The notes under the pieces: model-generated | Told to the model about the DNA's origin: nothing | The model's input: only the letters and a program-made list of their open reading frames with translations | Database searches by the model: none | Shown here: piece by piece, positions 1 to 64,000 of the stretch | How positions within the stretch are numbered: position 1 is the first letter of the stretch | How the letters are laid out: each line of letters starts with the position of its first letter | Position numbers and translations under genes: made by a program | Assembly (NCBI RefSeq): GCF_014202975.1 | Contig: NZ_JACHHZ010000004.1 | Coordinates: 496,001-560,000, forward strand | Length of the DNA: 64,000 nucleotides | Source of the DNA: Povalibacter uvarum | GTDB lineage: Bacteria; Pseudomonadota; Gammaproteobacteria; Steroidobacterales; Steroidobacteraceae | Reading direction: 5' to 3'

Positions 1-937
1 CGAGCCCGACGACGGGAACGCCTTTCTCGGCGAGTGCAGCCGCGACATTCTTGTCGAGTCCTGCCCATCCGCCGTCGCCAGACAGCATAACCGCGAACCA
101 GGGAGCATTTTTCTGCGCTGGCACTTCGACCAGCGGCAGATCAGCAAGGCTTGCGGGAGGCGGCGGCATGCTGATCGTGCTGCTTGTCGCGATCTTCGTG
201 TAGGCATCGACGAACTGCGCTTGCCACCGTGGGGCGCTCGTGTAGTCGTGCCCCATGCCCGGCAGCAGGACGAACTGAGCATCGGGAATCTGCGCTGCGA
301 AGCGTTGCGCAGCGCTGGTGTCGCAAACCTGATCGCTCGCGCCATGAAGCGCGATCCACGGTGCGAGCAGCTTCTTCGTCGGTATGAGATCGACACTCTC
401 GCCACCGGGGCGAGGGGAGAAGTGCACGCCTTCTCCACGACACAGAGGCTTCTCCAGCTCGAGATCGGTACAGAAGCCGAGTGAGATCGCGCCTGCGAAC
501 GTTCCCTTCGGTGCCTGCGCGATCATTGCGTAAGCGAGCGTTGCGCCGGAGGAATATCCAACGAGGATGGGCGTGTGATACGTCGACAGCCGTGCGTAGC
601 CCTGGATGTAGTGGGAGAGGTTTTCGAGGTCGCCGTCCGGAAAGACGCAGCTGCCGCCGTCTGCTTCGAGATTCGAGAACAGGCGCGGGGTGCTGATGCC
701 TGCGACCATCGCTCCTTCGGCAGCGAGCAATTGCGCCATGCGGTCGACGCCGCGCATCCATCCGTCGTCACCGGACAGAAGCATGACGAACTGCCGGGCT
801 TCACCCTGCGGGCGGTACAGCGTGACGTTCTTGAATCGTCCGTGCGAAATCTGCTCCTGCGCGTGCACGGGTGCGCCCACCACGAGCAACAGGCACAGGG
901 TCAGCAACCAGCGCAGCGAAGTCTTCATCGCGTTCAT
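1..937 (-). CDS. AcvB/VirJ-type serine hydrolase, partial
   Basis: Minus-strand reading frame that runs off the left edge, so the C-terminus is missing; about 312 codons are visible. It starts with a signal peptide (MKTSLRWLLTLCLLLVVG, ending near AHAQ) and shows a first hydrolase-like region with GDDGWMRGVDRMAQLL and the nucleophile elbow GYSSGATLAYAM. A second copy of the motif, GDGGWAGLDKNVAAALAEKG, follows near the edge; this doubled GGWxGLD pattern is typical of AcvB and VirJ. Known AcvB proteins are periplasmic and hydrolyse lysyl-phosphatidylglycerol, the product of MprF. The start codon overlaps the mprF stop by 4 nt (ATGA), so the two are translationally coupled and probably form a lipid aminoacylation/deacylation pair. 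A second in-frame ATG lies at 928. The family call is strong; the substrate is inferred from the neighbour. Confidence 0.85.
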   Translation of the reverse strand, partial: MNAMKTSLRWLLTLCLLLVVGAPVHAQEQISHGRFKNVTLYRPQGEARQFVMLLSGDDGWMRGVDRMAQLLAAEGAMVAGISTPRLFSNLEADGGSCVFPDGDLENLSHYIQGYARLSTYHTPILVGYSSGATLAYAMIAQAPKGTFAGAISLGFCTDLELEKPLCRGEGVHFSPRPGGESVDLIPTKKLLAPWIALHGASDQVCDTSAAQRFAAQIPDAQFVLLPGMGHDYTSAPRWQAQFVDAYTKIATSSTISMPPPPASLADLPLVEVPAQKNAPWFAVMLSGDGGWAGLDKNVAAALAEKGVPVVGL

Positions 938-3543
938 TTCGAGATGATCCCTCGCAGTCCACCGCTGATGAGGGCGGCAATATCGGCGAGGACGAACAAA
1001 GGCGTCATGCCGCCCGGCGCAGCGAGATAGCGCGCTTCCCATTCCGGATGGAATTTTTCCTTGAACGCGCGCAAGCCCTGGAAGTTGTAGAAGTGCTCAC
1101 CGTGCGCAAACAGCAGGCGACCGAGGCGGTGCCAGCCTGGCGCGAGCGGATGCTGCGCCATGCCGGAGAGAGGAGCCATCCCGAGGCCGAAGCGCTCGAA
1201 GCCTTCGGACTGAAAGTGCTGCAGCAGCTTCACGAAAAGAAAGTCCATCGTGCCGTTGGGCGCGCCAGGCAGGTGGCGCATGAGGTCGACGCTGGCTTCG
1301 GTTTTTCGATCAGTCGCCATCAGCGTCGCGAATGCGACAGTGCGTTGCTGATCGCGAACCACGGCAACGGGCAACCGCTCGACATACGACTCGCTGAAGG
1401 AACCGAGTGAAAAACCTTTCTCCGCTGCACGATGCTGGCCCAGCCATGCATCGGAGATTGCGCGCAGCTCCCCCATCGCCTGCCGGACCGAAGGCCCTGA
1501 AAGGATTTCGAGGCTCAGGCCTTCGCGCTCACCGCGATTGACGGCCTGTCGCAGATCCGCGCGCGACTTGCCCTTGACGGAGAAATCCGTCAGACGCACC
1601 GAGGCGTATTCGCCGAGCTTGAACACACGCAGGCCGGCGTCGAGATACACAGGCAGCGTCTGCGGACGCACCTGGTAGAACGATGCGCGACCGCCTTGCT
1701 CGCGCGAGCGCTCGAGAAAGCGCCAGACGAGCTCTGACCATTCCGATTGCGGGCCGATGGGATCGAACAGGCCGACCCACGAGCGACCGCGGCGACCGAA
1801 CATCATGAAAGCGTTGCCGGAGTCGGAGAAGAGAAAGTGCTTGTCGCCCATGAGTGCGATACAGGCATCGGCCGCCGGCTGTTGCCGCAGGACTTCGGCA
1901 GCACGATCGAGTTCTTCGGTATCGGATTTCGGCAGCACCGTCGTCGGGGGTCTGAGCAACTGACGCAGCGCGATCGCCAGCGCAAGCAATGCGACGGCAA
2001 CGAGCGCGCGCAGGGAGCGAGGGGCGTGCCCGTCGAACTCGAACTGCCACCAGAGCTGCTGCGTGTAGTCGACATCGCGATAGGCGAAGAACAGCAGGCC
2101 CGTGAGCGCTCCGATGATCACTGCGACGGAAAGCAGCCAGCCGCCCGTGAATGGCTGGGCGAGAAGAGACGCGCGTCGGGTGAACTGCTTGTGCGATAGC
2201 GATAGCGACAGGACGAGGAAGCCGATGAGGACAGCTTCCGAGATCGCGATGCCCTTGGGCAGCGCGAGCACGAAACTCGCGATGCCCAGGAGCAGGCCCG
2301 CCCACCAGGCGGCGTCGAGTCGCAGGAGCATTCCCCGGGCCACGAAGAGCAACCCGAGGCCGGCAATACTGCCAAGGAAGTGCGAAGCCTCGACGATCGG
2401 CAGCGGCACATGAAGTGCGAGGAGGTCGGTTGCTTCGTTAGTTGCCGGTGTCACGCCGGAGATGAGCAGGATCACGCCGACGACGAGTGTGTAGGCCGCA
2501 AGAAGGAGAGGCGACAAGCTGACGGCCGCTCGTGTCACCGCCGTCGCCGTTCCTTGTCGCACTTCATGAATGACGAGCAGGCCGAGTGCGAGCAGCAGCG
2601 GCAGGACGTAGTAGATCAGGCGATACAGCACCAGTGCCGCCGCCAGCGATTCCGTCGGCATCCGGTCCTTCAGCGCGAGCAGCATGATGGCTTCGAACAC
2701 GCCGAGGCCGCCGGGGACATGGCTCAGGACGCCCAGCACCACCGCGATCGCGAAGAACCCGACGAACTCAGGAAAGCCGATGACATCCGGCGGCAGCAGC
2801 AGCCACAGCACCGCGGCAGTCGCGGAGATATCGATCGCGGAGAAGAGCAGTTGCTGAAGCGCGAGCGATGCGGAGGGCAAGCGAAGTCTTATGCGACCGA
2901 AGAGCAGGCGTTCCCGGCCGCTGCGGCACAGGTACAGCAGCACTGCAGCGCCGGCGAGAATGATGGCGGCGACGACCTGGAGCGCAGTCGCCGGAACGCC
3001 GATCGCCGGTGCGACGGATGTCGATCCCCATAGCAATGCAGCAGCGCCAACGACGGAGATGCCAAGGCCGAACGCGGCTGCGTTGAACGCGATGGCTCGC
3101 GAGATCTGCCCCGCTTCGATGCCGGCGGCGCCATAGAGTCGCATCCGCACGGCGCCGCCTGTGAGCACCCCGAGTCCGATCGTGTTCGACAGTGCGTATG
3201 CGATGAACGCTGATTGAGCGACCACCCGGTACGGCACCTGCGCGCCGACGTAGCGCAGAGACGAGTGATCGTAGCCGGTCAGCGAGAAATAGCTGACCGC
3301 CGTCGCGACTACCGCGAGCGCGAGAGCAGTCGCGCTGGTCGACCGGATCGCGGCAACCAGGTCCTGGTAGCTGAATTCCTGCAACAGTCCACGCAAGGCT
3401 TCCGCAAGCAGCGCGGCGATGATCAGCGCCGCCGCGCCGATCAGCCATGGCTTCCATTGCTGCAACCGGCTGACGAGCCGGATCTTGTCCTGGGTGGATG
3501 ACATGGAAGCGGTCGATCGGTCTGCTTGTGCCAAAGGATCCAT
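934..3543 (-). CDS. mprF: Bifunctional phosphatidylglycerol lysyltransferase/flippase MprF
   Basis: 869-residue integral membrane protein. The N-terminal roughly 500 residues are a run of hydrophobic segments of the LPG_synthase_TM (UPF0104) type, including GGLGVFEAIMLLALKDRMP. The C-terminal roughly 330 residues form a soluble DUF2156/GNAT-like synthetase domain with FSDSGNAFMMFGRRGRSWVG and a terminal LRAFKEKFHPEWEARYLA block. The family transfers lysine (or alanine) from aminoacyl-tRNA to phosphatidylglycerol and flips the product outward, lowering membrane negative charge and giving resistance to cationic peptides. Full length for the bifunctional form. ATG at 3543 is used; an internal ATG at 3504 is a possible alternative and neither has a strong Shine-Dalgarno. 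It is followed by a coupled AcvB-like hydrolase that would remove the lysyl group. Confidence 0.93.
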   Translation of the reverse strand: MDPLAQADRSTASMSSTQDKIRLVSRLQQWKPWLIGAAALIIAALLAEALRGLLQEFSYQDLVAAIRSTSATALALAVVATAVSYFSLTGYDHSSLRYVGAQVPYRVVAQSAFIAYALSNTIGLGVLTGGAVRMRLYGAAGIEAGQISRAIAFNAAAFGLGISVVGAAALLWGSTSVAPAIGVPATALQVVAAIILAGAAVLLYLCRSGRERLLFGRIRLRLPSASLALQQLLFSAIDISATAAVLWLLLPPDVIGFPEFVGFFAIAVVLGVLSHVPGGLGVFEAIMLLALKDRMPTESLAAALVLYRLIYYVLPLLLALGLLVIHEVRQGTATAVTRAAVSLSPLLLAAYTLVVGVILLISGVTPATNEATDLLALHVPLPIVEASHFLGSIAGLGLLFVARGMLLRLDAAWWAGLLLGIASFVLALPKGIAISEAVLIGFLVLSLSLSHKQFTRRASLLAQPFTGGWLLSVAVIIGALTGLLFFAYRDVDYTQQLWWQFEFDGHAPRSLRALVAVALLALAIALRQLLRPPTTVLPKSDTEELDRAAEVLRQQPAADACIALMGDKHFLFSDSGNAFMMFGRRGRSWVGLFDPIGPQSEWSELVWRFLERSREQGGRASFYQVRPQTLPVYLDAGLRVFKLGEYASVRLTDFSVKGKSRADLRQAVNRGEREGLSLEILSGPSVRQAMGELRAISDAWLGQHRAAEKGFSLGSFSESYVERLPVAVVRDQQRTVAFATLMATDRKTEASVDLMRHLPGAPNGTMDFLFVKLLQHFQSEGFERFGLGMAPLSGMAQHPLAPGWHRLGRLLFAHGEHFYNFQGLRAFKEKFHPEWEARYLAAPGGMTPLFVLADIAALISGGLRGIISK

Positions 3544-3665
3544 AGTGACGGAGTCGCGGCTGTGGGGTCATGAAGGTGCAGTAACAGACGGGAGTCGCGT
3601 TCCCGCGTCCATCCGGACTTCTGCTACCGTGCCCGCGCCCTTGGGGGGATTTCGGGACGACAACA

Positions 3666-6089
3666 ATGTATTCGCCGATGAAGACAATTCGTCGCGGCTT
3701 CGTGACCGGGCTTGCCGGCCTCATCACCACGGTCGCGCAAGCGGGATCGGACCCGCTCGTGCTCTGGTACGACTCTCCCGCAGCCGATTGGGAACGGGAG
3801 GCGTTGCCGATCGGCAACGGGGCGATGGGGGCCATGATCTCGGGCGGCCTGGCAGCAGAGCGGGTTCAGTTCAACGAGAAGACGCTTTGGACCGGCGGGC
3901 CGGGCTCGAAGCGAGGCTACGACGCTGGAATTCCCGCGCAATCGATGGCGAAAGCGACGGCCGAAGTGATCGCACGAATCGATCGCGAGGCTCAGTTGCC
4001 CGCGGAGGCGGTGGCCAAGGAGTTAGGGCACAAGATCACCGGGTACGGCGACTACCAGACATTCGGCGAGCTGGTCCTCGAGTTTCCCGAGTCTGCGAGT
4101 CCGGCGAAGAACTATAGGCGCGAGCTCGATCTGGGGAACGCGATCGCGCGCGTGTCCTACGAGCGCGATGGAGTGAAATACCTGCGCGAGTATTTCGCTT
4201 CGTACCCTGACGGTGTGATCGTGATGCGTGTGTCTGCGGATCAGCCAGGTCACATCGATCTCGGCGTCCGCTACGCTGTGCCTGACAATCGTTCGCGAAA
4301 CGTCAGTGCGCGCAACTGTCGATTGCAGATCGCGGGCGCGTTGCACGATAACGCGCTCAAATACATCGCTGCGGCCCAGGTTCGTGCCATCGGCGGTCGA
4401 TGCAGCGATGGTCGCGACGAAGTACGCATCAAAGGTGCGGACAGCGCGGAAGTCGTTCTCGCTGCCGCTACGAACTACCGGCAGCACTATCCGGACTATC
4501 GCGCCACTGATCCCGGCCCCGCACTAAAGGCACGTTTGGATAGCGCTGCGGAGCGCAGCTGGGACGATCTTCGCGAACGCCATGTGCGAGATCATCGCGA
4601 ACTGTTCGATCGCATGAAGCTCGATCTGCGCGCAACGATGCCGTCGGTGCCGACGGGGAAGTTGCTCGTGAGCTACGGCACCGCGGAGCCATTCGCTGAC
4701 CGCGCGCTGGAAACGCTGTATTTCCAGTATGGCCGGTACCTGCTGATTGCTTCTTCGCGCGCAGGATCGCTGCCCGCCAATCTTCAGGGCGTTTGGAACC
4801 AGTCGACGACACCGCCCTGGAACGCCGACTATCACGTGAACATCAATCTCCAGATGAACTACTGGCCTGCCTACTCCACGCATCTCGAGGAGACCACGGG
4901 GCCGCTGTTCGATTTCGTCGACAGTCTCGTGCAACCGGGCCAGCGCTCCGCGCGGCAGATCGTGGGAGCGGGTGGTTGGACACTGTTCCTCAACACGAAT
5001 GTGTGGGGCTTCACCGGCGTCATCGATTGGCCCACCGCGTTCTGGCAGCCCGAAGCGGGCGCGTGGCTCGCGCAGCACTACTACGAACACTATCGCTACA
5101 CGCGCGATGAAAAATTCCTGCGAGAGCGTGCCTGGCCCGTGATGAGAGGTGCCACGCAGTTCTGGCTCGATGCGTTGCACGTCGATCCACGCGATTCGAA
5201 GCTCGTGGTGTCGCCGAGCTATTCCCCGGAGCAGGGGCCGTTCACCGCGGGCGCAGCGATGTCGCAGCAGATCGTGTTCGATCTGTTCACGAATGTGATC
5301 GAAGCTGCGCCGCGCGTCGGCGAGGCGCAGTTCGGGCAGCGCGTGCAGCGCGCAATGGCGCAGCTCGATCCCGGAACGCGCGTGGGATCGTGGGGGCAGC
5401 TGCAGGAATGGAAATCGGATCTCGACGATCGCACGAATGATCATCGCCACGTGTCGCATCTGTTCGCGCTGCATCCCGGTCGCCAGATCTCGCTCGACTC
5501 GACACCGGAGCTTGCAACCGCAGCGCGGACGTCGCTCGATGCCCGAGGCGACGGCGGAACGGGCTGGAGCAAGGCATGGAAGATCAACTTCTGGGCGCGC
5601 CTGCGCGACGGAGCGCGTGCCCACAAGCTGCTCGGGGAACAGCTGCGCGGCAGCACGTTGCCGAATCTGTTCGACAACCATCCACCGTTCCAGATCGACG
5701 GCAATTTCGGAGCCACGGCCGGCGTCGCGGAGATGCTGTTGCAGAGTCAGCAGGATGAAATTCACTTGCTGCCTGCGCTGCCGCCCTCCTGGGAATCCGG
5801 AGCGGCGCAGGGCTTGCGCGCACGTGGCGATGTAACCGTCGATCTGCAGTGGTGCCGCGGCGAGCTCACCGAAGCTGTGGTCCGCACCGGCAAGGCTGGT
5901 GCCGTAACCCTGCGTTCAGGGCTCTTTGTCCATCGCTATACATTTGTCTCCCTGGGGCGGGACATTTCTGTCCCGCTCGCCGGCGGGAACGAGCGCCGGA
6001 CGTTCCTCGCCGAGGCTGGAAAAACCTATCTCCTGCGGCGCAACGATCCCGCTGTCCCCCATTGCGAGGTCAACCGGTCAAAAATCTGA
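3666..6089 (+). CDS. Glycoside hydrolase family 95 (alpha-L-fucosidase-like), secreted
   Basis: 807 residues, the usual length for GH95. A short signal peptide (about residues 5–26, ending TTVAQA) leads into the family N-terminal block LWYDSPAADWEREALPIGNG and FNEKTLWTGGPG. Catalytic-region motifs are present: NADYHVNINLQMNYWPA carries the paired asparagines, SPSYSPEQGPF the general-acid glutamate, and FQIDGNFGATAGVAEML the conserved aspartate. GH95 enzymes remove alpha-1,2-linked L-fucose or L-galactose from oligosaccharides such as plant xyloglucan by inversion. It is followed after about 200 nt by a LacI-type operator and a TonB-dependent receptor, which suggests a role in glycan scavenging in the periplasm or at the cell surface. 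An alternative ATG at 3678 would start directly at the signal peptide. The exact sugar cannot be read from sequence. Confidence 0.93.
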   Translation: MYSPMKTIRRGFVTGLAGLITTVAQAGSDPLVLWYDSPAADWEREALPIGNGAMGAMISGGLAAERVQFNEKTLWTGGPGSKRGYDAGIPAQSMAKATAEVIARIDREAQLPAEAVAKELGHKITGYGDYQTFGELVLEFPESASPAKNYRRELDLGNAIARVSYERDGVKYLREYFASYPDGVIVMRVSADQPGHIDLGVRYAVPDNRSRNVSARNCRLQIAGALHDNALKYIAAAQVRAIGGRCSDGRDEVRIKGADSAEVVLAAATNYRQHYPDYRATDPGPALKARLDSAAERSWDDLRERHVRDHRELFDRMKLDLRATMPSVPTGKLLVSYGTAEPFADRALETLYFQYGRYLLIASSRAGSLPANLQGVWNQSTTPPWNADYHVNINLQMNYWPAYSTHLEETTGPLFDFVDSLVQPGQRSARQIVGAGGWTLFLNTNVWGFTGVIDWPTAFWQPEAGAWLAQHYYEHYRYTRDEKFLRERAWPVMRGATQFWLDALHVDPRDSKLVVSPSYSPEQGPFTAGAAMSQQIVFDLFTNVIEAAPRVGEAQFGQRVQRAMAQLDPGTRVGSWGQLQEWKSDLDDRTNDHRHVSHLFALHPGRQISLDSTPELATAARTSLDARGDGGTGWSKAWKINFWARLRDGARAHKLLGEQLRGSTLPNLFDNHPPFQIDGNFGATAGVAEMLLQSQQDEIHLLPALPPSWESGAAQGLRARGDVTVDLQWCRGELTEAVVRTGKAGAVTLRSGLFVHRYTFVSLGRDISVPLAGGNERRTFLAEAGKTYLLRRNDPAVPHCEVNRSKI

Positions 6090-6125
6090 TAAATGACTAG
6101 CGCTCCCCAGAAACCGGGGTTATGC

Positions 6126-6139
6126 TGTTAGCGTTACCA
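6126..6139. promoter_or_regulatory. LacI-family operator upstream of TonB receptor
   Basis: TGTTAGCGTTACCA is a near-perfect 14-bp palindrome of the form TGNTANCGNTANCA, with the central CG expected for LacI/GalR-family operators. Closely similar sites are known for XylR-type sugar repressors in Caulobacter and Xanthomonas. It lies 146 nt upstream of the TonB-dependent receptor and just after the GH95 gene. No LacI-family gene is in the window, so the cognate regulator is unknown. The match is seen directly; the regulatory role is inferred. Confidence 0.6.
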
Positions 6140-6284
6140 CCAACCTCTGCCTCGTGGGATTGCGATTCGGCGTAGAGTGGACAGGTGGCGACGATTTGGG
6201 GGACGAACGCGGCGCATTGCAGCGGCGTTGCTTTACTGCGCCTTTTCCCCCGATTCACGAATAATTTTGCATGGGGGATTCGAC

Positions 6285-9242
6285 ATGGGCGTGGGGATTT
6301 CATCGATCGGAGTTGCAGAACGCAGCGTCGCAACGGACGTTCGCCGCGCATTGCGCGGTGGCCTCTCATTGACGGTAGGCACCTGCCTGCTCGTCGCTTC
6401 AGCGCAATCCAGCGCACAGGCGAAGGACGGTCTGGAAGAAGTCATCGTCACCGGCATTCGCCAGAGCCTCGAGTCGGCGCAGCAGATCAAGCAGGAAGCC
6501 GAACAAATTGTCGACTCGGTGACAGCGCAAGACATCGGCGCGCTGCCCGATCGCAGCGTGTCGGAAGCTCTGCAACGTATTCCTGGCATCACGCTGCAGC
6601 GAACCAATGAGAACCGCGATCCCGCGCGTCTCGCCTCCGAAGGCGGCGGCGTCTTCATCCGCGGCCTTTCCTGGGTGCGCAGCGAAACCAATGGACGCGA
6701 TGTCTTCTCCGCGAACAACGGCCGCGGATTGAGCTTCGAAGACGTATCGGCGGACCTGCTTTCCGGCATCAACGTCTACAAGAATCCGTCGGCGGACATG
6801 ATCGAAGGGGGCATCGGCGGCACGGTCGACCTGCGCACGCGCATGCCGTTCGATTCATCGCAGCAGATCATCGCGGTCTCCGCGGACTACAACTACGCGG
6901 ATCTGCTCGAAGACGGCTTCTTCTCCGGCAATGCCCTGTTCAGCGATTCCTGGGATACGGGCATCGGCCGCATCGGCGCGCTCTTCTCCTACAGCATCGG
7001 CAACATCGGCAACCGGACGGACAGCATCCAGACGGGACGTTACGAGGCCCAGCAGATTGGCGGCCAGGAGCGCTACATCCCGAATTCCATCGGCTGGCGC
7101 CGCATCGACTGGGAACAGGAGCGGACCGCGGCGAACGTCGCGCTGCAATGGCAGCCCAACGATGAGACCGTGATTTCGTTCCAGGCCCTGCAGGCTGAAG
7201 CCGAGCCGACGGATATCGAATACGCGATGGGCGACTACAACCCGCCTTCGTTCGACCCGGCACGCAGCGTCTACAACGACCAGGGTGTGCTGATCGGCGG
7301 CGTGGTGCCGAGCGCTCACGTGATGACCGATTCGCGGTACACGGAGCAGCACAAGAAGACCAGCGACTACTCGGTCAACGTCAAGTACACGCCGAACGAC
7401 AACTGGGCGATGAGCGCCGACCTGCAGTACGTCAAGTCGACCGCGGACATCCTCAGCATGACGGCCTACACCGGTGCCAACAACACGACCGGCACCATCG
7501 ACTTCGATCTGTCCGGCGACACACCGTACATGCAGTGGAACGATCCGCTGCAGAGCGAGAAGGCCAACTACTGGTGGGCCGCCGCGATGGACCACCTGGA
7601 AGACAACGAAGCGGATGAGGTCGCTGTCCGGGCCGACGTCGAATACACATTCGACGACAACCCGTTCCTCAAATCCTTCCGCGTCGGCGTGCGCGCGACG
7701 GACAAGGATGCGACGACGCGTCAGACCGGCTGGAACTGGGGTCTGTTGAGCCAGCAGTTCTGGGGGCCGAACCCGGCGAACGATCCGAACATCGTGCTCA
7801 TCACCGAGCCGGGCTTCGGCAGCAACACGAACCCGGGCCTGCTCGATGCAACGCAGCTCGTGAACTTCAACAACTTCTTCCGTGGCGACGTGAACATGCC
7901 CGGCGTCGGCTGGCTGCCTACCAAGGCGCTCGTCGGTCACGGCAACCAGAACGCCTACAACCTGCTGCGCAATACGCAGTCGTCCTTCTGGGGCTGGACG
8001 CCGCTCTCGGATCAGAGCTACTCCACCGCGAGGCCCGGCGGCGACAACGTCACGGGCGGCGTGAACGATCAGGGCGAAACGACACAGGCGGCCTATGCTG
8101 TGATCCGCTTCGGTCAGGACGACAGCTTCGTCGGTCGCTTCGACGGCAACTTCGGCGTGCGCGTCGTCAAGACGGAAAGCACGGCGGCGGGACTCGCGAT
8201 GACCGTCACTCCTCTGCAGGGTGGAGATCCGGCCGGCTGCGCGGCCTCGACGCTGCCTGGCAAGGATTGCGCTGCGTTCAACGCTGCGTACGCGTTCGCG
8301 AACGGAGGCGCCACGCTGCCGCCGGTCGACGAGTCGAACACGTACACCGACGTGTTGCCGACGCTCAATTTGCGTTTCTTCCTGACGGATGACGTGCAGC
8401 TGCGTTTCGCGGCCGGCAAGGCGATCTACCGTCCGAGCTTCTCGCAGATGGTTCCGTACACTTCGTTGAGCTTCACCTTCACCGACAACTACGTTCCGAA
8501 CTCCCAGGGATGGGCGACGGCGACGGGCGGTAACCCGCAGCTCGAACCGACCAAGTCCACGCAGTTCGACACGAGCCTCGAGTGGTACTTCGCGCCGGGT
8601 GGCAGCGTCACCGGCGCGCTGTTCTACAAGGAGATCAAGGACTACATCTTCATCGGCAACGAGGAAGAGGAGTACACCTCGGGCGGCGAGACGATCAGCT
8701 TCCTGACTTCGCGCAACATGAACGGTTCCGAGGGCAAGGTGAAGGGCTTCGAAATCGCCTACCAGCAGTTCTACGACATGCTTCCGGGCTGGCTCGGCGG
8801 CTTCGGCCTGCTGGCGAACTACACGTTCGTCGACAGCAGCGGCGGCAAGAACACGGCCGTGAACATCCTCGAGTCTCCGCAGGTGATCGGCGCCGCCGAT
8901 CAGGAACTGCCGCTCGAGGGCATGTCCGAGAACTCGTACAACGTGGCGCTGATGTATGAGAAGTACGGCATCTCGGCGCGTCTCGCCTACAACTGGCGCG
9001 AGGAATATCTGCTGACCACGTCCGCCGCGAACATCCAGCGGCCGGTGTGGATGGAGGACTACGGGCAGCTCGATGCCTCGGTGTTCTACTCGTTGACGAA
9101 GAGCATCAAGGTCGGCGTGCAGGGCACGAACCTGATGAACTCGAGGACCTACCTCGACGTCGGCGGCAGCGACCTGCATCCGCGCTACAGCTGGACGGAC
9201 ACGGATCGCCGCATCGCCTTCGCGGTTCGCGCGAGCTTCTGA
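6285..9242 (+). CDS. TonB-dependent receptor, large carbohydrate-type
   Basis: About 985 residues from the ATG at 6285, chosen because GGGGGA lies 6 nt upstream; a GTG at 6177 would add an unlikely 36-residue extension. A signal peptide ends near residue 46 (SSAQA), and a TonB-box-like LEEVIVTG follows at about 50–57. The plug contains IGALPDRSVSEALQRIPGIT and FIRGLSWVRSETNGRD, and the protein ends in a phenylalanine (VRASF) as outer-membrane beta-barrels do. Its size and plug sequence match the TonB-Xanth-Caul receptors used for oligosaccharides. It sits between GH95 and three halogenase-like genes, an arrangement also seen in Caulobacterales and Xanthomonadales. The substrate is probably a glycan fragment, but this is inferred from context only. 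Confidence 0.92.
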   Translation: MGVGISSIGVAERSVATDVRRALRGGLSLTVGTCLLVASAQSSAQAKDGLEEVIVTGIRQSLESAQQIKQEAEQIVDSVTAQDIGALPDRSVSEALQRIPGITLQRTNENRDPARLASEGGGVFIRGLSWVRSETNGRDVFSANNGRGLSFEDVSADLLSGINVYKNPSADMIEGGIGGTVDLRTRMPFDSSQQIIAVSADYNYADLLEDGFFSGNALFSDSWDTGIGRIGALFSYSIGNIGNRTDSIQTGRYEAQQIGGQERYIPNSIGWRRIDWEQERTAANVALQWQPNDETVISFQALQAEAEPTDIEYAMGDYNPPSFDPARSVYNDQGVLIGGVVPSAHVMTDSRYTEQHKKTSDYSVNVKYTPNDNWAMSADLQYVKSTADILSMTAYTGANNTTGTIDFDLSGDTPYMQWNDPLQSEKANYWWAAAMDHLEDNEADEVAVRADVEYTFDDNPFLKSFRVGVRATDKDATTRQTGWNWGLLSQQFWGPNPANDPNIVLITEPGFGSNTNPGLLDATQLVNFNNFFRGDVNMPGVGWLPTKALVGHGNQNAYNLLRNTQSSFWGWTPLSDQSYSTARPGGDNVTGGVNDQGETTQAAYAVIRFGQDDSFVGRFDGNFGVRVVKTESTAAGLAMTVTPLQGGDPAGCAASTLPGKDCAAFNAAYAFANGGATLPPVDESNTYTDVLPTLNLRFFLTDDVQLRFAAGKAIYRPSFSQMVPYTSLSFTFTDNYVPNSQGWATATGGNPQLEPTKSTQFDTSLEWYFAPGGSVTGALFYKEIKDYIFIGNEEEEYTSGGETISFLTSRNMNGSEGKVKGFEIAYQQFYDMLPGWLGGFGLLANYTFVDSSGGKNTAVNILESPQVIGAADQELPLEGMSENSYNVALMYEKYGISARLAYNWREEYLLTTSAANIQRPVWMEDYGQLDASVFYSLTKSIKVGVQGTNLMNSRTYLDVGGSDLHPRYSWTDTDRRIAFAVRASF

Positions 9243-9354
9243 CCCCTGGTCGCTCTCCCGGCGCGTACCGGCTTCAAGCTGGGGCGCCGGGAGGGCGATA
9301 TCTCTCGCGTTCGCAGTGGCGGCGCTGCGCACGCTGGGGCACGATGTCGATCCG

Positions 9355-10884
9355 ATGTCAGACAACCGAATCCGCAGAATTGTCATCGTCGGCGGAGGCA
9401 CGGCCGGCTGGATGTCCGCCGCCGTGCTGGCGCGTTTCGCGCGCGTGCCGGGCAGTGCGCTCGATACTGAAATCGAGCTGATCGAGTCCGAGCAGATCCC
9501 GACGGTCGGGGTCGGCGAGGCCACTGTCCCGACGATCCGCGTTCTCAACGCCGTGCTCGGTTTCGACGAGCGCGATTTCATCTCGAAGACCCAGGGCGCG
9601 ATCAAGCTCGGCATCGAGTTCCGCGACTGGATTCATCCCGGCAGCAGGCACAGTCACTTCTTCGGCGACTTCGGCGCGAGCATCGAAGGCGTCTCGCCGC
9701 ATCACCACTGGCTCAAGCTGCGCCAGCTCGGCGATCCAACATCGATCTACGATTATTGTCTTCCTGCCGTTGCCGGGCGGATGCTGCGCTTCGTGCCGCC
9801 GGCGCCTGACCATGCCGGTGAAGCATCGGCCTACAAGTACGCCTATCACTTCGATGCGGGTCTCTATGCGCAGTATCTGCGGGCATTCGCGCAGTCGCGA
9901 GGAGTGAACCGGCGCGAAGGCAAGGTCGTCAACGTCGAGCTGCGTGGCGAGGACGGCTTCATCAAGGCTCTGGTGCTCGAGGGCGGGCAGCGCGTCGAAG
10001 CAGACTTCTTCATCGACTGCTCGGGCTTTCGCGGATTGCTCATCGAAGAGGCGCTCCGCACCGGTTACGTCGACTGGTCGAACTGGTTGCCGTGTGATCG
10101 AGCCGTCGCCGCGCCATCGCAAAGTGGTGGGGATTTCACGCCCTACACGGCCTCGACCGCGCAAAAGGCAGGCTGGCAATGGCGCATCCCGTTGCAGCAT
10201 CGCGTAGGCAACGGCTATGTCTATTGCAGTCGTTACATCAGCGACGATGAGGCTGCGGCAACGCTGCTCGTGAACATGGACGGGAAGCCGATCATCGAAC
10301 CACGTGTTCTGCGCTTCGTCGCCGGGCATCGGCGGAAGATCTGGAACCGCAACTGCCTCGCTGTCGGGCTATCGGGCGGGTTCATGGAGCCGCTCGAGTC
10401 GACCAGCATCCTCCTCATCCAGACCTGCATCGCACGGCTGATCGAGATGTTCCCGGATCGCACTTTCGACCCGGCCATGATCGATGAGTACAACCGCATC
10501 TCGCTGAACGAATTCGAGCGCATTCGCGATTTCATCATCCTGCACTACCACGCGACGCAGCGGGATGACGCGCCTCTGTGGCAGTACGTGCGGAACATGC
10601 CGATCCCTGAAACTCTGCAGCACAAGATCGACGTGTTCCGGAGCTGCGGACGGGTCGCGCTGCTGAGCGAAGAATCGTTTCTCGAGCCGAGTTGGGTATC
10701 GATCTTCGTCGGCCAGGGCATCATCCCGCGTCGCTACGACCCGATCGTCGATGCCATCGACGTCGAGAAGCTCAGGCGCGGCATGCAACAGCGTCGCGAA
10801 CGGATACGGAAGATCGCCGAGGCTATGCCGACCCTGCGCGAATTCGTGTCGCGCCACTGGCCGGCAGCCGCGGCCAGAGCGTAG
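9355..10884 (+). CDS. FAD-dependent tryptophan-halogenase-like protein, copy 1
   Basis: 509 residues. It begins with a Rossmann GxGxxG motif ([15 protein letters not shown], about 9–23) for FAD. The lysine that holds the chloramine/HOCl species in PrnA and RebH is present at about residue 84 ([11 protein letters not shown]). The halogenase signature WQWRIP is intact, as is [13 protein letters not shown], which carries the glutamate that positions the substrate in tryptophan halogenases. It should therefore be catalytically competent. Homologues beside TonB receptors, such as BrvH, halogenate free indoles poorly and their natural substrates are unknown. ATG at 9355 begins two residues before the usual N-terminus; a GTG at 9316 is possible. 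First of three tandem paralogues, 5 nt before the next start. Confidence 0.88.
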
Positions 10885-10889
10885 TTGCC

Positions 10890-12413
10890 ATGCCAGATCG
10901 CAGCATCCGCAGGATCGTGATCGTCGGCGGCGGTACCGCCGGATGGATGAGCGCCGCTGCGCTGTCCCGCGTGCTTCGTCGCGACCAGTGCGAGATCCGG
11001 CTGATCGAATCGCCCGACATTCGTACTGTCGGCGTCGGTGAAGCGACGATTCCGCCCTTGCTGATGTTCAACCGCGTGCTGGGCCTGGATGAGGCCGATT
11101 TCGTTCGCAGGACCCAGGCGACGTTCAAGCTCGCGATTCATTTCGTCGACTGGACTCACCTGGGTCACGAGTACTTCCATCCCTTCGTCGGCTCGTACGG
11201 TGTCGACATCGACCTGATTCCGATGCATCAGTACTGGCTGAAGCTGCGCAGTCTCGGCGATACGACGAGGCTCGATGAGTACAGCATGGCGGCGGTCGCC
11301 GCGAAGCGCGGCAAGTTCGATCGGCCTCGCAGCGATCCGCGCTCGGCCTTGTCGACATACGGGTATGCGTATCACTTCGATGCTGCGCTCTACGCGGCGT
11401 ATCTGCGAGAGTATGCAGAGGCACGCGGCGTTCAGCGCATCGAAGGCAAGGTGATCGACGTCAAGCTCCGGGGGGAAGACGGATTCATCGAGAGCGTGAA
11501 GCTCGACGGCGGACCGGACGTGGCCGGCGATCTGTTCATCGATTGCACTGGATTCCGCGGATTGCTGATCGAGCAGACCCTGAAGAGCGGCTACAACGAC
11601 TGGTCCCACTGGCTGCCTTGCGATCGCGCCGTAGCAACGCAGTGTGAGTACAACGGCAGTGAGATGACGCCCTATACGCGCGCGACTGCCCGCGAAGCCG
11701 GGTGGCAATGGCGCATCCCTCTGCAGCATCGCATCGGCACAGGCTACGTCTATTGCAGCCGCTATGTCAGCGACGACGAAGCGACGCACACTCTGCTGAA
11801 GAATCTCGATGGCGCGCCCATCAAGGATCCCTGGCCGCTGAAGTTCACCGCCGGCCATCGACGCAAGTTCTGGAACAAGAACTGCGTGGCCGTGGGGCTG
11901 GCGGCGGGATTCATGGAGCCGCTCGAATCGACCAGCATTCATCTGATTCAGACGGCGATCACGAAGCTGCTGGAAATGTTCCCGGACCGGGACTGCGATC
12001 CGCTCGTTGCGGAGGAGTACAACAAGCGAACGCGCATCGAGTTCGAGCGCATCCGTGATTTTCTCATCCTGCATTACTACGCCACCGAGCGCGACGACAC
12101 GCCGTTGTGGCGACATTGCCGGTCGATGTCGATCCCGGACACGCTGCGGTACAAGATGGATCACTTCCGGGCGTACGGCCGCTTCGTATCGGAGGGGTAC
12201 GAGCTCTTCCGTGAATCGAACTGGCTCGCTGTTTACATCGGCCAGCATGTGTTCCCACGGCGTTACGACCCGCTCGTGGATCAACGCAATGTCGATGAGA
12301 TGCGCCAGCAGCTCGCTGCGATCCGTAGCGTGATCGGCGCCGCGGCCGATTCCTTGCCGACGCATCCCGAGTTCATCGAACGAAATTGCCGCGCGGCGCC
12401 GCCAAAAAACTGA
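10890..12413 (+). CDS. FAD-dependent tryptophan-halogenase-like protein, copy 2
   Basis: 507 residues from the ATG at 10890. The open frame extends further upstream, but that stretch overlaps copy 1 and is not family-like. FAD motif [15 protein letters not shown] at about 10–24, catalytic-type lysine K80 ([11 protein letters not shown]), [17 protein letters not shown] in the middle and [14 protein letters not shown] near residue 350 are all intact. It is closer in sequence to copy 3 than to copy 1; for example, copies 2 and 3 share STSIHLIQT and [11 protein letters not shown], which differ in copy 1. Tandem, with gaps of only 5 nt on each side, it is almost certainly cotranscribed. The family halogenates electron-rich aromatics with FADH2, chloride or bromide and O2. 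The real substrate is unknown. Confidence 0.88.
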
Positions 12414-12418
12414 CCAGC

Positions 12419-13951
12419 ATGCAACACGCAGCGTCACCCGATTCCGACCGCCGCCTGCGCCGCATCGTCATTGCAGGCGGCGGCACGGCAGGCTGGATGT
12501 GCGCTGCGGCGCTGTCGCGGATTCTTCGCGACGACTACACGAAGATCGTGCTCGTCGAATCGAGCGACATCGGTACGGTGGGTGTCGGCGAGGCGACGAT
12601 TCCGATCCTGATCCAGTTCAACCAGCTGCTCGGGCTCGACGAAAACGAGTTCATGCGACGAACGCAGGGAACGTTCAAGCTCGGCATCGAATTCCGCAAC
12701 TGGACCCGGCTCGGCCACCGCTACTTCCATCCTTTCGGACGGCACGGCGCGAGCCTCGATGCCACTGACTTCCATCACTATTGGCTGCGATTGCGTGCCC
12801 TCGGCGATGAGCATCCGCTCTCGGACTATTCGCTTTGCACTGTCGCTGCCGAGCTTGGCCGGTTCACGAGGCCAAGTGGCGATCCGCGCTCGGTGATGTC
12901 GACGTACTCGTATGCCTTCCACTTCGATGCAGGTCTCTACGCTGCTTTTCTCAGGGAATACGCGGAGCAGCGTGGTGTGGTGCGTCTCGACCGTCGCATC
13001 GCGGACGTGCAGCTGCGAGCGGAGGATGGTTTCATCGAGGCGCTCGTGCTCGAGGGTGGCGAACGCCTCGAGGGCGATCTCTTCATCGATTGCAGCGGTT
13101 TTCGCGGCCTGCTCATCGAGCAGGCCCTGAAGTGCGGTTTCGAGAGCTGGGCGCACTGGTTGCCTTGCGATCGGGCGGTCGCAGTGCAGTGCGAAGGTCA
13201 GCCCGAGCTGACGCCCTACACGCGCTCGACGGCGCACGAGGCGGGCTGGCAATGGCGCATACCTTTGCAGCACCGAATCGGCACGGGATACGTCTATTGC
13301 AGCCAGCACCTCACGGAGGATCAGGCGACTGCGACTCTCATGAACAATCTCGACGGCGCAGCGCTGCGAACGCCGAGAACACTGCGCTTCGAGGCGGGTC
13401 GGCGGCGGAAGTTCTGGCATCGCAACTGCATTGCGCTCGGGCTGTCGAGCGGCTTCCTGGAGCCGCTGGAATCCACGAGCATTCATCTGATCCAGACGGG
13501 CATCACCAAGCTGTTGCGGCTGTTCCCCGATCGACACTGCGATCCGTTGCTGGCCGAGGAGTACAACCGGCAGGGCGATGCGGAGTATGAGCGCATCCTC
13601 GACTTCCTGGTGCTGCACTATCACGCGACCGAGCGCGACGACACTCCGTTCTGGAACTACGTGCGTACGATGAAGATTCCCGAGTCGCTGAGCTACCGGA
13701 TGGAACAGTTTCGTTCGGGCGGGCGGCTCGTCACGCCCTGGCAGGACCTGTTCCAGGAATCGAGCTGGCTCGCAGTGATGCTCGGACAAGGCATCACGCC
13801 GCGATCGTACGATCCGCTCGCGGACCTGATCGATGCCGATGAGGCGCGCCGTCATCTCAAAGCGATGCGCATCACGGTCCGCAAAGCGGCCGAGGCGATG
13901 CCGGCACAGTCGCAGTTCATTGCACAGAATTGCCGGGCGACGCTGGCCTGA
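12419..13951 (+). CDS. FAD-dependent tryptophan-halogenase-like protein, copy 3
   Basis: 510 residues, started at ATG 12419, 5 nt after copy 2 ends. All family landmarks are retained: [15 protein letters not shown] for FAD binding, [11 protein letters not shown] with the catalytic-type lysine, [17 protein letters not shown], and [16 protein letters not shown]. Like its siblings it lacks a signal peptide, so it works in the cytoplasm and needs reduced flavin from a separate reductase; none is encoded nearby. Three different but intact copies in a row point to duplication followed by divergence for distinct substrates or positions rather than decay. Followed after 48 nt by two genes for exported proteins. 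Confidence 0.88.
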
Positions 13952-13999
13952 CCGGCCGCATCCCCGCAACCGTTGATCACGACCGATGAGGAAACTTCG

Positions 14000-14686
14000 A
14001 TGAAGACCTGCACGATTTCGCGGCTCGCCTGCGCCGTACTGCTGGCGTGGATGACTCCCTCGCTGCTGGCTGCAACCGCAACGAGCGAGACGGCATCGAT
14101 CGGGCTGAAATCAACGAAGGAGAAGGGGATCGTCAGCATCATGACCGATCCGGTCCTCTCGGGCGGCAGGCTCGTGCTCAAGATCGTGGCGCTCAATCCG
14201 ACTGCCCAGCCGCTTCAGTTGCGCGCGGAGGATGTGCACGTGTTCACTGCGGCTGGAAAGGAAGTGCCGCTGATGTCGCTCGATGCGCTGATCGCGGAAG
14301 CGAAGGGCGAGCAGAGGGCATCGCAGTCCATGGACTCCGCTCACCAGGCTTCGAACTACAGCCGCCCGCAGACGAGCACCAGTAACAGCGGTGAGCTCAA
14401 TGTCACGGGAATCACAGGTGCGAACGACGCGGTGGGCCGCGCGGTTTCGCAGCGCTCACGAAGTGAGACGGATGGTCCTGTCGATCCCGCTGTTCAGCAG
14501 CAGGTCGACGCGTTGAAGGCGGGGATTCTGCAGACACGCGAGGTGCCTCCCGGGAAAGCGGACGGCGCCCAGGTCGTCACGGACAAGATCAAGTTCGGCC
14601 GCAAGGAGGAGAAGGCGCTGCGCGTCGTCGTGTCCTTCAACGGCGAAGATCACGAGTTCAATTTCGAAGCGCCGCCGGCGAAGTGA
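14000..14686 (+). CDS. Secreted protein of unknown function
   Basis: 228 residues, ATG at 14000 with GAGGAAA seven bases upstream; a GTG-like start further upstream would bury the signal peptide. Residues 1–25 (MKTCTISRL... ending SLLAA) form a signal peptide. The mature part begins with IGLKSTKEKGIVSIMTDPVLSGGRLVLKIVALNP, reads like a beta-sandwich accessory domain (LVLKIVALNPTAQPLQLRAE), has a low-complexity Ser/Thr/Asn-rich middle (SRPQTSTSNSGELN) and ends in a short beta-rich segment (ALRVVVSFNGEDHEFNFEAP). I do not recognise the family. The gene is 10 nt from the next reading frame, so the two are one transcriptional unit with the halogenases and may act together outside the cytoplasm. 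Confidence 0.75.
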   Translation: MKTCTISRLACAVLLAWMTPSLLAATATSETASIGLKSTKEKGIVSIMTDPVLSGGRLVLKIVALNPTAQPLQLRAEDVHVFTAAGKEVPLMSLDALIAEAKGEQRASQSMDSAHQASNYSRPQTSTSNSGELNVTGITGANDAVGRAVSQRSRSETDGPVDPAVQQQVDALKAGILQTREVPPGKADGAQVVTDKIKFGRKEEKALRVVVSFNGEDHEFNFEAPPAK

Positions 14687-14696
14687 GTCGACGAGA

Positions 14697-16613
14697 ATGA
14701 AGGGCCATTTCGTCGCCGCGATCCTGTCGCTGCTGTCCGCGCAGTCTGTCGTCGCCGGCCAGTATGCAAACTTCGATGTTGCCGTTTATATCGTGGCCAG
14801 CACCGCACAACGGCAGCTCAGCGACCCGAAGGCACTGGAGGCACAGTACGAGCGCGCCGCGAGCCAGCTGAAGTTCGACAAGGTTTATCTCGAGACCTAT
14901 CGCGACAGCTTGTTCGTCGATGAGAAGACGCTGACGTCGATCAAACGATTCTTCGAGCGCAAGGGTGTAAAGGTCGCCGGCGGTATCACGCTCGCGAAAG
15001 GCGGGCACGGTGGGCAGTTCGGGACGTTCGACTACGAGAGCGCCGCCGATCGCGAGGAATGCCGGCGCGCGGTGGAACTGACGGCGCGACACTTCGACGA
15101 GATCGTGCTCGACGATTTCTTCTTCTACACGACGAAGAGCGACGCGAACATTGCAGCGAAAGGGTCGCGCAGCTGGACGCAGTACCGGCTGGAGAAGATG
15201 CGGGAGGTTGCCGAGAACCTGGTGATCAAGCCCGCGAAGGCGGTGAACCCCAAGGTCAAGGTCATCATCAAGTATCCGAACTGGTACGAGCACTTCCAGG
15301 CGCTCGGCTACGATCTCGATGTCGAAGCGAAGATGTTCGATGCCGTCTACACCGGTACCGAAACGCGCGACCCGGACATCACCGATCAGCTCCTGCAGCA
15401 GTATCAGAGCTATCTGACCTTCCGCTACTTCGACAATATCCGGCCCGACTACTCGCCGGACGCCGCGAAGAGCGGCGGCAATCGCGGCGGCTGGGTCGAC
15501 ACCTTCAGCACGAGATACATCGATCGCTACGCCGAGCAGTTGTGGGACACGATGTTCGCGAAGGCGCCCGAGATCACGCTCTTCAACTGGACCGACATGG
15601 CGTCGCCGAAGGCCGCCGAACCCGGCCACCGCTCGACCTGGGCGAACAAGCCGACGAGTTTTCGCTGGGACGAGATGGTCGGATCATTCAAGTCGAAGAA
15701 CGGCGCAGCGCCCGGTTGGGGGCGGGTCGCCGGTTACTCGCTCGAACAGGTCGACGCGTTTCTCGGCAAGCTCGGCAAACCCATGGGTATCGCAAGCTAC
15801 AAACCGTATCAATCGAGCGGCGAAGACTTCCTCCACAACTATCTCGGCAACATCGGCATCCCGATCGAGCTGACGCCGGTCTTTCCGGAGAGCGCGGATC
15901 TCGTGTTGCTGACGGAGAGCGCGAAACACGATCCGCAGATCGTCGAGCGCATGAAGCGTCAGCTGGCTGCCGGCAGGAATGTGGCGATCACTTCAGGCCT
16001 GTTGCGAGCCCTGCATGGCAAAGGGATCGAGGATGTCGTCGAGCTCGAGCACACGGATCGTCGCGTTGCTATTCGCGAGTTCCTGAACGGCTACGGTGCA
16101 GGCAATGGGACGAGCCTCAATGATCGGGCTGACAATCCGTCGATCGTGTTTCCGGAGATCCGCTTCTTCACCAACGATTCCTGGGTGCTGGTCCGCGGCG
16201 TCGCCCACTCGAAGGGGTTTCCGATCCTGCTGATGAATCGCTACTCGCGCGGAATCCTCTATGTCCTGAGCATCCCGGACAATCCAGGCGATCTCTACAA
16301 CCTCCCGCAGCCGGTGGTGACCGTCATCAAGGGATACCTGCAGGACAACTTCCCGGTTCGCATCGATGCGCCTGAGCGCGTCAGTCTGTTCGCCTACGAC
16401 AACAAGACCTTCATCATTCAGTCGTTCCGGGATGATGAGGCGAAGGCGAAGGTCTCGGTGGCGGCAGGCGCTATGAGGCTGCGGAATCTGGTCACCGGCG
16501 AGGTGCAATCATTGACTGCAATTCCGGTGAATCAGCGGCAGAAGGTGCCGGGTCGTTCGGAAGCGGCTGTCACGGTGCAGCCGCATTCCTATGGGGTGTA
16601 TGCCGTGGAGTGA
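14697..16613 (+). CDS. Secreted putative glycoside-hydrolase-like protein
   Basis: 638 residues with a clear signal peptide (1–20, cleavage after SVVA). The first roughly 300 residues look like a TIM barrel of the putative glycosidase type: KVYLETYRDSLFVDEKTL, then KVAGGITLAKGG, then DEIVLDDFFFYTT at about 134–146 (the position where barrel glycosidases keep acidic residues), then KVKVIIKYPNWYEHFQ and ITLFNWTDMASP. The remainder (about 370–638) resembles a flavodoxin-like domain followed by a small beta domain, with AAGRNVAITSGLLRALHGKG and RFFTNDSWVLVRGVAHSKG. I do not recognise a named family. The gene lies last in the GH95–receptor–halogenase locus, which supports a role in glycan processing, but no activity can be assigned. 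Confidence 0.8.
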   Translation: MKGHFVAAILSLLSAQSVVAGQYANFDVAVYIVASTAQRQLSDPKALEAQYERAASQLKFDKVYLETYRDSLFVDEKTLTSIKRFFERKGVKVAGGITLAKGGHGGQFGTFDYESAADREECRRAVELTARHFDEIVLDDFFFYTTKSDANIAAKGSRSWTQYRLEKMREVAENLVIKPAKAVNPKVKVIIKYPNWYEHFQALGYDLDVEAKMFDAVYTGTETRDPDITDQLLQQYQSYLTFRYFDNIRPDYSPDAAKSGGNRGGWVDTFSTRYIDRYAEQLWDTMFAKAPEITLFNWTDMASPKAAEPGHRSTWANKPTSFRWDEMVGSFKSKNGAAPGWGRVAGYSLEQVDAFLGKLGKPMGIASYKPYQSSGEDFLHNYLGNIGIPIELTPVFPESADLVLLTESAKHDPQIVERMKRQLAAGRNVAITSGLLRALHGKGIEDVVELEHTDRRVAIREFLNGYGAGNGTSLNDRADNPSIVFPEIRFFTNDSWVLVRGVAHSKGFPILLMNRYSRGILYVLSIPDNPGDLYNLPQPVVTVIKGYLQDNFPVRIDAPERVSLFAYDNKTFIIQSFRDDEAKAKVSVAAGAMRLRNLVTGEVQSLTAIPVNQRQKVPGRSEAAVTVQPHSYGVYAVE

Positions 16614-16618
16614 AGGTG

Positions 16619-16636
16619 CAGCCGCTACCGCGGCTG
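16619..16636. terminator. Possible convergent terminator hairpin
   Basis: CAGCCGC-TACC-GCGGCTG is a perfect 7-bp stem with a 4-nt loop, sitting across the 11-nt gap between two convergent genes and reaching into the end of btuB. There is no T-run on either strand, so intrinsic termination is uncertain. Confidence 0.35.
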
Positions 16637-18451
16637 ATACCCCAGCGTCACGAAGTACGACCTGCCGTCCTGGTAATAGAAGGCTGCTGTCTCATAGTCT
16701 TCATCGAACGCATTCGCGACCTTGCCCTGCACGGACCAGCCGTCGCCGAAGCGGAACGTCGCGAGGAAGTCGACAGTCGTGTAGCTGTCGAGCTTCGTCG
16801 AGTTCGCGAGGTTGTCGTAGCGTGAACCGACGATATTCGCCGTAGTGCCGATCGAGAACGCATCCGTTCCGTAGGCGACATCGATGCGGCCGGCGTCCGC
16901 GGCGCGACGCGGCAGCAGGTTGTCGCGATTGGTGCCGGAGTCGCGATTGCGCGGATCGAGGTGAGTGTAGTTCGCACCCAGCGACCAGTTTCCGAGTTGC
17001 GTGCCGGCTTCTACTTCGATGCCGCGAATACGCGCTTCGCTGATGTTCTGGGGCAGGAACGTCACGAAGTCGAACACGATCAGGTTGTCGACGTTCGTTT
17101 CGAACGCAGAGACCGACCACGTGCTTTGCGCGACCGCGCCGCTGATCCCAAGCTCGACGCTGTCCGACTCCTCCGGCTTCAGATCCGGATTGCTGAAGCC
17201 CGGGTAGTACAGGTCGTTGAAGTTCGGTGCGAGGAACGCTGTTCCCCAGGCCACGGAGAATGCGATGGCGTCGTCGGTGAACCATTTCCAGCCCACGCCG
17301 CCCGTGGTGTGGTTGCCGAACTGCTCGTTGTCGTCGCTGCGCACGGACGCGAGCACTTCATGCGCACCGATCCGGCCCGTGTACTGACCGAAGATCCCTG
17401 TGTTGTCGCGCGAGGTCTGATCGTATGGCGTGGAGCTCGCGACGCGATCATCGAGATAGTCCATGCCCAGTGTCAGGATGTGGCCGGCACCGACAGTCCA
17501 GTCGGATTGCAGGCTCGCGTTGCGGCGCTCCGTGTCGAATGTACTGGAGTACACGCCGTCCTTGAAATCATCGGCATCATCCTGGCTGAGCCCGAGCTGC
17601 ATCGTCAGGTCCCAGTTCGAGGCCGCGGCAACTTTGCCCTTGAGCGAGTACACGCTCTGGATGAAGTCGGTTTCGTTGCCGAAGTCGCCGTCGTACTCCG
17701 TATGACCCGATGCGTAGAGTGCTGTCGCTTCGATCTCGGCGGTGTCATCCCAGCTGTAGCCCGCGCGCAGCGAACCCGAGGCATTGCGATAGCCGTCTTC
17801 GTCTGGTTCGTCGGTGAAGCAGCCGCCTGCGAACGAAGCGCGACACGAGTTGAAGCCCTGCGACTCGATGTAGTTGCCCGTCACGCTCACCCACGCATGC
17901 TCACCGCGTGCGCCGAAGCTTCCGCTTGCGTTGTACGTCTCATGAGAGCCGCCGCCGAGCGAGAAGGCAGGGCCGGACGCATCGCGCGTGAAGATCTGGA
18001 TCACTCCGCCGATGGCATCCGCGCCGTACAGGCTCGATCGCGGACCGCGAACGATCTCGATGCGCTCGATCTGGTCGACGGGAATGAATTCGATGCGCGT
18101 TGTACCCGCAGTGGCTGAACCGACGCGGACACCGTTGACGAGCACGAGCACCTGGTCGGCTTCCGTGCCGCGCACGAACATGGAGCTGAGCTTTCCGAGT
18201 CCGCCGTTGTTCGCGATGCTGATGCCTGCTTCGCCGCGCAGCAGGTCCTGAACGGACTGAACCTGTCGCTTCTGGATATCGTCCCGCGTGAGTACGGTGA
18301 CCGAGCCGATGACATCGGTGATCGGCTGAGCGATGCGCGCTGCGGTCACGACCACTTCCGCGACGGAATCGTCCGGTGCTGCAAGCGAAGTCAGCGGAGC
18401 GACGGCGCCGACGATAGCCGAAACGAACGGCCGACAATGAACCCGAGTCAT
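16625..18451 (-). CDS. btuB: TonB-dependent vitamin B12 receptor BtuB-like
   Basis: 608 residues, about the length of BtuB (614 in E. coli). Start ATG 18451 follows GAGAGGATCATC. Signal peptide about 1–25, then the TonB box region EVVVTAARIAQP, plug landmarks SVTVLTRDDIQKRQVQSV and FVRGTEADQVLVLVNGVRV, and IRGPRSSLYGADAIGGVIQI-like sequence, which is close to the BtuB pattern. It should carry cobalamins across the outer membrane in a TonB-dependent way. The assignment is reinforced by a cobalamin riboswitch in its leader. BtuF and BtuC genes are not adjacent; a BtuD-like ATPase lies 6 kb away with different neighbours. The protein ends in YQPR rather than a terminal aromatic residue. Confidence 0.9.
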   Translation of the reverse strand: MTRVHCRPFVSAIVGAVAPLTSLAAPDDSVAEVVVTAARIAQPITDVIGSVTVLTRDDIQKRQVQSVQDLLRGEAGISIANNGGLGKLSSMFVRGTEADQVLVLVNGVRVGSATAGTTRIEFIPVDQIERIEIVRGPRSSLYGADAIGGVIQIFTRDASGPAFSLGGGSHETYNASGSFGARGEHAWVSVTGNYIESQGFNSCRASFAGGCFTDEPDEDGYRNASGSLRAGYSWDDTAEIEATALYASGHTEYDGDFGNETDFIQSVYSLKGKVAAASNWDLTMQLGLSQDDADDFKDGVYSSTFDTERRNASLQSDWTVGAGHILTLGMDYLDDRVASSTPYDQTSRDNTGIFGQYTGRIGAHEVLASVRSDDNEQFGNHTTGGVGWKWFTDDAIAFSVAWGTAFLAPNFNDLYYPGFSNPDLKPEESDSVELGISGAVAQSTWSVSAFETNVDNLIVFDFVTFLPQNISEARIRGIEVEAGTQLGNWSLGANYTHLDPRNRDSGTNRDNLLPRRAADAGRIDVAYGTDAFSIGTTANIVGSRYDNLANSTKLDSYTTVDFLATFRFGDGWSVQGKVANAFDEDYETAAFYYQDGRSYFVTLGYQPR

Positions 18452-18589
18452 GATGATCCTCTCCCCATGCACGCCCGCATGGACCGATGTGTTGTGATCG
18501 CGGAAGAGGTAGGGAGTGGCGCCGCAGCGCGTACTCTCATCGCCCGCCGCGACGTTGTACTGACCGCGGCTTCAGGCAACGAAGCGCGA

Positions 18590-18845
18590 TCGCACCATCA
18601 GGCCGGTCTCCGGGCTCTCGAGTGAGCGTTGGCACGCTCGTCAGCATCGCCTTCCCACGCCTTGGGTTCGTTGCGAACCTGAGGCGCAGTGGCTGGAAAC
18701 CCAAGAGTTTCCGGATGCCGATTGGACTCGACTACCGTTGCGGGGGCAGCGCCGGAATGGGATCTGAAGAGGAACAGATCCGCACCGGCTTCACGCTCGC
18801 CAAAGCTGCTTTTTTCAGCCTCGGCTCACCTGACGGAGGCGGCAA
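18590..18845 (-). ncRNA. Cobalamin riboswitch upstream of btuB
   Basis: Read on the minus strand, the leader contains the cobalamin (B12) riboswitch blocks in order: GAAGCCGGTGCGGATC (near 18780–18795), ATTCCGGCGCTGCCCCCGCA (around 18740–18759), and the closing GAGAGCCCGGAGACCGGCC (18600–18618). These match the B12-box consensus and its flanking stems. It lies about 140–390 nt upstream of the btuB start, the usual place for ligand-dependent repression of B12 import. The stretch between the switch and the start codon (18452–18589) is the likely expression platform; I see no obvious terminator there, so control of ribosome access is more likely. Confidence 0.92.
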
Positions 18846-18883
18846 GGTAAGCATCGGCGGGGGCAGTGTCAAGAAAGAGCCGC

Positions 18884-18956
18884 GAGCCATGAGCCACGAG
18901 CCATGAGCCAGAGGGGATTTTCCTCCCTCTGGCTCGTTGCTCAGAGCTCACCGCTC
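18884..18956. repeat. Heptad-word inverted repeat, locus A
   Basis: Left arm: four 7-nt words, GAGCCAT, GAGCCAC, GAGCCAT, GAGCCAG (18884–18911). Right arm, read in reverse complement: GAGCGGT, GAGCTCT, GAGCAAC, GAGCCAG (18956 back to 18929). The inner 11 nt pair perfectly (GAGCCAGAGGG with CCCTCTGGCTC) around a 9-nt loop. The remainder pairs only through the shared GAGC of each word. It sits between the 5' end of the B12 riboswitch and the 3' end of the next receptor gene. It may end transcription of that receptor or isolate the two units. Confidence 0.85.
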
Positions 18957-18965
18957 ATCGCTTCT

Positions 18966-21551
18966 TCAGAAGTCCACCATCAACCGCCCGTACACGAACC
19001 GTCCTGCCCGCCCGAACGGGCCGTAGTTCGAGTAGGGCAGATTGCCGGTGCTGTTCAGGGCGATGGGGACCGGATCGGGATACTCGTCGAACACGTTCTC
19101 AGCGCCGATGGCCAGGCGGATGTTGTCCGTGAACGAGAACCTGCCTTCGAGATCCACGATGGTTTCGGCGGCGAGCCACTGATCGATCGGCACGTACGTA
19201 CCGGCGTTGACGTTGGCGAATGTCGCGTTCGTTCCGGAGTCCGGCACGAACACCTTGCCGTAACGGATGGCGCGTACAGTCGCGCCCCAGCGCTGCAGGT
19301 CCCAGTTCACGTTGAACGTGTACTTGTCCTCGGGATTGCCCTTTTCCATCGTCAGTACGTTGAAGCGATCGAACAGCGGTGGTGCCGGCGTGATCGGCGC
19401 ATCGATCTCCGGAATCCTTGTCACGTCCGTGGAGTTGTAGTTCGCCGTCAGCGTGAGATCGAACCGGCCCGCGCCATCTGTCTGCAGCGGGTAGTGCGCC
19501 ACGATATCGACGCCGCTGGTTTCGGTGTCGACGCCGTTGATGAAGAAGCGTCCGCCGCCGCTGCCGATGAAGCCCTGCGTCTCGAGATACGAACGGACGT
19601 TCGCCTGCGTGAGGTTCTCGGAAAGCACGATGCGATCGTCAATGTTGATCCAGTACGCATCGACGGTGAGGCTGAGCTCGCCGAATCGCATCACGGCACC
19701 GACCGAGTAGTTCAGCGATTCTTCGGCATCGAGCGGCTTCGCACCGAGTGCGACCGCGATGGGGTCCGATACCGGGAACGTCGTCACGTCGAACGGCACG
19801 CCGCCGATGAAGTTCGTCGACGTCGTCGCGAAGAACTGCTGCTGCAGCGAAGGTGCGCGGAAGCCGTTCTGGATCGATGCACGCAATGCGAATGCATCGG
19901 TGAAGTCATAGCGCAACGCGAACTTGCCCGAGAAGTTCTCGCCGAAGTCCGAGTAGTCCTCACCGCGCACCGCGACCGACGCGAGCAGCTTCTCCGTCAG
20001 GTTCGCTTCGAGATCGATGTAGACGCCGACGGCCGTGCGATCTTCATCGACTTCGTTTTCCGGCCGGAATCCCGGGAAAACCTGTGAACCCGATGCAGTG
20101 GCGCAGCCACCCGCTGCAATCTGTGCCGCCGTCGGAGTCGCGCAACCGGTGCCGGGAACCGACAGCGGCAGCAGCACGCCGCCGTTGCGATACGAGTCCG
20201 GTTCGCCCGCGGTGATGGAATAGCCTTCCTCGCGCGCCTCGAGTCCAATGGCCAGGTTGAGGGGCGAGGCAAGGCCGACGTCGATACCGCGCACGCCGGA
20301 GAAGTTGAACACGATCTGGTCATAGTCGAAGCCGCCGGCATCGAACACTGTCGGGCTCGCTGTTCCGAGTGAGCGGTTCAACGTGTTCTTGATCGTGAAA
20401 TCCATTTCGTTCTTGCCGTAGACGAGCGAGCTGTCCATGTCCCAGTCGCCCCAGCCCCACTTCACACCCGCGGCGGCCGAGTAGTCGGTGACCTCGGGTG
20501 CGATGATGGGCAGGAAGCCGTCGGCGTAGATCTGGATGACATTGCGATCATCGAGTGCGCGGCGGAAGAAGCCAGCGGACTCCACATCGCGTTCCTGATA
20601 GCTCGCCCAGCCGTAGAGCTGCACGCCGCCGGAGAGGTCATAGCCGGTGTTCAGGAAGATCGTCTTCTGCTCCATGTCGGGCTCGCCCGACCAGGCATTG
20701 AAGCGTTCGATCGTCTGTTCGCGAGCATCGTACGTGCCGCCGACGAGCGGATACTGTTGCCGGAAGTCGAGGCCGTCGCGTTCCGTGCGCTGCTGATCTT
20801 TGTACTCGGCAGCGATCGTGAGGAAGCCGTCCTGACCGAGCGACAGTCCCTTCCACGCAGAGACCACCAGCGTCTCGCCGTCGGAGACATCGCGATCGAC
20901 ATCCGGCGAGGGAACCGTCCACGTAGCGTTCGCGGGCGGTTGTGTCGTGGGCGTCTTGTAGCTCGACTCACGCCAACCGTAGCTGCCGGAAGCGCCGCCG
21001 CCATCGCTGTTGTCCCGCAGCTGCAGGTTGATCACGCCGGCGATTGCGTCCGACCCGTACTGCGCCGATGCGCCGTCGCGCAGCACTTCGATCGATTTCA
21101 CCATGGCGCTCGGGATGGTGTTCATGTCGACGGCGGACGAGCCGCGACCGATCGTGCCGTTGACGTTGACCAGCGATGCGGAGTGGCGGCGTTTGCTGTT
21201 TACGAGTACCAGCGTCTGATCGGGCGCAAGGCCACGCAACGTCGCCGGCCGGATCGTGTCGGTGCCGTCGGCGAGACCCGGGCGCGGGAAATTGAAAGAG
21301 GGGAGCACGGTCGACAGAGCCTGGTTCACTTCCGTGGTGCCGGAGTTCGCGAGCGTCTCGGCCGAGATCACGTCCACGGGCACAGCGGTATCGAGCGCCG
21401 AGCGGTTCTCCACCCGGGTGCCGGTGACGACGATCTGTTCGAGGACGTTCTTTTCTTCGGAAGGCACCGTCTGGGCGTGTGCCGAGTAGCTGGCCAGCAG
21501 CGTGAGCGACGCAGCGGACAACAGCCGTGAGGCGGATCGGTCGGGTTGCAT
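18966..21551 (-). CDS. TonB-dependent receptor, substrate unknown
   Basis: 861 residues from ATG 21551, which has AGGGAGA 7 nt upstream; an upstream in-frame start would add 39 residues ahead of a clear signal peptide. Signal peptide about 1–27 (ending SAHAQ), TonB-box-like LEQIVVTGTRVENRS at about 37–51, and plug motifs TLRGLAPDQTLVLVNSKRRH and DAIAGVINLQLRDNSDG. The C-terminus YGRLMVDF has the terminal phenylalanine needed for barrel assembly. The plug with VNSKRRHSASLVNVNG and a long barrel resembles the iron-complex and uncharacterised receptor group common in Xanthomonadales and Sphingomonadales. There is no adjacent periplasmic binding protein or enzyme to suggest the ligand. Confidence 0.88.
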   Translation of the reverse strand: MQPDRSASRLLSAASLTLLASYSAHAQTVPSEEKNVLEQIVVTGTRVENRSALDTAVPVDVISAETLANSGTTEVNQALSTVLPSFNFPRPGLADGTDTIRPATLRGLAPDQTLVLVNSKRRHSASLVNVNGTIGRGSSAVDMNTIPSAMVKSIEVLRDGASAQYGSDAIAGVINLQLRDNSDGGGASGSYGWRESSYKTPTTQPPANATWTVPSPDVDRDVSDGETLVVSAWKGLSLGQDGFLTIAAEYKDQQRTERDGLDFRQQYPLVGGTYDAREQTIERFNAWSGEPDMEQKTIFLNTGYDLSGGVQLYGWASYQERDVESAGFFRRALDDRNVIQIYADGFLPIIAPEVTDYSAAAGVKWGWGDWDMDSSLVYGKNEMDFTIKNTLNRSLGTASPTVFDAGGFDYDQIVFNFSGVRGIDVGLASPLNLAIGLEAREEGYSITAGEPDSYRNGGVLLPLSVPGTGCATPTAAQIAAGGCATASGSQVFPGFRPENEVDEDRTAVGVYIDLEANLTEKLLASVAVRGEDYSDFGENFSGKFALRYDFTDAFALRASIQNGFRAPSLQQQFFATTSTNFIGGVPFDVTTFPVSDPIAVALGAKPLDAEESLNYSVGAVMRFGELSLTVDAYWINIDDRIVLSENLTQANVRSYLETQGFIGSGGGRFFINGVDTETSGVDIVAHYPLQTDGAGRFDLTLTANYNSTDVTRIPEIDAPITPAPPLFDRFNVLTMEKGNPEDKYTFNVNWDLQRWGATVRAIRYGKVFVPDSGTNATFANVNAGTYVPIDQWLAAETIVDLEGRFSFTDNIRLAIGAENVFDEYPDPVPIALNSTGNLPYSNYGPFGRAGRFVYGRLMVDF

Positions 21552-21873
21552 GCATGTCTCCCTGTGGTTCGAAAAGGCCACCTGCCCCGGGGCGGCAGGC
21601 CGATCGGAAATCGACGGACCAGGGAGCGAACCCGCTTGCGGCCGGGCGAATCTGCAGCCTCGGCGCAACGCTCGACGACACGCCTCCCCTGCCGGTCGTG
21701 GCGGGACTGTGGCGGATCTGACCCGGGGGCGCTATCACGATTAGCCGAAACTGGACGATCAATCGAAGCGGCCCCGCCGGCTGCGATCGGCCCGCCCGTG
21801 GCGTGCGCCCCACAGCGAACATTCCCCCAGCCGGTCCTGTACGATTGCGCGGCCGACACCGATCACGGATCCC
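21552..21873. other. Divergent intergenic region, no gene seen
   Basis: 322 nt separating a minus-strand receptor gene from a plus-strand phosphatase gene, so it should carry both promoters. A GC-rich hairpin (CCTGCC...GGGGCAGG type, around 21580–21600) lies in the receptor leader. I looked for riboswitch boxes and clear -35/-10 pairs and found none that I can defend. Confidence 0.5.
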
Positions 21874-22641
21874 ATGACTACGCATTCGCCGTTCCTTGTT
21901 ACCGCTCTCGATGCCGCCCGGGCCGCCGCCGATGTCATTCGTCGCTATTACCAGCGCAATCTCGAGGTCGTGATCAAGGCGGACAAATCGCCGGTGACGC
22001 AGGCCGACATCGATACCGAAAAAGCGATTCGCGCCATCATCGGCGCACGCTTCCCGGAGCATGGGTTCTACGGCGAGGAAACCGGGCAGAGTGCGCTGGA
22101 CGCCGACTATCTCTGGCTCGTCGACCCGATCGACGGGACCAAGGCCTTCGTTCGCGAGTACCCGTTTTTCTCGACGCAGATCGCGTTGATGCATCGGGGC
22201 GAGCTCATCGTCGGTGTTTCATCGGCACCGATTTATGGCGAGCTCGCGTATGCGCAGGCCGGCGTGGGGGCGTGGCTGAACGACAAGCCGATTCGCGTCA
22301 GCGACATCGACAGCATCGAGGCCGCGGCGATTTCAGCGGGCAATCTCAAGACGCTCGCGAAGAGCACCGGCTGGGCCCGCTACGGCCAACTCGTCGCACG
22401 AGTGAGCCGGATCCGGGGCTACGGCGACTTCCTGCACTATCACCTGCTGGCCGCGGGGAAGCTCGAAGCCGTGATCGAATCCGACGTGAACATTCTCGAC
22501 ATCGCCGCGCTCGCCGTGATCGTGGAAGCGGCGGGTGGAAAATTCACTGACCTGAACGGCAAGCCGCTGGGACTCGAAACGACGTCCGTGCTGGCGGCCA
22601 ACTCGCGCATGCATTCGACCTTGCTGAGGGAGCTCTCTTAG
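21874..22641 (+). CDS. Inositol monophosphatase family phosphatase (HisN/CysQ-like)
   Basis: 255 residues with the three metal-binding signatures of the Li+-sensitive phosphatase superfamily: YGEETGQ at about 67–73, WLVDPIDGTKAF at about 85–96, and ILDIAALAVIVEAAGG at about 206–221, where the more usual WD is replaced by LD. The family hydrolyses phosphate monoesters using Mg2+. The spacing and the VEAAGGKFTDLNG end resemble histidinol-phosphatase HisN and inositol monophosphatases more than CysQ, but I cannot decide between these. It is a lone gene at the head of a plus-strand group. The 75-nt gap before the next gene shows no terminator. Confidence 0.82.
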   Translation: MTTHSPFLVTALDAARAAADVIRRYYQRNLEVVIKADKSPVTQADIDTEKAIRAIIGARFPEHGFYGEETGQSALDADYLWLVDPIDGTKAFVREYPFFSTQIALMHRGELIVGVSSAPIYGELAYAQAGVGAWLNDKPIRVSDIDSIEAAAISAGNLKTLAKSTGWARYGQLVARVSRIRGYGDFLHYHLLAAGKLEAVIESDVNILDIAALAVIVEAAGGKFTDLNGKPLGLETTSVLAANSRMHSTLLRELS

Positions 22642-22716
22642 CGCTCGAGAGAACCGACACTCGTTACGCGTTGGGGGCGCGGACGTGGACAGACCCAAGA
22701 AGAACACGGAGTCCCT

Positions 22717-24117
22717 ATGGCCCAGCATCCCCCGTCGCCTTTTCACACCCGCGATCTGCCCGAGCCGCCCGCGCGCCTGTGGCCCCTGATCGGCCCCGGC
22801 GTCGTTGCTGCCGGTGTCGGGCTCGCCTCGGGCGAGTTCGTTCTCTGGCCCTACATCGCATCTCAAGTCGGACTGACGCTGTTGTGGGGTGCCGCGATCG
22901 GCATCGTCACTCAGTGGTTCATCAACATGGAGATCGAGCGCTACACGCTCGCCACCGGTGAGACGGCGTTGATGGGCTTCACGCGATTGTGGAAACACTG
23001 GGGCCTCGTGTTCGCCTTGATGGTGTATTTCGCGAACCTGTGGCCCGGCTGGGCGACGTCTTCCGCAACGATGGTGACGTATCTCGTCGGCGGCAATCCT
23101 CTGCCCATCGCGATCGGGATGCTCATCGTCATCGGCGCCGCGCTCACGCTCGCACCTGTCGTCTATGTGATGCTCGAGCGCGTGCAGTTTCTCAAAGTCA
23201 TCGCCGTGATCACGTTCATCGCCGTGGCGGTGTTCTTCGTGATCTCCCGCGACGCTTGGACACAATTGCCGCGGACGATCGTCCATGTCGGAACGTTTCC
23301 GCCCGAGCTCGGTTTCGCGCTGGTGATGGGCGCGTTCGCATTCGCGGGCGCGGGCGGCGGGCAGAATCTCTGCCAGAGCAACTGGATCCGCGACAAGGGA
23401 TTCGGCATGGGCGCTTACGTGCCGCGCCTGGTAAGCCCGATCACGGGTGAGGAGCACGCCGCGAACGTGCCGACGTGCTTCACCTTCGAGCCGACCGAAC
23501 AGAATCTCTCCCGGTGGCGCGGCTGGTGGCGGCTGGCGAACATCGAGCAGGCTTCGACCTTCGCGCTCGTTTCCTTCGTGACCATCGTCTTCACGTCGAT
23601 GATCGCCTACTCGACCGTCTACGGCAGGCCTGATGTGCCGCAGACAGTGGATTTCATCCGCGTGCAGGGAGAGCAGATGCAGGTGCAGGCGGGTACCTGG
23701 TTCGGCCTGCTGTACTGGATCATCGGCGCGATTTCGCTGTTCGCGGCCGCAATGGGCATCGTCGATTTCACCAGCCGCATCGGCGCCGACGTGATCAAGA
23801 CAACGTACCTGCGCACGTCCAGGCACAGCGAAAGCCGGATCTATTTCGTGCTCGTCTGGGGCCTCGTTGCCTGCGGTTGCATCGTACTGCTGCTCGGCGT
23901 CACGCAGCCCCTGCTGCTGCTGATCATTTCCTCGGTGACCGGCGGGCTGATGATGTGCATCTATTCGGTCCTGCTGATCGTGCTGAACCGGAAGAAACTG
24001 CCGGCACCCATCCGCATTTCGCCGGTGAGGCTTGGCGCGCTGGTCTGGGCGGCGTTACTGTTCGGCGTGCTGGCATTGCTGACATTCCAGCAGCAGATCC
24101 GGAATCTGCTGTCGTGA
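22717..24117 (+). CDS. Nramp-related transporter lacking canonical metal-site motifs
   Basis: 466 residues with about eleven hydrophobic segments, the size of Nramp/SLC11 proteins. TM1 reads IGPGVVAAGVGLASGEFVLWPY, so the DPGN metal-binding motif of true Nramp transporters is replaced by GVGLASGEF. TM6 reads GAFAFAGAGGGQNLCQSNWI in place of the MPH motif. This marks the divergent Nramp-related branch in which manganese or iron transport has not been shown, and a different cation or substrate is likely. The start ATG 22717 follows GGAGTCCCT. The neighbours give no hint about the substrate. Confidence 0.8.
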   Translation: MAQHPPSPFHTRDLPEPPARLWPLIGPGVVAAGVGLASGEFVLWPYIASQVGLTLLWGAAIGIVTQWFINMEIERYTLATGETALMGFTRLWKHWGLVFALMVYFANLWPGWATSSATMVTYLVGGNPLPIAIGMLIVIGAALTLAPVVYVMLERVQFLKVIAVITFIAVAVFFVISRDAWTQLPRTIVHVGTFPPELGFALVMGAFAFAGAGGGQNLCQSNWIRDKGFGMGAYVPRLVSPITGEEHAANVPTCFTFEPTEQNLSRWRGWWRLANIEQASTFALVSFVTIVFTSMIAYSTVYGRPDVPQTVDFIRVQGEQMQVQAGTWFGLLYWIIGAISLFAAAMGIVDFTSRIGADVIKTTYLRTSRHSESRIYFVLVWGLVACGCIVLLLGVTQPLLLLIISSVTGGLMMCIYSVLLIVLNRKKLPAPIRISPVRLGALVWAALLFGVLALLTFQQQIRNLLS

Positions 24118-24199
24118 CGAGCGCGGTGGCCAGCAGGTGCAACCTCAAGGGTTGCCGCAGCATCCCAACGATGCCTCATCGTCGAGTACGGAGAACGTC

Positions 24200-24403
24200 A
24201 TGAATTTCCTGCTTCTGGCCTTGGTCTGGTGCCTGCTCTTCGCGGTGGCATGGCCGATTGCGCTGGTCGTTCTATTGCTGATGCCGCTGCTGTGGCTGCT
24301 GTCGATTCCGTTCCGGATCGTCGGCGTGTTGCTGGAAGCGGCGATCGCATTCCTGCGCGCGTTGCTGTTTCTGCCGGCGCGACTGCTGGGGCACCGGGGA
24401 TGA
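24200..24403 (+). CDS. Small integral membrane protein
   Basis: 67 residues, ATG at 24200 preceded by GGAGAACGTC, a good ribosome site. Nearly the whole sequence is hydrophobic: MNFLLLALVWCLLFAVAWP, then LLLMPLLWLLSIPFRIVGV, then a third segment to LLFLPARLLGH. This gives two or three membrane passes with a short basic tail. I do not recognise a named family; similar short leucine-rich proteins are common in Proteobacteria. It is 82 nt downstream of the Nramp-related gene. Confidence 0.6.
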   Translation: MNFLLLALVWCLLFAVAWPIALVVLLLMPLLWLLSIPFRIVGVLLEAAIAFLRALLFLPARLLGHRG

Positions 24404-24407
24404 GAAG

Positions 24408-24527
24408 TTTCACACGCAGTTCACGCAGCGCACGGAGATAGAAAGCTGTGGGTCCGGCTCCAGCCACAAAGCCCGGCAGCTTTTCATTCTCTGGAACCTC
24501 CGTGTCCTCCGTGAGCTCCATGTGAAA
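24408..24527. repeat. Nonamer-word inverted repeat, locus K
   Basis: Left arm (24408–24437) contains CACACGCAG, TTCACGCAG, CGCACGGAG. Right arm in reverse complement (24527–24498) contains CACATGGAG, CTCACGGAG, GACACGGAG. Both arms start with TTTCACA/TTTCACAT. A second inner pairing, GAAAGCTG with CAGCTTTTC, closes the loop. The word period is 9 rather than 7. It lies between two convergent genes and may help end both transcripts. CACGGAG-type words of this kind occur in intergenic repeats of many bacteria. Confidence 0.75.
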
Positions 24528-24541
24528 TCCCTTCTCCGGAC

Positions 24542-25306
24542 TCACACCGCTACGAAAGTCCTTCCACCCTCCCAGCTCACTTCGCGAACGGCCACCCCGT
24601 AAAGCCGGCCGATATTGGTTTCAGTCAGAATCTCGCGAGTCGGTCCGCAGAGCCAGTCTCCGTCCCCGAAAAGCAAGACGGCCTGATCGCTGAATCTTGC
24701 GGCGAGGCCGGCGTCGTGCAGGCTCATGATGACCGCGCGGCCGGCGTCGGCGCGTGCACGGAAGAGCCGCAGAGCGTCGAGCTGATGCGGCGGATCGAGG
24801 TGATTGATCGGCTCATCGAGCAGGAACAGCTCCGGATCCTGCGCAAGCAACGTCGCGATCGCCGCGCGGCGACGCTCCCCGCCCGATAGTGTGCTGATGT
24901 CGCGCGCGGCGAATCCGGCGAGATCCACGGCTTCCAGTGCAGTGCCTGCGATGCTGCGATCGATGTCGCTTTCCCACTGCCAGAAGTCGATGTGCGGGTG
25001 CCGGCCGATGAGCGCGGTCTCCATCACCGTCGATGGAAATGGGTCCTCGGTTGTCTGCGCCAGCAAGCCGAGTTTGCGAGCGAGTTCTTTGCGCGGCCAC
25101 TGCGCCAGCGATTGACCGGCAACGCTGATCGAACCTTTTTCGGCAGCTCGCAGACCGCAGAGCGTATGCAGCGTCAGCGTTTTTCCCGCGCCGTTGCGTC
25201 CCAACAGCGCAGTCACACTGCCGCTCGAAACGCTGAGATCGAGCGAGCGCACCAGCGTGCGACCCGCCACGGAGATATCGAGCCCGCGTACGTCCAGGAG
25301 TGTCAT
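24542..25306 (-). CDS. ABC transporter ATP-binding protein, BtuD/FecE type
   Basis: 254 residues. Walker A GRNGAGKT at 36–43, signature LSGGERRRAAIA at about 139, Walker B ELFLLDEPINHLD at about 160 and the switch-histidine SLHD at about 198 are all present, so the ATPase should be active. The sequence pattern is that of siderophore/heme/cobalamin importer ATPases. No permease or binding-protein gene is adjacent. Its start overlaps the stop of the preceding HExxH gene by 4 nt (ATGA), so it is made coupled to that protein. It could serve a remote BtuC-like permease, or form an unrecognised system with its neighbour. Confidence 0.85.
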   Translation of the reverse strand: MTLLDVRGLDISVAGRTLVRSLDLSVSSGSVTALLGRNGAGKTLTLHTLCGLRAAEKGSISVAGQSLAQWPRKELARKLGLLAQTTEDPFPSTVMETALIGRHPHIDFWQWESDIDRSIAGTALEAVDLAGFAARDISTLSGGERRRAAIATLLAQDPELFLLDEPINHLDPPHQLDALRLFRARADAGRAVIMSLHDAGLAARFSDQAVLLFGDGDWLCGPTREILTETNIGRLYGVAVREVSWEGGRTFVAV

Positions 25307-26061
25307 TGCGCCCAGCCGATTTCGGCCGCCGTCGTGGGTCCGATGACGACCTGATCGAGCGACTCGGGAATCTCAGCCTGCCTCGCGCTGACCGGAATCC
25401 GTCCGCCCATCAGCTCCGCGAACGACTGCGGATAAAGCGGCTGCAGATCCGGCTCCGCGTAGCCATCAGGCAATCGAGGCAGATTGTCCGGGCCGTATTT
25501 GTCGGTGGCGCCGAGCGTGTGAAGGAGTTCATGTGCGATCACGGTGTCGTTCGACCCCGCCATTGTGCGATCGGCGAACACGTGCACGATGCCAAACAGG
25601 CCCTTCTGCATGCCGACTGAGTGCTGCAGCGCTGGCGTCTGCCGAGGATCGTGATACAGCACGAACAGTTTGACCTCCGTGCCGGGTGGCCCGTCGATGC
25701 GCCATGCCCAGTAGCGCGCCCGCAGACTCCACAGCATGATGCCCAGGCGGCCTGTGCCGGGTTCGATCATCGGCGGCAAATCGCGTACTTGTGATCCCAG
25801 CAGCACGCGAACCGGGCGATCGAGCGCGATACCGTATTCCATGCCTTCTTCCGCGAAGAACGTTTCGATCGGCTGGAACGCATCGGCCGTCAGTTGCCGC
25901 ACGTACCTCTCGGCCGTTGCGGAGCCGTCGCCGTTCGCAGGGACAATCGCTACGCTCAGTGGATTGCTCCAGTCCGTCGAGTACAGTCGATCGAACCACG
26001 TGTTCGCAGCGACGATCAGCAGGATCAGCAGCAGGACGGCAATGCGAAACTTGCGCCACAT
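25303..26061 (-). CDS. Membrane-anchored putative zinc metallopeptidase of unknown family
   Basis: 252 residues. Residues 5–22 form a single hydrophobic anchor (RIAVLLLILLIVAANTW), with the rest predicted outside the cytoplasm. The striking motif is HELLHTLGATDKY at 177–189, a full HExxHxxGxxD metal site of the metzincin/snapalysin type. A conserved-looking WSLRARYWAWRIDGPPG block lies before it. I do not recognise a named family. The gene is coupled to an ABC ATPase downstream and follows a small Cys-rich protein by 30 nt, in an operon led by lpoA. A proteolytic role is plausible but rests on the motif alone. Confidence 0.75.
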   Translation of the reverse strand: MWRKFRIAVLLLILLIVAANTWFDRLYSTDWSNPLSVAIVPANGDGSATAERYVRQLTADAFQPIETFFAEEGMEYGIALDRPVRVLLGSQVRDLPPMIEPGTGRLGIMLWSLRARYWAWRIDGPPGTEVKLFVLYHDPRQTPALQHSVGMQKGLFGIVHVFADRTMAGSNDTVIAHELLHTLGATDKYGPDNLPRLPDGYAEPDLQPLYPQSFAELMGGRIPVSARQAEIPESLDQVVIGPTTAAEIGWAQ

Positions 26062-26091
26062 TGGATTGCGATGAGGATCGCTATGGTGCTT

Positions 26092-26283
26092 TCAGCTTGC
26101 CGCTTCGACGTTGAGTCCGGCGAGCCCGCCGTCGGCGGTGCTGTAGCTCACCGTCATCGGTTGGCAGCACACCGAGCAGTCCTCGATGTAGCTCTGTTCC
26201 TCGATCGACAGGTCCAGGAACAGCGTAATCGTCTCGCCGCAATGCGGGCACATGACTTCGGCGGTGGTCTCGAGCATGCGCAC
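26092..26283 (-). CDS. CPXCG-motif small cysteine-rich protein
   Basis: 63 residues. Two cysteine pairs, MCPHCGETITLFLD (C12, C15) and DCSVCCQPMTVSY (C35, C38), match the CPXCG cysteine-rich family, a probable zinc ribbon. Function is unknown in the family. It starts 3 nt after yraN ends and is 30 nt before the HExxH gene, so it belongs to the same minus-strand operon. Confidence 0.85.
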   Translation of the reverse strand: MRMLETTAEVMCPHCGETITLFLDLSIEEQSYIEDCSVCCQPMTVSYSTADGGLAGLNVEAAS

Positions 26284-26286
26284 AAG

Positions 26287-26637
26287 CTACAGCGTAAAGG
26301 CGTTGCGAATCCACTCGATCTTGGTGCCTTCGACCGCCACGACATCGAACCGGGCCGGATATCGGCGCAGGTCGGCGCGATACGCGAGCAAGTGCCGCGC
26401 GGCGATGATGATGCGCTTTTGTTTGCGCCACGTGACAGAAGCGGCGGCACCGCCGAACGCGGCGCTTTCGCGATAGCGCACTTCGATGAGGACCAGAACG
26501 CCCCCTTGCAGCATGACGAGGTCGATCTCGCCAGCGCGGCAGCGATAGTTCCGGGTGACGAGCGTCAGTCCGTGCTGTTTCAGGTAGTCGAGTGCGGCGT
26601 CTTCGCCTGAGTTACCCGCATCCTTGCGGTTGATCAT
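26287..26637 (-). CDS. yraN: YraN family (UPF0102) nuclease-like protein
   Basis: 116 residues from ATG 26637, chosen because an earlier start would overlap lpoA by 47 nt. It has the family pattern GNSGEDAALDYLKQHGLTLVTRNYR, then RAGEIDLVMLQGGVLVLIEVRYR, which carries the E-x-D and E-x-R residues of restriction-endonuclease-like folds, and a terminal RFDVVAVEG. YraN proteins are predicted Holliday-junction-resolvase-related nucleases of unclear role. The lpoA–yraN pair, divergent from rsmI, is conserved from E. coli onward. Confidence 0.92.
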   Translation of the reverse strand: MINRKDAGNSGEDAALDYLKQHGLTLVTRNYRCRAGEIDLVMLQGGVLVLIEVRYRESAAFGGAAASVTWRKQKRIIIAARHLLAYRADLRRYPARFDVVAVEGTKIEWIRNAFTL

Positions 26638-26641
26638 GCTG

Positions 26642-28588
26642 TTATCTCGAGGCGGTTGCCGTGGTTCCCACGGGTACGGGTTGACCATCCGTTACGCGAG
26701 CCCAGTCCAGTTCGCGGCGAACGCGGCCGCGCTCATCGATGGAGAGCAAGCCCGTCATGCCCGGGATCGTGTTGGCGGGGCCGAACTTGCCGGCCTTCAG
26801 CAAGGGCACGATGCGATAGGCGTCGAAGCCGAATGCGTAGAGCCGACCGCGACCGCGTGCGCGCACAGGCCAGTAGCGGCTCAGTGCAGTGCGCAGTTCG
26901 GTCGAAACCGCATCGGGCGAGATCACCCATGGCATGTCCGGGAAGATCACGCCGTCGAGATCGTTGTTCGCCTGCGCGTCGGGTTCGAAGATGTCCGATG
27001 TCGCGTACACGGGCAGATCGTCGGCGAGATAGAAGCGCAGTGTCGGACGCAGCGAACGACCTTGTGCAGGGTAAGCGCCGATGAATACGAACTTCGCATC
27101 GCTGCGCCGCCGCGGTTCGAACTCGAGGCGCTGTCCCAGAGCGGTGCTCAGCGAGTTCGCGCGTGCCCGACTCTCATCGATGAGCAGCAACCGCGAGATC
27201 GGATCCGAGAAGTCGCGTGCTGATGTGTCGTAGTAGCGCACGCCGGCAACACTTCCGCCTTGCGTCTTCAGCTCGGTTTCGAACGCGCGATAGAGGCGCT
27301 GGCCCCATTCATTGTTGGGCAGCAATGCGAGCCCGCGATTGCGGCCGTCAGAGACCACGCGACGCGCGACCTGACGGGCTTCGTCTTCAGGATCGAGTGA
27401 AAACTGGAAGAGCATTGGCGGCGAGCTCGCGCCATCGGGCAACTGGTTCAGTGCCAGTGTGAGCACGGAGACGTCACTCGATGCGCCGAGCGCAGCGACA
27501 TCTTCCTTCATGAGCGGACCGACGACGAACTGAGAACCGTCGGCGATCGCACGGCGATACGCGGTGCTCGCGCCCATCGCGACCGTGTCATAGATGTTCA
27601 CTTGCGGTCGGCGCGCGGGATCCTGTTGCAGCAGTGCGGCCATGAAGCCATCGCGCACGGCGACACCAGCAGCCTGCTGTCGTCCGCTGAGCGGCAGCAC
27701 CAAGGCAACTTGCGTGGGATAGTCGAGACCGACGCCGAGATCGGGCAGCACTTCTTCATTGAGGAATGTGTTGGCCGGATGAGTCGGATACCGGGCACGC
27801 CAGCTCGCGAGATCGTTTTTCGCAGTGAACGGATTGCGTGCGGCAACGAGTGCGGCACTGCCCAGATCGAGCCAGCCGGCGACGATGGCGCTGCTGCCCG
27901 GCTGCGCTTTGAAATCGGCATTGCCGGCAGCGCTCTGCTGCAGACCTTCCCAGATGAGGCGCTGGTTGGCGCGGATGTCCTGAGGATTGTTCAGGAGTCG
28001 TTCGCGTTCGAGCGCCGTGGTGACCCCGAGTGCTGGTTTGTTCAGCGCGAACTGCGCTTTCGCGCGCAGGGCGAGAACGTCGGGTGCGTTCTCTCGGGGG
28101 ATCGGCTGCGGGATGCGATCGAGCTCCGCGAGCGCCTTCGCTGGATTGCGGGACTGCAGCGCCAGTTCAGCGGCGATCTGAGCGCGCGTCGCGAAGTCCT
28201 GAGTCGGTAGCGAAGGACTCAGTTTCGCGAGCGTCGCGTTGACCTTGTCGGGATCGCCGGCGAGCAGATACTCCTTCGCAGCCCGCAGCAGGAGACGATC
28301 CCGCAGTTCCTTCGGCGACGTTGCCGCGACCTGTTCATAGACCTGCGCCGCCTCGACATACTTGCCTTCGCGCGCCAGCTTTTCCGCCTGCGCAAACTGC
28401 TTCTCGCTGCCGGGCGCCTGCGTTTGCGTCGTCGGCGTTGTGCATGAAGCGATGCTCAGTGCTGCCAGCACGCAGAGCAGGCCGTCCCGCACGGACCGCA
28501 GAGTCGTGAGCAGCTTCGATGGGCCTTCTGGTGCCCGGCCGCAGACGGTAGTCTGTGGGCCCGCGGGCAGGTGCAGCGTCAGGGACAT
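26642..28588 (-). CDS. lpoA: LpoA/LppC family penicillin-binding-protein activator lipoprotein
   Basis: 648 residues from ATG 28588. A lipoprotein signal runs to LLCVLAALSIASC, with the modified cysteine in a good lipobox (IAS-C). The N-terminal part holds TPR-like repeats (QAEKLAREGKYVEAAQVYEQ). The C-terminal part is a type-I periplasmic-binding fold (QVALVLPLSGRQQAAGVAVRDGF, and later FVFIGAYPAQGRSLRPTLRF). LpoA sits in the outer membrane and stimulates PBP1a. An upstream in-frame extension of 81 codons would hide the lipoprotein signal and overlap the divergent rsmI promoter region, so I reject it. Divergent from rsmI and followed after 4 nt by yraN, as in enterobacteria. Confidence 0.9.
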   Translation of the reverse strand: MSLTLHLPAGPQTTVCGRAPEGPSKLLTTLRSVRDGLLCVLAALSIASCTTPTTQTQAPGSEKQFAQAEKLAREGKYVEAAQVYEQVAATSPKELRDRLLLRAAKEYLLAGDPDKVNATLAKLSPSLPTQDFATRAQIAAELALQSRNPAKALAELDRIPQPIPRENAPDVLALRAKAQFALNKPALGVTTALERERLLNNPQDIRANQRLIWEGLQQSAAGNADFKAQPGSSAIVAGWLDLGSAALVAARNPFTAKNDLASWRARYPTHPANTFLNEEVLPDLGVGLDYPTQVALVLPLSGRQQAAGVAVRDGFMAALLQQDPARRPQVNIYDTVAMGASTAYRRAIADGSQFVVGPLMKEDVAALGASSDVSVLTLALNQLPDGASSPPMLFQFSLDPEDEARQVARRVVSDGRNRGLALLPNNEWGQRLYRAFETELKTQGGSVAGVRYYDTSARDFSDPISRLLLIDESRARANSLSTALGQRLEFEPRRRSDAKFVFIGAYPAQGRSLRPTLRFYLADDLPVYATSDIFEPDAQANNDLDGVIFPDMPWVISPDAVSTELRTALSRYWPVRARGRGRLYAFGFDAYRIVPLLKAGKFGPANTIPGMTGLLSIDERGRVRRELDWARVTDGQPVPVGTTATASR

Positions 28589-28685
28589 GTCGGGAGATCC
28601 GGATGAATGCCAGGATGCGATGACGGGTCCGCAGTGTACCTGTCCGGTCTCGCGCCTGTAATTGCATCGTTCCACGGAAATACGC

Positions 28686-29561
28686 GTGTCAGCAGAATCC
28701 CCCACAAAAGCGGCTCCCGGGACGATATTCGTGGTAGCGACGCCTATCGGGAATCTCGGCGACCTGAGTCCGCGAGCACGCGAAGTGCTTGCCGGCGTGT
28801 CCCTGATTGCCGCGGAAGACACGCGCCACACCGGTCAGTTGCTGCAGTCGTTCGGTGTCGCGACGCCGCTCACGTCGATGCACGAGCACAACGAGTCGCG
28901 GAAGTCGGCGGCATTGCTGGATCGGGTCGCCCGGGGCGAATCCATCGCGATCGTGTCCGACGCCGGCACGCCGCTCATCAGCGATCCGGGCTTCGATCTG
29001 ATCGCAGCTGCGCGCCAACGCAATATTCCCGTGATCGCCGTACCGGGCCCGTGTGCCGCGATCGCTGCCATTTCAGTTGCCGGACTGCCGACCGATCGAT
29101 TCGCCTTCGAAGGCTTTCTCGCGTCGAAGAGCGCTGCGCGCCGCACACAACTGGAATCACTCGTCGCCGAGACGCGCACGCTCGTGTTCTACGAAGCACC
29201 GCACCGACTGACCGAAGTCCTGCGAGATATGGCGGCTGTGCTTGGCGGCGACCGGCGCGCCACGGTCAGTCGCGAGCTGACGAAACGATTCGAAACCACG
29301 TACAGCGGCTCACTCGCGGAACTGGCCGCTCTGGCTGAGCGCGACGAGAACATGTCGCGCGGCGAGATCGTCATCGTCGTCACCGGCGCTCCAGAACAAT
29401 CTCACGACGCAGTCGCCCTCGATGCCCAGCAACTGCTGCGCGCGCTGCTCGACGAACTTTCTCCCGCCCAAGCCGCAAAAATCGCCTCGCGCCTCACCGG
29501 CACCAAACGCTCGGAGCTCTACGACCTCGCGATGCGCCTGAAGCCGGGCGAACAGATGTGA
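28686..29561 (+). CDS. rsmI: 16S rRNA (cytidine(1402)-2'-O)-methyltransferase
   Basis: 291 residues from GTG 28686, which has GGAA 6–7 nt upstream. Family signatures are FVVATPIGNLGDLSPRA, IAAEDTRHTGQLL, VSDAGTPLISDPGFDL and VPGPCAAIAAISVAGLPTDRF, all parts of the tetrapyrrole-methylase-type SAM site. RsmI methylates the ribose of C1402 in 16S rRNA at the ribosomal P site. Divergent from lpoA with about 97 nt between the starts, the conserved arrangement. Confidence 0.95.
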   Translation: MSAESPTKAAPGTIFVVATPIGNLGDLSPRAREVLAGVSLIAAEDTRHTGQLLQSFGVATPLTSMHEHNESRKSAALLDRVARGESIAIVSDAGTPLISDPGFDLIAAARQRNIPVIAVPGPCAAIAAISVAGLPTDRFAFEGFLASKSAARRTQLESLVAETRTLVFYEAPHRLTEVLRDMAAVLGGDRRATVSRELTKRFETTYSGSLAELAALAERDENMSRGEIVIVVTGAPEQSHDAVALDAQQLLRALLDELSPAQAAKIASRLTGTKRSELYDLAMRLKPGEQM

Positions 29562-29582
29562 ACAGTCGACGATCCCCTCGTC

Positions 29583-29653
29583 GTCATTCCCGCGCACGCG
29601 GGAATCCATCTTGTTTTTCAGCCCCGGATGGACACCCGCCTTCGCGGGTGTGA
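29583..29653. repeat. REP-type palindrome pair between rsmI and rnpB
   Basis: ATTCCCGCG-CA-CGCGGGAAT (29586–29605) and ACACCCGC-CTTC-GCGGGTGT (29632–29651) are two adjacent perfect palindromes separated by about 26 nt. The first, with its flanks (GTCATTCCC...GAATCCATC), is repeated exactly at 49890–49917. This is the common proteobacterial REP/BIME pattern; it probably also serves as the rsmI transcript end. Confidence 0.8.
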
Positions 29654-29676
29654 CGGACGCGCCGTCCTTTTCTTTC

Positions 29677-29716
29677 CGAACCAACCGCCAACCGCCAACC
29701 GCTAACCGCTTCTTCC
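29677..29716. repeat. Heptad-word repeat, locus H, upstream of rnpB
   Basis: Words CCAACCG, CCAACCG, CCAACCG, CTAACCG (29681–29708), then CTTCTTCC. In reverse complement it reads GAAGAAG-CGGTTAG-CGGTTGG-CGGTTGG-CGGTTGG-TTCGGAA. The same word and the same TTCGGAA flank recur between pilB and pilC with fewer words. The array covers the place where the -35 of the rnpB promoter should be. Confidence 0.8.
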
Positions 29717-29717
29717 T

Positions 29718-29726
29718 TGCTACCAT
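29718..29726 (+). promoter_or_regulatory. Putative extended -10 promoter of rnpB
   Basis: TGC-TACCAT: a TGN extension followed by a -10-like hexamer (29721–29726), 8 nt before the predicted 5' end of RNase P RNA. The -35 region (about 29698–29703) lies inside the heptad repeat and is not consensus. Confidence 0.45.
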
Positions 29727-29733
29727 CGCCCCC

Positions 29734-30098
29734 GGAGTCGGCCAGACAACCGCTGTCCGCAAGGATGGAGGAAAGTCCGGGCTCCCAGGGCAAGGCGCCA
29801 GGTAACGCCTGGGGGACGTGAGTCCACGGAAAGTGCAACAGAAAGCAAACCGCCGAACTCCCGCAAGGGGGTGGTAAGGGTGAAATGGTGCGGTAAGAGC
29901 GCACCGCGCCGGTGGCAACACTCGGTGGCACGGCAAACCCCGCCTGGAGCAAGACCAAATAGGGAAGCACGCTGGCCAAGCAATTGGCCGGCACGTATGG
30001 CCCATACAGGCTTCCGGGTAGGTCGCTCGAGGTGCGCGGCGACGCGCACCCCAGATGAATGGTTGTCCTCGACAAAACCCGGCTTATCGGCCGACTCC
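29734..30098 (+). ncRNA. rnpB: RNase P RNA, bacterial type A
   Basis: Catalytic RNA of RNase P, which trims tRNA 5' leaders. Universal elements are present: the 5' helix P1 (GGAGTCGG at 29734–29741 pairing with CCGACTCC at 30091–30098), the CR-I region AAGGATGGAGGAAAGTCCGG, GGTAAGGGTGAAATGGTGCG with GTAAGAGCGCACC, GGCAAACCCC, and the CR-V block AGATGAATGGTTGTC near 30052–30066. Length of about 365 nt is typical. A T-run (CCTTTTTCT) follows the P1 3' strand directly and may be the terminator. Confidence 0.97.
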
Positions 30099-30117
30099 TT
30101 TTTCTACCTGCCTGGCG

Positions 30118-30186
30118 ACGTCACTCCCGCGAAAGCGGGAGCCCATGTCCTTATCCGGATGGATTCCCGCTTTCGCGGGAATGACG
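30118..30186. repeat. REP-type palindrome pair downstream of rnpB
   Basis: CTCCCGC-GAAA-GCGGGAG (30124–30141) and ATTCCCGC-TTTC-GCGGGAAT (30163–30182) are perfect palindromes. The whole unit, from CGTCACTCCC to GGGAATGACG, is itself an inverted pair. Same family as the REP pair upstream of rnpB, so the RNA gene is bracketed by them. Confidence 0.8.
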
Positions 30187-30550
30187 AGGCGAGAGTCGCT
30201 TCGCGTCTTTTTCGATTAAATTTCCTAAACGATTTCGGGCAGCCCCCATTCATGGCGTGAGGCTGTCCGGAATTTTTGTATACCTCCCCGGCCACTGGCC
30301 TTCGTAATAGGGCGCCAGAGCGCGTCGGCGCTTTGCCTCATTCCTGCCCCAACTCTGCGCAACTTTGCGCGCAGGCTCCTTTCCATCGTCCAGAAGAGCG
30401 GTCCACGGAGGAGCTTTCCGAAGTGCATTCTTACTTAAAGAAGCGCGCTTAACTCACTGATTCACATTGATACCTGTTTTCGAGTCTCCGGCCCCAGGGA
30501 GGTCCTGGAGCTAAGTCTCTGTCGCCAAACAGGAAATCACTCAGATTTTT
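30187..30550. other. Long AT-richer gap between rnpB and mraZ, no gene seen
   Basis: About 360 nt with visibly lower GC than its surroundings and no convincing reading frame on either strand. It contains one terminator-like hairpin (30236–30277, listed separately) and short self-complementary stretches such as AAGCGCGCTT near 30450. A small RNA or the remains of an insertion are both possible. I see no tRNA. Confidence 0.5.
30236..30277 (+). terminator. Terminator-like hairpin in the rnpB–mraZ gap
   Basis: CGGGCAGCC (30236–30244) pairs with GGCTGTCCG (30261–30269, one G·U), followed by GAATTTTTG. The loop is 16 nt, which is long. It could end an unannotated plus-strand transcript or read-through from rnpB. 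Confidence 0.5.
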
Positions 30551-30580
30551 TTGACTTGCAGCTTTGGCGGTACCTATAGT
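30551..30580 (+). promoter_or_regulatory. Putative sigma-70 promoter of the dcw cluster
   Basis: TTGACT (30551–30556) and TATAGT (30575–30580) with an 18-nt spacer, just upstream of the MraZ operator and about 80 nt before mraZ. This is the expected place for the main dcw promoter. Confidence 0.65.
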
Positions 30581-30589
30581 CGCCGCTCG

Positions 30590-30616
30590 GTGGGAAATAG
30601 TGGGAAGTCGTGGGTT
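30590..30616 (+). promoter_or_regulatory. MraZ operator: TGGG direct repeats
   Basis: TGGG occurs at 30591, 30601 and 30611, exactly 10 bp apart. MraZ of E. coli is known to bind TGGGN repeats with 5-nt spacers in the same place and to repress the cluster. Position just downstream of the -10 fits autorepression. Confidence 0.85.
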
Positions 30617-30662
30617 GAAGGGGCGCGGAAGAGCGCCCTGAACCCTCAAGTGGCAAGCAAAC

Positions 30663-31118
30663 ATGTTCCGCGGTGCAAACAAGGTGACGCTCGACTCGAA
30701 GGGGCGGTTGGCCATGCCAACGCGCTACCGCGAGCGCATCGTCGAGCGCTCCAACGGGAGGCTCATTGCGACCGTCGATCGTTCGGATCGCTGCCTGCTC
30801 ATTTACCCGCTGCCGGAATGGGAAGAGATCGAGCTGAAGCTGCGGCGGCTGCCGACGCTCAACCCGGTCGCGCGTCGGTTGCAGCGGCTGATGATCGGCC
30901 ACGCCACCGACCTCGAGCTCGACAACAGCGGCCGGATCCTGGTGCCCCCGAGCCTGCGCGAATACGCCGGGCTTTCCCGCACGGCGATGCTGATCGGCCA
31001 GGGCAACCGGTTCGAGCTTTGGGACGAGACGCAGTGGAACGACAGCCGCGAGCAGTGGCTGAAGGTGGATGAGGAAGCTGAGGAGTTGCCGCCGGAGCTG
31101 TCGTCGCTGTCGCTCTAG
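30663..31118 (+). CDS. mraZ: Transcriptional regulator MraZ
   Basis: 151 residues. The two AbrB-like halves each carry the family motif DxxxR: DSKGR at 11–15 and DNSGR at 87–91, within VTLDSKGRLAMPTRYRE and LELDNSGRILVPPSLRE. MraZ forms a ring-shaped oligomer that binds TGGG repeats in its own promoter; three such repeats lie 48–72 nt upstream. First gene of the dcw cluster; rsmH follows after about 40 nt. Confidence 0.97.
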   Translation: MFRGANKVTLDSKGRLAMPTRYRERIVERSNGRLIATVDRSDRCLLIYPLPEWEEIELKLRRLPTLNPVARRLQRLMIGHATDLELDNSGRILVPPSLREYAGLSRTAMLIGQGNRFELWDETQWNDSREQWLKVDEEAEELPPELSSLSL

Positions 31119-31157
31119 TGCGCGGCTCAGGGCCTGGTGATTAGTGAAGGGGTTGGG

Positions 31158-32120
31158 ATGTCCGAACACACGCCGGTACTTCTCGAGGAAGTGCTGGCAG
31201 CGCTGCAGGTTCGCGAGTCAGGTCGTTATCTCGATGCGACCTTCGGCCGCGGCGGACATACGGCGGCGATTCTCGAGCGTGTGGGCAAGGAGGGCAGGGT
31301 CGTAGCAATCGATCGGGATCCGGATGCCATTCGCGCCGGCCGCGAACGGTTCGGGGCCCAGCGTTCTTTGACGGAAAAGGGTTTGCTGGCGGATGGACGG
31401 TTGACATTGGTGCTGAGCCCGTTCTCGCTTCTCGCGCAGGTCGTGGCGGAGGCGGGCGCGGTCGGGGGTTTCGATGGCGTGTTGCTCGATCTCGGTGTTT
31501 CGTCTCCGCAGCTCGACAACGCGGCGCGTGGCTTCAGCTTCGTGCAGGACGGTCCGCTCGATATGCGGATGAACAACGCAAGTGGCATGACGGCGGCGGA
31601 TTGGCTGGCAAAGGCGCCAGAGCACGACATCGCGCGCGTCATCCGCGAGTTCGGCGAAGAGCGGTTCGCGAAGCGCATTGCGCGAGCGATCGTTGTCGCG
31701 CGCGGTGTCGAGCCGATCGTGCGTACGTCCCAGCTGTCGCAGATCGTTGCCGGCGCGGTGCCGATGCGCGAGCCGGGGAAACACCCTGCCACTCGCACCT
31801 TCCAGGCGATCCGCATCCACGTGAACCAGGAGCTCGATGAGATCGAGGCTGCGCTCGAGGCCTCGCTGCTCGCGCTCGCGCCGCACGGTCGTTTGTGCGT
31901 GATCAGTTTTCACTCGCTCGAAGATGGAATCGTGAAGCGCTTCATGCAGAAGCATTCGCAGGAAGACCCCGTGTACGCCGGATTGCCGGAAGTGCCGGCG
32001 CACGCACGCCCGAAGCTGCGCCGCGTCGGCAAAGCGATTCATCCGTCGGCGGTCGAGGTGGACCGCAATCCGCGCGCTCGCAGCTCGATCATGCGAGTCG
32101 CCGAGAAGGTGGCCGCATGA
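31158..32120 (+). CDS. rsmH: 16S rRNA (cytosine(1402)-N(4))-methyltransferase
   Basis: 320 residues from ATG 31158, preceded by AAGGGGTTGGG. Begins SEHTPVLLEEVLAAL, with the SAM motif LDATFGRGGHTAAIL at about 25–39, and later GVLLDLGVSSPQLDNAARGFSF and ISFHSLEDGIVKRFM, all diagnostic. It methylates N4 of the same cytidine, C1402, whose ribose is methylated by RsmI, encoded 2 kb upstream. Stop overlaps the ftsL start (ATGA). Confidence 0.97.
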   Translation: MSEHTPVLLEEVLAALQVRESGRYLDATFGRGGHTAAILERVGKEGRVVAIDRDPDAIRAGRERFGAQRSLTEKGLLADGRLTLVLSPFSLLAQVVAEAGAVGGFDGVLLDLGVSSPQLDNAARGFSFVQDGPLDMRMNNASGMTAADWLAKAPEHDIARVIREFGEERFAKRIARAIVVARGVEPIVRTSQLSQIVAGAVPMREPGKHPATRTFQAIRIHVNQELDEIEAALEASLLALAPHGRLCVISFHSLEDGIVKRFMQKHSQEDPVYAGLPEVPAHARPKLRRVGKAIHPSAVEVDRNPRARSSIMRVAEKVAA

Positions 32121-32392
32121 ACTCGGTCAGCCGCTGGTCGCTGCCGGTCTTGTGGTGCCTGCTGTTCGCGTCGGCGATCGGCGTCGTGTGGAGCCGGCAT
32201 GAGACGCGCAGTCTCTTCATCGAATTGCAGGGGCTGCACGGGCAGCGCGATGGCCTCGATATCGAGTGGGGCCAGCTGAAGATCGAACAGAGCGCATGGT
32301 CGACGCACGGGCGCGTCGAGCAGACGGCGCGTTCCAATCTGAAGATGGTGATTCCGAAGCCCGACGAAGTCCGACTGGTGCAGCCGCAGTGA
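32117..32392 (+). CDS. ftsL: Cell division protein FtsL
   Basis: 91 residues. One membrane segment (SLPVLWCLLFASAIGVVWS, about 7–25) followed by a periplasmic coiled-coil-like stretch (ELQGLHGQRDGLDIEWGQLKIEQS) and a short tail. This is the FtsL plan: bitopic, partner of FtsB and FtsQ, and activator of FtsWI. The start overlaps rsmH by 4 nt and the stop overlaps ftsI (GTGA). Sequence conservation in this family is poor; position and topology decide the call. Confidence 0.92.
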   Translation: MNSVSRWSLPVLWCLLFASAIGVVWSRHETRSLFIELQGLHGQRDGLDIEWGQLKIEQSAWSTHGRVEQTARSNLKMVIPKPDEVRLVQPQ

Positions 32393-34119
32393 TCCGCAAC
32401 GACAACAACAGGGCATTCTCGGCCGAGCAGTTCGGCACGCGCTTGCGTGTCGTGCTCGGCCTGCTGCTCGTCATTGCCGTCGCGCTCGTTGCGCGCGCGG
32501 TCGATCTGCAGTTGCTCGATGATGGATTTCTCGAAGGGCAGGGCGACGCGCGCTTCACCCGTGTAGCCAAACTGTCAGCCATTCGCGGCGCGATCTACGA
32601 TCGCAACGGCGAGGCGCTCGCGGCGAGCATGCCTGTGGATACCGTCTGGGCATCGCCGAAAGAGGTGATGAAGTCGTCGGATCAGCTGCCCCGACTGGCT
32701 GAGGCATTGAATCGCGATCCGAAGTGGCTGACGCAGGTGCTCACCAGCAACCTCGAACGCGACTTCGTCTATCTCGTGCGCCACATGCGCCCGAGCGATG
32801 CCGCTCAGGTTTCGGCGCTCAAGATTCCCGGCGTCTATCTGCTGCGCGAATACCAGCGCTTCTACCCGGCGGGCGAAGTCACCGGTCATCTGCTCGGCTT
32901 CACGAAGAAGTACGAAGACATCGGTCAGGAAGGACTCGAGCTCGCTTACGACCGCTGGCTCGGTGCCGAAGCCGGAGCGAAGCGCGTCATCCAGGATCGC
33001 TACGGTCGCACTGTCGAAGACATCGAGAGCATCCGAGCGCCACGTCCGGGCAGCGATCTCGTGACGAGCATCGACCTGCGCATCCAGTACCTCGCGTATC
33101 GCGAGCTGAAGTCGGCCGTACAGCTGCACCAGGCGAAGGCCGGCTCGATGATCGTGATCGATGTCGAGACGGGCGAGATCCTGGCGATGGTGAATCAGCC
33201 GTCGTACAACCCGAATGATCGCGATCAGGTCGCGGCGTCGCGCTATCGCAATCGTGCTGCGACGGACATCTTCGAGCCGGGTTCGAGCATCAAGCCGTTC
33301 ATCGCCGCGGCGGGCATCGCTTCGGGCCGTTTCCATGCGAGCACGCAGATCGACACATCGCCGGTCCGTGTCGGCGTGAAGCTCATCGAGGATCACAAGC
33401 ATCTCGGTACCGTGCCGCTCACGACCGTTCTCGCGAAATCGAGCAACGTCGGCATGGCGAAGATGGCGCTGAGCCTGTCGCCGGACAGCATGCACGACAC
33501 GTTGACGGCGTTCGGCTTCGGTCAGGTGTCGGGCAGCGGGTTCCCCGGAGAATCGGCAGGATTGCTCAATGATGCATCGCACTGGCGGCGAATCGGCCAG
33601 GCGACGATCTCCTATGGCTACGGCCTGTCGGTCACGCCGCTGCAGCTTGCGCACGCTTACGCGACGCTGGGTTCGGGCGGTGTCAGCCGGCCAATCACGC
33701 TGCGGCGTGTGGATGCCGCTGTTCCCGGGCAGCGTGCAATCGATGAACACGTCGCTCGCGAGCTGATCGACATGATGGAAAGCGTCGTGTCGCAGGACGG
33801 CACCGGCAAGAGCGCGGCACTTGCCGGGTATCGCGTCGCCGGGAAAACCGGTACGGCCTGGACGGCTGCGTCCGGTGGCTATTCGACCGACCGTTACAAG
33901 GCGACATTCGGCGGCGTCGTGCCCGCGAGCAAACCGCGGCTGGCTGCGATTGTCGTTATTGACGAGCCGGGCGGTCAGCTCTACTACGGAGGCGACGTCG
34001 CCGCCCCCGTGTTCTCCAATGTGATGGCAGGTGCATTGCGCCTGCTGGGTGTGCCGCCGGATGGCCTGGACCAGTTGCCGAAAGCGACGCTGGCGCAGGC
34101 GAGCCGCGGATCGCAATGA
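32389..34119 (+). CDS. ftsI: Peptidoglycan transpeptidase FtsI (PBP3)
   Basis: 576 residues from GTG 32389, which overlaps the ftsL stop. One membrane anchor (VVLGLLLVIAVALVARAV), a PBP dimerisation domain with IRGAIYDRNGEALA and GHLLGFT, and the transpeptidase domain with SSIK (S299, K302), SSN at 351–353 and KTGT at 486–489. It crosslinks septal peptidoglycan with FtsW. An in-frame extension upstream overlaps ftsL and is rejected. Confidence 0.97.
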   Translation: MIRNDNNRAFSAEQFGTRLRVVLGLLLVIAVALVARAVDLQLLDDGFLEGQGDARFTRVAKLSAIRGAIYDRNGEALAASMPVDTVWASPKEVMKSSDQLPRLAEALNRDPKWLTQVLTSNLERDFVYLVRHMRPSDAAQVSALKIPGVYLLREYQRFYPAGEVTGHLLGFTKKYEDIGQEGLELAYDRWLGAEAGAKRVIQDRYGRTVEDIESIRAPRPGSDLVTSIDLRIQYLAYRELKSAVQLHQAKAGSMIVIDVETGEILAMVNQPSYNPNDRDQVAASRYRNRAATDIFEPGSSIKPFIAAAGIASGRFHASTQIDTSPVRVGVKLIEDHKHLGTVPLTTVLAKSSNVGMAKMALSLSPDSMHDTLTAFGFGQVSGSGFPGESAGLLNDASHWRRIGQATISYGYGLSVTPLQLAHAYATLGSGGVSRPITLRRVDAAVPGQRAIDEHVARELIDMMESVVSQDGTGKSAALAGYRVAGKTGTAWTAASGGYSTDRYKATFGGVVPASKPRLAAIVVIDEPGGQLYYGGDVAAPVFSNVMAGALRLLGVPPDGLDQLPKATLAQASRGSQ

Positions 34120-35669
34120 GTGCCATGAACAGTGCACTCGCAAGGCGAAACGCAGTGAATGTCACGCGCCAACAGGCAGGAAAGAATCTGCGTGCGTTGC
34201 TCGCGGGGACTGCTGCTGCCGACGTTCCGGATCTCGAGATCACGGACCTGACGATCGACAGCCGCAAGGTACGAGCGGGCGGTGCGTTCGTCGCACTTCC
34301 CGGTCTGCGTAGTCACGGCGTCAGCTTCGCGACGCAAGCGATCAGCTCCGGCGCGATCGCGGTTCTGTGGGAGCCGGCCGACGGTGTCGTGCCGCCAGCA
34401 GTCCCGGCTAACGTAGCGATGGTCGCTGTGCCCGATCTGAAGGCCGCGATCGGAACGATCGCGGATCGCTTCTTCGATTCGCCGTCCGCAGCGGTGTTCG
34501 TCACCGGTATCACCGGAACCAACGGCAAGACGACGACGGCCTACGTCCTGGCCGGTGCGCTGGCGGAGCTCGGTCGGCCGTCGGCTTATGCGGGCACGCT
34601 CGGTCACGGTCGCATCGGCGCTGTGAAGCCGGGTACGCATACGACGCCAGATGCGATCACGCTGCATCGGCAGATCGCCGAACTGCGCGATGAAGGCATC
34701 ACGCACCTCGGGATGGAAATCTCGTCGCATGCGCTCGACCAGGATCGTGTCGCGGGGGTCCGTGTCGACACGGCCGTGTTCACGAACCTGACTCATGACC
34801 ATCTCGACTATCACGGGACCTTTGAAGCGTACGGCGAAGCGAAGGCGCGGCTGTTCGCGTGGCCGACGCTCGAACACGCGGTCATCAATGTCGACGATGC
34901 GTTCGGGCTGAAGCTGGCACGCGAGTATCGAGGCGAAGGTCTCGTTGCATGCGCGCGGTCGACTTCGTCGCTCGCGTCGCTGCCAGCCGATACATCACAC
35001 GTCCTGGTTCGCCGCGTTCGCGCCGAGGCGGGCGGGCTGGTCATCGATCTCGACGGCACGTGGGGAACCGCCACGCTGCGGTCGCGTTTCGTTGGCGACT
35101 TCAATGTCGACAATCTCATCGCCGTGCTGGCAGTGCTGCTCGGCTGGGGGTTCGAACTCTCCGATGCAGTTGCCGCACTCGAGCGCTGTTCTCCACCACC
35201 CGGTCGAATGGAAACGTTCACTGCGGCGGGCAAGCCGCTGGCGGTCGTCGACTATGCGCATACGCCTGATGCGCTCGAGAAGGCGTTGCTGGCTGTTCGC
35301 AATCACTCGAGCGGCCGCCTCATCTGTGTGTTCGGTTGCGGTGGTGACCGCGACGCACGCAAGCGACCGGCAATGGGTGAAATCGCCGAACGTCTCGCCG
35401 ATGTCGTCGTGATCACCGACGACAACCCCCGCACCGAGGATGGCAATGCGATCGTGGCCGGAATCGTCGCGGGGCTGAAAGAGCCGCAGCGTGCCACGGT
35501 CGAGCGTGATCGGGCGCGTGCGATCGAACATGCCATCGCGAAGGCCGGTGCCGGCGACGTGGTTCTCGTCGCGGGCAAGGGGCATGAGGACTACCAGATC
35601 GTCGGGATCGAGACGCGCTACTTCAGCGATCGCGACGTCGTGCAAGCCGCGCTGAGGAGGGATGCATGA
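34116..35669 (+). CDS. murE: UDP-MurNAc-L-Ala-D-Glu:meso-diaminopimelate ligase MurE
   Basis: 517 residues. N-terminal uridine-binding part (DLTIDSRKVRAGGAFVALPG), ATP P-loop GTNGKTTT at 134–141, EISSHALDQDRVAGVRVDTA, and the C-terminal DNPRTED motif at about 430 that selects meso-diaminopimelate rather than lysine. It adds the third residue of the stem peptide. Overlaps ftsI and murF by 4 nt each (ATGA). Confidence 0.97.
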   Translation: MSAMNSALARRNAVNVTRQQAGKNLRALLAGTAAADVPDLEITDLTIDSRKVRAGGAFVALPGLRSHGVSFATQAISSGAIAVLWEPADGVVPPAVPANVAMVAVPDLKAAIGTIADRFFDSPSAAVFVTGITGTNGKTTTAYVLAGALAELGRPSAYAGTLGHGRIGAVKPGTHTTPDAITLHRQIAELRDEGITHLGMEISSHALDQDRVAGVRVDTAVFTNLTHDHLDYHGTFEAYGEAKARLFAWPTLEHAVINVDDAFGLKLAREYRGEGLVACARSTSSLASLPADTSHVLVRRVRAEAGGLVIDLDGTWGTATLRSRFVGDFNVDNLIAVLAVLLGWGFELSDAVAALERCSPPPGRMETFTAAGKPLAVVDYAHTPDALEKALLAVRNHSSGRLICVFGCGGDRDARKRPAMGEIAERLADVVVITDDNPRTEDGNAIVAGIVAGLKEPQRATVERDRARAIEHAIAKAGAGDVVLVAGKGHEDYQIVGIETRYFSDRDVVQAALRRDA

Positions 35670-37057
35670 GTAATCAAGCCCTCAAGAAGACTCTCAACGA
35701 CATCGTGCGAGTCACCGGCGCCGAACTGGTCGGCGAGAACTGTGAGTTCACGAGCGTCTCGACCGATAGTCGCTCGTTGCAGCGTGGCGCACTCTTCGTC
35801 GCACTGTCCGGCCCGAACTTCGACGGTCATGACTTCGTGTCCGCAGCCGCCGAGCGCGGCGCAATCGCCGCACTCGTCGAGCGACCACTGCCCGTTGAGT
35901 TGCCACAGGTCGTCGTGCCCGATGCTCTCGCAGCGCTGTCGACGTTCGCGCGCGAATGGCGTCGGCAGTTCCAGATTCCTGTGATCGGCGTCACCGGCAG
36001 CAACGGCAAGACGACGACGAAGGAACTGATTGGCGCGATCCTGACGCGGCTCGGGGCCTGCCTCATCACCCGCGGCAACCTCAACAATCACATCGGCGTG
36101 CCGCTGACGCTCATGCAGATGAACGCGACGCATCGTTATGCCGTCATCGAGATGGGTGCGAATCATCAGGGCGAGATCGCGCATCTGGCGGGCCTCGCGG
36201 AGCCGACGATCGGCATCGTGACGAACGCAGGCGCCGCCCACCTCGAAGGCTTCGGCAGCCTCGACGGTGTTGCGAACGGCAAGGGCGAGATGTTCCAGGC
36301 ATTGCCTGCCGACGGCGTTGCAGTGATCAACGCTGACGACAAGTACGCGGCACAGTGGCGCGACAACCGGACAGCGGAGAAGGCGTTCTCCTTCGGTTTC
36401 GAGCAGCCCGCTGATTTCATGGCGCGCAAGGTCAATGCGAGCGGCGACGCTGGCGGTTTCCGCATCGATTTCGAACTGGCGACACCCGCGGGCACGAAGC
36501 CGGTGACGCTTGCGCTCGCCGGATTGCACAACCTTCGCAATGCGCTCGGCGCGGCCGCTGTCGCCTTCGCAGCTGGCGCAACGCTCGAGCAGATCGTCGA
36601 AGGACTCGGTGCGATGCGCGCGGTTTCCGGACGGCTCGAGCTCAAACCCGCGATCAACGGCGCTTTCCTCGTCGACGATTCGTACAACGCCAATCCGAGC
36701 TCGCTGAAAGCCGGACTCGATGCGCTGCGCGGCTTCAGCGGCAAGCGCTGGCTCGTGCTCGGCGACATGCTCGAGCTCGGTGAAGGCGCGAACGAGCTCC
36801 ATGCCGAAGTCGGGCGCTACGCGCGCCAGGTGGGTGTCGAGCGGCTCTTCGCGATCGGCAAGCATTCGCACTTCGCGGTCGAAGCTTTCGGGCGCGGCGC
36901 CCAGTGGTTCAACGATGTCGAACCGCTCATTGCCGAGGCGCGTCGTTCACTGACGGCCGGCGTCGCGGTGTTGATCAAGGGTTCGCGCGCCAACCGATTG
37001 GAGCGCGTATCGGCAGCGCTGGCGGCCACGCCGCCGCAGGCAGCGAACGGACACTAA
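35666..37057 (+). CDS. murF: UDP-MurNAc-tripeptide:D-Ala-D-Ala ligase MurF
   Basis: 463 residues. VSTDSRSLQRGALFVALSG in the N-domain, P-loop GSNGKTTTKE at 111–120, EMGANHQGEIAHLAGLAEPT, and VDDSYNANPSSLKAGLDAL in the C-domain, a MurF hallmark. Adds D-Ala-D-Ala to make the UDP-MurNAc-pentapeptide. Coupled to murE; mraY begins 12 nt later. Confidence 0.97.
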   Translation: MSNQALKKTLNDIVRVTGAELVGENCEFTSVSTDSRSLQRGALFVALSGPNFDGHDFVSAAAERGAIAALVERPLPVELPQVVVPDALAALSTFAREWRRQFQIPVIGVTGSNGKTTTKELIGAILTRLGACLITRGNLNNHIGVPLTLMQMNATHRYAVIEMGANHQGEIAHLAGLAEPTIGIVTNAGAAHLEGFGSLDGVANGKGEMFQALPADGVAVINADDKYAAQWRDNRTAEKAFSFGFEQPADFMARKVNASGDAGGFRIDFELATPAGTKPVTLALAGLHNLRNALGAAAVAFAAGATLEQIVEGLGAMRAVSGRLELKPAINGAFLVDDSYNANPSSLKAGLDALRGFSGKRWLVLGDMLELGEGANELHAEVGRYARQVGVERLFAIGKHSHFAVEAFGRGAQWFNDVEPLIAEARRSLTAGVAVLIKGSRANRLERVSAALAATPPQAANGH

Positions 37058-37069
37058 AAGAAGAATCAC

Positions 37070-38152
37070 ATGCTGTTCTATCTCGCCCACTACCTGAGCG
37101 ACTTCCATTCCGGCTTCCGTGTGTTCCAGTACCTGACGCTGCGCGCGATTCTCGCGGCGCTCACGGCACTCGTGATCTCTTTCATCGTCGGTCCGTGGAT
37201 GATCCGCACGCTGTCGGACCGACAGATCGGTCAGCGCGTTCGCGACGACGGTCCGAAGACGCACTTGCCGAAGGCCGGAACGCCGACGATGGGCGGCGCG
37301 CTGATCCTGGTCGCGATCGGCGCGAGCACGGCGTTGTGGGCGGACATGACCAATCGCTTCGTGCTGATCACGCTGCTCGTGACGCTCGCGTTCGGCCTGA
37401 TCGGATTCTGGGACGACTATCTGAAGCTCGTCGTCGGCAACAGCCGCGGTCTCATCGCGCGCTACAAGTACTTCTGGCAGACGATCGCCGGTCTCGGCGC
37501 GGCGATCGCGCTGTACATGACTGCGAAGGCGCCGGCGGAAACGGCGCTCTACGTTCCCTTCTTCAAGACGGTAATGGTGCCGCTCGGTGTCGGCTACATC
37601 GCTCTCACCTATTTCGTCATCGTCGGTACCAGCAACGCGGTGAATCTCACCGACGGGCTGGACGGTCTCGCAATCATGCCCGCGGTTCTGGTTGGCGGTG
37701 CTCTGGGAGTTTTCGCTTATGCAACAGGCAATGCGGTGTTCTCGGGTTATCTCGGCATTCCATTCATCGAGGGCACCGGTGAAATACTGGTGTTCTGCGC
37801 GACGCTGGTCGGTGCTGGACTCGGATTCCTCTGGTTCAACACCTATCCGGCCCAGGTGTTCATGGGTGATATCGGTGCGCTCGCGCTTGGTGCGGCACTA
37901 GGCGTCGTCGCCGTCATCGTCCGGCAGGAGATCGTGCTCTTCATCATGGGCGGCGTGTTCGTCATGGAAACGCTGTCGGTGATGCTGCAGGTCGCCTCGT
38001 TCAAGCTGACCGGCAAGCGCATCTTCCGCATGGCGCCGATCCATCATCACTTCGAGCTCAAGGGCTGGGCCGAGCCGAAGGTGATCGTGCGCTTCTGGAT
38101 CATCTCCGTGATCCTCGTGCTCATCGGTCTTGCGACGCTGAAGGTGCGCTGA
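37070..38152 (+). CDS. mraY: Phospho-MurNAc-pentapeptide transferase MraY
   Basis: 360 residues, about ten membrane segments. Hallmarks: [38 protein letters not shown] (catalytic aspartates), [31 protein letters not shown] and [18 protein letters not shown]. Transfers phospho-MurNAc-pentapeptide to undecaprenyl phosphate, making lipid I. Three nucleotides separate it from murD. Confidence 0.98.
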
Positions 38153-38155
38153 TTC

Positions 38156-39520
38156 ATGACGCCCCAGGTCGACATGCCCCGCTCGATGCAACCGCGCTCC
38201 GGACGCACTGTCGTCGTCGGACTCGGCCGCACGGGCATGTCCTGCGTTCGATACTTGCGCTCGCGCGGTATCGAGTTCGCAGTAACCGACAGTCGTGCAA
38301 CGCCGCCGGAAGCGGCTGCGCTCAAGCAGCTTGCTCCCACCGCAGATGTGGCGTTCGGCGGATTCGATCCCGCGTTGCTCGATGGCGCGGCAGAAATCAT
38401 CGCATCGCCCGGTGTGTCGCTTCGCGAACCTTTTCTCGCGGCCGCCGCGGCGCGCCACGTTCCGATCGTTGGAGATATCGAGCTATTCGTTCGCGAGGCG
38501 CGGGCACCAATCGCGGCCATCACGGGAACGAACGGCAAGAGCACCGTGACGACACTCGTTGCACAGATGGCTGAAGCGGCCGGCAAGCGTGTTCTCGCGG
38601 GCGGGAACCTCGGTCGACCGGCGCTCGAACTGCTCGAAGAGCCGGCACCCGAGTTGTACGTCCTCGAACTATCGAGCTTTCAGCTCGATACGACGCAGTC
38701 GCTCCGCGCTGCTGCCGCGGCGGTGCTGAACGTCACGCCAGACCACATGGATCGCTACGACACGATCGCGGACTACGCGGCTTCGAAGGCGCGCATCCTG
38801 CGCAATGCCGGCGCGGCGATCGTGAATCTCGACGATCCGCTCGTGCGGGTGATGGGTGAGGAAGCCGCGCGGGTCATCGGTTTCAGTTTGCTGAAGGATC
38901 CCGCCGCTGCGTACTACGCCCTCACGCAAGGTGCGGACGTCGCGTTGATGCACGGCGAAGAGCGCATCGTGCTGCTGTCGGAGCTCAAGATCGCTGGTCT
39001 TCACAACGCGGCAAATGCATTGGCTTCGCTCGCGATGGCTGAGGCCCTCGGCCTCGATCGGCAGCGCTGCGTACGGACGTTGCGTGACTTCCCGGGCCTC
39101 GCGCATCGATCGCGATGGGTCGCGGATGTCGCCGGCGTGCGCTATGTCGACGACTCGAAGGGAACGAATGTCGGTGCAACGCTCGCTGCTGTCGCCGGCA
39201 TGCCTGGTTCGTTGGTGCTGATCGCGGGCGGGCAGGGCAAGGGTCAGGACTTTGCGCCGCTGGCGCCTGCGTTTCGCGGCAAAGTCCGCCACGTCGTCCT
39301 GCTCGGGCAGGACGCAAAGTTGATCGCTGATGCGCTTCAGGGCGTGGTGACTCTCGAGTTTGCACGTGACATGCAGGAAGCCGTCGCGATGTCCGCTCGC
39401 GCCGCCCGATCGGGTGAGACGGTGTTGCTGTCGCCTGCTTGCGCGAGCCTCGACATGTTTCGCGACTACGCGCATCGCGGTGATGTCTTCGCGGCCGCGG
39501 TCCGGGGATTGCAATCATGA
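38156..39520 (+). CDS. murD: UDP-MurNAc-L-alanine:D-glutamate ligase MurD
   Basis: 454 residues. N-terminal Rossmann segment TVVVGLGRTGMSCVRYL, P-loop ITGTNGKSTVTT at about 123–134, LELSSFQLDTTQSL, HRSRWVADVAGVRYVDDSKG and the terminal LLSPACASLDMFRDYAHRG are all typical. ATG 38156 is used; in-frame ATGs also occur at 38174 and 38186, nearer to the usual N-terminus. Ends with a 4-nt overlap with ftsW. Confidence 0.97.
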   Translation: MTPQVDMPRSMQPRSGRTVVVGLGRTGMSCVRYLRSRGIEFAVTDSRATPPEAAALKQLAPTADVAFGGFDPALLDGAAEIIASPGVSLREPFLAAAAARHVPIVGDIELFVREARAPIAAITGTNGKSTVTTLVAQMAEAAGKRVLAGGNLGRPALELLEEPAPELYVLELSSFQLDTTQSLRAAAAAVLNVTPDHMDRYDTIADYAASKARILRNAGAAIVNLDDPLVRVMGEEAARVIGFSLLKDPAAAYYALTQGADVALMHGEERIVLLSELKIAGLHNAANALASLAMAEALGLDRQRCVRTLRDFPGLAHRSRWVADVAGVRYVDDSKGTNVGATLAAVAGMPGSLVLIAGGQGKGQDFAPLAPAFRGKVRHVVLLGQDAKLIADALQGVVTLEFARDMQEAVAMSARAARSGETVLLSPACASLDMFRDYAHRGDVFAAAVRGLQS

Positions 39521-40701
39521 ACGCCGCGACACTCACCTTCGCCCGTTCCAACGCGCGCCCGCGCGCCTTCGTGTTCGATCAGGTCCTGATCCTAGCGACG
39601 GCAGCGATCCTGCTGCTCGGCCTGATCATGGTGACCTCGGCTTCGATCTCCGTCGCGGACAAGCAGATGCAGGAGCCGCTGTTCTATCTCGAGCGTCAGT
39701 CGGTCGGGGTCATTCTCGGGCTGATCTGCGCCGTGGTGATGATGTTCATTCCGACGCGCATCTGGGAACAGCTCGCGATGCCGCTGCTGCTGTTCGCATT
39801 CCTGCTGCTGATCCTGGTGCTCATCCCGGGCATCGGTCACGAGGTGAATGGCAGCCGGCGCTGGTTGCGTGCCGGCTTCATGAACTTCCAGGCCTCCGAG
39901 CTGACGCGCGTATTGCTGCTCACCTATCTCGCGAGCTATGTCGTGAGACGGCAGCAGGAGTTGAAGGACGAGCTCAAGGGCTTCGTCAAACCGCTCGGCG
40001 TTCTCATGGCTGCCGCGGCACTGCTGTTGCTCGAGCCCGATTTCGGCGCGGCGACGGTACTGATGGCAACCGGCCTCGGCGTGCTCTTCCTTGCAGGCGT
40101 GAAGCTGCGTCACTTCGCTGCCCTCGTCGCCATCGCGGCGGCGGGAATGGCGGGGCTCGCGGTCACGAGTGCATATCGACTCAAGCGACTCACTGCGTTC
40201 CTCGATCCGTTCGCCGATCCGTTCAACTCCGGCTTCCAGCTGACGCAGTCGCTGATCGCTGTCGGTCGCGGCGAGTTGTTCGGCGTGGGTCTCGGCTCGA
40301 GCGTGCAGAAGCTCTTCTATCTGCCCGAGGCGCACACGGATTTCGTGTTCGCGATCCTGGCCGAGGAGTTGGGGCTTGTCGGCGTGATCGCCACACTGGG
40401 CCTGTTCATCGTGCTCGTGTGGCGCACGTTCCGGATCTCCCGCCTCGCCGCCGAAGCCGGGCTTGCGTTCCAGGCGTACTGCGCCGCTGGCTTCGGCATC
40501 TGGCTTGCTTTCCAGACGTTCATCAACGTTGGCGTGAATCTCGGCTTGCTGCCGACGAAGGGATTGACGCTGCCGTTGATGTCGTACGGCGGCTCCAGCA
40601 TTCTGGTCACGCTCGGCTGGCTCGGCCTCATCCTGCGCATTCATCACGAAGCGAATGTCAGCGGCCGCCTTGCTGTGCGTCGCAAGGAGCGCGAAGAGTA
40701 A
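39517..40701 (+). CDS. ftsW: Septal peptidoglycan glycosyltransferase FtsW
   Basis: 394 residues with about ten membrane segments (SEDS family). Signatures: HEVNGSRRWLRAGFMNFQASEL, LLEPDFGAATVLMATGLGVL, FVFAILAEELGLVG and the terminal LPLMSYGGSSILVTLGWLGLI. Polymerises lipid II at the septum as the partner of FtsI. Overlaps murD by 4 nt and murG by 1 nt (TAATG). Confidence 0.97.
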   Translation: MNAATLTFARSNARPRAFVFDQVLILATAAILLLGLIMVTSASISVADKQMQEPLFYLERQSVGVILGLICAVVMMFIPTRIWEQLAMPLLLFAFLLLILVLIPGIGHEVNGSRRWLRAGFMNFQASELTRVLLLTYLASYVVRRQQELKDELKGFVKPLGVLMAAAALLLLEPDFGAATVLMATGLGVLFLAGVKLRHFAALVAIAAAGMAGLAVTSAYRLKRLTAFLDPFADPFNSGFQLTQSLIAVGRGELFGVGLGSSVQKLFYLPEAHTDFVFAILAEELGLVGVIATLGLFIVLVWRTFRISRLAAEAGLAFQAYCAAGFGIWLAFQTFINVGVNLGLLPTKGLTLPLMSYGGSSILVTLGWLGLILRIHHEANVSGRLAVRRKEREE

Positions 40702-41789
40702 TGTCGCGCACCGTTCTCATCATGGCGGGCGGCACCGGGGGGCATGTGTTCCCGGCGCTGGCGGCTGCGCGGGTGCTTCGCGAACGGGGCTTCGAGCCGG
40801 TGTGGCTCGGAACGCAGCGCGGTCTCGAAGCGAAGCTCGTTCCGCCGCAACAGATTCCGATCGAGTGGATTACCGTCGGTGGTGTGCGTGGCAAGGGCAT
40901 CACGACCCTGCTGGCCGCGCCGTTCCGCCTCGCTCGCGCCGTGTGGCAGAGCCTGCAAGTGATGCGGCGTCGCAATCCTGTCGTCGTGCTGGGCGCCGGC
41001 GGTTTCGTGTCGGGACCTGGTGGCATCGCTGCGTGGCTCACCGGTCGGCCGTTGCTGATCCACGAACAGAATGCCGTCGCGGGCATGACCAACCGCGTAC
41101 TGGCGCGCTTTGCCAAGCGGGTGTTCGAGGCTTTTCCTGCAAGCTTTCCGTCATCCATCAAGGCGGAGCGCGTTGGAAATCCCGTGCGTCGTGAGATCGC
41201 CGCGCTGCCGTCGCCCGAGTCACGGTACGCCGAACGCAGCGGACCATTGCGCGTGCTCATCATCGGCGGCAGTCAGGGCGCATCGCGTCTCAACGTCGTC
41301 GTGCCGGCGGCACTCGCGATGATCGACGTCTCCATTCGGCCCGCGGTGTTGCACCAGGCTGGCGAGCGACACATCGAGAGCGCGCGTGACGCTTACGCGA
41401 AGCACGGAGTGCAAGCAGACGTACGCGCGTTCATCGACGACATGGCGGAAGCGTATGCATGGGCGGATCTCGTGATCTGCCGTTCTGGCGCGCTGACTGT
41501 CTCCGAACTTGCAGCGGCCGGACTGCCGGCGGTGTTCGTGCCGTTCGCGGCGGCAGTCGACGATCATCAGACGCACAACGCGCGCTTCCCGGTGTCGGCG
41601 GGGGCTGGTGTGCTGATTCCGGAAGCGGATCTCACGCCGATGCGATTGTCGAACGAGCTGCGAACGCTGCTGGGCGCTGGTCGTTCTCATCTGGCCGAGA
41701 TGGCGATGAAAGCGCGTTCGATCGCGCTGATCGATGCCGACGTCAGGCTGGCCGACGCCTGCGTCGCGGCTGCGGGAGGTGCCCGATGA
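40701..41789 (+). CDS. murG: Lipid II synthase MurG
   Basis: 362 residues from ATG 40701. GT28 fold: [19 protein letters not shown] at the N-terminus, [49 protein letters not shown] in the C-domain, and [20 protein letters not shown] for UDP-GlcNAc binding. Adds GlcNAc to lipid I on the inner leaflet. A longer open frame begins inside ftsW in another frame; the family start excludes it. Confidence 0.97.
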
Positions 41790-43201
41790 CCGACCGCATG
41801 CGCCGGATCCATCGCATCCACTTCGTCGGCATCGGCGGCGCCGGCATGGGCGGCATCGCCGAAGTGCTCCTCAACCTGGGCTACCAGGTGCAGGGCAGCG
41901 ATCTCAAGCCCAACACTGTCACTGCCCGTCTGCAGAAGCTCGGCGCACGCGTGATGTTCGGTCATGCGTCGGCGAACGTGGCCGATGCCGATGTCGTCGT
42001 CGTGTCGACGGCGATCCAGCGGGACAACCCGGAGATCGCGGACGCGCTCGCACGGCGTCTGCCGATCGTGCAGCGTGCGGAGATGCTCGGCGAGCTGATG
42101 CGCTTCCGCTACGCAATCGCAGTCGCGGGCACACACGGCAAGACCACGACGACGAGCATGGTTGCGAGCCTGCTCGCCGAAGGCGATCTCGACCCGACGT
42201 TCGTCATCGGCGGACGACTCGTGAGTGCCGATACGAATGCACGCCTGGGTCAGGGGCGCTATCTCGTCGCGGAAGCGGACGAGAGCGACGCTTCCTTCCT
42301 GCACCTGCAACCGATGATCTCGATCGTCACCAACGTCGACAACGATCACCTCGGCACGCATGAAGGCGACTTCGAACGGCTCAAGCAGAGCTTCGTCGAC
42401 TTCCTCCACAACCTGCCGTTCTACGGGCTCGCGGTCATTTGTGCCGACGATCCCGTGGCCGCTGCAATGATTCCGCGCATCAATCGACCCGTCGTCACGT
42501 ATGGCATCGAACAGGCCGCCGACGTGCGGGCGACGGACATCGTGCGCGAAGGACTGAAGACCCGTTTCACCGTCCACCGCGCCGGCAAGCCGGCACCCCT
42601 CGTCGTCACGCTCAATCGCCCGGGCACGCACAACGTGCTGAATGCGCTCGCCGCGATTGCAGTCGCCTCCGAACTGGATGTCGCCGATGCCGCGATTCAG
42701 GCAGCCCTCGCGAACTTTCAGGGGATCGATCGGCGCCTGCAGCAGAACGGCGAGGTCGATATCGCGGCGGGACGCGTCACGCTCGTCGACGACTACGGCC
42801 ATCACCCGACGGAGCTTGCGGCGACGCTGGAAGCGATCCGGCAGGGCTGGCCGGGCCGTCGGATCGTGCTCGCGTTCCAGCCGCACCGTTACACGCGCAC
42901 GCGCGATCTGCTCGACGACTTCGCAAGGGTGCTCGCTGGTGTCGACGCGTTGCTCGTCACAGAAGTCTATGCGGCAGGCGAAGCGCCGATTGCCGGTGCC
43001 GACGGCAAGGCGATCTGCCGCGCTGTGCGCTCGCACGGCCGCGTCGAACCTGTGTTCGTGGAGAAGGCCGAGCAGTTGCCGCAGGCGTTGCTTCCGATCC
43101 TGCGTGATGGCGATCTCGTCGTGACGATGGGTGCGGGCAGCATCGGCGCTGTTGCGTCGGATCTCCCGGTCACGCTCAAAGCGGAAGGGAGGAGTGCATG
43201 A
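41786..43201 (+). CDS. murC: UDP-N-acetylmuramate:L-alanine ligase MurC
   Basis: 471 residues from ATG 41786, overlapping murG by 4 nt. [20 protein letters not shown] at 11–30, P-loop [10 protein letters not shown] at 115–124, [14 protein letters not shown], and [15 protein letters not shown] in the C-domain. First of the four amino-acid ligases of peptidoglycan precursor synthesis. Overlaps murB by 4 nt. Confidence 0.97.
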
Positions 43202-44094
43202 ACTCGCTCGCCCTCCCGCCTGATTTCGATTCGCGCGTGCTGCGCAACGAGCGCATGGCGAAACACACGTCCTGGCACGTTGGCGGCCCCGCGGATTTCT
43301 TCTTCACGCCAGCCGACGAAGCGGACCTGGTTGCATTCCTGCGCAGCCTCGAGCCGATGACGCCGGTCATGTGGATCGGCCTCGGCAGCAATCTGCTGGT
43401 GCGCGATGGCGGCATCCGCGGTGCGGTAATCGACACGCACGGCGTCTTCGCCGAACTCGATCGCATCAACGACAACGAGATCCAGGCGGGCGCCGGTGTC
43501 GCGTGCGCGAAGCTCGCAAAGCAATGCATCAAGTGGGGACTTGGACCCGCCGAGTTCTTCGCTGGCATTCCAGGAACACTCGGTGGTGCGCTCGCGATGA
43601 ACGCCGGCGCATTCGGTGGCGAGACATGGAATCACGTCATCTCTGTCACGACGCTTGATCGCTCGGGCACGCGACGCGAGCGCCCGGCTTCGGACTTCAC
43701 CGTCGGCTATCGCCACGTGTCTGGACCAAAAGACGAGTGGTTCCTCGGGGCGCGGCTTCGCTTCGAACAGCGGCCGGGGGTCAGCAACGACGACATTCGC
43801 CTGCTGCTCGCGCGCCGCAAGGCAACGCAGCCGATCGGCGAGTGGTCCTGCGGGTCCGTCTTCACGAACCCGCCTGGCGATCACGCGGCCCGACTCATCG
43901 ACAGCGCCGGCCTCAAGGGCTTTCGCATCGGCGGAGCGCGTGTGTCCGAGATGCACGCGAACTTCATCGTGAACGACGGCACGGCGACAGCTGCGAACAT
44001 CGAGCAGCTCATCGCGCATGTCAGGCAGACGGTTGAAAGCACCCACGGCGTGAAGCTCACGCCGGAGGTGCGGATGGTGGGGGAGAGAGAATGA
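43198..44094 (+). CDS. murB: UDP-N-acetylenolpyruvoylglucosamine reductase MurB
   Basis: 298 residues, type-II (short) MurB. FAD-binding segments [17 protein letters not shown] and [19 protein letters not shown], then [39 protein letters not shown] and the terminal [19 protein letters not shown] with the catalytic glutamate region. Coupled to murC. It is the last gene before a 193-nt break in the otherwise overlapping cluster. Confidence 0.96.
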
Positions 44095-44101
44095 ATAGGG
44101 C

Positions 44102-44257
44102 GCGAGGCTTGAGGCTCGAGGCACGAGCCAGAGAGGCGACTGGTTACTTCTGGCTTACACGCCGGTCGCCCAGCGCGTGGGCGCTCATGGCTCGCAGCCA
44201 CGCAAGCCAGATTGCACCTCCCTCCTTCTGGCTCGCGCCTCGAGTCTCAAGCCTCGC
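44102..44257. repeat. Heptad-word inverted repeat, locus B, inside the dcw cluster
   Basis: Left arm 44102–44129: GCGAGGC, TTGAGGC, TCGAGGC, ACGAGCC. Right arm (44257 back to 44230, reverse complement): GCGAGGC, TTGAGAC, TCGAGGC, GCGAGCC. The arms match at 26 of 28 positions and both continue as AGAG/AGAAG plus a G-rich tail. A second, inner inverted pair, CTGGCTT (44150–44156) with AAGCCAG (44204–44210), is nested in the about 100-nt centre. As RNA this would be a very long hairpin between murB and ddl. Confidence 0.9.
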
Positions 44258-44287
44258 GTCTCTGAATCTCCGTCCAGGAGCAGAGCA

Positions 44288-45250
44288 ATGAGCGCCCAGC
44301 GTCAGTCCCGCGTCACCGACCCGCGTTCTTTCGGCCGCGTCGCCGTCCTCATGGGCGGCACCTCGTCCGAGCGCGAGGTCTCGCTGGATTCCGGTCGCAA
44401 CTGTCTCGAAGCGCTGCAGCGTCGCGGCGTCGATGCGCAGGCGGTCGATGGTATTCCCGCGCTCGTGCAGGCGCTGGTCGCGAAGCGCTTCGATCGCGTG
44501 TTCAACATTCTCCACGGCCATCACGGCGGTGGTGAAGACGGCATTCTGCAAGGGTTGCTCGATGCGCTGCAGGTCCCGTACACGGGTTCCGATGTGCTCG
44601 GGTCGGCACTGTCGATGGACAAGATCCGTACGAAGCAGGTGTGGCTCTCGCTCGGGATGCCGACGCCGCGATACGTATCGCTCGCGAAGAAGAGCAGCGA
44701 CGTCGAAGCGGCAGCTCGTTCGCTGGGTCTGCCGGTGATCGTGAAGCCCGCTTGCGAGGGCTCGAGCGTCGGGGTGAGCCGCGTGTTCAGCGAAGCCGAT
44801 CTGCCGAGTGCGGTCGCGCTTGCCGAGCGCTACGAAGGCGATCTGCTCATGGAACAGATGATCGTCGGTGAGGAGTACACGGTCGGCATTCTCGGTGCGG
44901 AAGCGCTGCCGACGATCCGCATCGTGCCGGCCGGCGAGTACTACGACTATCACGCGAAGTATGTCGCCGAGGACACGCAGTACATCTGCCCAGGTCTGAG
45001 TGGTGCCGCGGAGAACGAGATGCGGGCGCTCGCGCTCAAGGCGTTTCAGGCTGCGGGCTGCGGCGGCTGGGGTCGCGTCGACGTGATGCGCGATCGCGGC
45101 GGCGCGAACTTCCTGCTCGAAGTGAATACCGCGCCCGGTATGACGAGTCATTCGCTCGTGCCGAAGGCGGCGCGTGCCGTGGGCATCGAGTTCGATGATC
45201 TCGTGTGGCGCGTACTGGAGACGAGTCTCGATCGTGGAGGTGGCGCCTGA
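44288..45250 (+). CDS. ddl: D-alanine:D-alanine ligase
   Basis: 320 residues from ATG 44288, with AGGAG 7 nt upstream. ATP-grasp landmarks: [53 protein letters not shown], and [21 protein letters not shown] with the metal ligands. Makes the D-Ala-D-Ala used by MurF. An upstream in-frame start lies inside the repeat arm and is rejected. Stop and ftsQ start share one base (TGATG). Confidence 0.97.
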
Positions 45251-46080
45251 TGTTCGCTTCTCGCAAACGCAATCGACGCAAGGCCGCCTCGGGCGAGGAA
45301 GCCGGTTGGCTGTCGAAACTCTCGCTCAGTGGATTGCAGCCGCTCTTCACGGAGAGCGCGAGGCACGTGCTCGGCATGTCTGGCGCGATCATCGCGGGGG
45401 TGTTGATTCTGTGGGGTCTGGCGACGGCGCTCGATCGGCCGATCGCTGCCGTCGATGTCGGCGGTCAGTTCCAGCGTGTCGCGCCGATCCAGGTCGAAGA
45501 AGCGGTCACGCCGTTTCGCGGCGCCGGATTTCTGTCAGTCGATCTCGATCGACTGCAGGCATCGCTCGAGAAGATTCCGTGGGTGGATCGTGCACGCGTG
45601 GAGCGGCGCTGGCCGAGTGCCGTGCGCATCACGATCACCGAACACGTTGCCGCCGCACGCTGGGGCGAAGACGGATTGATGAATACGCGCGGTGAGCTCT
45701 TCCTGCGTCACACGCGTCACATTCCGCCCGAGTTGCCGCAGCTCATCGGGCCGGAAGGTACGGAAGAGCAGGTGGCAAAGCTTTATCTCGAGAGCTATCC
45801 GCGGCTGCTCGCGGTGGGAATGCGGCTTGCGAAAGTCGAGCTCGATCCGCGCGGCGCGTGGCGGCTGACGCTCGCGAACGGCGTGCAGGTTCGGCTCGGC
45901 CGGCAGGATGTCGAGCAGCGCCTCGAACGATTCCTGCGCATCGCGAGCCCGCTGGTCGCGACGCGCAGCGGCGAAGTCGAGTACGTCGACCTTCGCTACA
46001 GCAATGGTTTTTCCGTGGGCTGGAATCCTCCGGCCACGCGTATGGCGCACGACGCGCAGGATCTGACGCCCGATGCCTAA
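45250..46080 (+). CDS. ftsQ: Cell division protein FtsQ
   Basis: 276 residues from ATG 45250 (GGAGG 10 nt upstream). A cytoplasmic basic tail (FASRKRNRRKAASG), one membrane segment (LGMSGAIIAGVLILWGLATAL, about 41–61), then a POTRA domain (VGGQFQRVAPIQVEEAVTPF) and the FtsQ domain (SLEKIPWVDRARVERRWPSAVRI). Bitopic scaffold that recruits FtsL and FtsB. 28 nt before ftsA. Confidence 0.95.
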   Translation: MFASRKRNRRKAASGEEAGWLSKLSLSGLQPLFTESARHVLGMSGAIIAGVLILWGLATALDRPIAAVDVGGQFQRVAPIQVEEAVTPFRGAGFLSVDLDRLQASLEKIPWVDRARVERRWPSAVRITITEHVAAARWGEDGLMNTRGELFLRHTRHIPPELPQLIGPEGTEEQVAKLYLESYPRLLAVGMRLAKVELDPRGAWRLTLANGVQVRLGRQDVEQRLERFLRIASPLVATRSGEVEYVDLRYSNGFSVGWNPPATRMAHDAQDLTPDA

Positions 46081-46108
46081 CGCTCTCACGCAACCGGACG
46101 GTCAATAA

Positions 46109-47344
46109 GTGGCTAGAAAGAACGATCGCAATCTGATTGTCGGCCTGGATATCGGCACGTCCAAGGTCGTCGCCATCGTGGGCGAGATGACCCACGACGG
46201 CAAGCTGGAGGTCGTCGGGCTCGGTTCGCACCCTTCGCGCGGCCTGAAGCGCGGCGTCGTCGTCAACATCGAGTCGACCGTGCAGTCGATCCAGCGCGCC
46301 GTCGAAGAGGCGGAGCTCATGGCCGGTTGCGAGATTCACTCGGTATATGCGGGCATCGCGGGCAGTCACGTGCGCAGCCTCAATTCGCACGGCATCGTCG
46401 CCATCCGCAACAAGGAGGTGACGTCGGAGGATGTCGATCGCGTGATCGATGCAGCGCGTGCCGTTGCGATCCCCGCCGACCAGAAGATCCTGCACATCCT
46501 GCCGCAGGAGTTCCTGATCGACAGCCAGGAAGGCATCCGCGAACCGATCGGCATGTCGGGTGTGCGCCTCGAAGCGAAGGTTCACATCGTCACCGGCGCT
46601 GAAAGTGCCGCACAGAACATCGTGAAGTGCGTGCAGCGCTGCGGCCTTGCGGTCGAAGACGTCGTGCTCGAGCAGCTCGCATCGAGCTACGCGGTGCTCG
46701 CTGACGATGAGAAGGAACTCGGAGTGTGTCTCGTGGATATCGGTGGCGGCACGACGGACATCGCGGTGTTCTCGGGCGGCGCGATCCGCCACACCGCCGT
46801 GATTCCGATCGCGGGCGATCAGGTCACGAACGACATCGCCGTCAGTCTGCGCACGCCGACGCATCACGCCGAAGAGATCAAGATGAAGTTCGCCTGCGCG
46901 CTGTCGCAGCTTGCGAACTCGGACGAAACGATCGAGGTGCCGAGTGTGGGCGATCGTCCGCCGCGACGCCTCGCCCGCCAGACGCTCGCGGAAGTCGTCG
47001 AACCGCGCTACGAGGAGCTGTTCGCTCTCGTGCGCGAAGAGCTGCGCCGCTCCGGCTTCGAGGAAGTGATTGCCGCGGGCGTCGTGCTGACGGGCGGCAG
47101 CGCAAAGATGGAAGGCGCCGTCGAGCTCGCCGAAGAGGTGTTCCACATGCCCGTGCGACTGGGCATTCCGCAGCACATCAGCGGCCTCGTGGATGTGGTG
47201 AGTAACCCCATCCACTCGACCGGCGTCGGCTTGCTGCTCTACGGCCGCGAGAACTACATGCGCGGCCGGCGCGAATCGCCGATCAGCGGCAATGCGCGTG
47301 GTGTGTTCGACCGGATGAAGGCTTGGTTTCAAGGCAACTTCTGA
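46109..47344 (+). CDS. ftsA: Cell division protein FtsA
   Basis: 411 residues, GTG start at 46109. Actin-fold ATPase: LIVGLDIGTSKVVAIVGE (phosphate 1), the SHS2-containing 1C insertion (GIAGSHVRSLNSHGIVAI), CLVDIGGGTTDIAVFSGG (phosphate 2), and AAGVVLTGGSAKMEGAVELA (adenosine). The C-terminus ends GVFDRMKAWFQGNF, an amphipathic helix that anchors FtsZ to the membrane. ftsZ follows after about 125 nt. Confidence 0.97.
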   Translation: MARKNDRNLIVGLDIGTSKVVAIVGEMTHDGKLEVVGLGSHPSRGLKRGVVVNIESTVQSIQRAVEEAELMAGCEIHSVYAGIAGSHVRSLNSHGIVAIRNKEVTSEDVDRVIDAARAVAIPADQKILHILPQEFLIDSQEGIREPIGMSGVRLEAKVHIVTGAESAAQNIVKCVQRCGLAVEDVVLEQLASSYAVLADDEKELGVCLVDIGGGTTDIAVFSGGAIRHTAVIPIAGDQVTNDIAVSLRTPTHHAEEIKMKFACALSQLANSDETIEVPSVGDRPPRRLARQTLAEVVEPRYEELFALVREELRRSGFEEVIAAGVVLTGGSAKMEGAVELAEEVFHMPVRLGIPQHISGLVDVVSNPIHSTGVGLLLYGRENYMRGRRESPISGNARGVFDRMKAWFQGNF

Positions 47345-47468
47345 TCGCGCGTTGCGCGCTCGGAAGTTGTCGGTGACGAGGTGAAGGGCGTGATCCGCGG
47401 CCTCTGACCAACGATCACGGTTTATGTCGAAGCTGATAGATGTCTTACCGACATCGAGGGGACTAACG

Positions 47469-48659
47469 ATGTTTGTACTTGCTGATACAGAGAATCAAGG
47501 GGCCGTGATCAAGGTCATCGGCGTGGGCGGTGGCGGCGGCAACGCCGTATCGCACATGATCCAGACCGGGATCGAAGGTGTGGATTTCATCTGCCTCAAC
47601 ACGGATGCTCAGGCGCTGAAGCATTCGAAGGTGAAAGTCGGTCTGCAGATCGGCTGCAATATCACGAAGGGCCTGGGCGCGGGCGCGGATCCGGAAGTCG
47701 GCCGTCAGGCGGCGATGGAAGATCGCGATCGCATCATCGAAATGATCGAAGGCTCTGACATGCTCTTCATCACCGCCGGCATGGGCGGCGGCACTGGCAC
47801 GGGCGCCGCGCCGGTCGTGGCACAGATCGCGAAGGAGCTCGGCATCCTCACGGTTGCCGTCGTTACGCGTCCGTTCGACATGGAAGGCCGCAAGCGCATG
47901 GGTTCGGCGGACCACGGGATCTCGGAATTGAGCCGTCACGTCGACTCGCTCATCACGATTCCGAACCAGAAGCTGCTCACGGTGCTGGGCGGCGACGTCA
48001 CGCTGCTCGATGCCTTCAAGGCAGCGAACCAGGTGCTGCAGGGTGCGGTGCAGGGCATCGCGGAACTCATCACGAAGCCCGGCATGATCAACGTCGACTT
48101 TGCCGACGTGCGCACCGTGATGGCGGAAACGGGTATGGCAATGATGGGCTCGGGCTCGGCTCGTGGTGAGAACCGCGCGCGCGAAGCTGCCGAAGCCGCA
48201 GTCTCCAGCCCGCTCCTCGAGGATGTGAATCTGCACGGCGCTCATGGCCTGCTGATCAACGTCACCGCCGGCATGGACCTGCGCACGAGCGAGTTCAGCG
48301 TCGTCGGCGACACGGTGAAGCAGTACGCCTCGGAAGACGCGAACGTCGTCGTCGGTTGCGTGATCGATCCGGAAATGCGCGAAGAGATTCGCGTGACCGT
48401 CGTCGCGACCGGCATCGGCCGCCCGGTGGCGGAGCAGATGCCGCAGCCGGATGCCCGCAAGATGACAGCGATCCAGGGCGGCCGCGCCGGCCGGGTGCCG
48501 ACGCTCGACGACCTGCACGTGCCGACCTACATCCGCAATCAACGCGATGGCGGCGGTCGGGACATGCACGCTCCTCGTCGCGCAGTGGGCGATGGCCTGA
48601 ACGCGGACGACACGACGATGCTGGATATTCCGGCGTTCTTGCGTCGGCAGGCAGATTGA
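47469..48659 (+). CDS. ftsZ: Cell division GTPase FtsZ
   Basis: 396 residues from ATG 47469, with AGGGG upstream; an earlier in-frame start would add 15 residues not typical of the family. [18 protein letters not shown] at 14–31, tubulin signature GGGTGTG at 106–112, [18 protein letters not shown], and a conserved C-terminal peptide [11 protein letters not shown] that binds FtsA and ZipA. Forms the division ring. Confidence 0.98.
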
Positions 48660-48668
48660 GAAGAAGGG

Positions 48669-48893
48669 GATGGCGGATAGCGGATGGCGGATAGCCAGAC
48701 GCAACCCGCGCCCTTTCGATATCTGATCCGGGTGTGTCCCCGCCCGGAAGCGGTAACGACCGCGCTCGCGCCCCCGACAGGTCAGAGGCTTGTCGGGGCT
48801 GCGGGCCGGTGCTACGGTGCCGCCGGCTTCGTGGACATGGCTCTATTCCAGGGTTTCCTGATCCGCCCCATCCGCCATCCGCTATCCGCCATC
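48669..48893. repeat. Heptad-word inverted repeat, locus F, between ftsZ and lpxC
   Basis: Left arm: GATGGCG, GATAGCG, GATGGCG, GATAGCC, then AGAC (48669–48700). Right arm (48893 back to 48866, reverse complement): GATGGCG, GATAGCG, GATGGCG, GATGGGG. Twenty-four consecutive bases are identical between the arms (GATGGCG... to GAT). The 165-nt centre holds a perfect 8-bp inverted repeat (CCCCGACA at 48772 and TGTCGGGG at 48791) and a possible promoter. The right arm ends 11 nt before the lpxC ATG. Confidence 0.9.
48790..48818 (+). promoter_or_regulatory. Possible lpxC promoter
   Basis: TTGTCG (48790–48795) and TACGGT (48813–48818) with a 17-nt spacer, inside locus F. The match to sigma-70 is moderate. 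If used, the lpxC leader would still include the right repeat arm. Confidence 0.4.
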
Positions 48894-48904
48894 TACTTCC
48901 TCAG

Positions 48905-49819
48905 ATGCATCAAAGAACCCTCAAGAACTCCATTCGCGCCACGGGCGTCGGCCTTCATTCGGGCAAGAAAGTCCTGATGGTCGTGAAGCCTGCGCCGGTG
49001 GATACGGGTGTGGTCTTTCGGCGGACGGATCTCGAGCCGATCGTCGATGTGCCGGCCTATGCCGAGAACGTCGGCGAGACGACGCTGGGCACGACTCTTA
49101 TAAGAGGCCATTCGCGGGTCTCCACGATCGAACACCTGATGTCCGCCTTCGCGGGGCTCGGCATCGACAATGCGTATATCGAACTGTCGGCCGAAGAAGT
49201 GCCGATCATGGACGGCAGCGCGGGACCCTTCGTATTCCTGCTGCAATCCGCGGGCCTGGAAGAACAGGACGCGCCGAAGCGCTTTGCGCGGATCCTGCAG
49301 CCCATCCAGGTGGAAGAGGGCGACAAGTGGGCCCGCTTCACGCCTTACAACGGTTTCAAGGTCAACTTCGAGATCGAGTTCAATCACCCGATCTTCAAGA
49401 AGCGCGACCAGACGGCCACCATGGATTTCTCCAGCACGTCCTTCCTGCGGGAGATCAGCCGGGCCCGTACTTTCGGATTCATGCGCGATCTCGAGTACAT
49501 GCGCTCACGCAACCTGGCGCTCGGCGGCACGATGGAAAACGCGATCGTGCTCGACGACACGCGGATCCTGAACGAGGAAGGGCTGCGCTACGAAGATGAG
49601 TTCGTGAAGCACAAGATCCTCGACGCGATCGGCGATCTGTACCTGCTGGGCCGCAGCATCCTGGGCGAGTTCAGCGGCTTCAAGTCGGGCCATGCCCTGA
49701 ACAACCGGCTGCTGCGAAAACTGATCGCGACACCGGAAGCCTGGGAAGAGGCGACGTTCGAGACGGGGCCGGGACCGATTTCGTACGTGCCGACGGCGTC
49801 GGCGGCCGTCGGGGCATGA
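48905..49819 (+). CDS. lpxC: UDP-3-O-acyl-N-acetylglucosamine deacetylase LpxC
   Basis: 304 residues. Starts [20 protein letters not shown], the family N-terminus. Zinc ligands H77 ([12 protein letters not shown]), H236 and D240 ([15 protein letters not shown]), and the catalytic H263 ([12 protein letters not shown]) are all present. Commits UDP-GlcNAc to lipid A synthesis. There is no Shine-Dalgarno sequence: the 12 nt before the ATG are the edge of a repeat arm and a pyrimidine-rich ACTTCCTCAG, which is odd for an essential and usually tightly regulated gene. Confidence 0.97.
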
Positions 49820-49826
49820 CATATAA

Positions 49827-49886
49827 GAAGCCGGTCAGCGGGATGAGCTGGTAGCCGGCTAGCCAGAAGCCGAAAAGAACCTCCCA
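49827..49886. repeat. Heptad-word half element, locus C, after lpxC
   Basis: GTAGCCG, GCTAGCC, AGAAG (about 49851–49869), preceded by AGAAGCCGGTCAGC and GATGAGCTG. It matches the left arm of locus D (both contain AGAAGCCGG and GGCTAGCCAGAA). No right arm is visible; a REP palindrome follows instead. Confidence 0.65.
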
Positions 49887-49889
49887 GCT

Positions 49890-49917
49890 GTCATTCCCGC
49901 GCACGCGGGAATCCATC
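49890..49917. repeat. REP-type palindrome after lpxC
   Basis: ATTCCCGCG-CA-CGCGGGAAT (49893–49912), with flanks GTC and CCATC identical to the copy at 29583–29610. Sits between convergent lpxC and the DUF721 gene and may end both transcripts. Confidence 0.8.
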
Positions 49918-50056
49918 GGTCCGTAAGTCCGGCTCTGGCCGAACGTTAGGCGAAGTCCCCCGCGGCTTTACCCCAGCTAAAGCCTCACTCATCAATCGAG
50001 CCGTCTGGTGCGTTGATTCGTTAACTTTACCTAACTCATCCCGGAAGCTTTCGCGC

Positions 50057-50356
50057 CTAGGGGCTTCCCCGGCCGACCCGGATGCGCACTTTCGTGAACT
50101 GGGTCTCACCCTGAGCACGCAGGGATTCGGCGACCGAGTCCTGGAGGTACCGCATTCGTGAGCCCCACGCCGCCGAGTCCGCGGTGATGACCAGGGTGTC
50201 ATCGCGGTAACTCGCTGAAACTACATGATCTTTCTCCTCGCCGGGCAGCGCCTGGCGCACCCGGGTCGTCAGGTCCTGGGTCTCCTGGGCACGGCGTTCG
50301 AGGTCGGCGAACAGGGCGCCAAGACCCGTTGCGAGGGGCTTCATTCCTTCAGACAT
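50057..50356 (-). CDS. dciA: DUF721 protein, DciA-like
   Basis: 99 residues. The DUF721 core is seen: LFADLERRAQETQDLTTRVRQALP and later ADSAAWGSRMRYLQDSVAESL, followed by FTKVRIRVG. DUF721/DciA proteins load or operate the replicative helicase DnaB in bacteria without DnaC. It is shorter than many DciA proteins. The position between lpxC and an M23 gene, divergent from the latter, is conserved in related Gammaproteobacteria. Symbol assigned by family. Confidence 0.8.
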   Translation of the reverse strand: MSEGMKPLATGLGALFADLERRAQETQDLTTRVRQALPGEEKDHVVSASYRDDTLVITADSAAWGSRMRYLQDSVAESLRAQGETQFTKVRIRVGRGSP

Positions 50357-50390
50357 AAACTGAAAGGCCGTTAATGTGAGCTATAGCCGC

Positions 50391-50420
50391 TTGATCTTTG
50401 CTTTGCGGATTCTGCATATT
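50391..50420 (+). promoter_or_regulatory. Putative promoter of the riboswitch–M23 unit
   Basis: TTGATC (50391–50396) and CATATT (50415–50420) with an 18-nt spacer. The start would fall about 50427, just at the 5' edge of the c-di-GMP aptamer. Confidence 0.5.
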
Positions 50421-50428
50421 CCCCCTGA

Positions 50429-50523
50429 CTGTAAAGGGCAAACCCGCTGAAAGGCGGGGACGCAAAGCCACCGGTCTAAGGGCTGCGCTGGGAGCGGCCA
50501 CGATAGCGGGGTTGCCAGGATGT
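50429..50523 (+). ncRNA. Cyclic-di-GMP-I (GEMM-I) riboswitch
   Basis: Aptamer blocks in order: AAAGGGCAAACC (50433–50444), a stem capped by a GAAA tetraloop, GGGGACGCAAAGCCACCGG (50456–50474, the invariant GGGACGCAAAGCC), TCTAAGGG, a second stem, and the closing GATAGCGGGGTTGCCAGG (50502–50519). These match the GEMM-I consensus very closely, including the tetraloop. The downstream gene is an M23 peptidase 131 nt away. The 3' stretch has a weak hairpin (TTCCC-CAA-GGGAA near 50554–50567), a direct repeat and a T6 run, which could form the expression platform. Whether the ligand turns the gene on or off cannot be read. Confidence 0.93.
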
Positions 50524-50578
50524 ACAACACGAATATTCGGTTTACGTCCGCGCTTCCCCAAGGGAAATTTGCCGTCGC

Positions 50579-50625
50579 TTGTCGCGCCACGACCGTGCTG
50601 CAAGCAGGACGTTTTGTCGCGCCAC
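50579..50625 (+). repeat. 12-nt direct repeat in the riboswitch–M23 leader
   Basis: TTGTCGCGCCAC at 50579–50590 and again at 50614–50625, 35 bp apart, the second followed by ATTTTTTAAGG. Two copies of one strand could compete for a single pairing partner in the expression platform; I did not find that partner. Confidence 0.6.
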
Positions 50626-50653
50626 ATTTTTTAAGGACGCGAGGCATGCTCGA

Positions 50654-51571
50654 ATGAACGTCATCGTCTTTTCACGGCGCCTGGGGCGCGCTCGCCAGAT
50701 CGAGCTCGGCCGCCCGCTCGCCGCGACGGTGACCATCGCGCTCGTCGTCTCCGTTTTCGCCGGCGTCCTCTTCGCCGGTGTCCAGCTCGGTCGCAGCAGC
50801 CTTTTCGAACCCACCACGCAGGTAGCGGAGTGGGGCCGCAAGCTCGAAGATCAGCGGCTGCAGGTCATTGAAACCAAACAGGAACTTCAGAACCGGATGG
50901 ACGCGATCGCAAGTCGCGTCGGCCAGATGAACGCCCACGTGATCCGGCTGGACGCGCTGGGTCGCCGCCTCACCGAGATGGCGAACCTGGACAAGGGCGA
51001 GTTCGACTTCACCAATCCGCCGGCCGTCGGCGGTCCGGAAGGTCTCGTCGAAGGCGCGGTAGCCACGTCGCCTGATATCTCCGCGATGCTCGACAGCCTC
51101 ACCCGTCAGATCAAGGATCGCGAGCAACAGCTCAGCGTTCTCGAAAGCCTCATCTCCACCCGCAACCTGAACCGCCAGATCGTGCCGGGCGGCCGCCCCG
51201 TGATGCAGGGCTGGATCTCCTCCTATTTCGGACAGCGCACGGACCCGTTCAACGGCCGTACCGCGTATCACCGCGGTGTCGATTTCGCCGGCCCGGCGGG
51301 GTCGCAGGTGGTCGCTGTCGCTTCCGGCGTCGTGACCTATTCGAAGGATCGCTTCGGCTACGGCAAGACCGTGGAGATCAACCACGGCAACGGCTACGTC
51401 ACCCGCTATGCGCACAACCAGCGCACCCTCGTGACGCCTGGCGACACTGTTCAGAAGGGCCAGGCCATCGCGCTGATCGGATCGACCGGTCGCTCCACCG
51501 GCCCGCACCTGCACTTCGAAGTGCTCAGGAACGGCCGGGCAGTCGACCCGATGAGCTTCGTCAGGCAGTGA
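50654..51571 (+). CDS. M23 family metallopeptidase (LytM domain), membrane anchored
   Basis: 305 residues. One membrane segment (about 22–43), a helical coiled-coil-like stretch (about 58–172) and a C-terminal LytM/M23 domain. Zinc ligands H206 and D210 (YHRGVDFAGP) and H287 (GPHLHFEV) are present, with H254 (RYAHNQ) as the usual catalytic histidine, so it should be an active endopeptidase on peptidoglycan crosslinks rather than a degenerate EnvC-type activator. It is the only gene behind the c-di-GMP riboswitch, which ties a cell-wall hydrolase to lifestyle signalling. ATG 50654 gives the family N-terminus MNVIVFSRR. Confidence 0.94.
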   Translation: MNVIVFSRRLGRARQIELGRPLAATVTIALVVSVFAGVLFAGVQLGRSSLFEPTTQVAEWGRKLEDQRLQVIETKQELQNRMDAIASRVGQMNAHVIRLDALGRRLTEMANLDKGEFDFTNPPAVGGPEGLVEGAVATSPDISAMLDSLTRQIKDREQQLSVLESLISTRNLNRQIVPGGRPVMQGWISSYFGQRTDPFNGRTAYHRGVDFAGPAGSQVVAVASGVVTYSKDRFGYGKTVEINHGNGYVTRYAHNQRTLVTPGDTVQKGQAIALIGSTGRSTGPHLHFEVLRNGRAVDPMSFVRQ

Positions 51572-51752
51572 CGGAGCGCCCCCAAGGGGCTCCACCCTAG
51601 GCATCGATCCCGCGGCGCCACGCCTTCGTAAGTTACGGAAGATTAAGAATTTCGCGGCACGTCCCGCGTGCTGTCTTTCCCCGCATTCGAACGACGATCC
51701 ACGCGGGAATCTCAGCCGAAAGTCCCTCGTTGACCTTGTTTTCCGGTCCCGC

Positions 51753-51773
51753 GCCTAGAGCCTAGGGCCTAGT
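51753..51773. repeat. Heptad-word run, locus J, upstream of secA
   Basis: GCCTAGA, GCCTAGG, GCCTAGT: three 7-nt words. A single GCCTAGG-type word in inverse (CCTAGGC, around 51596) lies upstream. It ends where the -35 of the secA promoter would be, given a TACAAT at 51791. Confidence 0.65.
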
Positions 51774-51790
51774 GTCGTGCACACGGCGTG

Positions 51791-51796
51791 TACAAT
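51791..51796 (+). promoter_or_regulatory. Possible secA -10 element
   Basis: TACAAT, 41 nt before the secA GTG, preceded by GTG. A 17-nt spacer puts the -35 at 51768–51773, inside the heptad run (CCTAGT), which is not consensus. Confidence 0.35.
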
Positions 51797-51836
51797 CGCG
51801 TCCTTTCTTTTCAGCCCCCTGTCGGAGTTCTCTCAA

Positions 51837-54572
51837 GTGGCGAACTGGCTCAGCCAATTGTTCGGCAGCCGCAATCAGCGGCTCGTCGGTGGATATTCGA
51901 AAGCCGTGAATCGCGCCAATGCCCTGGAGCCGACAATCCAGGCACTGAGCGATGAAGCGCTGAAGGCCAAGACCGCGGAGTTCCGCAAGCGTCTCGAAGA
52001 AGGCCAGACCCTGCAGTCGCTGTTGCCCGAGGCATTCGCGACCGTTCGTGAAGCGGCGCGCCGTACGTTGGGAATGCGGCACTTCGATGTGCAGCTGATC
52101 GGCGGCATGGCACTCAATGACGGCAAGATCGCCGAAATGCGCACCGGCGAAGGCAAGACGCTCGTCGCGACGCTGCCTGCGTATCTCAATGCGCTCCCCG
52201 CAAAGGGTGTTCACGTCGTTACGGTGAACGAATACCTCGCGCAGCGCGATGCCGACTGGATGGCGCCGGTCTACAGGTTCCTTGGTCTTACCGTCGGTGT
52301 GATCAGGAGCGGGCAGACGTCCGACGAGAAGCGCGCTGCCTATGCAGCGGACATCACTTACGGCACCAACAACGAATTCGGCTTCGACTATCTGCGCGAC
52401 AACCTCGCGTTCCGGCTCGAGGATCGCGCCCAGCGGGGTCTCGCGTTCGCGATCGTCGACGAAGTCGACTCGATCCTGATCGACGAAGCCCGCACGCCGT
52501 TGATCATTTCGGGCCCGGCGGAAGAAAGCACCGAACTCTACGTCAGCATCAACAAGCTCGTCCCGAAGCTGAAGCGCCAGGAAAGCGAAGAAGGCGAGGG
52601 CGACTACTGGGCCGACGAAAAGACGCGCCAGGTGCATCTGTCCGACACGGGTCACGAACATGCGGAAGAGCTGATCGCCGAAGCCGGGCTGCTCAATCCA
52701 GACGAGAGTCTCTACGACGCGTCGAACATCCGGCTGATGCATCACCTCAACGCGGCGCTGCGTGCGCACGCGCTCTATCACCGTGACGTCGAATACATCG
52801 TCCGCAACAGCGAAGTCATCATCGTCGACGAGTTCACCGGCCGCACGATGCCGGGACGCCGCTGGTCGGACGGCCTGCATCAGGCGGTGGAAGCGAAGGA
52901 AGGCGTGCGCGTCCGCGAAGAGAACCAGACCGTCGCGTCGATTACGTTCCAGAACTACTTCCGCATGTACGCGAAGCTCTCAGGCATGACCGGTACCGCG
53001 GATACGGAAGCGTTCGAATTCCAGTCGATTTACGGGCTCGAAGTCGTCGTCATCCCCACGCACCGCCCGATGGTCCGCAAGGATCATGCGGACTTCGTGT
53101 ACCTGACGGCGAAGGACAAGTACGACGCGATCATCGAAGACATCCGCGACTGCGTTTCGCGGGGCCAGCCGGCGCTCGTCGGCACGACGTCGATCGAAAC
53201 GTCGGAGTACCTGTCAGGTCTCCTCAAGCAGCATGACATCGCTCACGAAGTGCTGAACGCGAAACAGCACGAGCGTGAAGCGGCCATCGTCGCGCAGGCC
53301 GGCCGTCCCGGCGCGGTGACGATCGCAACCAACATGGCCGGCCGCGGTACGGACATCGTGCTCGGCGGCAAGGCTGAAGCCGATCTCCACGACATCGACC
53401 CAGCCGACAACGCTGCGCGTGAACGCGCCCGCGAGGAGTGGAAGCAGCGTCACGAGCAGGTGCTGGCTGCCGGCGGCCTGCACATCGTCGGCACCGAACG
53501 TCACGAATCGCGCCGTATCGACAATCAGCTCCGCGGCCGTTCAGGTCGTCAGGGTGACGCCGGTTCGAGCCGGTTCTATCTCTCGCTCGAAGACAACCTG
53601 ATGCGCATCTTCGGCGATCCCGAGCGCACCAAGCGCTGGCTGCAGACCGCCGGCATGAAGGAAGGCGAGGTCATCGAAAGCCGCATGCTGTCGCGCCAGA
53701 TCGAGCGTGCTCAGCGCAAGGTCGAGGCGCACAACTTCGACGCCCGTAAAAACCTGCTCGAATACGACGACGTGGCGAACGATCAGCGCAAGGTCATCTA
53801 CCAGCAGCGCACCGAGCTGATGGCTGCGGAAGATGTTGCCGATGCCGTCGCGGGTATCCGCAACGAAGTCGTCAACAGCGTTTCCGAGCGGTTCATGCCC
53901 CAGGGCAGCCCCGAGGAGATGTGGAACATCGACGGGCTCACCGAAGCGTTGCAGCGCGATTTCGGCGTGCCGCTCGACGTGAAGGGCTGGCTGGCGGCGG
54001 ACAACAGTCTCAACGACCAGGATCTGCGCGAGCGCATCGTCAAGACGCTCGATGAGGCCTACGAATCGAAAGTGCAGACGTACGGCGCACCGATCGTGCG
54101 GCACCTCGAGAAGGCCATCATGCTGCAGCAGCTCGACTCGCACTGGCGCGAGCATCTCGCGGCGATGGATTACCTTCGCCAGGGCATTCATCTGCGCAGC
54201 TACGCGCAGAAGAACCCGAAGCAGGAATACAAGCGCGAGGCGTTCGAGCTGTTCTCGACGATGCTCGACCGCATCAAGCACGACACCGTGTCGCTGCTCT
54301 CACGCATGCAGTTGCGCACGCAGGCGGAGATCGATGCCGAAGAGGCTGAGCGTCAACAGCGTCTCGAGCGTGCAATGAAATTCCAGCATGCTGCGCCGGA
54401 GCAGATCACGGCGCCGCCGCCGGCTGAACCCGAGCCGTTGCCCGAAGATCAGCGCGCACCGGTTGCGCAGTTCGTTCGCGAGACGCGCAAAGTGGGCCGT
54501 AACGAAGCCTGCCCGTGCGGATCGGGAAAGAAGTACAAACACTGCCACGGCCAGCTCGCCAGCGAAGGCTGA
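51837..54572 (+). CDS. secA: Preprotein translocase ATPase SecA
   Basis: 911 residues from GTG 51837, with GGAG 10 nt upstream. Walker [12 protein letters not shown] at 101–111, [20 protein letters not shown], the preprotein-binding region, [13 protein letters not shown], and [20 protein letters not shown]. The C-terminal zinc finger [14 protein letters not shown] (C892, C894, C903, H904) that binds SecB is intact. Motor for Sec export. No secM-like gene precedes it. Confidence 0.98.
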
Positions 54573-54585
54573 CAAAGAAGAAGGA

Positions 54586-54613
54586 GATGGCGGATAGCGG
54601 ATGGCGGATAGGC
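54586..54613. repeat. Heptad-word run, locus G, between secA and mutT
   Basis: GATGGCG, GATAGCG, GATGGCG, GATAGGC, preceded by GAAGAAGGA. The first 25 nt are identical to the left arm of locus F 6 kb away, including the GAAGAAGG lead. No inverted partner is seen here. Two ATG triplets inside the words (54587 and 54601) lie in different frames. Confidence 0.8.
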
Positions 54614-55089
54614 CGGATCGCACGACCAGGCCGCCACCCCGTTTCACTCGCCTGCTGCGCATGATCGTTCAACGACCGCCTGCTCATGTATTGGCCGGAG
54701 CCATCTTCGATGAGCAGGGCCGTGTGCTCATTGCACAGCGGCCTCCGGGCAAGCATCTGGCGGGCGGCTGGGAATTCCCGGGCGGCAAACTCGAACCGGG
54801 CGAAGAACGTATCGAAGCGTTGCAGCGTGAGCTCGACGAAGAGCTCGGTATTACGGTTCACAGTGCCGAGCCGCTCATCTGCTACGAACATCACTACCCC
54901 GATCGCCGTGTCGTCCTCGATCTGTGGCTCGTGACGAAATACACGGGCACTCCCCAGTCACTCGAAGGTCAGCCGCTGCAATGGGTCGCGGTCAATGACC
55001 TCGAGAAGGCGGGGCTGCTGGATGCGGACAAGCCGATGATTCCGGCGCTGCAACGGGTGGAGGGGTGGGCGCTGGGATGTAAGATGTGA
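54601..55089 (+). CDS. mutT: NUDIX hydrolase MutT (8-oxo-dGTP diphosphatase)
   Basis: Up to 162 residues. The Nudix box GGKLEPGEERIEALQRELDE runs into ELGI, matching GX5EX7REUXEEXGU, with the MutT-like start VLAGAIFDEQGRVLIAQRPP and AGGWEFPGGKLEPGE. Removes oxidised dGTP from the pool. The ATG at 54601 lies inside a repeat word and yields an N-terminus (MADRPDRTTRPPPRF) unlike the family. ATG 54661 (MIVQRPPAHVLAG) fits better but also lacks a clear ribosome site. secA–mutT adjacency is conserved. Confidence 0.9.
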   Translation: MADRPDRTTRPPPRFTRLLRMIVQRPPAHVLAGAIFDEQGRVLIAQRPPGKHLAGGWEFPGGKLEPGEERIEALQRELDEELGITVHSAEPLICYEHHYPDRRVVLDLWLVTKYTGTPQSLEGQPLQWVAVNDLEKAGLLDADKPMIPALQRVEGWALGCKM

Positions 55090-55092
55090 TTG

Positions 55093-55209
55093 AGAAGCCG
55101 GCTAGCCATTAGCCAGCTAGCCAGAACAAGAAAGGCGGAGGCGACACTCTGCGCGTCATCCCCCGCTGGGCTCTGGCTAGTGGCTAGCAGCTAGTGGCTA
55201 GCAGGCTAG
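55093..55209. repeat. Heptad-word inverted repeat, locus D, between mutT and DPP IV gene
   Basis: Left arm: AGCCGGCT, AGCCATT, AGCCAGCT, AGCCAGA (about 55096–55125). Right arm in reverse complement (55209 back to 55170): CTAGCCTG, CTAGCCA, CTAGCTG, CTAGCCA, CTAGCCAGAG. The arms pair through the AGCC/GGCT core. The TAG stop codon of the convergent peptidase gene (55206–55208) lies within the outermost CTAGCC word. Confidence 0.85.
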
Positions 55210-57476
55210 TCCGCCAGTTCGCGGGAGAAGAACCTCAGAACCATCTCGTAGTAGTGCTTCCCCGTCTGCGGCACGCGTATCAACCCGTGCTTGCTCCCCG
55301 GATACGTCATCACGTCGAATGGCTTGTCGAGCGACTGCAGTCGCTGCATGAGCATCGTGCTGTGCGTGAACAGGACGTTGTCGTCGGCCATGCCGTGCAC
55401 AAGCAGCAAGCTGCCGTTGAGGGATCCCGCGGCGGGCAATACGCCACTGTCTTCATAGCTGCGTGATGCGCCCGGCATCCCGAGATAACGCTCGGTGTAG
55501 TGAGTGTCGTAGAGGCGCCAGTCGGTGACGGGGGCGCCTGCGACGCCGGCTTTGAATGCGGTCGTATGCGTCAGCGCCATCAGTGTCATGTAGCCGCCGT
55601 AGCTCCAGCCCATCATGCCCATGCGTTCTGCATCGATGAAAGGCAGTGACTTGAGGAAGTCGACGCCGCGCAACTGATCTTCGATCTCGACCTTGCCCAG
55701 CCGGCCGCTGATGGTCGTGTCGAAGGCTTCGCCGCGGAAGCCTGAGCCGCGATTGTCCAGCGTGAAGACCACGAAGCCCTGCTGCGTGAGCATCTGGCGG
55801 AAATATCCTTGAGCCGCGCGTGCGCCTCCCATCCAGTCCTTCCGCACATACTGGAAATGCGGGCCGCCATACGTGTCGATGACGACGGGATAACGTCGTC
55901 CGGGCTCCATCCGCGCCGGCTTCAGCAAGCGGTAGTACAGCGACTGGCCGTCACTCGCCTTGAGTGAGCCGAATTCCTCGACCGGTCGCGAAGCGCGGAA
56001 CGGGTAGTAGGGATGCGACTCGTCGAACTCGTTGCGCACGAGCCAGCGTTGCACCTTTCCGTCCATCGTGCGGATGCTCGCTGTCGGCGGCTGCTCCGGC
56101 GATGACCACTGATCGAGATACTGCTTCGCTCCGGGAAGGAGCTTTGCGTCGTGCCAGCCGGTTTCCTGCGAGATTCGACGGACATGGGCAGCGTCGCTCG
56201 TGTTGAGCGAAGTAGCGTACAGGTGGCGCTCGAGCGGCGATGCTTCGTTCGCCATGAAGTAGACGATGCCCTTCGCTTCGTCGACACCGACGACGCCGTC
56301 TTCTGTCCCGTCGCCGACGACCATCCACTCGCCCGCCGTCAGCGGTCGCAGCAGGTTGCCGTCGAGATCGTAGAGATAGAGGTGCCTGTAACCGGAACGG
56401 CGCGAAGCCCAGATGAATGCATCGCGTCGCTTCAGGAAGCGCAGGTCGTCGTGCAATTCGATCCACGCGGGACTGGTCTCGGTGAGCAGTGTTTTCACGC
56501 CGCTGTTGACGACGTCGACCTTCAGCAGTTCGAGCTTCTTCTGATCGCGCGTCTGTCGCTGTACCGCAAGGTGCTTCGAGTCACCGAACCAGCTCACGCG
56601 CGCGAGGTAGCCATCGTCGAACTTCACGGCAACGTCTGATGCCGAACCCGAGCGCAGATCGAAGACTTTGAGGGTCACCTGGGTGTTTGCAGTACCGGCA
56701 GCGGGATAACGCTGCCGAAACATGCGTGCGCCGTCTGCATTGATCTCGAAGCGTTCTACTTCCTGCACGGGCGTGTCGTCGATGAGAGTGAACGCGACGC
56801 GCGTGTCATCCGGCGACCACCAGTAGCCCGTGTTTCGATCCATTTCCTCCTGCGCGACGAACTCGGCCACGCCGTTCTGCACGAGACCCTGGCCGTCGGT
56901 CGTGAGTGCCTGCTCCTGGCCGGACTGGAGCTCGATCACGAACAGGTTCTGATCGCGGATGAAGCTCACGTACTTGCCGCCCGGAGAGAAACGCGCGTCG
57001 GTCTCGTACGACCCGCTGTTCGTCAAGCGCCTCACCGGCTCGGTTCTCGCCGAGAAATCGTACAGATACAGATCGCCGCCGAGCGGCACGAGCAGGCGTT
57101 TGCCGTCGCTGGAGAATTCGTACTCGACGATGCCGCGCAGCGAGGCGGTGCGCTGGCGTTCGCGGCGAGCTTCTTCCTCCGCCGACAGCTTTTCCTCGTT
57201 ACCCACCAGCGCGCGCGAATCGACCAGCAGCTTCGATTCGCCCGAGCGGGTATCCATGCCCCACAGGTCCAGCTGATCCTTGTTGTCAGCTTTGCCCTGC
57301 AGGAACGTCACGTAGCGACCGTCAGGCGAAAACTTCGGGCTTCGCAGCCGTGGCCCGCTGAGATCGGGAGCAGCGAAGATTCTTTCGACGGTCAGTGGTG
57401 TGGAGGCAGGTGTGTCGGGCACGGCAATTGCGGCGAGTGGAGTCAGGGAAACGATGAGCGCTGTTGTATACCGCAT
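55206..57476 (-). CDS. S9 family peptidase, dipeptidyl peptidase IV type
   Basis: 756 residues with a signal peptide (about 1–21, TTALIVSLTPLAAIA). A beta-propeller (DPPIV N-terminal domain, e.g. RYVTFLQGKADNKDQLDLWG and AEFVAQEEMDRNTGYWWSPDDT, where the tandem glutamates that hold the substrate N-terminus are visible as QEEMDR) is followed by the alpha/beta-hydrolase domain. The nucleophile is S625 in GWSYGGYM; the acid lies in GMADDNVLF and the histidine in SKHGL. It removes N-terminal X-Pro dipeptides, probably in the periplasm. It is the usual length of bacterial DPP IV. Confidence 0.92.
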   Translation of the reverse strand: MRYTTALIVSLTPLAAIAVPDTPASTPLTVERIFAAPDLSGPRLRSPKFSPDGRYVTFLQGKADNKDQLDLWGMDTRSGESKLLVDSRALVGNEEKLSAEEEARRERQRTASLRGIVEYEFSSDGKRLLVPLGGDLYLYDFSARTEPVRRLTNSGSYETDARFSPGGKYVSFIRDQNLFVIELQSGQEQALTTDGQGLVQNGVAEFVAQEEMDRNTGYWWSPDDTRVAFTLIDDTPVQEVERFEINADGARMFRQRYPAAGTANTQVTLKVFDLRSGSASDVAVKFDDGYLARVSWFGDSKHLAVQRQTRDQKKLELLKVDVVNSGVKTLLTETSPAWIELHDDLRFLKRRDAFIWASRRSGYRHLYLYDLDGNLLRPLTAGEWMVVGDGTEDGVVGVDEAKGIVYFMANEASPLERHLYATSLNTSDAAHVRRISQETGWHDAKLLPGAKQYLDQWSSPEQPPTASIRTMDGKVQRWLVRNEFDESHPYYPFRASRPVEEFGSLKASDGQSLYYRLLKPARMEPGRRYPVVIDTYGGPHFQYVRKDWMGGARAAQGYFRQMLTQQGFVVFTLDNRGSGFRGEAFDTTISGRLGKVEIEDQLRGVDFLKSLPFIDAERMGMMGWSYGGYMTLMALTHTTAFKAGVAGAPVTDWRLYDTHYTERYLGMPGASRSYEDSGVLPAAGSLNGSLLLVHGMADDNVLFTHSTMLMQRLQSLDKPFDVMTYPGSKHGLIRVPQTGKHYYEMVLRFFSRELAD

Positions 57477-57626
57477 CGGAACTGCCGAAGGTTGTAGGCT
57501 ATGGAACAGAAATATTCAGGCTCGCGACCGGGACTCGCCCTTAGGTGCATCACGGCTCCGCCAGGTCGCGACCATACAATCAACCAGCTCCGCTTTGTAG
57601 CCGCCGCTGGACCTTCGGAGAAGAGA

Positions 57627-59777
57627 ATGAAACGCACGCTCTGTGTGTCCTGGGTTCTGTTGCCGATGCTGACCTCGATGGCGATCGTCGCCGCGCCGAC
57701 GGTTCCGCAGACTACCGACGCCATCGTCGCCTATCCCTCGACGAAGCGCGTCGAGCATGTCGATACGTATCACGGCGTGCGGGTCGATGACTCCTATCGC
57801 TGGCTCGAAGCGATCGGCACACCCGATGTCGCCAAGTGGGTCGAAGCGCAGAACGGCCTCTCACAGCCGATTCTCGAAGCCATTCCGGCGCGCGAGAAGA
57901 TCAAGCAGCGTCTCACGCAGCTGTGGAACTACGAACGCTACGATGTGCCCGTGAAGCGTGGCGGCCGCTACTTCTATCTGCGCAACGACGGTTTGCAGAA
58001 CCAGAGCGTCCTGTACGTCGCGGAGTCGCTCGACGCATCGCCGCGCGTGCTGCTCGATCCCAACAATTTCAGCGGCGATGCGACTGTGGCGCTCGGCGAG
58101 TTCGTTCCGAGCCCCGACGGCAAGCTGCTCGCCTACAGCCTTTCCGATGGCGGCACTGATTGGCGCACCTGGCACGTGCGCGATGTGGCGACCGGCAAGG
58201 ATCTGGCCGATGAGCTGCGCTTCATGAAATTCCGTGAGGTCGCGTGGACGGCCGATTCGAAGGCCATGTACTACGCGCGCTATCCCCTGCGCGCTGACGG
58301 CACGGGCGATGACTCGAAGCAGACGTCGATCTACCTGCATCGCCTCGGAGATCAGCAAAGCGCGGACCGGCACATCTTCAGCGTGACCGACCATGCGACT
58401 CGTGCAACGTATCCGCAGGTCACCGACGGCGGCCGCTACCTCATCATCAATCTCTACGACGGTTCACAGGAAACGGGCATCTACTTCCAGAAGCTCGGTG
58501 CCGACGGTGCGCCCTCGGGCCCGGTGGTCCGCCTGATCGACACGTTCGACGCGAACTACGATGTGATCGCGGAAATCGACGACGTGCTTTACGTCCATAC
58601 GACGCGCGGTGCGCCGAACGCACGCGTGATCGCGGTGCCGGCGGAGACTGGCGGCATGTCCAAAGCGCGCGACGTGATCGCCGAGAAGGACGTGGCGCTG
58701 CTTGATGTCGCGGTCATCGGCAATCGCTTCGTGGGGCAGTACATCAAGGATGCCTACTCGCTGGTGACCGTCAGCGATCTGAAAGGCAAGCAGCTCTACG
58801 ACGTGAAGCTGCCCGGCTACGGCCAGGTCGGCGGCTTCGAGGGTGACGTGAAGGATACCGAGACATTCTTCGTCTACACGGATTTCCTGACACCCGCATC
58901 CATCTCGCGCCTCGATGTCGCATCTGGAAAGACGAGCCTCTTCCGCGCGCCGAAGATCCAGGCGCAGACGGACCGCTATGTGACCGAGCAGGTTTTCTTT
59001 CGCAGCAAGGACGGGACGCGCGTGCCGATGTTCATCACGCATCGTCGCGACCTCGTCAAGGACGGCAAGGCACCGCTGATGCTCTACGGCTACGGCGGCT
59101 TCAACATCGCCCAGCAGCCCGGTTTCAGCGTGCCCGCTCTCGTCTGGCTCGAGATGGGCGGCGTCTACGCGGTAGCGAATCTGCGCGGTGGCTCGGAGTA
59201 CGGTGAAGCATGGCACTCGGCCGGCACGAAGCTGCAGAAGCAGAACGTGTTCGATGATTTCATCGGCGCCGCCGAATGGCTGATCGAGCAGAAGTACACG
59301 TCGACTCCGAAACTCGCGGTCCGCGGCCGCAGCAACGGCGGCTTGCTCGTCGGCGCGGTGATGACCCAGCGTCCCGATCTCTTCGGTGCAGCGCTGCCCG
59401 GCGTCGGCGTGCTCGACATGCTTCGCTATCACACGGCCAGCGCGAACGCGCGTCACTGGTCGACCGATTACGGTCTCAGCGAGAACGCGGACGAGTTCAA
59501 GGCGCAGTACGCGTACTCGCCGGTCCACAACGTGAAGCAGGGCACCTGCTATCCGCCGACGCTGGTGACCACCGCCGATCGCGACGATCGTGTCGTGCCG
59601 TGGCACAGCTACAAGTTCACCGCGGAACTGCAGCGTGCCCAGGGCTGCAAGAACCCGATTCTCCTGCGTGTCGAGACGCGCGCTGGCCATGGCGCAGGCA
59701 AGCCCGTGTGGATGCAGATCGAGGATTGGGCGGATCAGTGGGCGTTCCTGAATACAGCGCTCAAGATGAGCTACTGA
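57627..59777 (+). CDS. Prolyl oligopeptidase, S9A, exported
   Basis: 716 residues from ATG 57627, with CGGAGAAGAGA upstream; the open frame continues upstream but would bury the signal peptide (about 1–23, ending IVAAP). Propeller domain begins YHGVRVDDSYRWLEAIGTPDVAKWVEAQN, the family start. Hydrolase domain: NLRGGSEYGEAWHSAG, nucleophile S569 in GRSNGGLLVGAVM, acid D654 in DDRVVPWHS, and H688 in RAGHGAGKP. Cleaves after proline in short peptides. Divergent from the DPP IV gene with 150 nt between starts; the two exported proline-specific peptidases could share a peptide-scavenging role. Confidence 0.94.
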   Translation: MKRTLCVSWVLLPMLTSMAIVAAPTVPQTTDAIVAYPSTKRVEHVDTYHGVRVDDSYRWLEAIGTPDVAKWVEAQNGLSQPILEAIPAREKIKQRLTQLWNYERYDVPVKRGGRYFYLRNDGLQNQSVLYVAESLDASPRVLLDPNNFSGDATVALGEFVPSPDGKLLAYSLSDGGTDWRTWHVRDVATGKDLADELRFMKFREVAWTADSKAMYYARYPLRADGTGDDSKQTSIYLHRLGDQQSADRHIFSVTDHATRATYPQVTDGGRYLIINLYDGSQETGIYFQKLGADGAPSGPVVRLIDTFDANYDVIAEIDDVLYVHTTRGAPNARVIAVPAETGGMSKARDVIAEKDVALLDVAVIGNRFVGQYIKDAYSLVTVSDLKGKQLYDVKLPGYGQVGGFEGDVKDTETFFVYTDFLTPASISRLDVASGKTSLFRAPKIQAQTDRYVTEQVFFRSKDGTRVPMFITHRRDLVKDGKAPLMLYGYGGFNIAQQPGFSVPALVWLEMGGVYAVANLRGGSEYGEAWHSAGTKLQKQNVFDDFIGAAEWLIEQKYTSTPKLAVRGRSNGGLLVGAVMTQRPDLFGAALPGVGVLDMLRYHTASANARHWSTDYGLSENADEFKAQYAYSPVHNVKQGTCYPPTLVTTADRDDRVVPWHSYKFTAELQRAQGCKNPILLRVETRAGHGAGKPVWMQIEDWADQWAFLNTALKMSY

Positions 59778-59778
59778 A

Positions 59779-59803
59779 GGCTACTGGCCGCTGGCCAGAG
59801 AGG
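59779..59803. repeat. Heptad-word run, locus E1, between POP gene and yacG
   Basis: GGCTACT, GGCCGCT, GGCCAGA, then GAGG. It lies in the gap between two convergent genes. It is nearly the inverse of the right arm of locus E2 beyond yacG, so together they bracket yacG. Confidence 0.75.
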
Positions 59804-59805
59804 AG

Positions 59806-59994
59806 TCAGGGTGGACGGCGGGGCGTCTCAGGCTCCGCGTCGTCATCGACGCTCTCGCCCGGGATTGCGTGCTTCTCCGAAGCCCACGCGCCGAGGTCAA
59901 TGAGCTTGCAGCGCTCGGTGCAGAACGGACGCCATGGATTGATGTCGGACCACTCGACGGGGCGATTGCAGGTGGGGCAAGGAACGGTAGGCAT
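59806..59994 (-). CDS. yacG: DNA gyrase inhibitor YacG (zinc protein)
   Basis: 62 residues. Four-cysteine zinc site: [12 protein letters not shown] (C6, C9) and [15 protein letters not shown] (C25, C29). YacG proteins bind GyrB and inhibit gyrase. The acidic, proline-rich tail is typical. The coaE–zapD–yacG order is conserved in Gammaproteobacteria; here a repeat element separates yacG from zapD by 117 nt. Confidence 0.94.
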
Positions 59995-60001
59995 GGGAAA
60001 A

Positions 60002-60103
60002 GGCTAACTGGCTCGCTGGCCAACTGGCAAACCGGCCAGAATCCAATCTCAGTCGTCGACGCTTTCGCTCTTTGTCTGGCCAGCAGCCAGTAGCCAGCTG
60101 GCC
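60002..60103. repeat. Word-repeat inverted element, locus E2, between yacG and zapD
   Basis: Left arm has an 8-nt period: GGCTAACT, GGCTCGCT, GGCCAACT, GGCAAACC, GGCCAGAA (60002–60041). Right arm in reverse complement is GGCCAGCT, GGCTACT, GGCTGCT, GGCCAGA (60103 back to 60075), mostly 7-nt. Both inner ends are GGCCAGA. The 33-nt centre has no evident signal. Confidence 0.85.
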
Positions 60104-60111
60104 GCGTCTTC

Positions 60112-60900
60112 TCACGTGCACGTCGTCAGCAGAAACTTCACATCGTCGCCGGTTTGAATCGGCCTGGCGTTCACATCCGTCGATGCCATGAAGCGGATGC
60201 TGCAGCGATGGTGGCTGCCGCTGATCTCCGGGAACAGCGTCGTCTCGCCCGGGAGCGTGATGCGGATCAGCTGACACGGATTCTCGCGTTCGAACTGGAG
60301 CTGGAACACGCCGCCGACTGCCGTCTCCGGCCGGGACCGCGCGGCTTCCCGGGTGAGCCATAACAGCTCGGTCACGGCGTCGCAGAGGGGGCGGATCGTC
60401 GCCATCCAGCCGTTGAAGGTCTGCGAGCGGGTGGCGAAGGGCAGGTCGAGCCAGTGCCGGTAGTCCGGCAGATCGAATTCGCACGTGCCGCCGGGAATGG
60501 CGCTGCGATGTTTGATGGCATTGAGGAACTCGGAATCCCTGAGCCGCTGCATGAACATCGCGCCGGCGTTGTTGAGCTCGGTCCGCAGCCGGGCGAGGTT
60601 GGACAGCACGGCCTTCAGCCGGCCTCCGTCCACACCGGGCCGGGCTCCGTACTCGTGCATGACCGCCATCTGGCGTTCGAGCTCTTTCAGGACTTCGCTG
60701 CGGATATCGCCCCGCGCCGTGATCGCAAGGATTTCCAGCAGCGACCCCATCGCGGCCCGCGTCGACCACGAGTCCGAGCGCTCCTCGTGATAGAGCGTCT
60801 GCTGATACAGAAAGTCCAGCCGCAGGAACGTACGCATCCGCTCGTTGAGCGGTTGCTCATAGACGGTCACGCTGGCCTGAGTTGCGTCTGCCGAGGTCAT
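60112..60900 (-). CDS. zapD: Cell division protein ZapD
   Basis: 262 residues from ATG 60900 (a GTG at 60918 would add six). ZapD landmarks are VTVYEQPLNERMRTFLRLD, FLYQQTLYHEER, GVDGGRLKAVLSNLARLRTEL and ATRSQTFNGWMATIRPLCDAV. It bundles FtsZ filaments and supports the Z ring; ftsZ is 12 kb upstream in this window. Between coaE and yacG, the conserved position. Confidence 0.94.
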   Translation of the reverse strand: MTSADATQASVTVYEQPLNERMRTFLRLDFLYQQTLYHEERSDSWSTRAAMGSLLEILAITARGDIRSEVLKELERQMAVMHEYGARPGVDGGRLKAVLSNLARLRTELNNAGAMFMQRLRDSEFLNAIKHRSAIPGGTCEFDLPDYRHWLDLPFATRSQTFNGWMATIRPLCDAVTELLWLTREAARSRPETAVGGVFQLQFERENPCQLIRITLPGETTLFPEISGSHHRCSIRFMASTDVNARPIQTGDDVKFLLTTCT

Positions 60901-60959
60901 CGGTGGATTGTGCTGCACTCATGCGCATGAGGGAAGCGCTGCGGCCCGCGGAAGCTCAC

Positions 60960-61565
60960 TCAGTTGTCCGCAAGGCGCTCGTAGTTGCGGTGCAGAGTCA
61001 GTACAAACTGCTCGAGGTCGGCGAGTGTTCCCGTGTTGACGATGACATCGTCGGCGGCATCGAGTCGATCTTCACGACTCGCCTGAGCGGCGAGGATCTG
61101 CTGTGCCTGCTCGGCGGAGGACCCATCGCGCTCCATGAGCCGCTGGACCTGCTGCTCCTCGGGGCAATCGACCACGAGCACGCGATCGTAGAGGCCCGAA
61201 CGACCGCCTTCGACGAGCAGAGGGATCACGTGGATCTGGTAGAGCCCGCCGGCGGCCTCGGCCCGGCGCGCGAGCTCGGCACGAATCGCGGGGTGAGTGA
61301 TCGCTTCGAGTTGCTGCCTCAGGGAGGGATCGGCGAAAACCTTGTCCCTGAGCCGGCGCCGGTCGAGTCGGCCCGATGCGTCGAGCACATCGCGTCCGAA
61401 CGTCGCGACGATCTCCGCGAATGCCGGCATGCCCGGCTCGACGATGTCGCGTGCGATCTGGTCCGTGTCGAGGACCGGCACGTCGAGATCCGCGAACAGC
61501 TGTGCGACCGCCGATTTTCCGCTGGCGATGCCGCCGGTCAGTGCGATGAGAACGGGCCTGCTCAT
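60960..61565 (-). CDS. coaE: Dephospho-CoA kinase
   Basis: 201 residues. P-loop LTGGIASGKSAVAQLFADL at about 9–27, then VPVLDTDQIARDIVEPG, ITHPAIRAELARR and IPLLVEGGRSGLYDRVLVVDC. Last step of CoA synthesis. 10 nt downstream of pilD and about 60 nt before zapD, so probably cotranscribed with both. Confidence 0.96.
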   Translation of the reverse strand: MSRPVLIALTGGIASGKSAVAQLFADLDVPVLDTDQIARDIVEPGMPAFAEIVATFGRDVLDASGRLDRRRLRDKVFADPSLRQQLEAITHPAIRAELARRAEAAGGLYQIHVIPLLVEGGRSGLYDRVLVVDCPEEQQVQRLMERDGSSAEQAQQILAAQASREDRLDAADDVIVNTGTLADLEQFVLTLHRNYERLADN

Positions 61566-61575
61566 GGCCTGGAGT

Positions 61576-62517
61576 CTACATCCTGGGACCGAACCCGCTC
61601 ATGTGCAGATATGTACCGATGATCTGATCGCCCCACATGAGCGCAATCCAGCCAGCGGCCGCGAGATACGGGCCGAAGGGGATCGGAATGTTCCGGTCTC
61701 GCCCGCGCACCACGATCAGCGCGATGCCGACTGCCGCGCCGGTGAATGCAGACAGCAGGATGATCAGCGGCAGCATCTTCCAGCCGAGCCAGGCGCCGAG
61801 CGCGGCGAACAGCTTGAAGTCGCCGTAGCCCATGCCCTCCTTGCCGGTGAACAGCTTGAAGGCCCAGTAAACGCTCCAGAGGCTGAGATAGCCGGCGACC
61901 GCGCCGATGATGCTCGAGTGCGCATCGACGGGCAGCCCGATCCGGGGATCAGCCGGGGCCAGGCTGATCACGAGCCCGATCCAGACCAGCGGAAGCGTCA
62001 TGTTGTCGGGCAGCAGCTGCGTATCGAAATCGATGACGGTCAGTGCGACCAGGAACCAGGTGAGCAGCAACGCCGCGCCTGCGTACCAGTGAAAGCCGAA
62101 CTTCCAGGCGACAGCGGCAGACAGGACCGCGGTCGCGAGCTCGACCACGGGATAGCGCGGCGAGATCTTCGTGCCGCACTTTGCGCACTTGCCCTTGAGG
62201 AACAGGTAGCTGATGACAGGGATGTTCTGGCTTGCGGTGATCAGCGCGCCGCACTTGGGACAGGCGGAGCGGGGGACGAAGAGGTTGTACTGCGACTGGG
62301 AATTCGGCTGCGCGTCGGGCTTGAGCTGCGGATCCTTGTCGTCCGTGAGGATCTGTCGCGCCTGATCCTTCCACTCGCGGTCGAGCATGATCGGCACGCG
62401 GTGAATGACGACGTTGAGGAAGCTGCCGATCATCAGCCCGAAGACGAACACCAGCCCGATCCAGGTCGCGCTCGACGTGGTCAGGCCATAGATCAGCAGA
62501 TCCAATACGTGCTGCAT
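61576..62517 (-). CDS. pilD: Type IV prepilin peptidase/N-methyltransferase PilD
   Basis: 313 residues, about eight membrane segments. GSFLNVVIHRVPIMLDREW precedes the cytoplasmic zinc loop with two CxxC pairs (SACPKCGALI and KCAKCGTKIS). Catalytic aspartates lie in VIDFDTQLLPDNMTLPL and MGYGDFKLFAALGAWLG. Cleaves and methylates prepilins and pseudopilins. It starts 158 nt after pilC ends, behind a strong terminator, so it should have its own promoter. Confidence 0.96.
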   Translation of the reverse strand: MQHVLDLLIYGLTTSSATWIGLVFVFGLMIGSFLNVVIHRVPIMLDREWKDQARQILTDDKDPQLKPDAQPNSQSQYNLFVPRSACPKCGALITASQNIPVISYLFLKGKCAKCGTKISPRYPVVELATAVLSAAVAWKFGFHWYAGAALLLTWFLVALTVIDFDTQLLPDNMTLPLVWIGLVISLAPADPRIGLPVDAHSSIIGAVAGYLSLWSVYWAFKLFTGKEGMGYGDFKLFAALGAWLGWKMLPLIILLSAFTGAAVGIALIVVRGRDRNIPIPFGPYLAAAGWIALMWGDQIIGTYLHMSGFGPRM

Positions 62518-62615
62518 CGGTAGTGCTCTTGGGGTTTGCGTTGCCGTAAAGGGATTCTAGGAGCAGGCCGGCCGCGTGACGGTCGAATGCAGCACGATTT
62601 GTCGCACCGGAAAGA

Positions 62616-62640
62616 AAACGCCGCGCGGTGCGCGGCGTTT
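62616..62640 (-). terminator. Intrinsic terminator of pilC
   Basis: AAACGCCGCGC-GGT-GCGCGGCGTTT, an 11-bp perfect stem with a 3-nt loop, followed on the minus strand by TTCTTTCC after the stem's own TTTT. It lies 35 nt past the pilC stop. Confidence 0.85.
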
Positions 62641-62674
62641 GTCCCCATGCCTGTTCAGTTGTCTGCGGCGCGAA

Positions 62675-63892
62675 TCACACCACCGCGCCGAGCTTGAAGA
62701 TCGGCAGGTACATCGCGATGACCATGCCGCCGACCAGCACGCCGAGGATCGCCATGATCAGCGGTTCCAGCAAGCTGCTCATCGCGTCGACCGCGGCGTC
62801 CACGTCCGCTTCGTAGAAGTCCGCGACCTTCGATGCCATCTGGTCGAGCGAGCCGGATTCTTCGCCCACGGCGATCATCTGGATGACCATGTTCGGGAAC
62901 AGTCCGGTGCTCTCCATGCAGCGCTGCAAGCGCATGCCAGTCGAGACTTCGTCGCGAATCCGCAGGGTCGCTTCCTCGTAAACGATATTGCCCGTGGCGC
63001 CGGCCACCGAGGTGAGCGCTTCGACGAGAGGAACACCGGCGGCGAACATGGTTGACAGCGTCCGCGAGTAGCGTGCAATACAGGCTTTCACCATGATCGG
63101 GCCAACCACCGGCGCCTTCAGCATCATGCGATCCAATGCGCGTCGCATCGGGCGCGAGCGCTTCTTGAAGTAGAAGAACGCATATCCGGCGCCGCCGGCC
63201 GCAATAGCCATCCACCACCCCTGAGCCTGAATGAACCGGGACATGTCGATGACCATCTGAGTGAACGCCGGCAGGTCGGCACCGAATCCCTTGAAGAGCG
63301 ATTCGAACTGCGGGATCACGAAAATCAGAAGGATGATCGTCACGATCACGGCGACCGCGAGCACCGCGGTCGGATAGAACAATGCCTTCTTGATCTTCTT
63401 CTTCAGCGCTTCGGTCTTTTCCTTGTAGGTGGCAACCTTGTCGAGCAGCGTCTCGAGCGCACCGGCATGCTCGCCGGCTTCGACCAGGTTCACGAAGAGA
63501 TCGTCAAAGTACAACGGATGCTTTGCCAGCGACTCGTGCAGGGTGGTGCCCGCTTCGACGTCCGACTTGATCGCGAGCACCAGCTTCTGCATCGACGGCT
63601 TGTCGTGTCCGTTGCCGATGATGTCGAAGCACTGCACCATGGGAATACCCGCTTGCAGCATGGTCGCGAGCTGGCGCGCGAAGAGCGCGATGTCTTCGGC
63701 GTTGACCTTCTTGCCGCTCTTGAAGAGCTGCACTTCCTTGCGGACCCTCTTCGCGAGGACGCCCTGGCGCCGCAGATCCGCCTTGACCGCGGCCTCCGAC
63801 ACGGCAAGCATCTTGCCCTTGATCTTCTTTCCCTTCTTGTCTGTGCCTTCCCAGACGTAGGGCAACTGCTGCGATGAGGCAACTTGAGCCAT
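62675..63892 (-). CDS. pilC: Type IV pilus inner-membrane platform protein PilC
   Basis: 405 residues. Two T2SSF domains and three membrane segments: VNAEDIALFARQLATMLQAGIPMVQ opens domain one, ALFYPTAVLAVAVIVTIILL is the first membrane pass, and KACIARYSRTLSTMFAAGVPLVEAL opens domain two; the end LVGGMVIAMYLPIFKLGAVV is the last pass. Platform for pilus assembly driven by PilB. The 67-nt gap from pilB contains a heptad repeat. Confidence 0.96.
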   Translation of the reverse strand: MAQVASSQQLPYVWEGTDKKGKKIKGKMLAVSEAAVKADLRRQGVLAKRVRKEVQLFKSGKKVNAEDIALFARQLATMLQAGIPMVQCFDIIGNGHDKPSMQKLVLAIKSDVEAGTTLHESLAKHPLYFDDLFVNLVEAGEHAGALETLLDKVATYKEKTEALKKKIKKALFYPTAVLAVAVIVTIILLIFVIPQFESLFKGFGADLPAFTQMVIDMSRFIQAQGWWMAIAAGGAGYAFFYFKKRSRPMRRALDRMMLKAPVVGPIMVKACIARYSRTLSTMFAAGVPLVEALTSVAGATGNIVYEEATLRIRDEVSTGMRLQRCMESTGLFPNMVIQMIAVGEESGSLDQMASKVADFYEADVDAAVDAMSSLLEPLIMAILGVLVGGMVIAMYLPIFKLGAVV

Positions 63893-63908
63893 GGTGAATA
63901 CCTGGAGT

Positions 63909-63939
63909 GGCGGTTAAGCGGTTAGCGGTTGTTTCGGAA
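63909..63939. repeat. Heptad-word repeat, locus I, between pilB and pilC
   Basis: CGGTTAA, G, CGGTTAG, CGGTTGT, then TTCGGAA. It matches the reverse complement of locus H near rnpB, differing mainly by two fewer CGGTTGG words before the shared TTCGGAA. Confidence 0.75.
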
Positions 63940-63959
63940 CAGACTCACCCGGCCCACGA

Positions 63960-64000
63960 TCATTCCGTGGTGCACTGGTTCAGTTCGTCGAGGCTGGTGA
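63960..64000 (-). CDS. pilB: Type IV pilus assembly ATPase PilB, C-terminal end only
   Basis: Only 12 codons and the stop are inside the window. The minus-strand frame reads TSLDELNQCTTE then TGA, the typical C-terminal end of PilB (TSLxEVNRVT-like). Immediate neighbour of pilC, the usual order. Confidence 0.75.
   Translation of the reverse strand, partial: TSLDELNQCTTE

Follow-up and report, generated by a model that had tools for sequence, protein, structure and literature searches.

Inward-facing arrays of seven-nucleotide words at gene borders of Povalibacter uvarum: candidate insertion elements defined by layout

Heptad arms in the window and across the genome

Why do so many intergenic gaps of Povalibacter uvarum carry short words in tandem, often as two facing arms, and how did the arms get there? 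The window analyzed here is a 64-kb stretch of the genome, for which the original prediction had described gaps with tandem short words at loci A-F and K and in single tracts. All of these are present, as listed below. The loci include inverted pairs, but several arms are single. Our pairing of the single tracts with letters G-J is a guess, as words without coordinates had been given for them.

18877..18915, + strand: locus A left arm, GAGCNRY-class words, end GAGCCAGAGGG
18925..18965, - strand: locus A right arm, degenerate; its outer end adjoins the end of a - strand gene at 18966
24408..24527, no strand: locus K, inverted pair of 9-nt words CACGCAG/CACGGAG
29674..29712, - strand: single arm, GCGGTTR class, upstream of the RNase P RNA gene (29734-30102)
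44100..44136, + strand: locus B left arm, GAGGCNY, beginning 9 nt past the upstream stop of a gene that we take to be murB from its place in the dcw cluster
44224..44264, - strand: locus B right arm, same word class as the left arm; under the strict threshold, recognized by eye
48666..48701, + strand: locus F left arm, GCGGATR, 8 nt past the stop of an ftsZ-like gene
48702..48859, no strand: locus F loop, a spacer with the core GTCAGAGGCTTG
48860..48896, - strand: locus F right arm, ending 11 nt upstream of an lpxC-like ATG at 48905
49845..49869, + strand: locus C single arm, TAGCC type, end GCTAGCCAGAAG
51750..51777, no strand: short tract of GCCTAGA x3, outside the word classes
54583..54616, + strand: single left arm, GCGGATR, 13 nt past a secA-like stop
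55100..55127, + strand: locus D left arm, TAGCC type
55170..55209, - strand: locus D right arm, overlapping the stop codon of a - strand gene ending at 55206
59779..59803, + strand: E1 single arm, TGGCNRC, directly past a stop ending at 59777
60002..60044, + strand: E2 left arm, TGGCNRC
60074..60103, - strand: E2 right arm
63904..63942, + strand: single arm, GCGGTTR class, irregular, end TTTCGGAACAG; its outer end is near the start of a - strand gene at 63892

Locus K is a member of a distinct family with 9-nt words (CACGGAGNN), and its left arm is found near-identical in the sister genome G002 at a different gap (C4:405801). A search of the whole window against Rfam at gathering thresholds returned the RNase P, c-di-GMP riboswitch, and cobalamin riboswitch families only, with no match to the arms.

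A scan for period-7 tracts, along the lines proposed with the original prediction, yielded 47 lag-7 segments with a score of at least 11 in 800 kb of the P. uvarum genome, compared with 1 in one first-order Markov shuffle. In the same 800 kb, lags 4-6, 8, and 10-13 gave 1-5 segments each, lag 9 gave 16, lag 15 gave 6, and lag 14, a harmonic, gave 33. The density of lag-7 tracts, 67 per Mb, corresponds to roughly 420 per genome, and just 8 of the 138 segments with a score of at least 10 in 1.98 Mb lie in coding sequence. The heptad-arm pattern is real and genome-wide.

Orientation, borders, and words of the arms

In the 1.98 Mb, the arms pointed inward in all 30 two-arm gaps, and both arms had a common word class in 29 of the 30 (11.3 expected). 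The word classes had been drawn up by eye from an initial arm set before being applied to further sequence; in the stretches unseen at that stage, 17 of 17 two-arm gaps were both inverted and class-concordant. Further, a profile test that was blind to class found all 19 same-gap pairs inverted, with a mean profile likeness of 0.87 within a gap and 0.68 between gaps, a result reached in 0 of 2000 draws. By both measures, the earlier claim that the two arms of one locus share their word is borne out. We note that 65 of the 125 oriented arms stand alone in their gap at the threshold used; among 37 single-arm gaps shorter than 500 bp, a weaker inverted partner rose above 20 shuffles in 13 and a direct partner in 5.

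Of the 125 arms, 95 had their outer end no more than 20 nt from a gene border and 5 had their inner end that close (46 and 2 of 68, respectively, in the unseen stretches), and on the stop side, the polarity of the arm was kept in 56 of 57 cases. The outer end faces stops and starts alike, although the start-side distances, like the Shine-Dalgarno (SD) count given below, are weaker, because genes were called with a home-made program that scores hexamers and gives SD-like sequence a small bonus, and some start codons will be misplaced. At the inner end, YCRGA occurred within 30 nt in 89 of 125 arms, compared with 12 of 125 control stretches; the convergence of inner ends on GCCAGA proposed earlier is thus seen, but its general form is YCRGA. 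The loops between the arms range from 13 to 177 nt. A blastn-short comparison of the 21 of 30 loops that were long enough found no common sequence beyond a single 11-nt match (E 0.004), which argues against loops as shared cargo. Nor are the loops palindromes: their fold z was -0.8 over 21 loops (5 below -2), and 60 control stretches taken from the middle of gaps gave -0.55 (9 below -2).

There are about seven word classes, dispersed through the genome and not one per locus. Three of them, GCGGTTR, GCGGATR, and GAGCNRY, cover 109 of the 125 oriented arms, so the idea of a different word at each locus had to be given up. Variation falls at fixed positions of the word: the GAGC core is near-invariant (96-98 of 98 at each position), and the chosen positions vary about 50:50 between A and G or between C and T.

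Relatives, known repeats, and a candidate origin

The sister genome G002 has a similar density of lag-7 segments (22 in 362 kb, or 61 per Mb) made of different words; an impression from the GCGGWTR pattern that it was free of heptad arms was rejected for this reason. Both genomes have arms at 5 of 120 orthologous gaps, and at 4 of these 5, all with strict arms, the word differs, in line with the word change that the original prediction had proposed to look for. The G002 gap orthologous to locus B has TGGCNRC arms, as does the E2 gap of G002. That a sister species keeps the layout but uses different words suggests small insertion elements whose identity depends less on sequence than on layout.

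Another relative, G011, allowed arm-bearing junctions to be compared with close relatives, and at four of the six loci searched (L257, L258, L259, and L260), one or more of these relatives had an empty or short junction. At L259, Steroidobacter agaridevorans (G001) has an overlapping TGATG instead of the element, between flanks 97 and 93% identical. The junction at L258 is 13 nt in G001 and 2 nt in G010, and that at L260 is 19-20 nt in three relatives; in G011, the array at L260 now terminates the reading frame. The junction at L257 is 2 nt in G010, but in G001, which is the nearest relative, it is 49 nt, and in G003 it is 59 nt with another hairpin. There is no clear target-site duplication, apart from a possible ATG at L259, and ~13-19 nt have seemingly been replaced at L258 and L260. 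At L255 and L262, as at locus F in the window, the arms flank an older promoter-like spacer. The GTCAGAGGCTTG core of locus F is present in the seven relatives compared, all of which are free of heptad arms there. The right arm at L255 seems to have been rewritten in place at near-constant length.

Known heptad repeats offer a precedent. The original prediction had named the STRR repeats, which have no matched arms, as the nearest system, a place now taken by two others. As described in the parts of Rehm et al. 2015 on which we draw (PMC4692102), the Xanthomonas GGGAATC (GGGANTN) repeats are tandem heptamers, 89-93% intergenic, with word positions 1-4 and 6 conserved; they form 70 and 75 inverted convergent pairs, lie near stops on the coding strand and near starts on the non-coding strand, and represent one G-rich word family, studied for G-quadruplexes. 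The arms described here share the tandem heptamers in intergenic gaps, the inverted convergent pairs, and the polarity toward gene borders. Compared with that account, however, a single genome here holds about seven word classes, most of them lacking GGG runs, and its sister uses different words. GGGANTN is not the main word here, although one unclassed tract, L102:18534 (reverse complement GGGATTC/GGGACTC), fits it; the Xanthomonas word GGGAATCGGGAATCGGGAAT occurred 0 times in the P. uvarum genome and in 0 of 321 genomes of the class, Xanthomonas itself being compared by description only. Second, in the sections of Kaasalainen et al. 2015 used here (PMC4476775), the P6b stem of the Nostoc trnL intron always consists of one of two heptad classes (TDNGATT/NNTGAGT), replaced repeatedly while the structure is kept; that is a single cyanobacterial intron locus, whereas ours are gene-border elements across a genome. 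Further, the Beggiatoaceae TAACTGA repeats, in the portion of MacGregor 2015 consulted (PMC4679880), are tandem heptamers in intergenic sequence immediately before start codons, where an SD sequence is rare; they have one word in direct repeats (one indirect reported), and related heptamers are rare.

On balance, we are inclined to regard the arms as non-autonomous dispersed insertion elements, designed like the Xanthomonas paired repeats and written in several vocabularies. The unit would consist of two inward-facing arms around a 13-177-nt loop without family sequence, each arm being a few tandem 7-nt words with a near-fixed core of 4-6 letters and 1-3 variable ones, purine-rich at its outer end and often bearing YCRGA at its inner end. 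Such a unit, of one word class, would insert at a gene junction or straight after a stop codon, which fits the four G011 loci, where parsimony favors gain over loss; arrival at these places would leave survivors directly against stop and start codons. Where an array overlies the end of a gene, it can provide an in-frame stop, as at the one locus seen, and after insertion the arms would diverge independently. Each lineage may hold its own word set, with elements of the current set turning up at the same permissive gaps, so that both arms would appear to change word together. Most copies are probably neutral passengers. The empty sites in relatives resemble those of a MITE, but usual MITEs do not have loops without family sequence.

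No transposase linked to the arms was found. The REP/REPIN sequences associated with RAYT transposases are short dispersed intergenic repeats, often in inverted pairs. Unlike these, individual arms here fold near chance on average (mean z -0.54; below -2 in 15 of 125) and bear no fixed tag (GTAG in 17 of 125 arms, 13 of them GCGGATR; CGTC in 0 of 125). Matches to Y1_Tnp numbered 2 in P. uvarum (1 over the cut-off), 1 in G012, and 5 in G002, but 0 in G011 despite its 70 pattern hits. In ~1.5-kb flanks of 8 of the 12 Y1_Tnp places, including one of the two in P. uvarum, there were no arms of known class, and one unclassed lag-7 segment lay beside the P. uvarum copy. The RAYT-like partner that had been suggested was rejected as the mover: there was no correlation across 14 genomes and no known-class arm beside the 8 loci.

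Other readings and what the layout means

A function at the RNA level is a doubtful but serious alternative, in which an intercistronic hairpin controls mRNA stability, termination, or re-initiation and selection on the stem keeps the arms matched; as an example, and just as tentatively, an AAGGAG after the stop could be brought close to the ATG of the next gene. Complete elements have a much more stable fold than their shuffled versions (mean z -8.6 across 30 gaps), although this energy is a consequence of inverted arms whatever their cause. Convergent gaps account for 8 of 27 GAGCNRY gaps, compared with 108 of 894 among gaps of at least 60 nt; SD-like sequence is found at 5 of 37 arm-adjacent starts, compared with 319 of 1002 starts (p 0.018); and the arms still match though words differ between species. 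However, selection on RNA predicts an excess of G.U, and on the sense strand of 24 codirectional pairs G.U (44) was not commoner than A.C (60), so we rejected stem selection by wobble pairing. Further, outer ends face stops as well as starts, many arms are single, and the reverse-complement SD needed for bridging precedes 7 of 37 arm-bearing starts, compared with 89 of 1002.

We consider it quite unlikely that the arms evolved in place, with slippage and hairpin-templated correction homogenizing the arms of one locus. The word class common to both arms would fit this, as would the L255 right arm, which adjoins a conserved promoter-like core and differs with hardly any change in length, and the short seeds of both arms that G003 shows at L255. 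There is also a weak excess of identical neighboring words in GCGGATR (26 of 46, reached by 0.4% of shuffles) and GCGGTTR (62 of 112, 5.8%), but in GAGCNRY it is slight, if present at all (reached by 6.4%, 19%, and 53% of shuffles); with neighbor effects weak at most, slippage as the sole source of arms was rejected. Against evolution in place, words recur across the genome, variation sits at fixed word positions, and within a class, two arms from the same locus resemble each other no more than arms from different loci do. For GCGGTTR, likeness was 0.564 within and 0.580 between loci (reached by 16930 of 20000 permutations), and the within-locus likeness of GCGGATR and GAGCNRY was reached by 4287 of 20000 and 3249 of 5000 permutations, respectively. 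The copying or conversion within a locus envisaged in the original prediction is therefore not supported.

Sites bound by one or more proteins that recognize the 7-bp period at gene borders, in an insulator or nucleoid role, would account for the near-invariant cores and the two-letter choice at other positions, but several unrelated words, and those of the sister, would need many factors or recognition of structure only, and we regard this as very improbable. G-quadruplex or i-motif elements, as discussed for Xanthomonas, can almost be dismissed: four GG runs within the spacing rule occur in 80 of 125 arms, but four GGG runs in just 4 of 125, and of the 32 GAGCNRY arms, whose architecture is unchanged, 1 has four GG runs.

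A bolder version of the insertion reading, to which we give limited credence, is that of a propagating DNA defined by grammar rather than sequence: an activity would write or move inward-facing 7-nt arrays at gene junctions, with one vocabulary per lineage, and would include arms rewritten around an existing promoter. With a vocabulary for each lineage, sister genomes would share both the architecture and its locations while differing in the words used.

Overall, the heptad repeats of Xanthomonas, Nostoc, and Beggiatoaceae are treated, in the parts of those papers drawn on here, as one word or one class pair. Several words with one architecture in P. uvarum, and others in its sister, move the focus onto the layout and away from any one word. 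Relatives with and without the elements (G011 and S. agaridevorans) make directly testable both the origin of such repeats and the way in which operon junctions gain a spacer of about 110-160 nt with both genes intact.

Abundance and layout of the heptad arms

We counted tandem segments with a lag of 7 nt in 40 stretches of 20 kb from the P. uvarum genome (6.32 Mb, 11 contigs) and found 47 with a score of at least 11, against 1 in a single first-order Markov shuffle, so that the predicted genome-wide excess of heptad arms over shuffled sequence was confirmed. In the same stretches, lag 9 gave 16 segments, and lags 4-6, 8, and 10-13 gave 1-5. At a score of at least 10, evenly spaced stretches totaling 1.18 Mb contained 79 lag-7 segments, i.e. 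67 per Mb or ~420 per genome, coding segments included. At a score of at least 12, the density was 56 per Mb, compared with 1.8 in Pseudomonas and 3.4 in 20 other relatives, the latter two values being taken from lpxC neighborhoods (one chromosomal region per relative). Steroidobacter records (80% identity) were among the best matches listed for the LpxC-like protein of the window; from the order of the dcw cluster alone, we take other window genes to be murB, ddl, ftsZ, and secA.

Across 1.98 Mb, 138 segments scored at least 10 (8 of them coding), and 128 were placed in 98 gaps. In a profile test free of word classes (first 1.18 Mb), all 19 same-gap pairs were inverted, and profile likeness was 0.87 within such pairs against 0.68 between gaps. 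Judged by word orientation over the 1.98 Mb, the arms of all 30 two-arm gaps pointed inward, and 29 of the 30 gaps had arms of a common word class (11.3 expected; 0 of 10000 permutations reached that value); in stretches that had played no part in defining the classes, all 17 two-arm gaps were inward and all 17 concordant. The matched inverted arms of the original prediction thus hold well beyond the window. When 125 arms were oriented by word alone, a gene border lay within 20 nt of the outer end in 95 and of the inner end in 5. Outer ends at stops were within this distance in 56 of 57 cases (median 6 nt) and those at starts in 39 of 68 (median 14 nt); for single arms (n = 65), the counts were 46 at the outer and 5 at the inner end. 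Further, 89 of the 125 arms had YCRGA no more than 30 nt from their inner end, compared with 12 of 125 controls, and the outer 12 nt of arms were 72% purine. Frequent readings were GAAGTA-GATAGCGGATAGCGGAT-GGTGACTAGTCAGAAC for GCGGATR arms and AAGGAGA-AGCGGTT for GCGGTTR arms.

Word classes

The word cores were nearly invariant, with variation confined to particular letters: GCGGTT was followed by A or G (76 and 82 of 158 words), and the 98 words with the core GAGC continued with N, R (50 A, 47 G), and Y (50 T, 48 C). The lag-7 identity required for detection favors conserved words but leaves the choice of variable positions unaffected. Within a class, two arms from one locus resembled each other no more than arms from separate loci did, and comparison of the 21 of 30 loops that were long enough gave one 11-nt match (E 0.004). 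Both results argue against the proposal that arms are copied within a locus; the words are dispersed classes. Further, the type of gap depended on the word class: GCGGTTR gaps were codirectional in 30 of 31 cases, and GAGCNRY gaps were convergent in 8 of 27, compared with 108 of 894 gaps of at least 60 nt.

Orthologous gaps and relatives that lack the elements

A 400-kb stretch of the P. uvarum genome (G000) was compared with a sister genome (G002), in which 149 of 279 genes were matched (mean identity 78.7%), giving 120 orthologous gaps with borders projected from protein matches. Strict heptad arms were present in 18 of these gaps in G000, 9 in G002, and 5 in both (p 0.004 by Fisher's test, or 0.015 when counting only gaps of at least 60 nt in both genomes). 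This co-occurrence may be due to common descent or to gaps that are permissive.

Gaps with strict arms in both genomes (C4, contig 4 of G000)
C4:396172: GAGCNRY in G000, AGGCNRC in G002; 119 and 108 nt
C4:461972: GCGGTTR in G000, AGGCNRC in G002; 172 and 168 nt
Window 44095: GAGGCNY in G000, TGGCNRC in G002; 193 and 175 nt
C4:585437: GAGCNRY in G000, TGGCNRC in G002; 165 and 167 nt
Window 59778: TGGCNRC in both

The word differed between the two genomes in four of the five and was shared at window 59778, most of the five having one strict-threshold arm per genome, with the other arm and word read by eye. Of 70 gaps, 20 and 24 had inverted repeats of any kind (12 in both; 6.9 expected; p 0.005), which is not a heptad count because several belong to other families. 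The sister genome contained 22 lag-7 segments in 362 kb, mainly AGGCNRC and TGGCNRC, and therefore has a density similar to that of G000 with different words.

In another relative (G011), we found 70 matches to GCGGWTRGCGGWTRGCGG, compared with 0 in Steroidobacter agaridevorans (G001), and all 8 retrieved loci had an inverted pair; 6 were searched in G001 and two further relatives (G003 and G010). Locus L259 has 145 nt in G011, compared with an overlapping TGATG in G001 and 8 nt in G003, and L260 has 160 nt against 19-20 nt in the three relatives; here, in frame, the element begins 9 nt ahead of the relatives' stop, and the array provides TAG. At L258, the element lies directly 3' of the stop, with a conserved downstream spacer left outside it (junction of 13 nt in G001; TGA-GA-ATG in G010). 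L257 has 115 nt, compared with 2 nt in G010, but G001 (49 nt) and G003 (59 nt) have a different hairpin there. At L255 and L262, the arms flank a conserved promoter-like spacer, which in the relatives, by eye, lacks such arms (L262 of G010 has other arms); locus F (window 48666-48896) likewise has arms bracketing such a spacer. By parsimony, which is not proof, G011 would have gained elements rather than the relatives having lost them. Given these junction-type and promoter-bracketing loci, two modes of gain seem to be present, only the first of which is plain insertion of a unit. Insertion of units is the best-fitting model, but it leaves the promoter-bracketing loci, the unrelated loops, and the missing enzyme unexplained.

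Folding, neighboring features, and published repeats

Folding was strong for whole elements (mean z -8.6) and not for loops (-0.8, against -0.55 for controls). On the sense strand of 24 codirectional pairs, 44 G.U against 60 A.C oppositions were counted, and this count therefore gives no sign of RNA-level stem selection. A Shine-Dalgarno-like sequence was found at 5 of 37 arm-adjoining starts, compared with 319 of 1002 (p 0.018), which resembles the shortage in Beggiatoaceae reported by MacGregor (PMC4679880).

We also noted other features in and around the gaps. A separate inverted-arm family with 9-nt words (CACGGAGNN) occurs at window 24408-24527 and on contig C20 of G002, where its arms are often nested with ACACGGGGN arms; lag-9 segments with a score of at least 10 numbered 55 in 362 kb of G002, coding included. 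Many G002 gaps, including the orthologs of window 49820-50056 and 55090-55205, are occupied by CTGTAGGTCAGGCTTCAGCCTGAC with GGCCGGCTTCAGCCGGCCCCACAG. Repeats of the form ATTCCCGCG..CGCGGGAAT lie at window positions of about 29584-29610 and 49890-49918 and in L222 (about 370-460), there within the loop of a heptad element. The G002 ortholog of gap C4:459601-459754, between divergent genes, has an inverted pair of irregularly spaced GTGACGA-type words that is absent from G000. Further words (GGGGATAGCGGATAG, GGTCCGC, and CAGTCCGY) surround ftsA-ftsZ-lpxC in the relative G012 (L160, contig C68, about 1735-4350 and 14797-14900). Two riboswitches lie in the window.

50428-50520: c-di-GMP-I-GGC riboswitch
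18584-18848, minus strand: cobalamin riboswitch

The Xanthomonas repeats reported by Rehm et al. (PMC4692102) have the same architecture as the G000 elements and one word family; Kaasalainen et al. (PMC4476775) report two heptad classes that replace one another in one intron stem. Among the matches listed in searches of open-access papers, none described a genome with several heptad words in such a layout, and none described Steroidobacter elements, the latter a weak negative with top matches devoid of Steroidobacter content. Overall, we conclude that the heptad elements are real, widespread, and biologically interesting.
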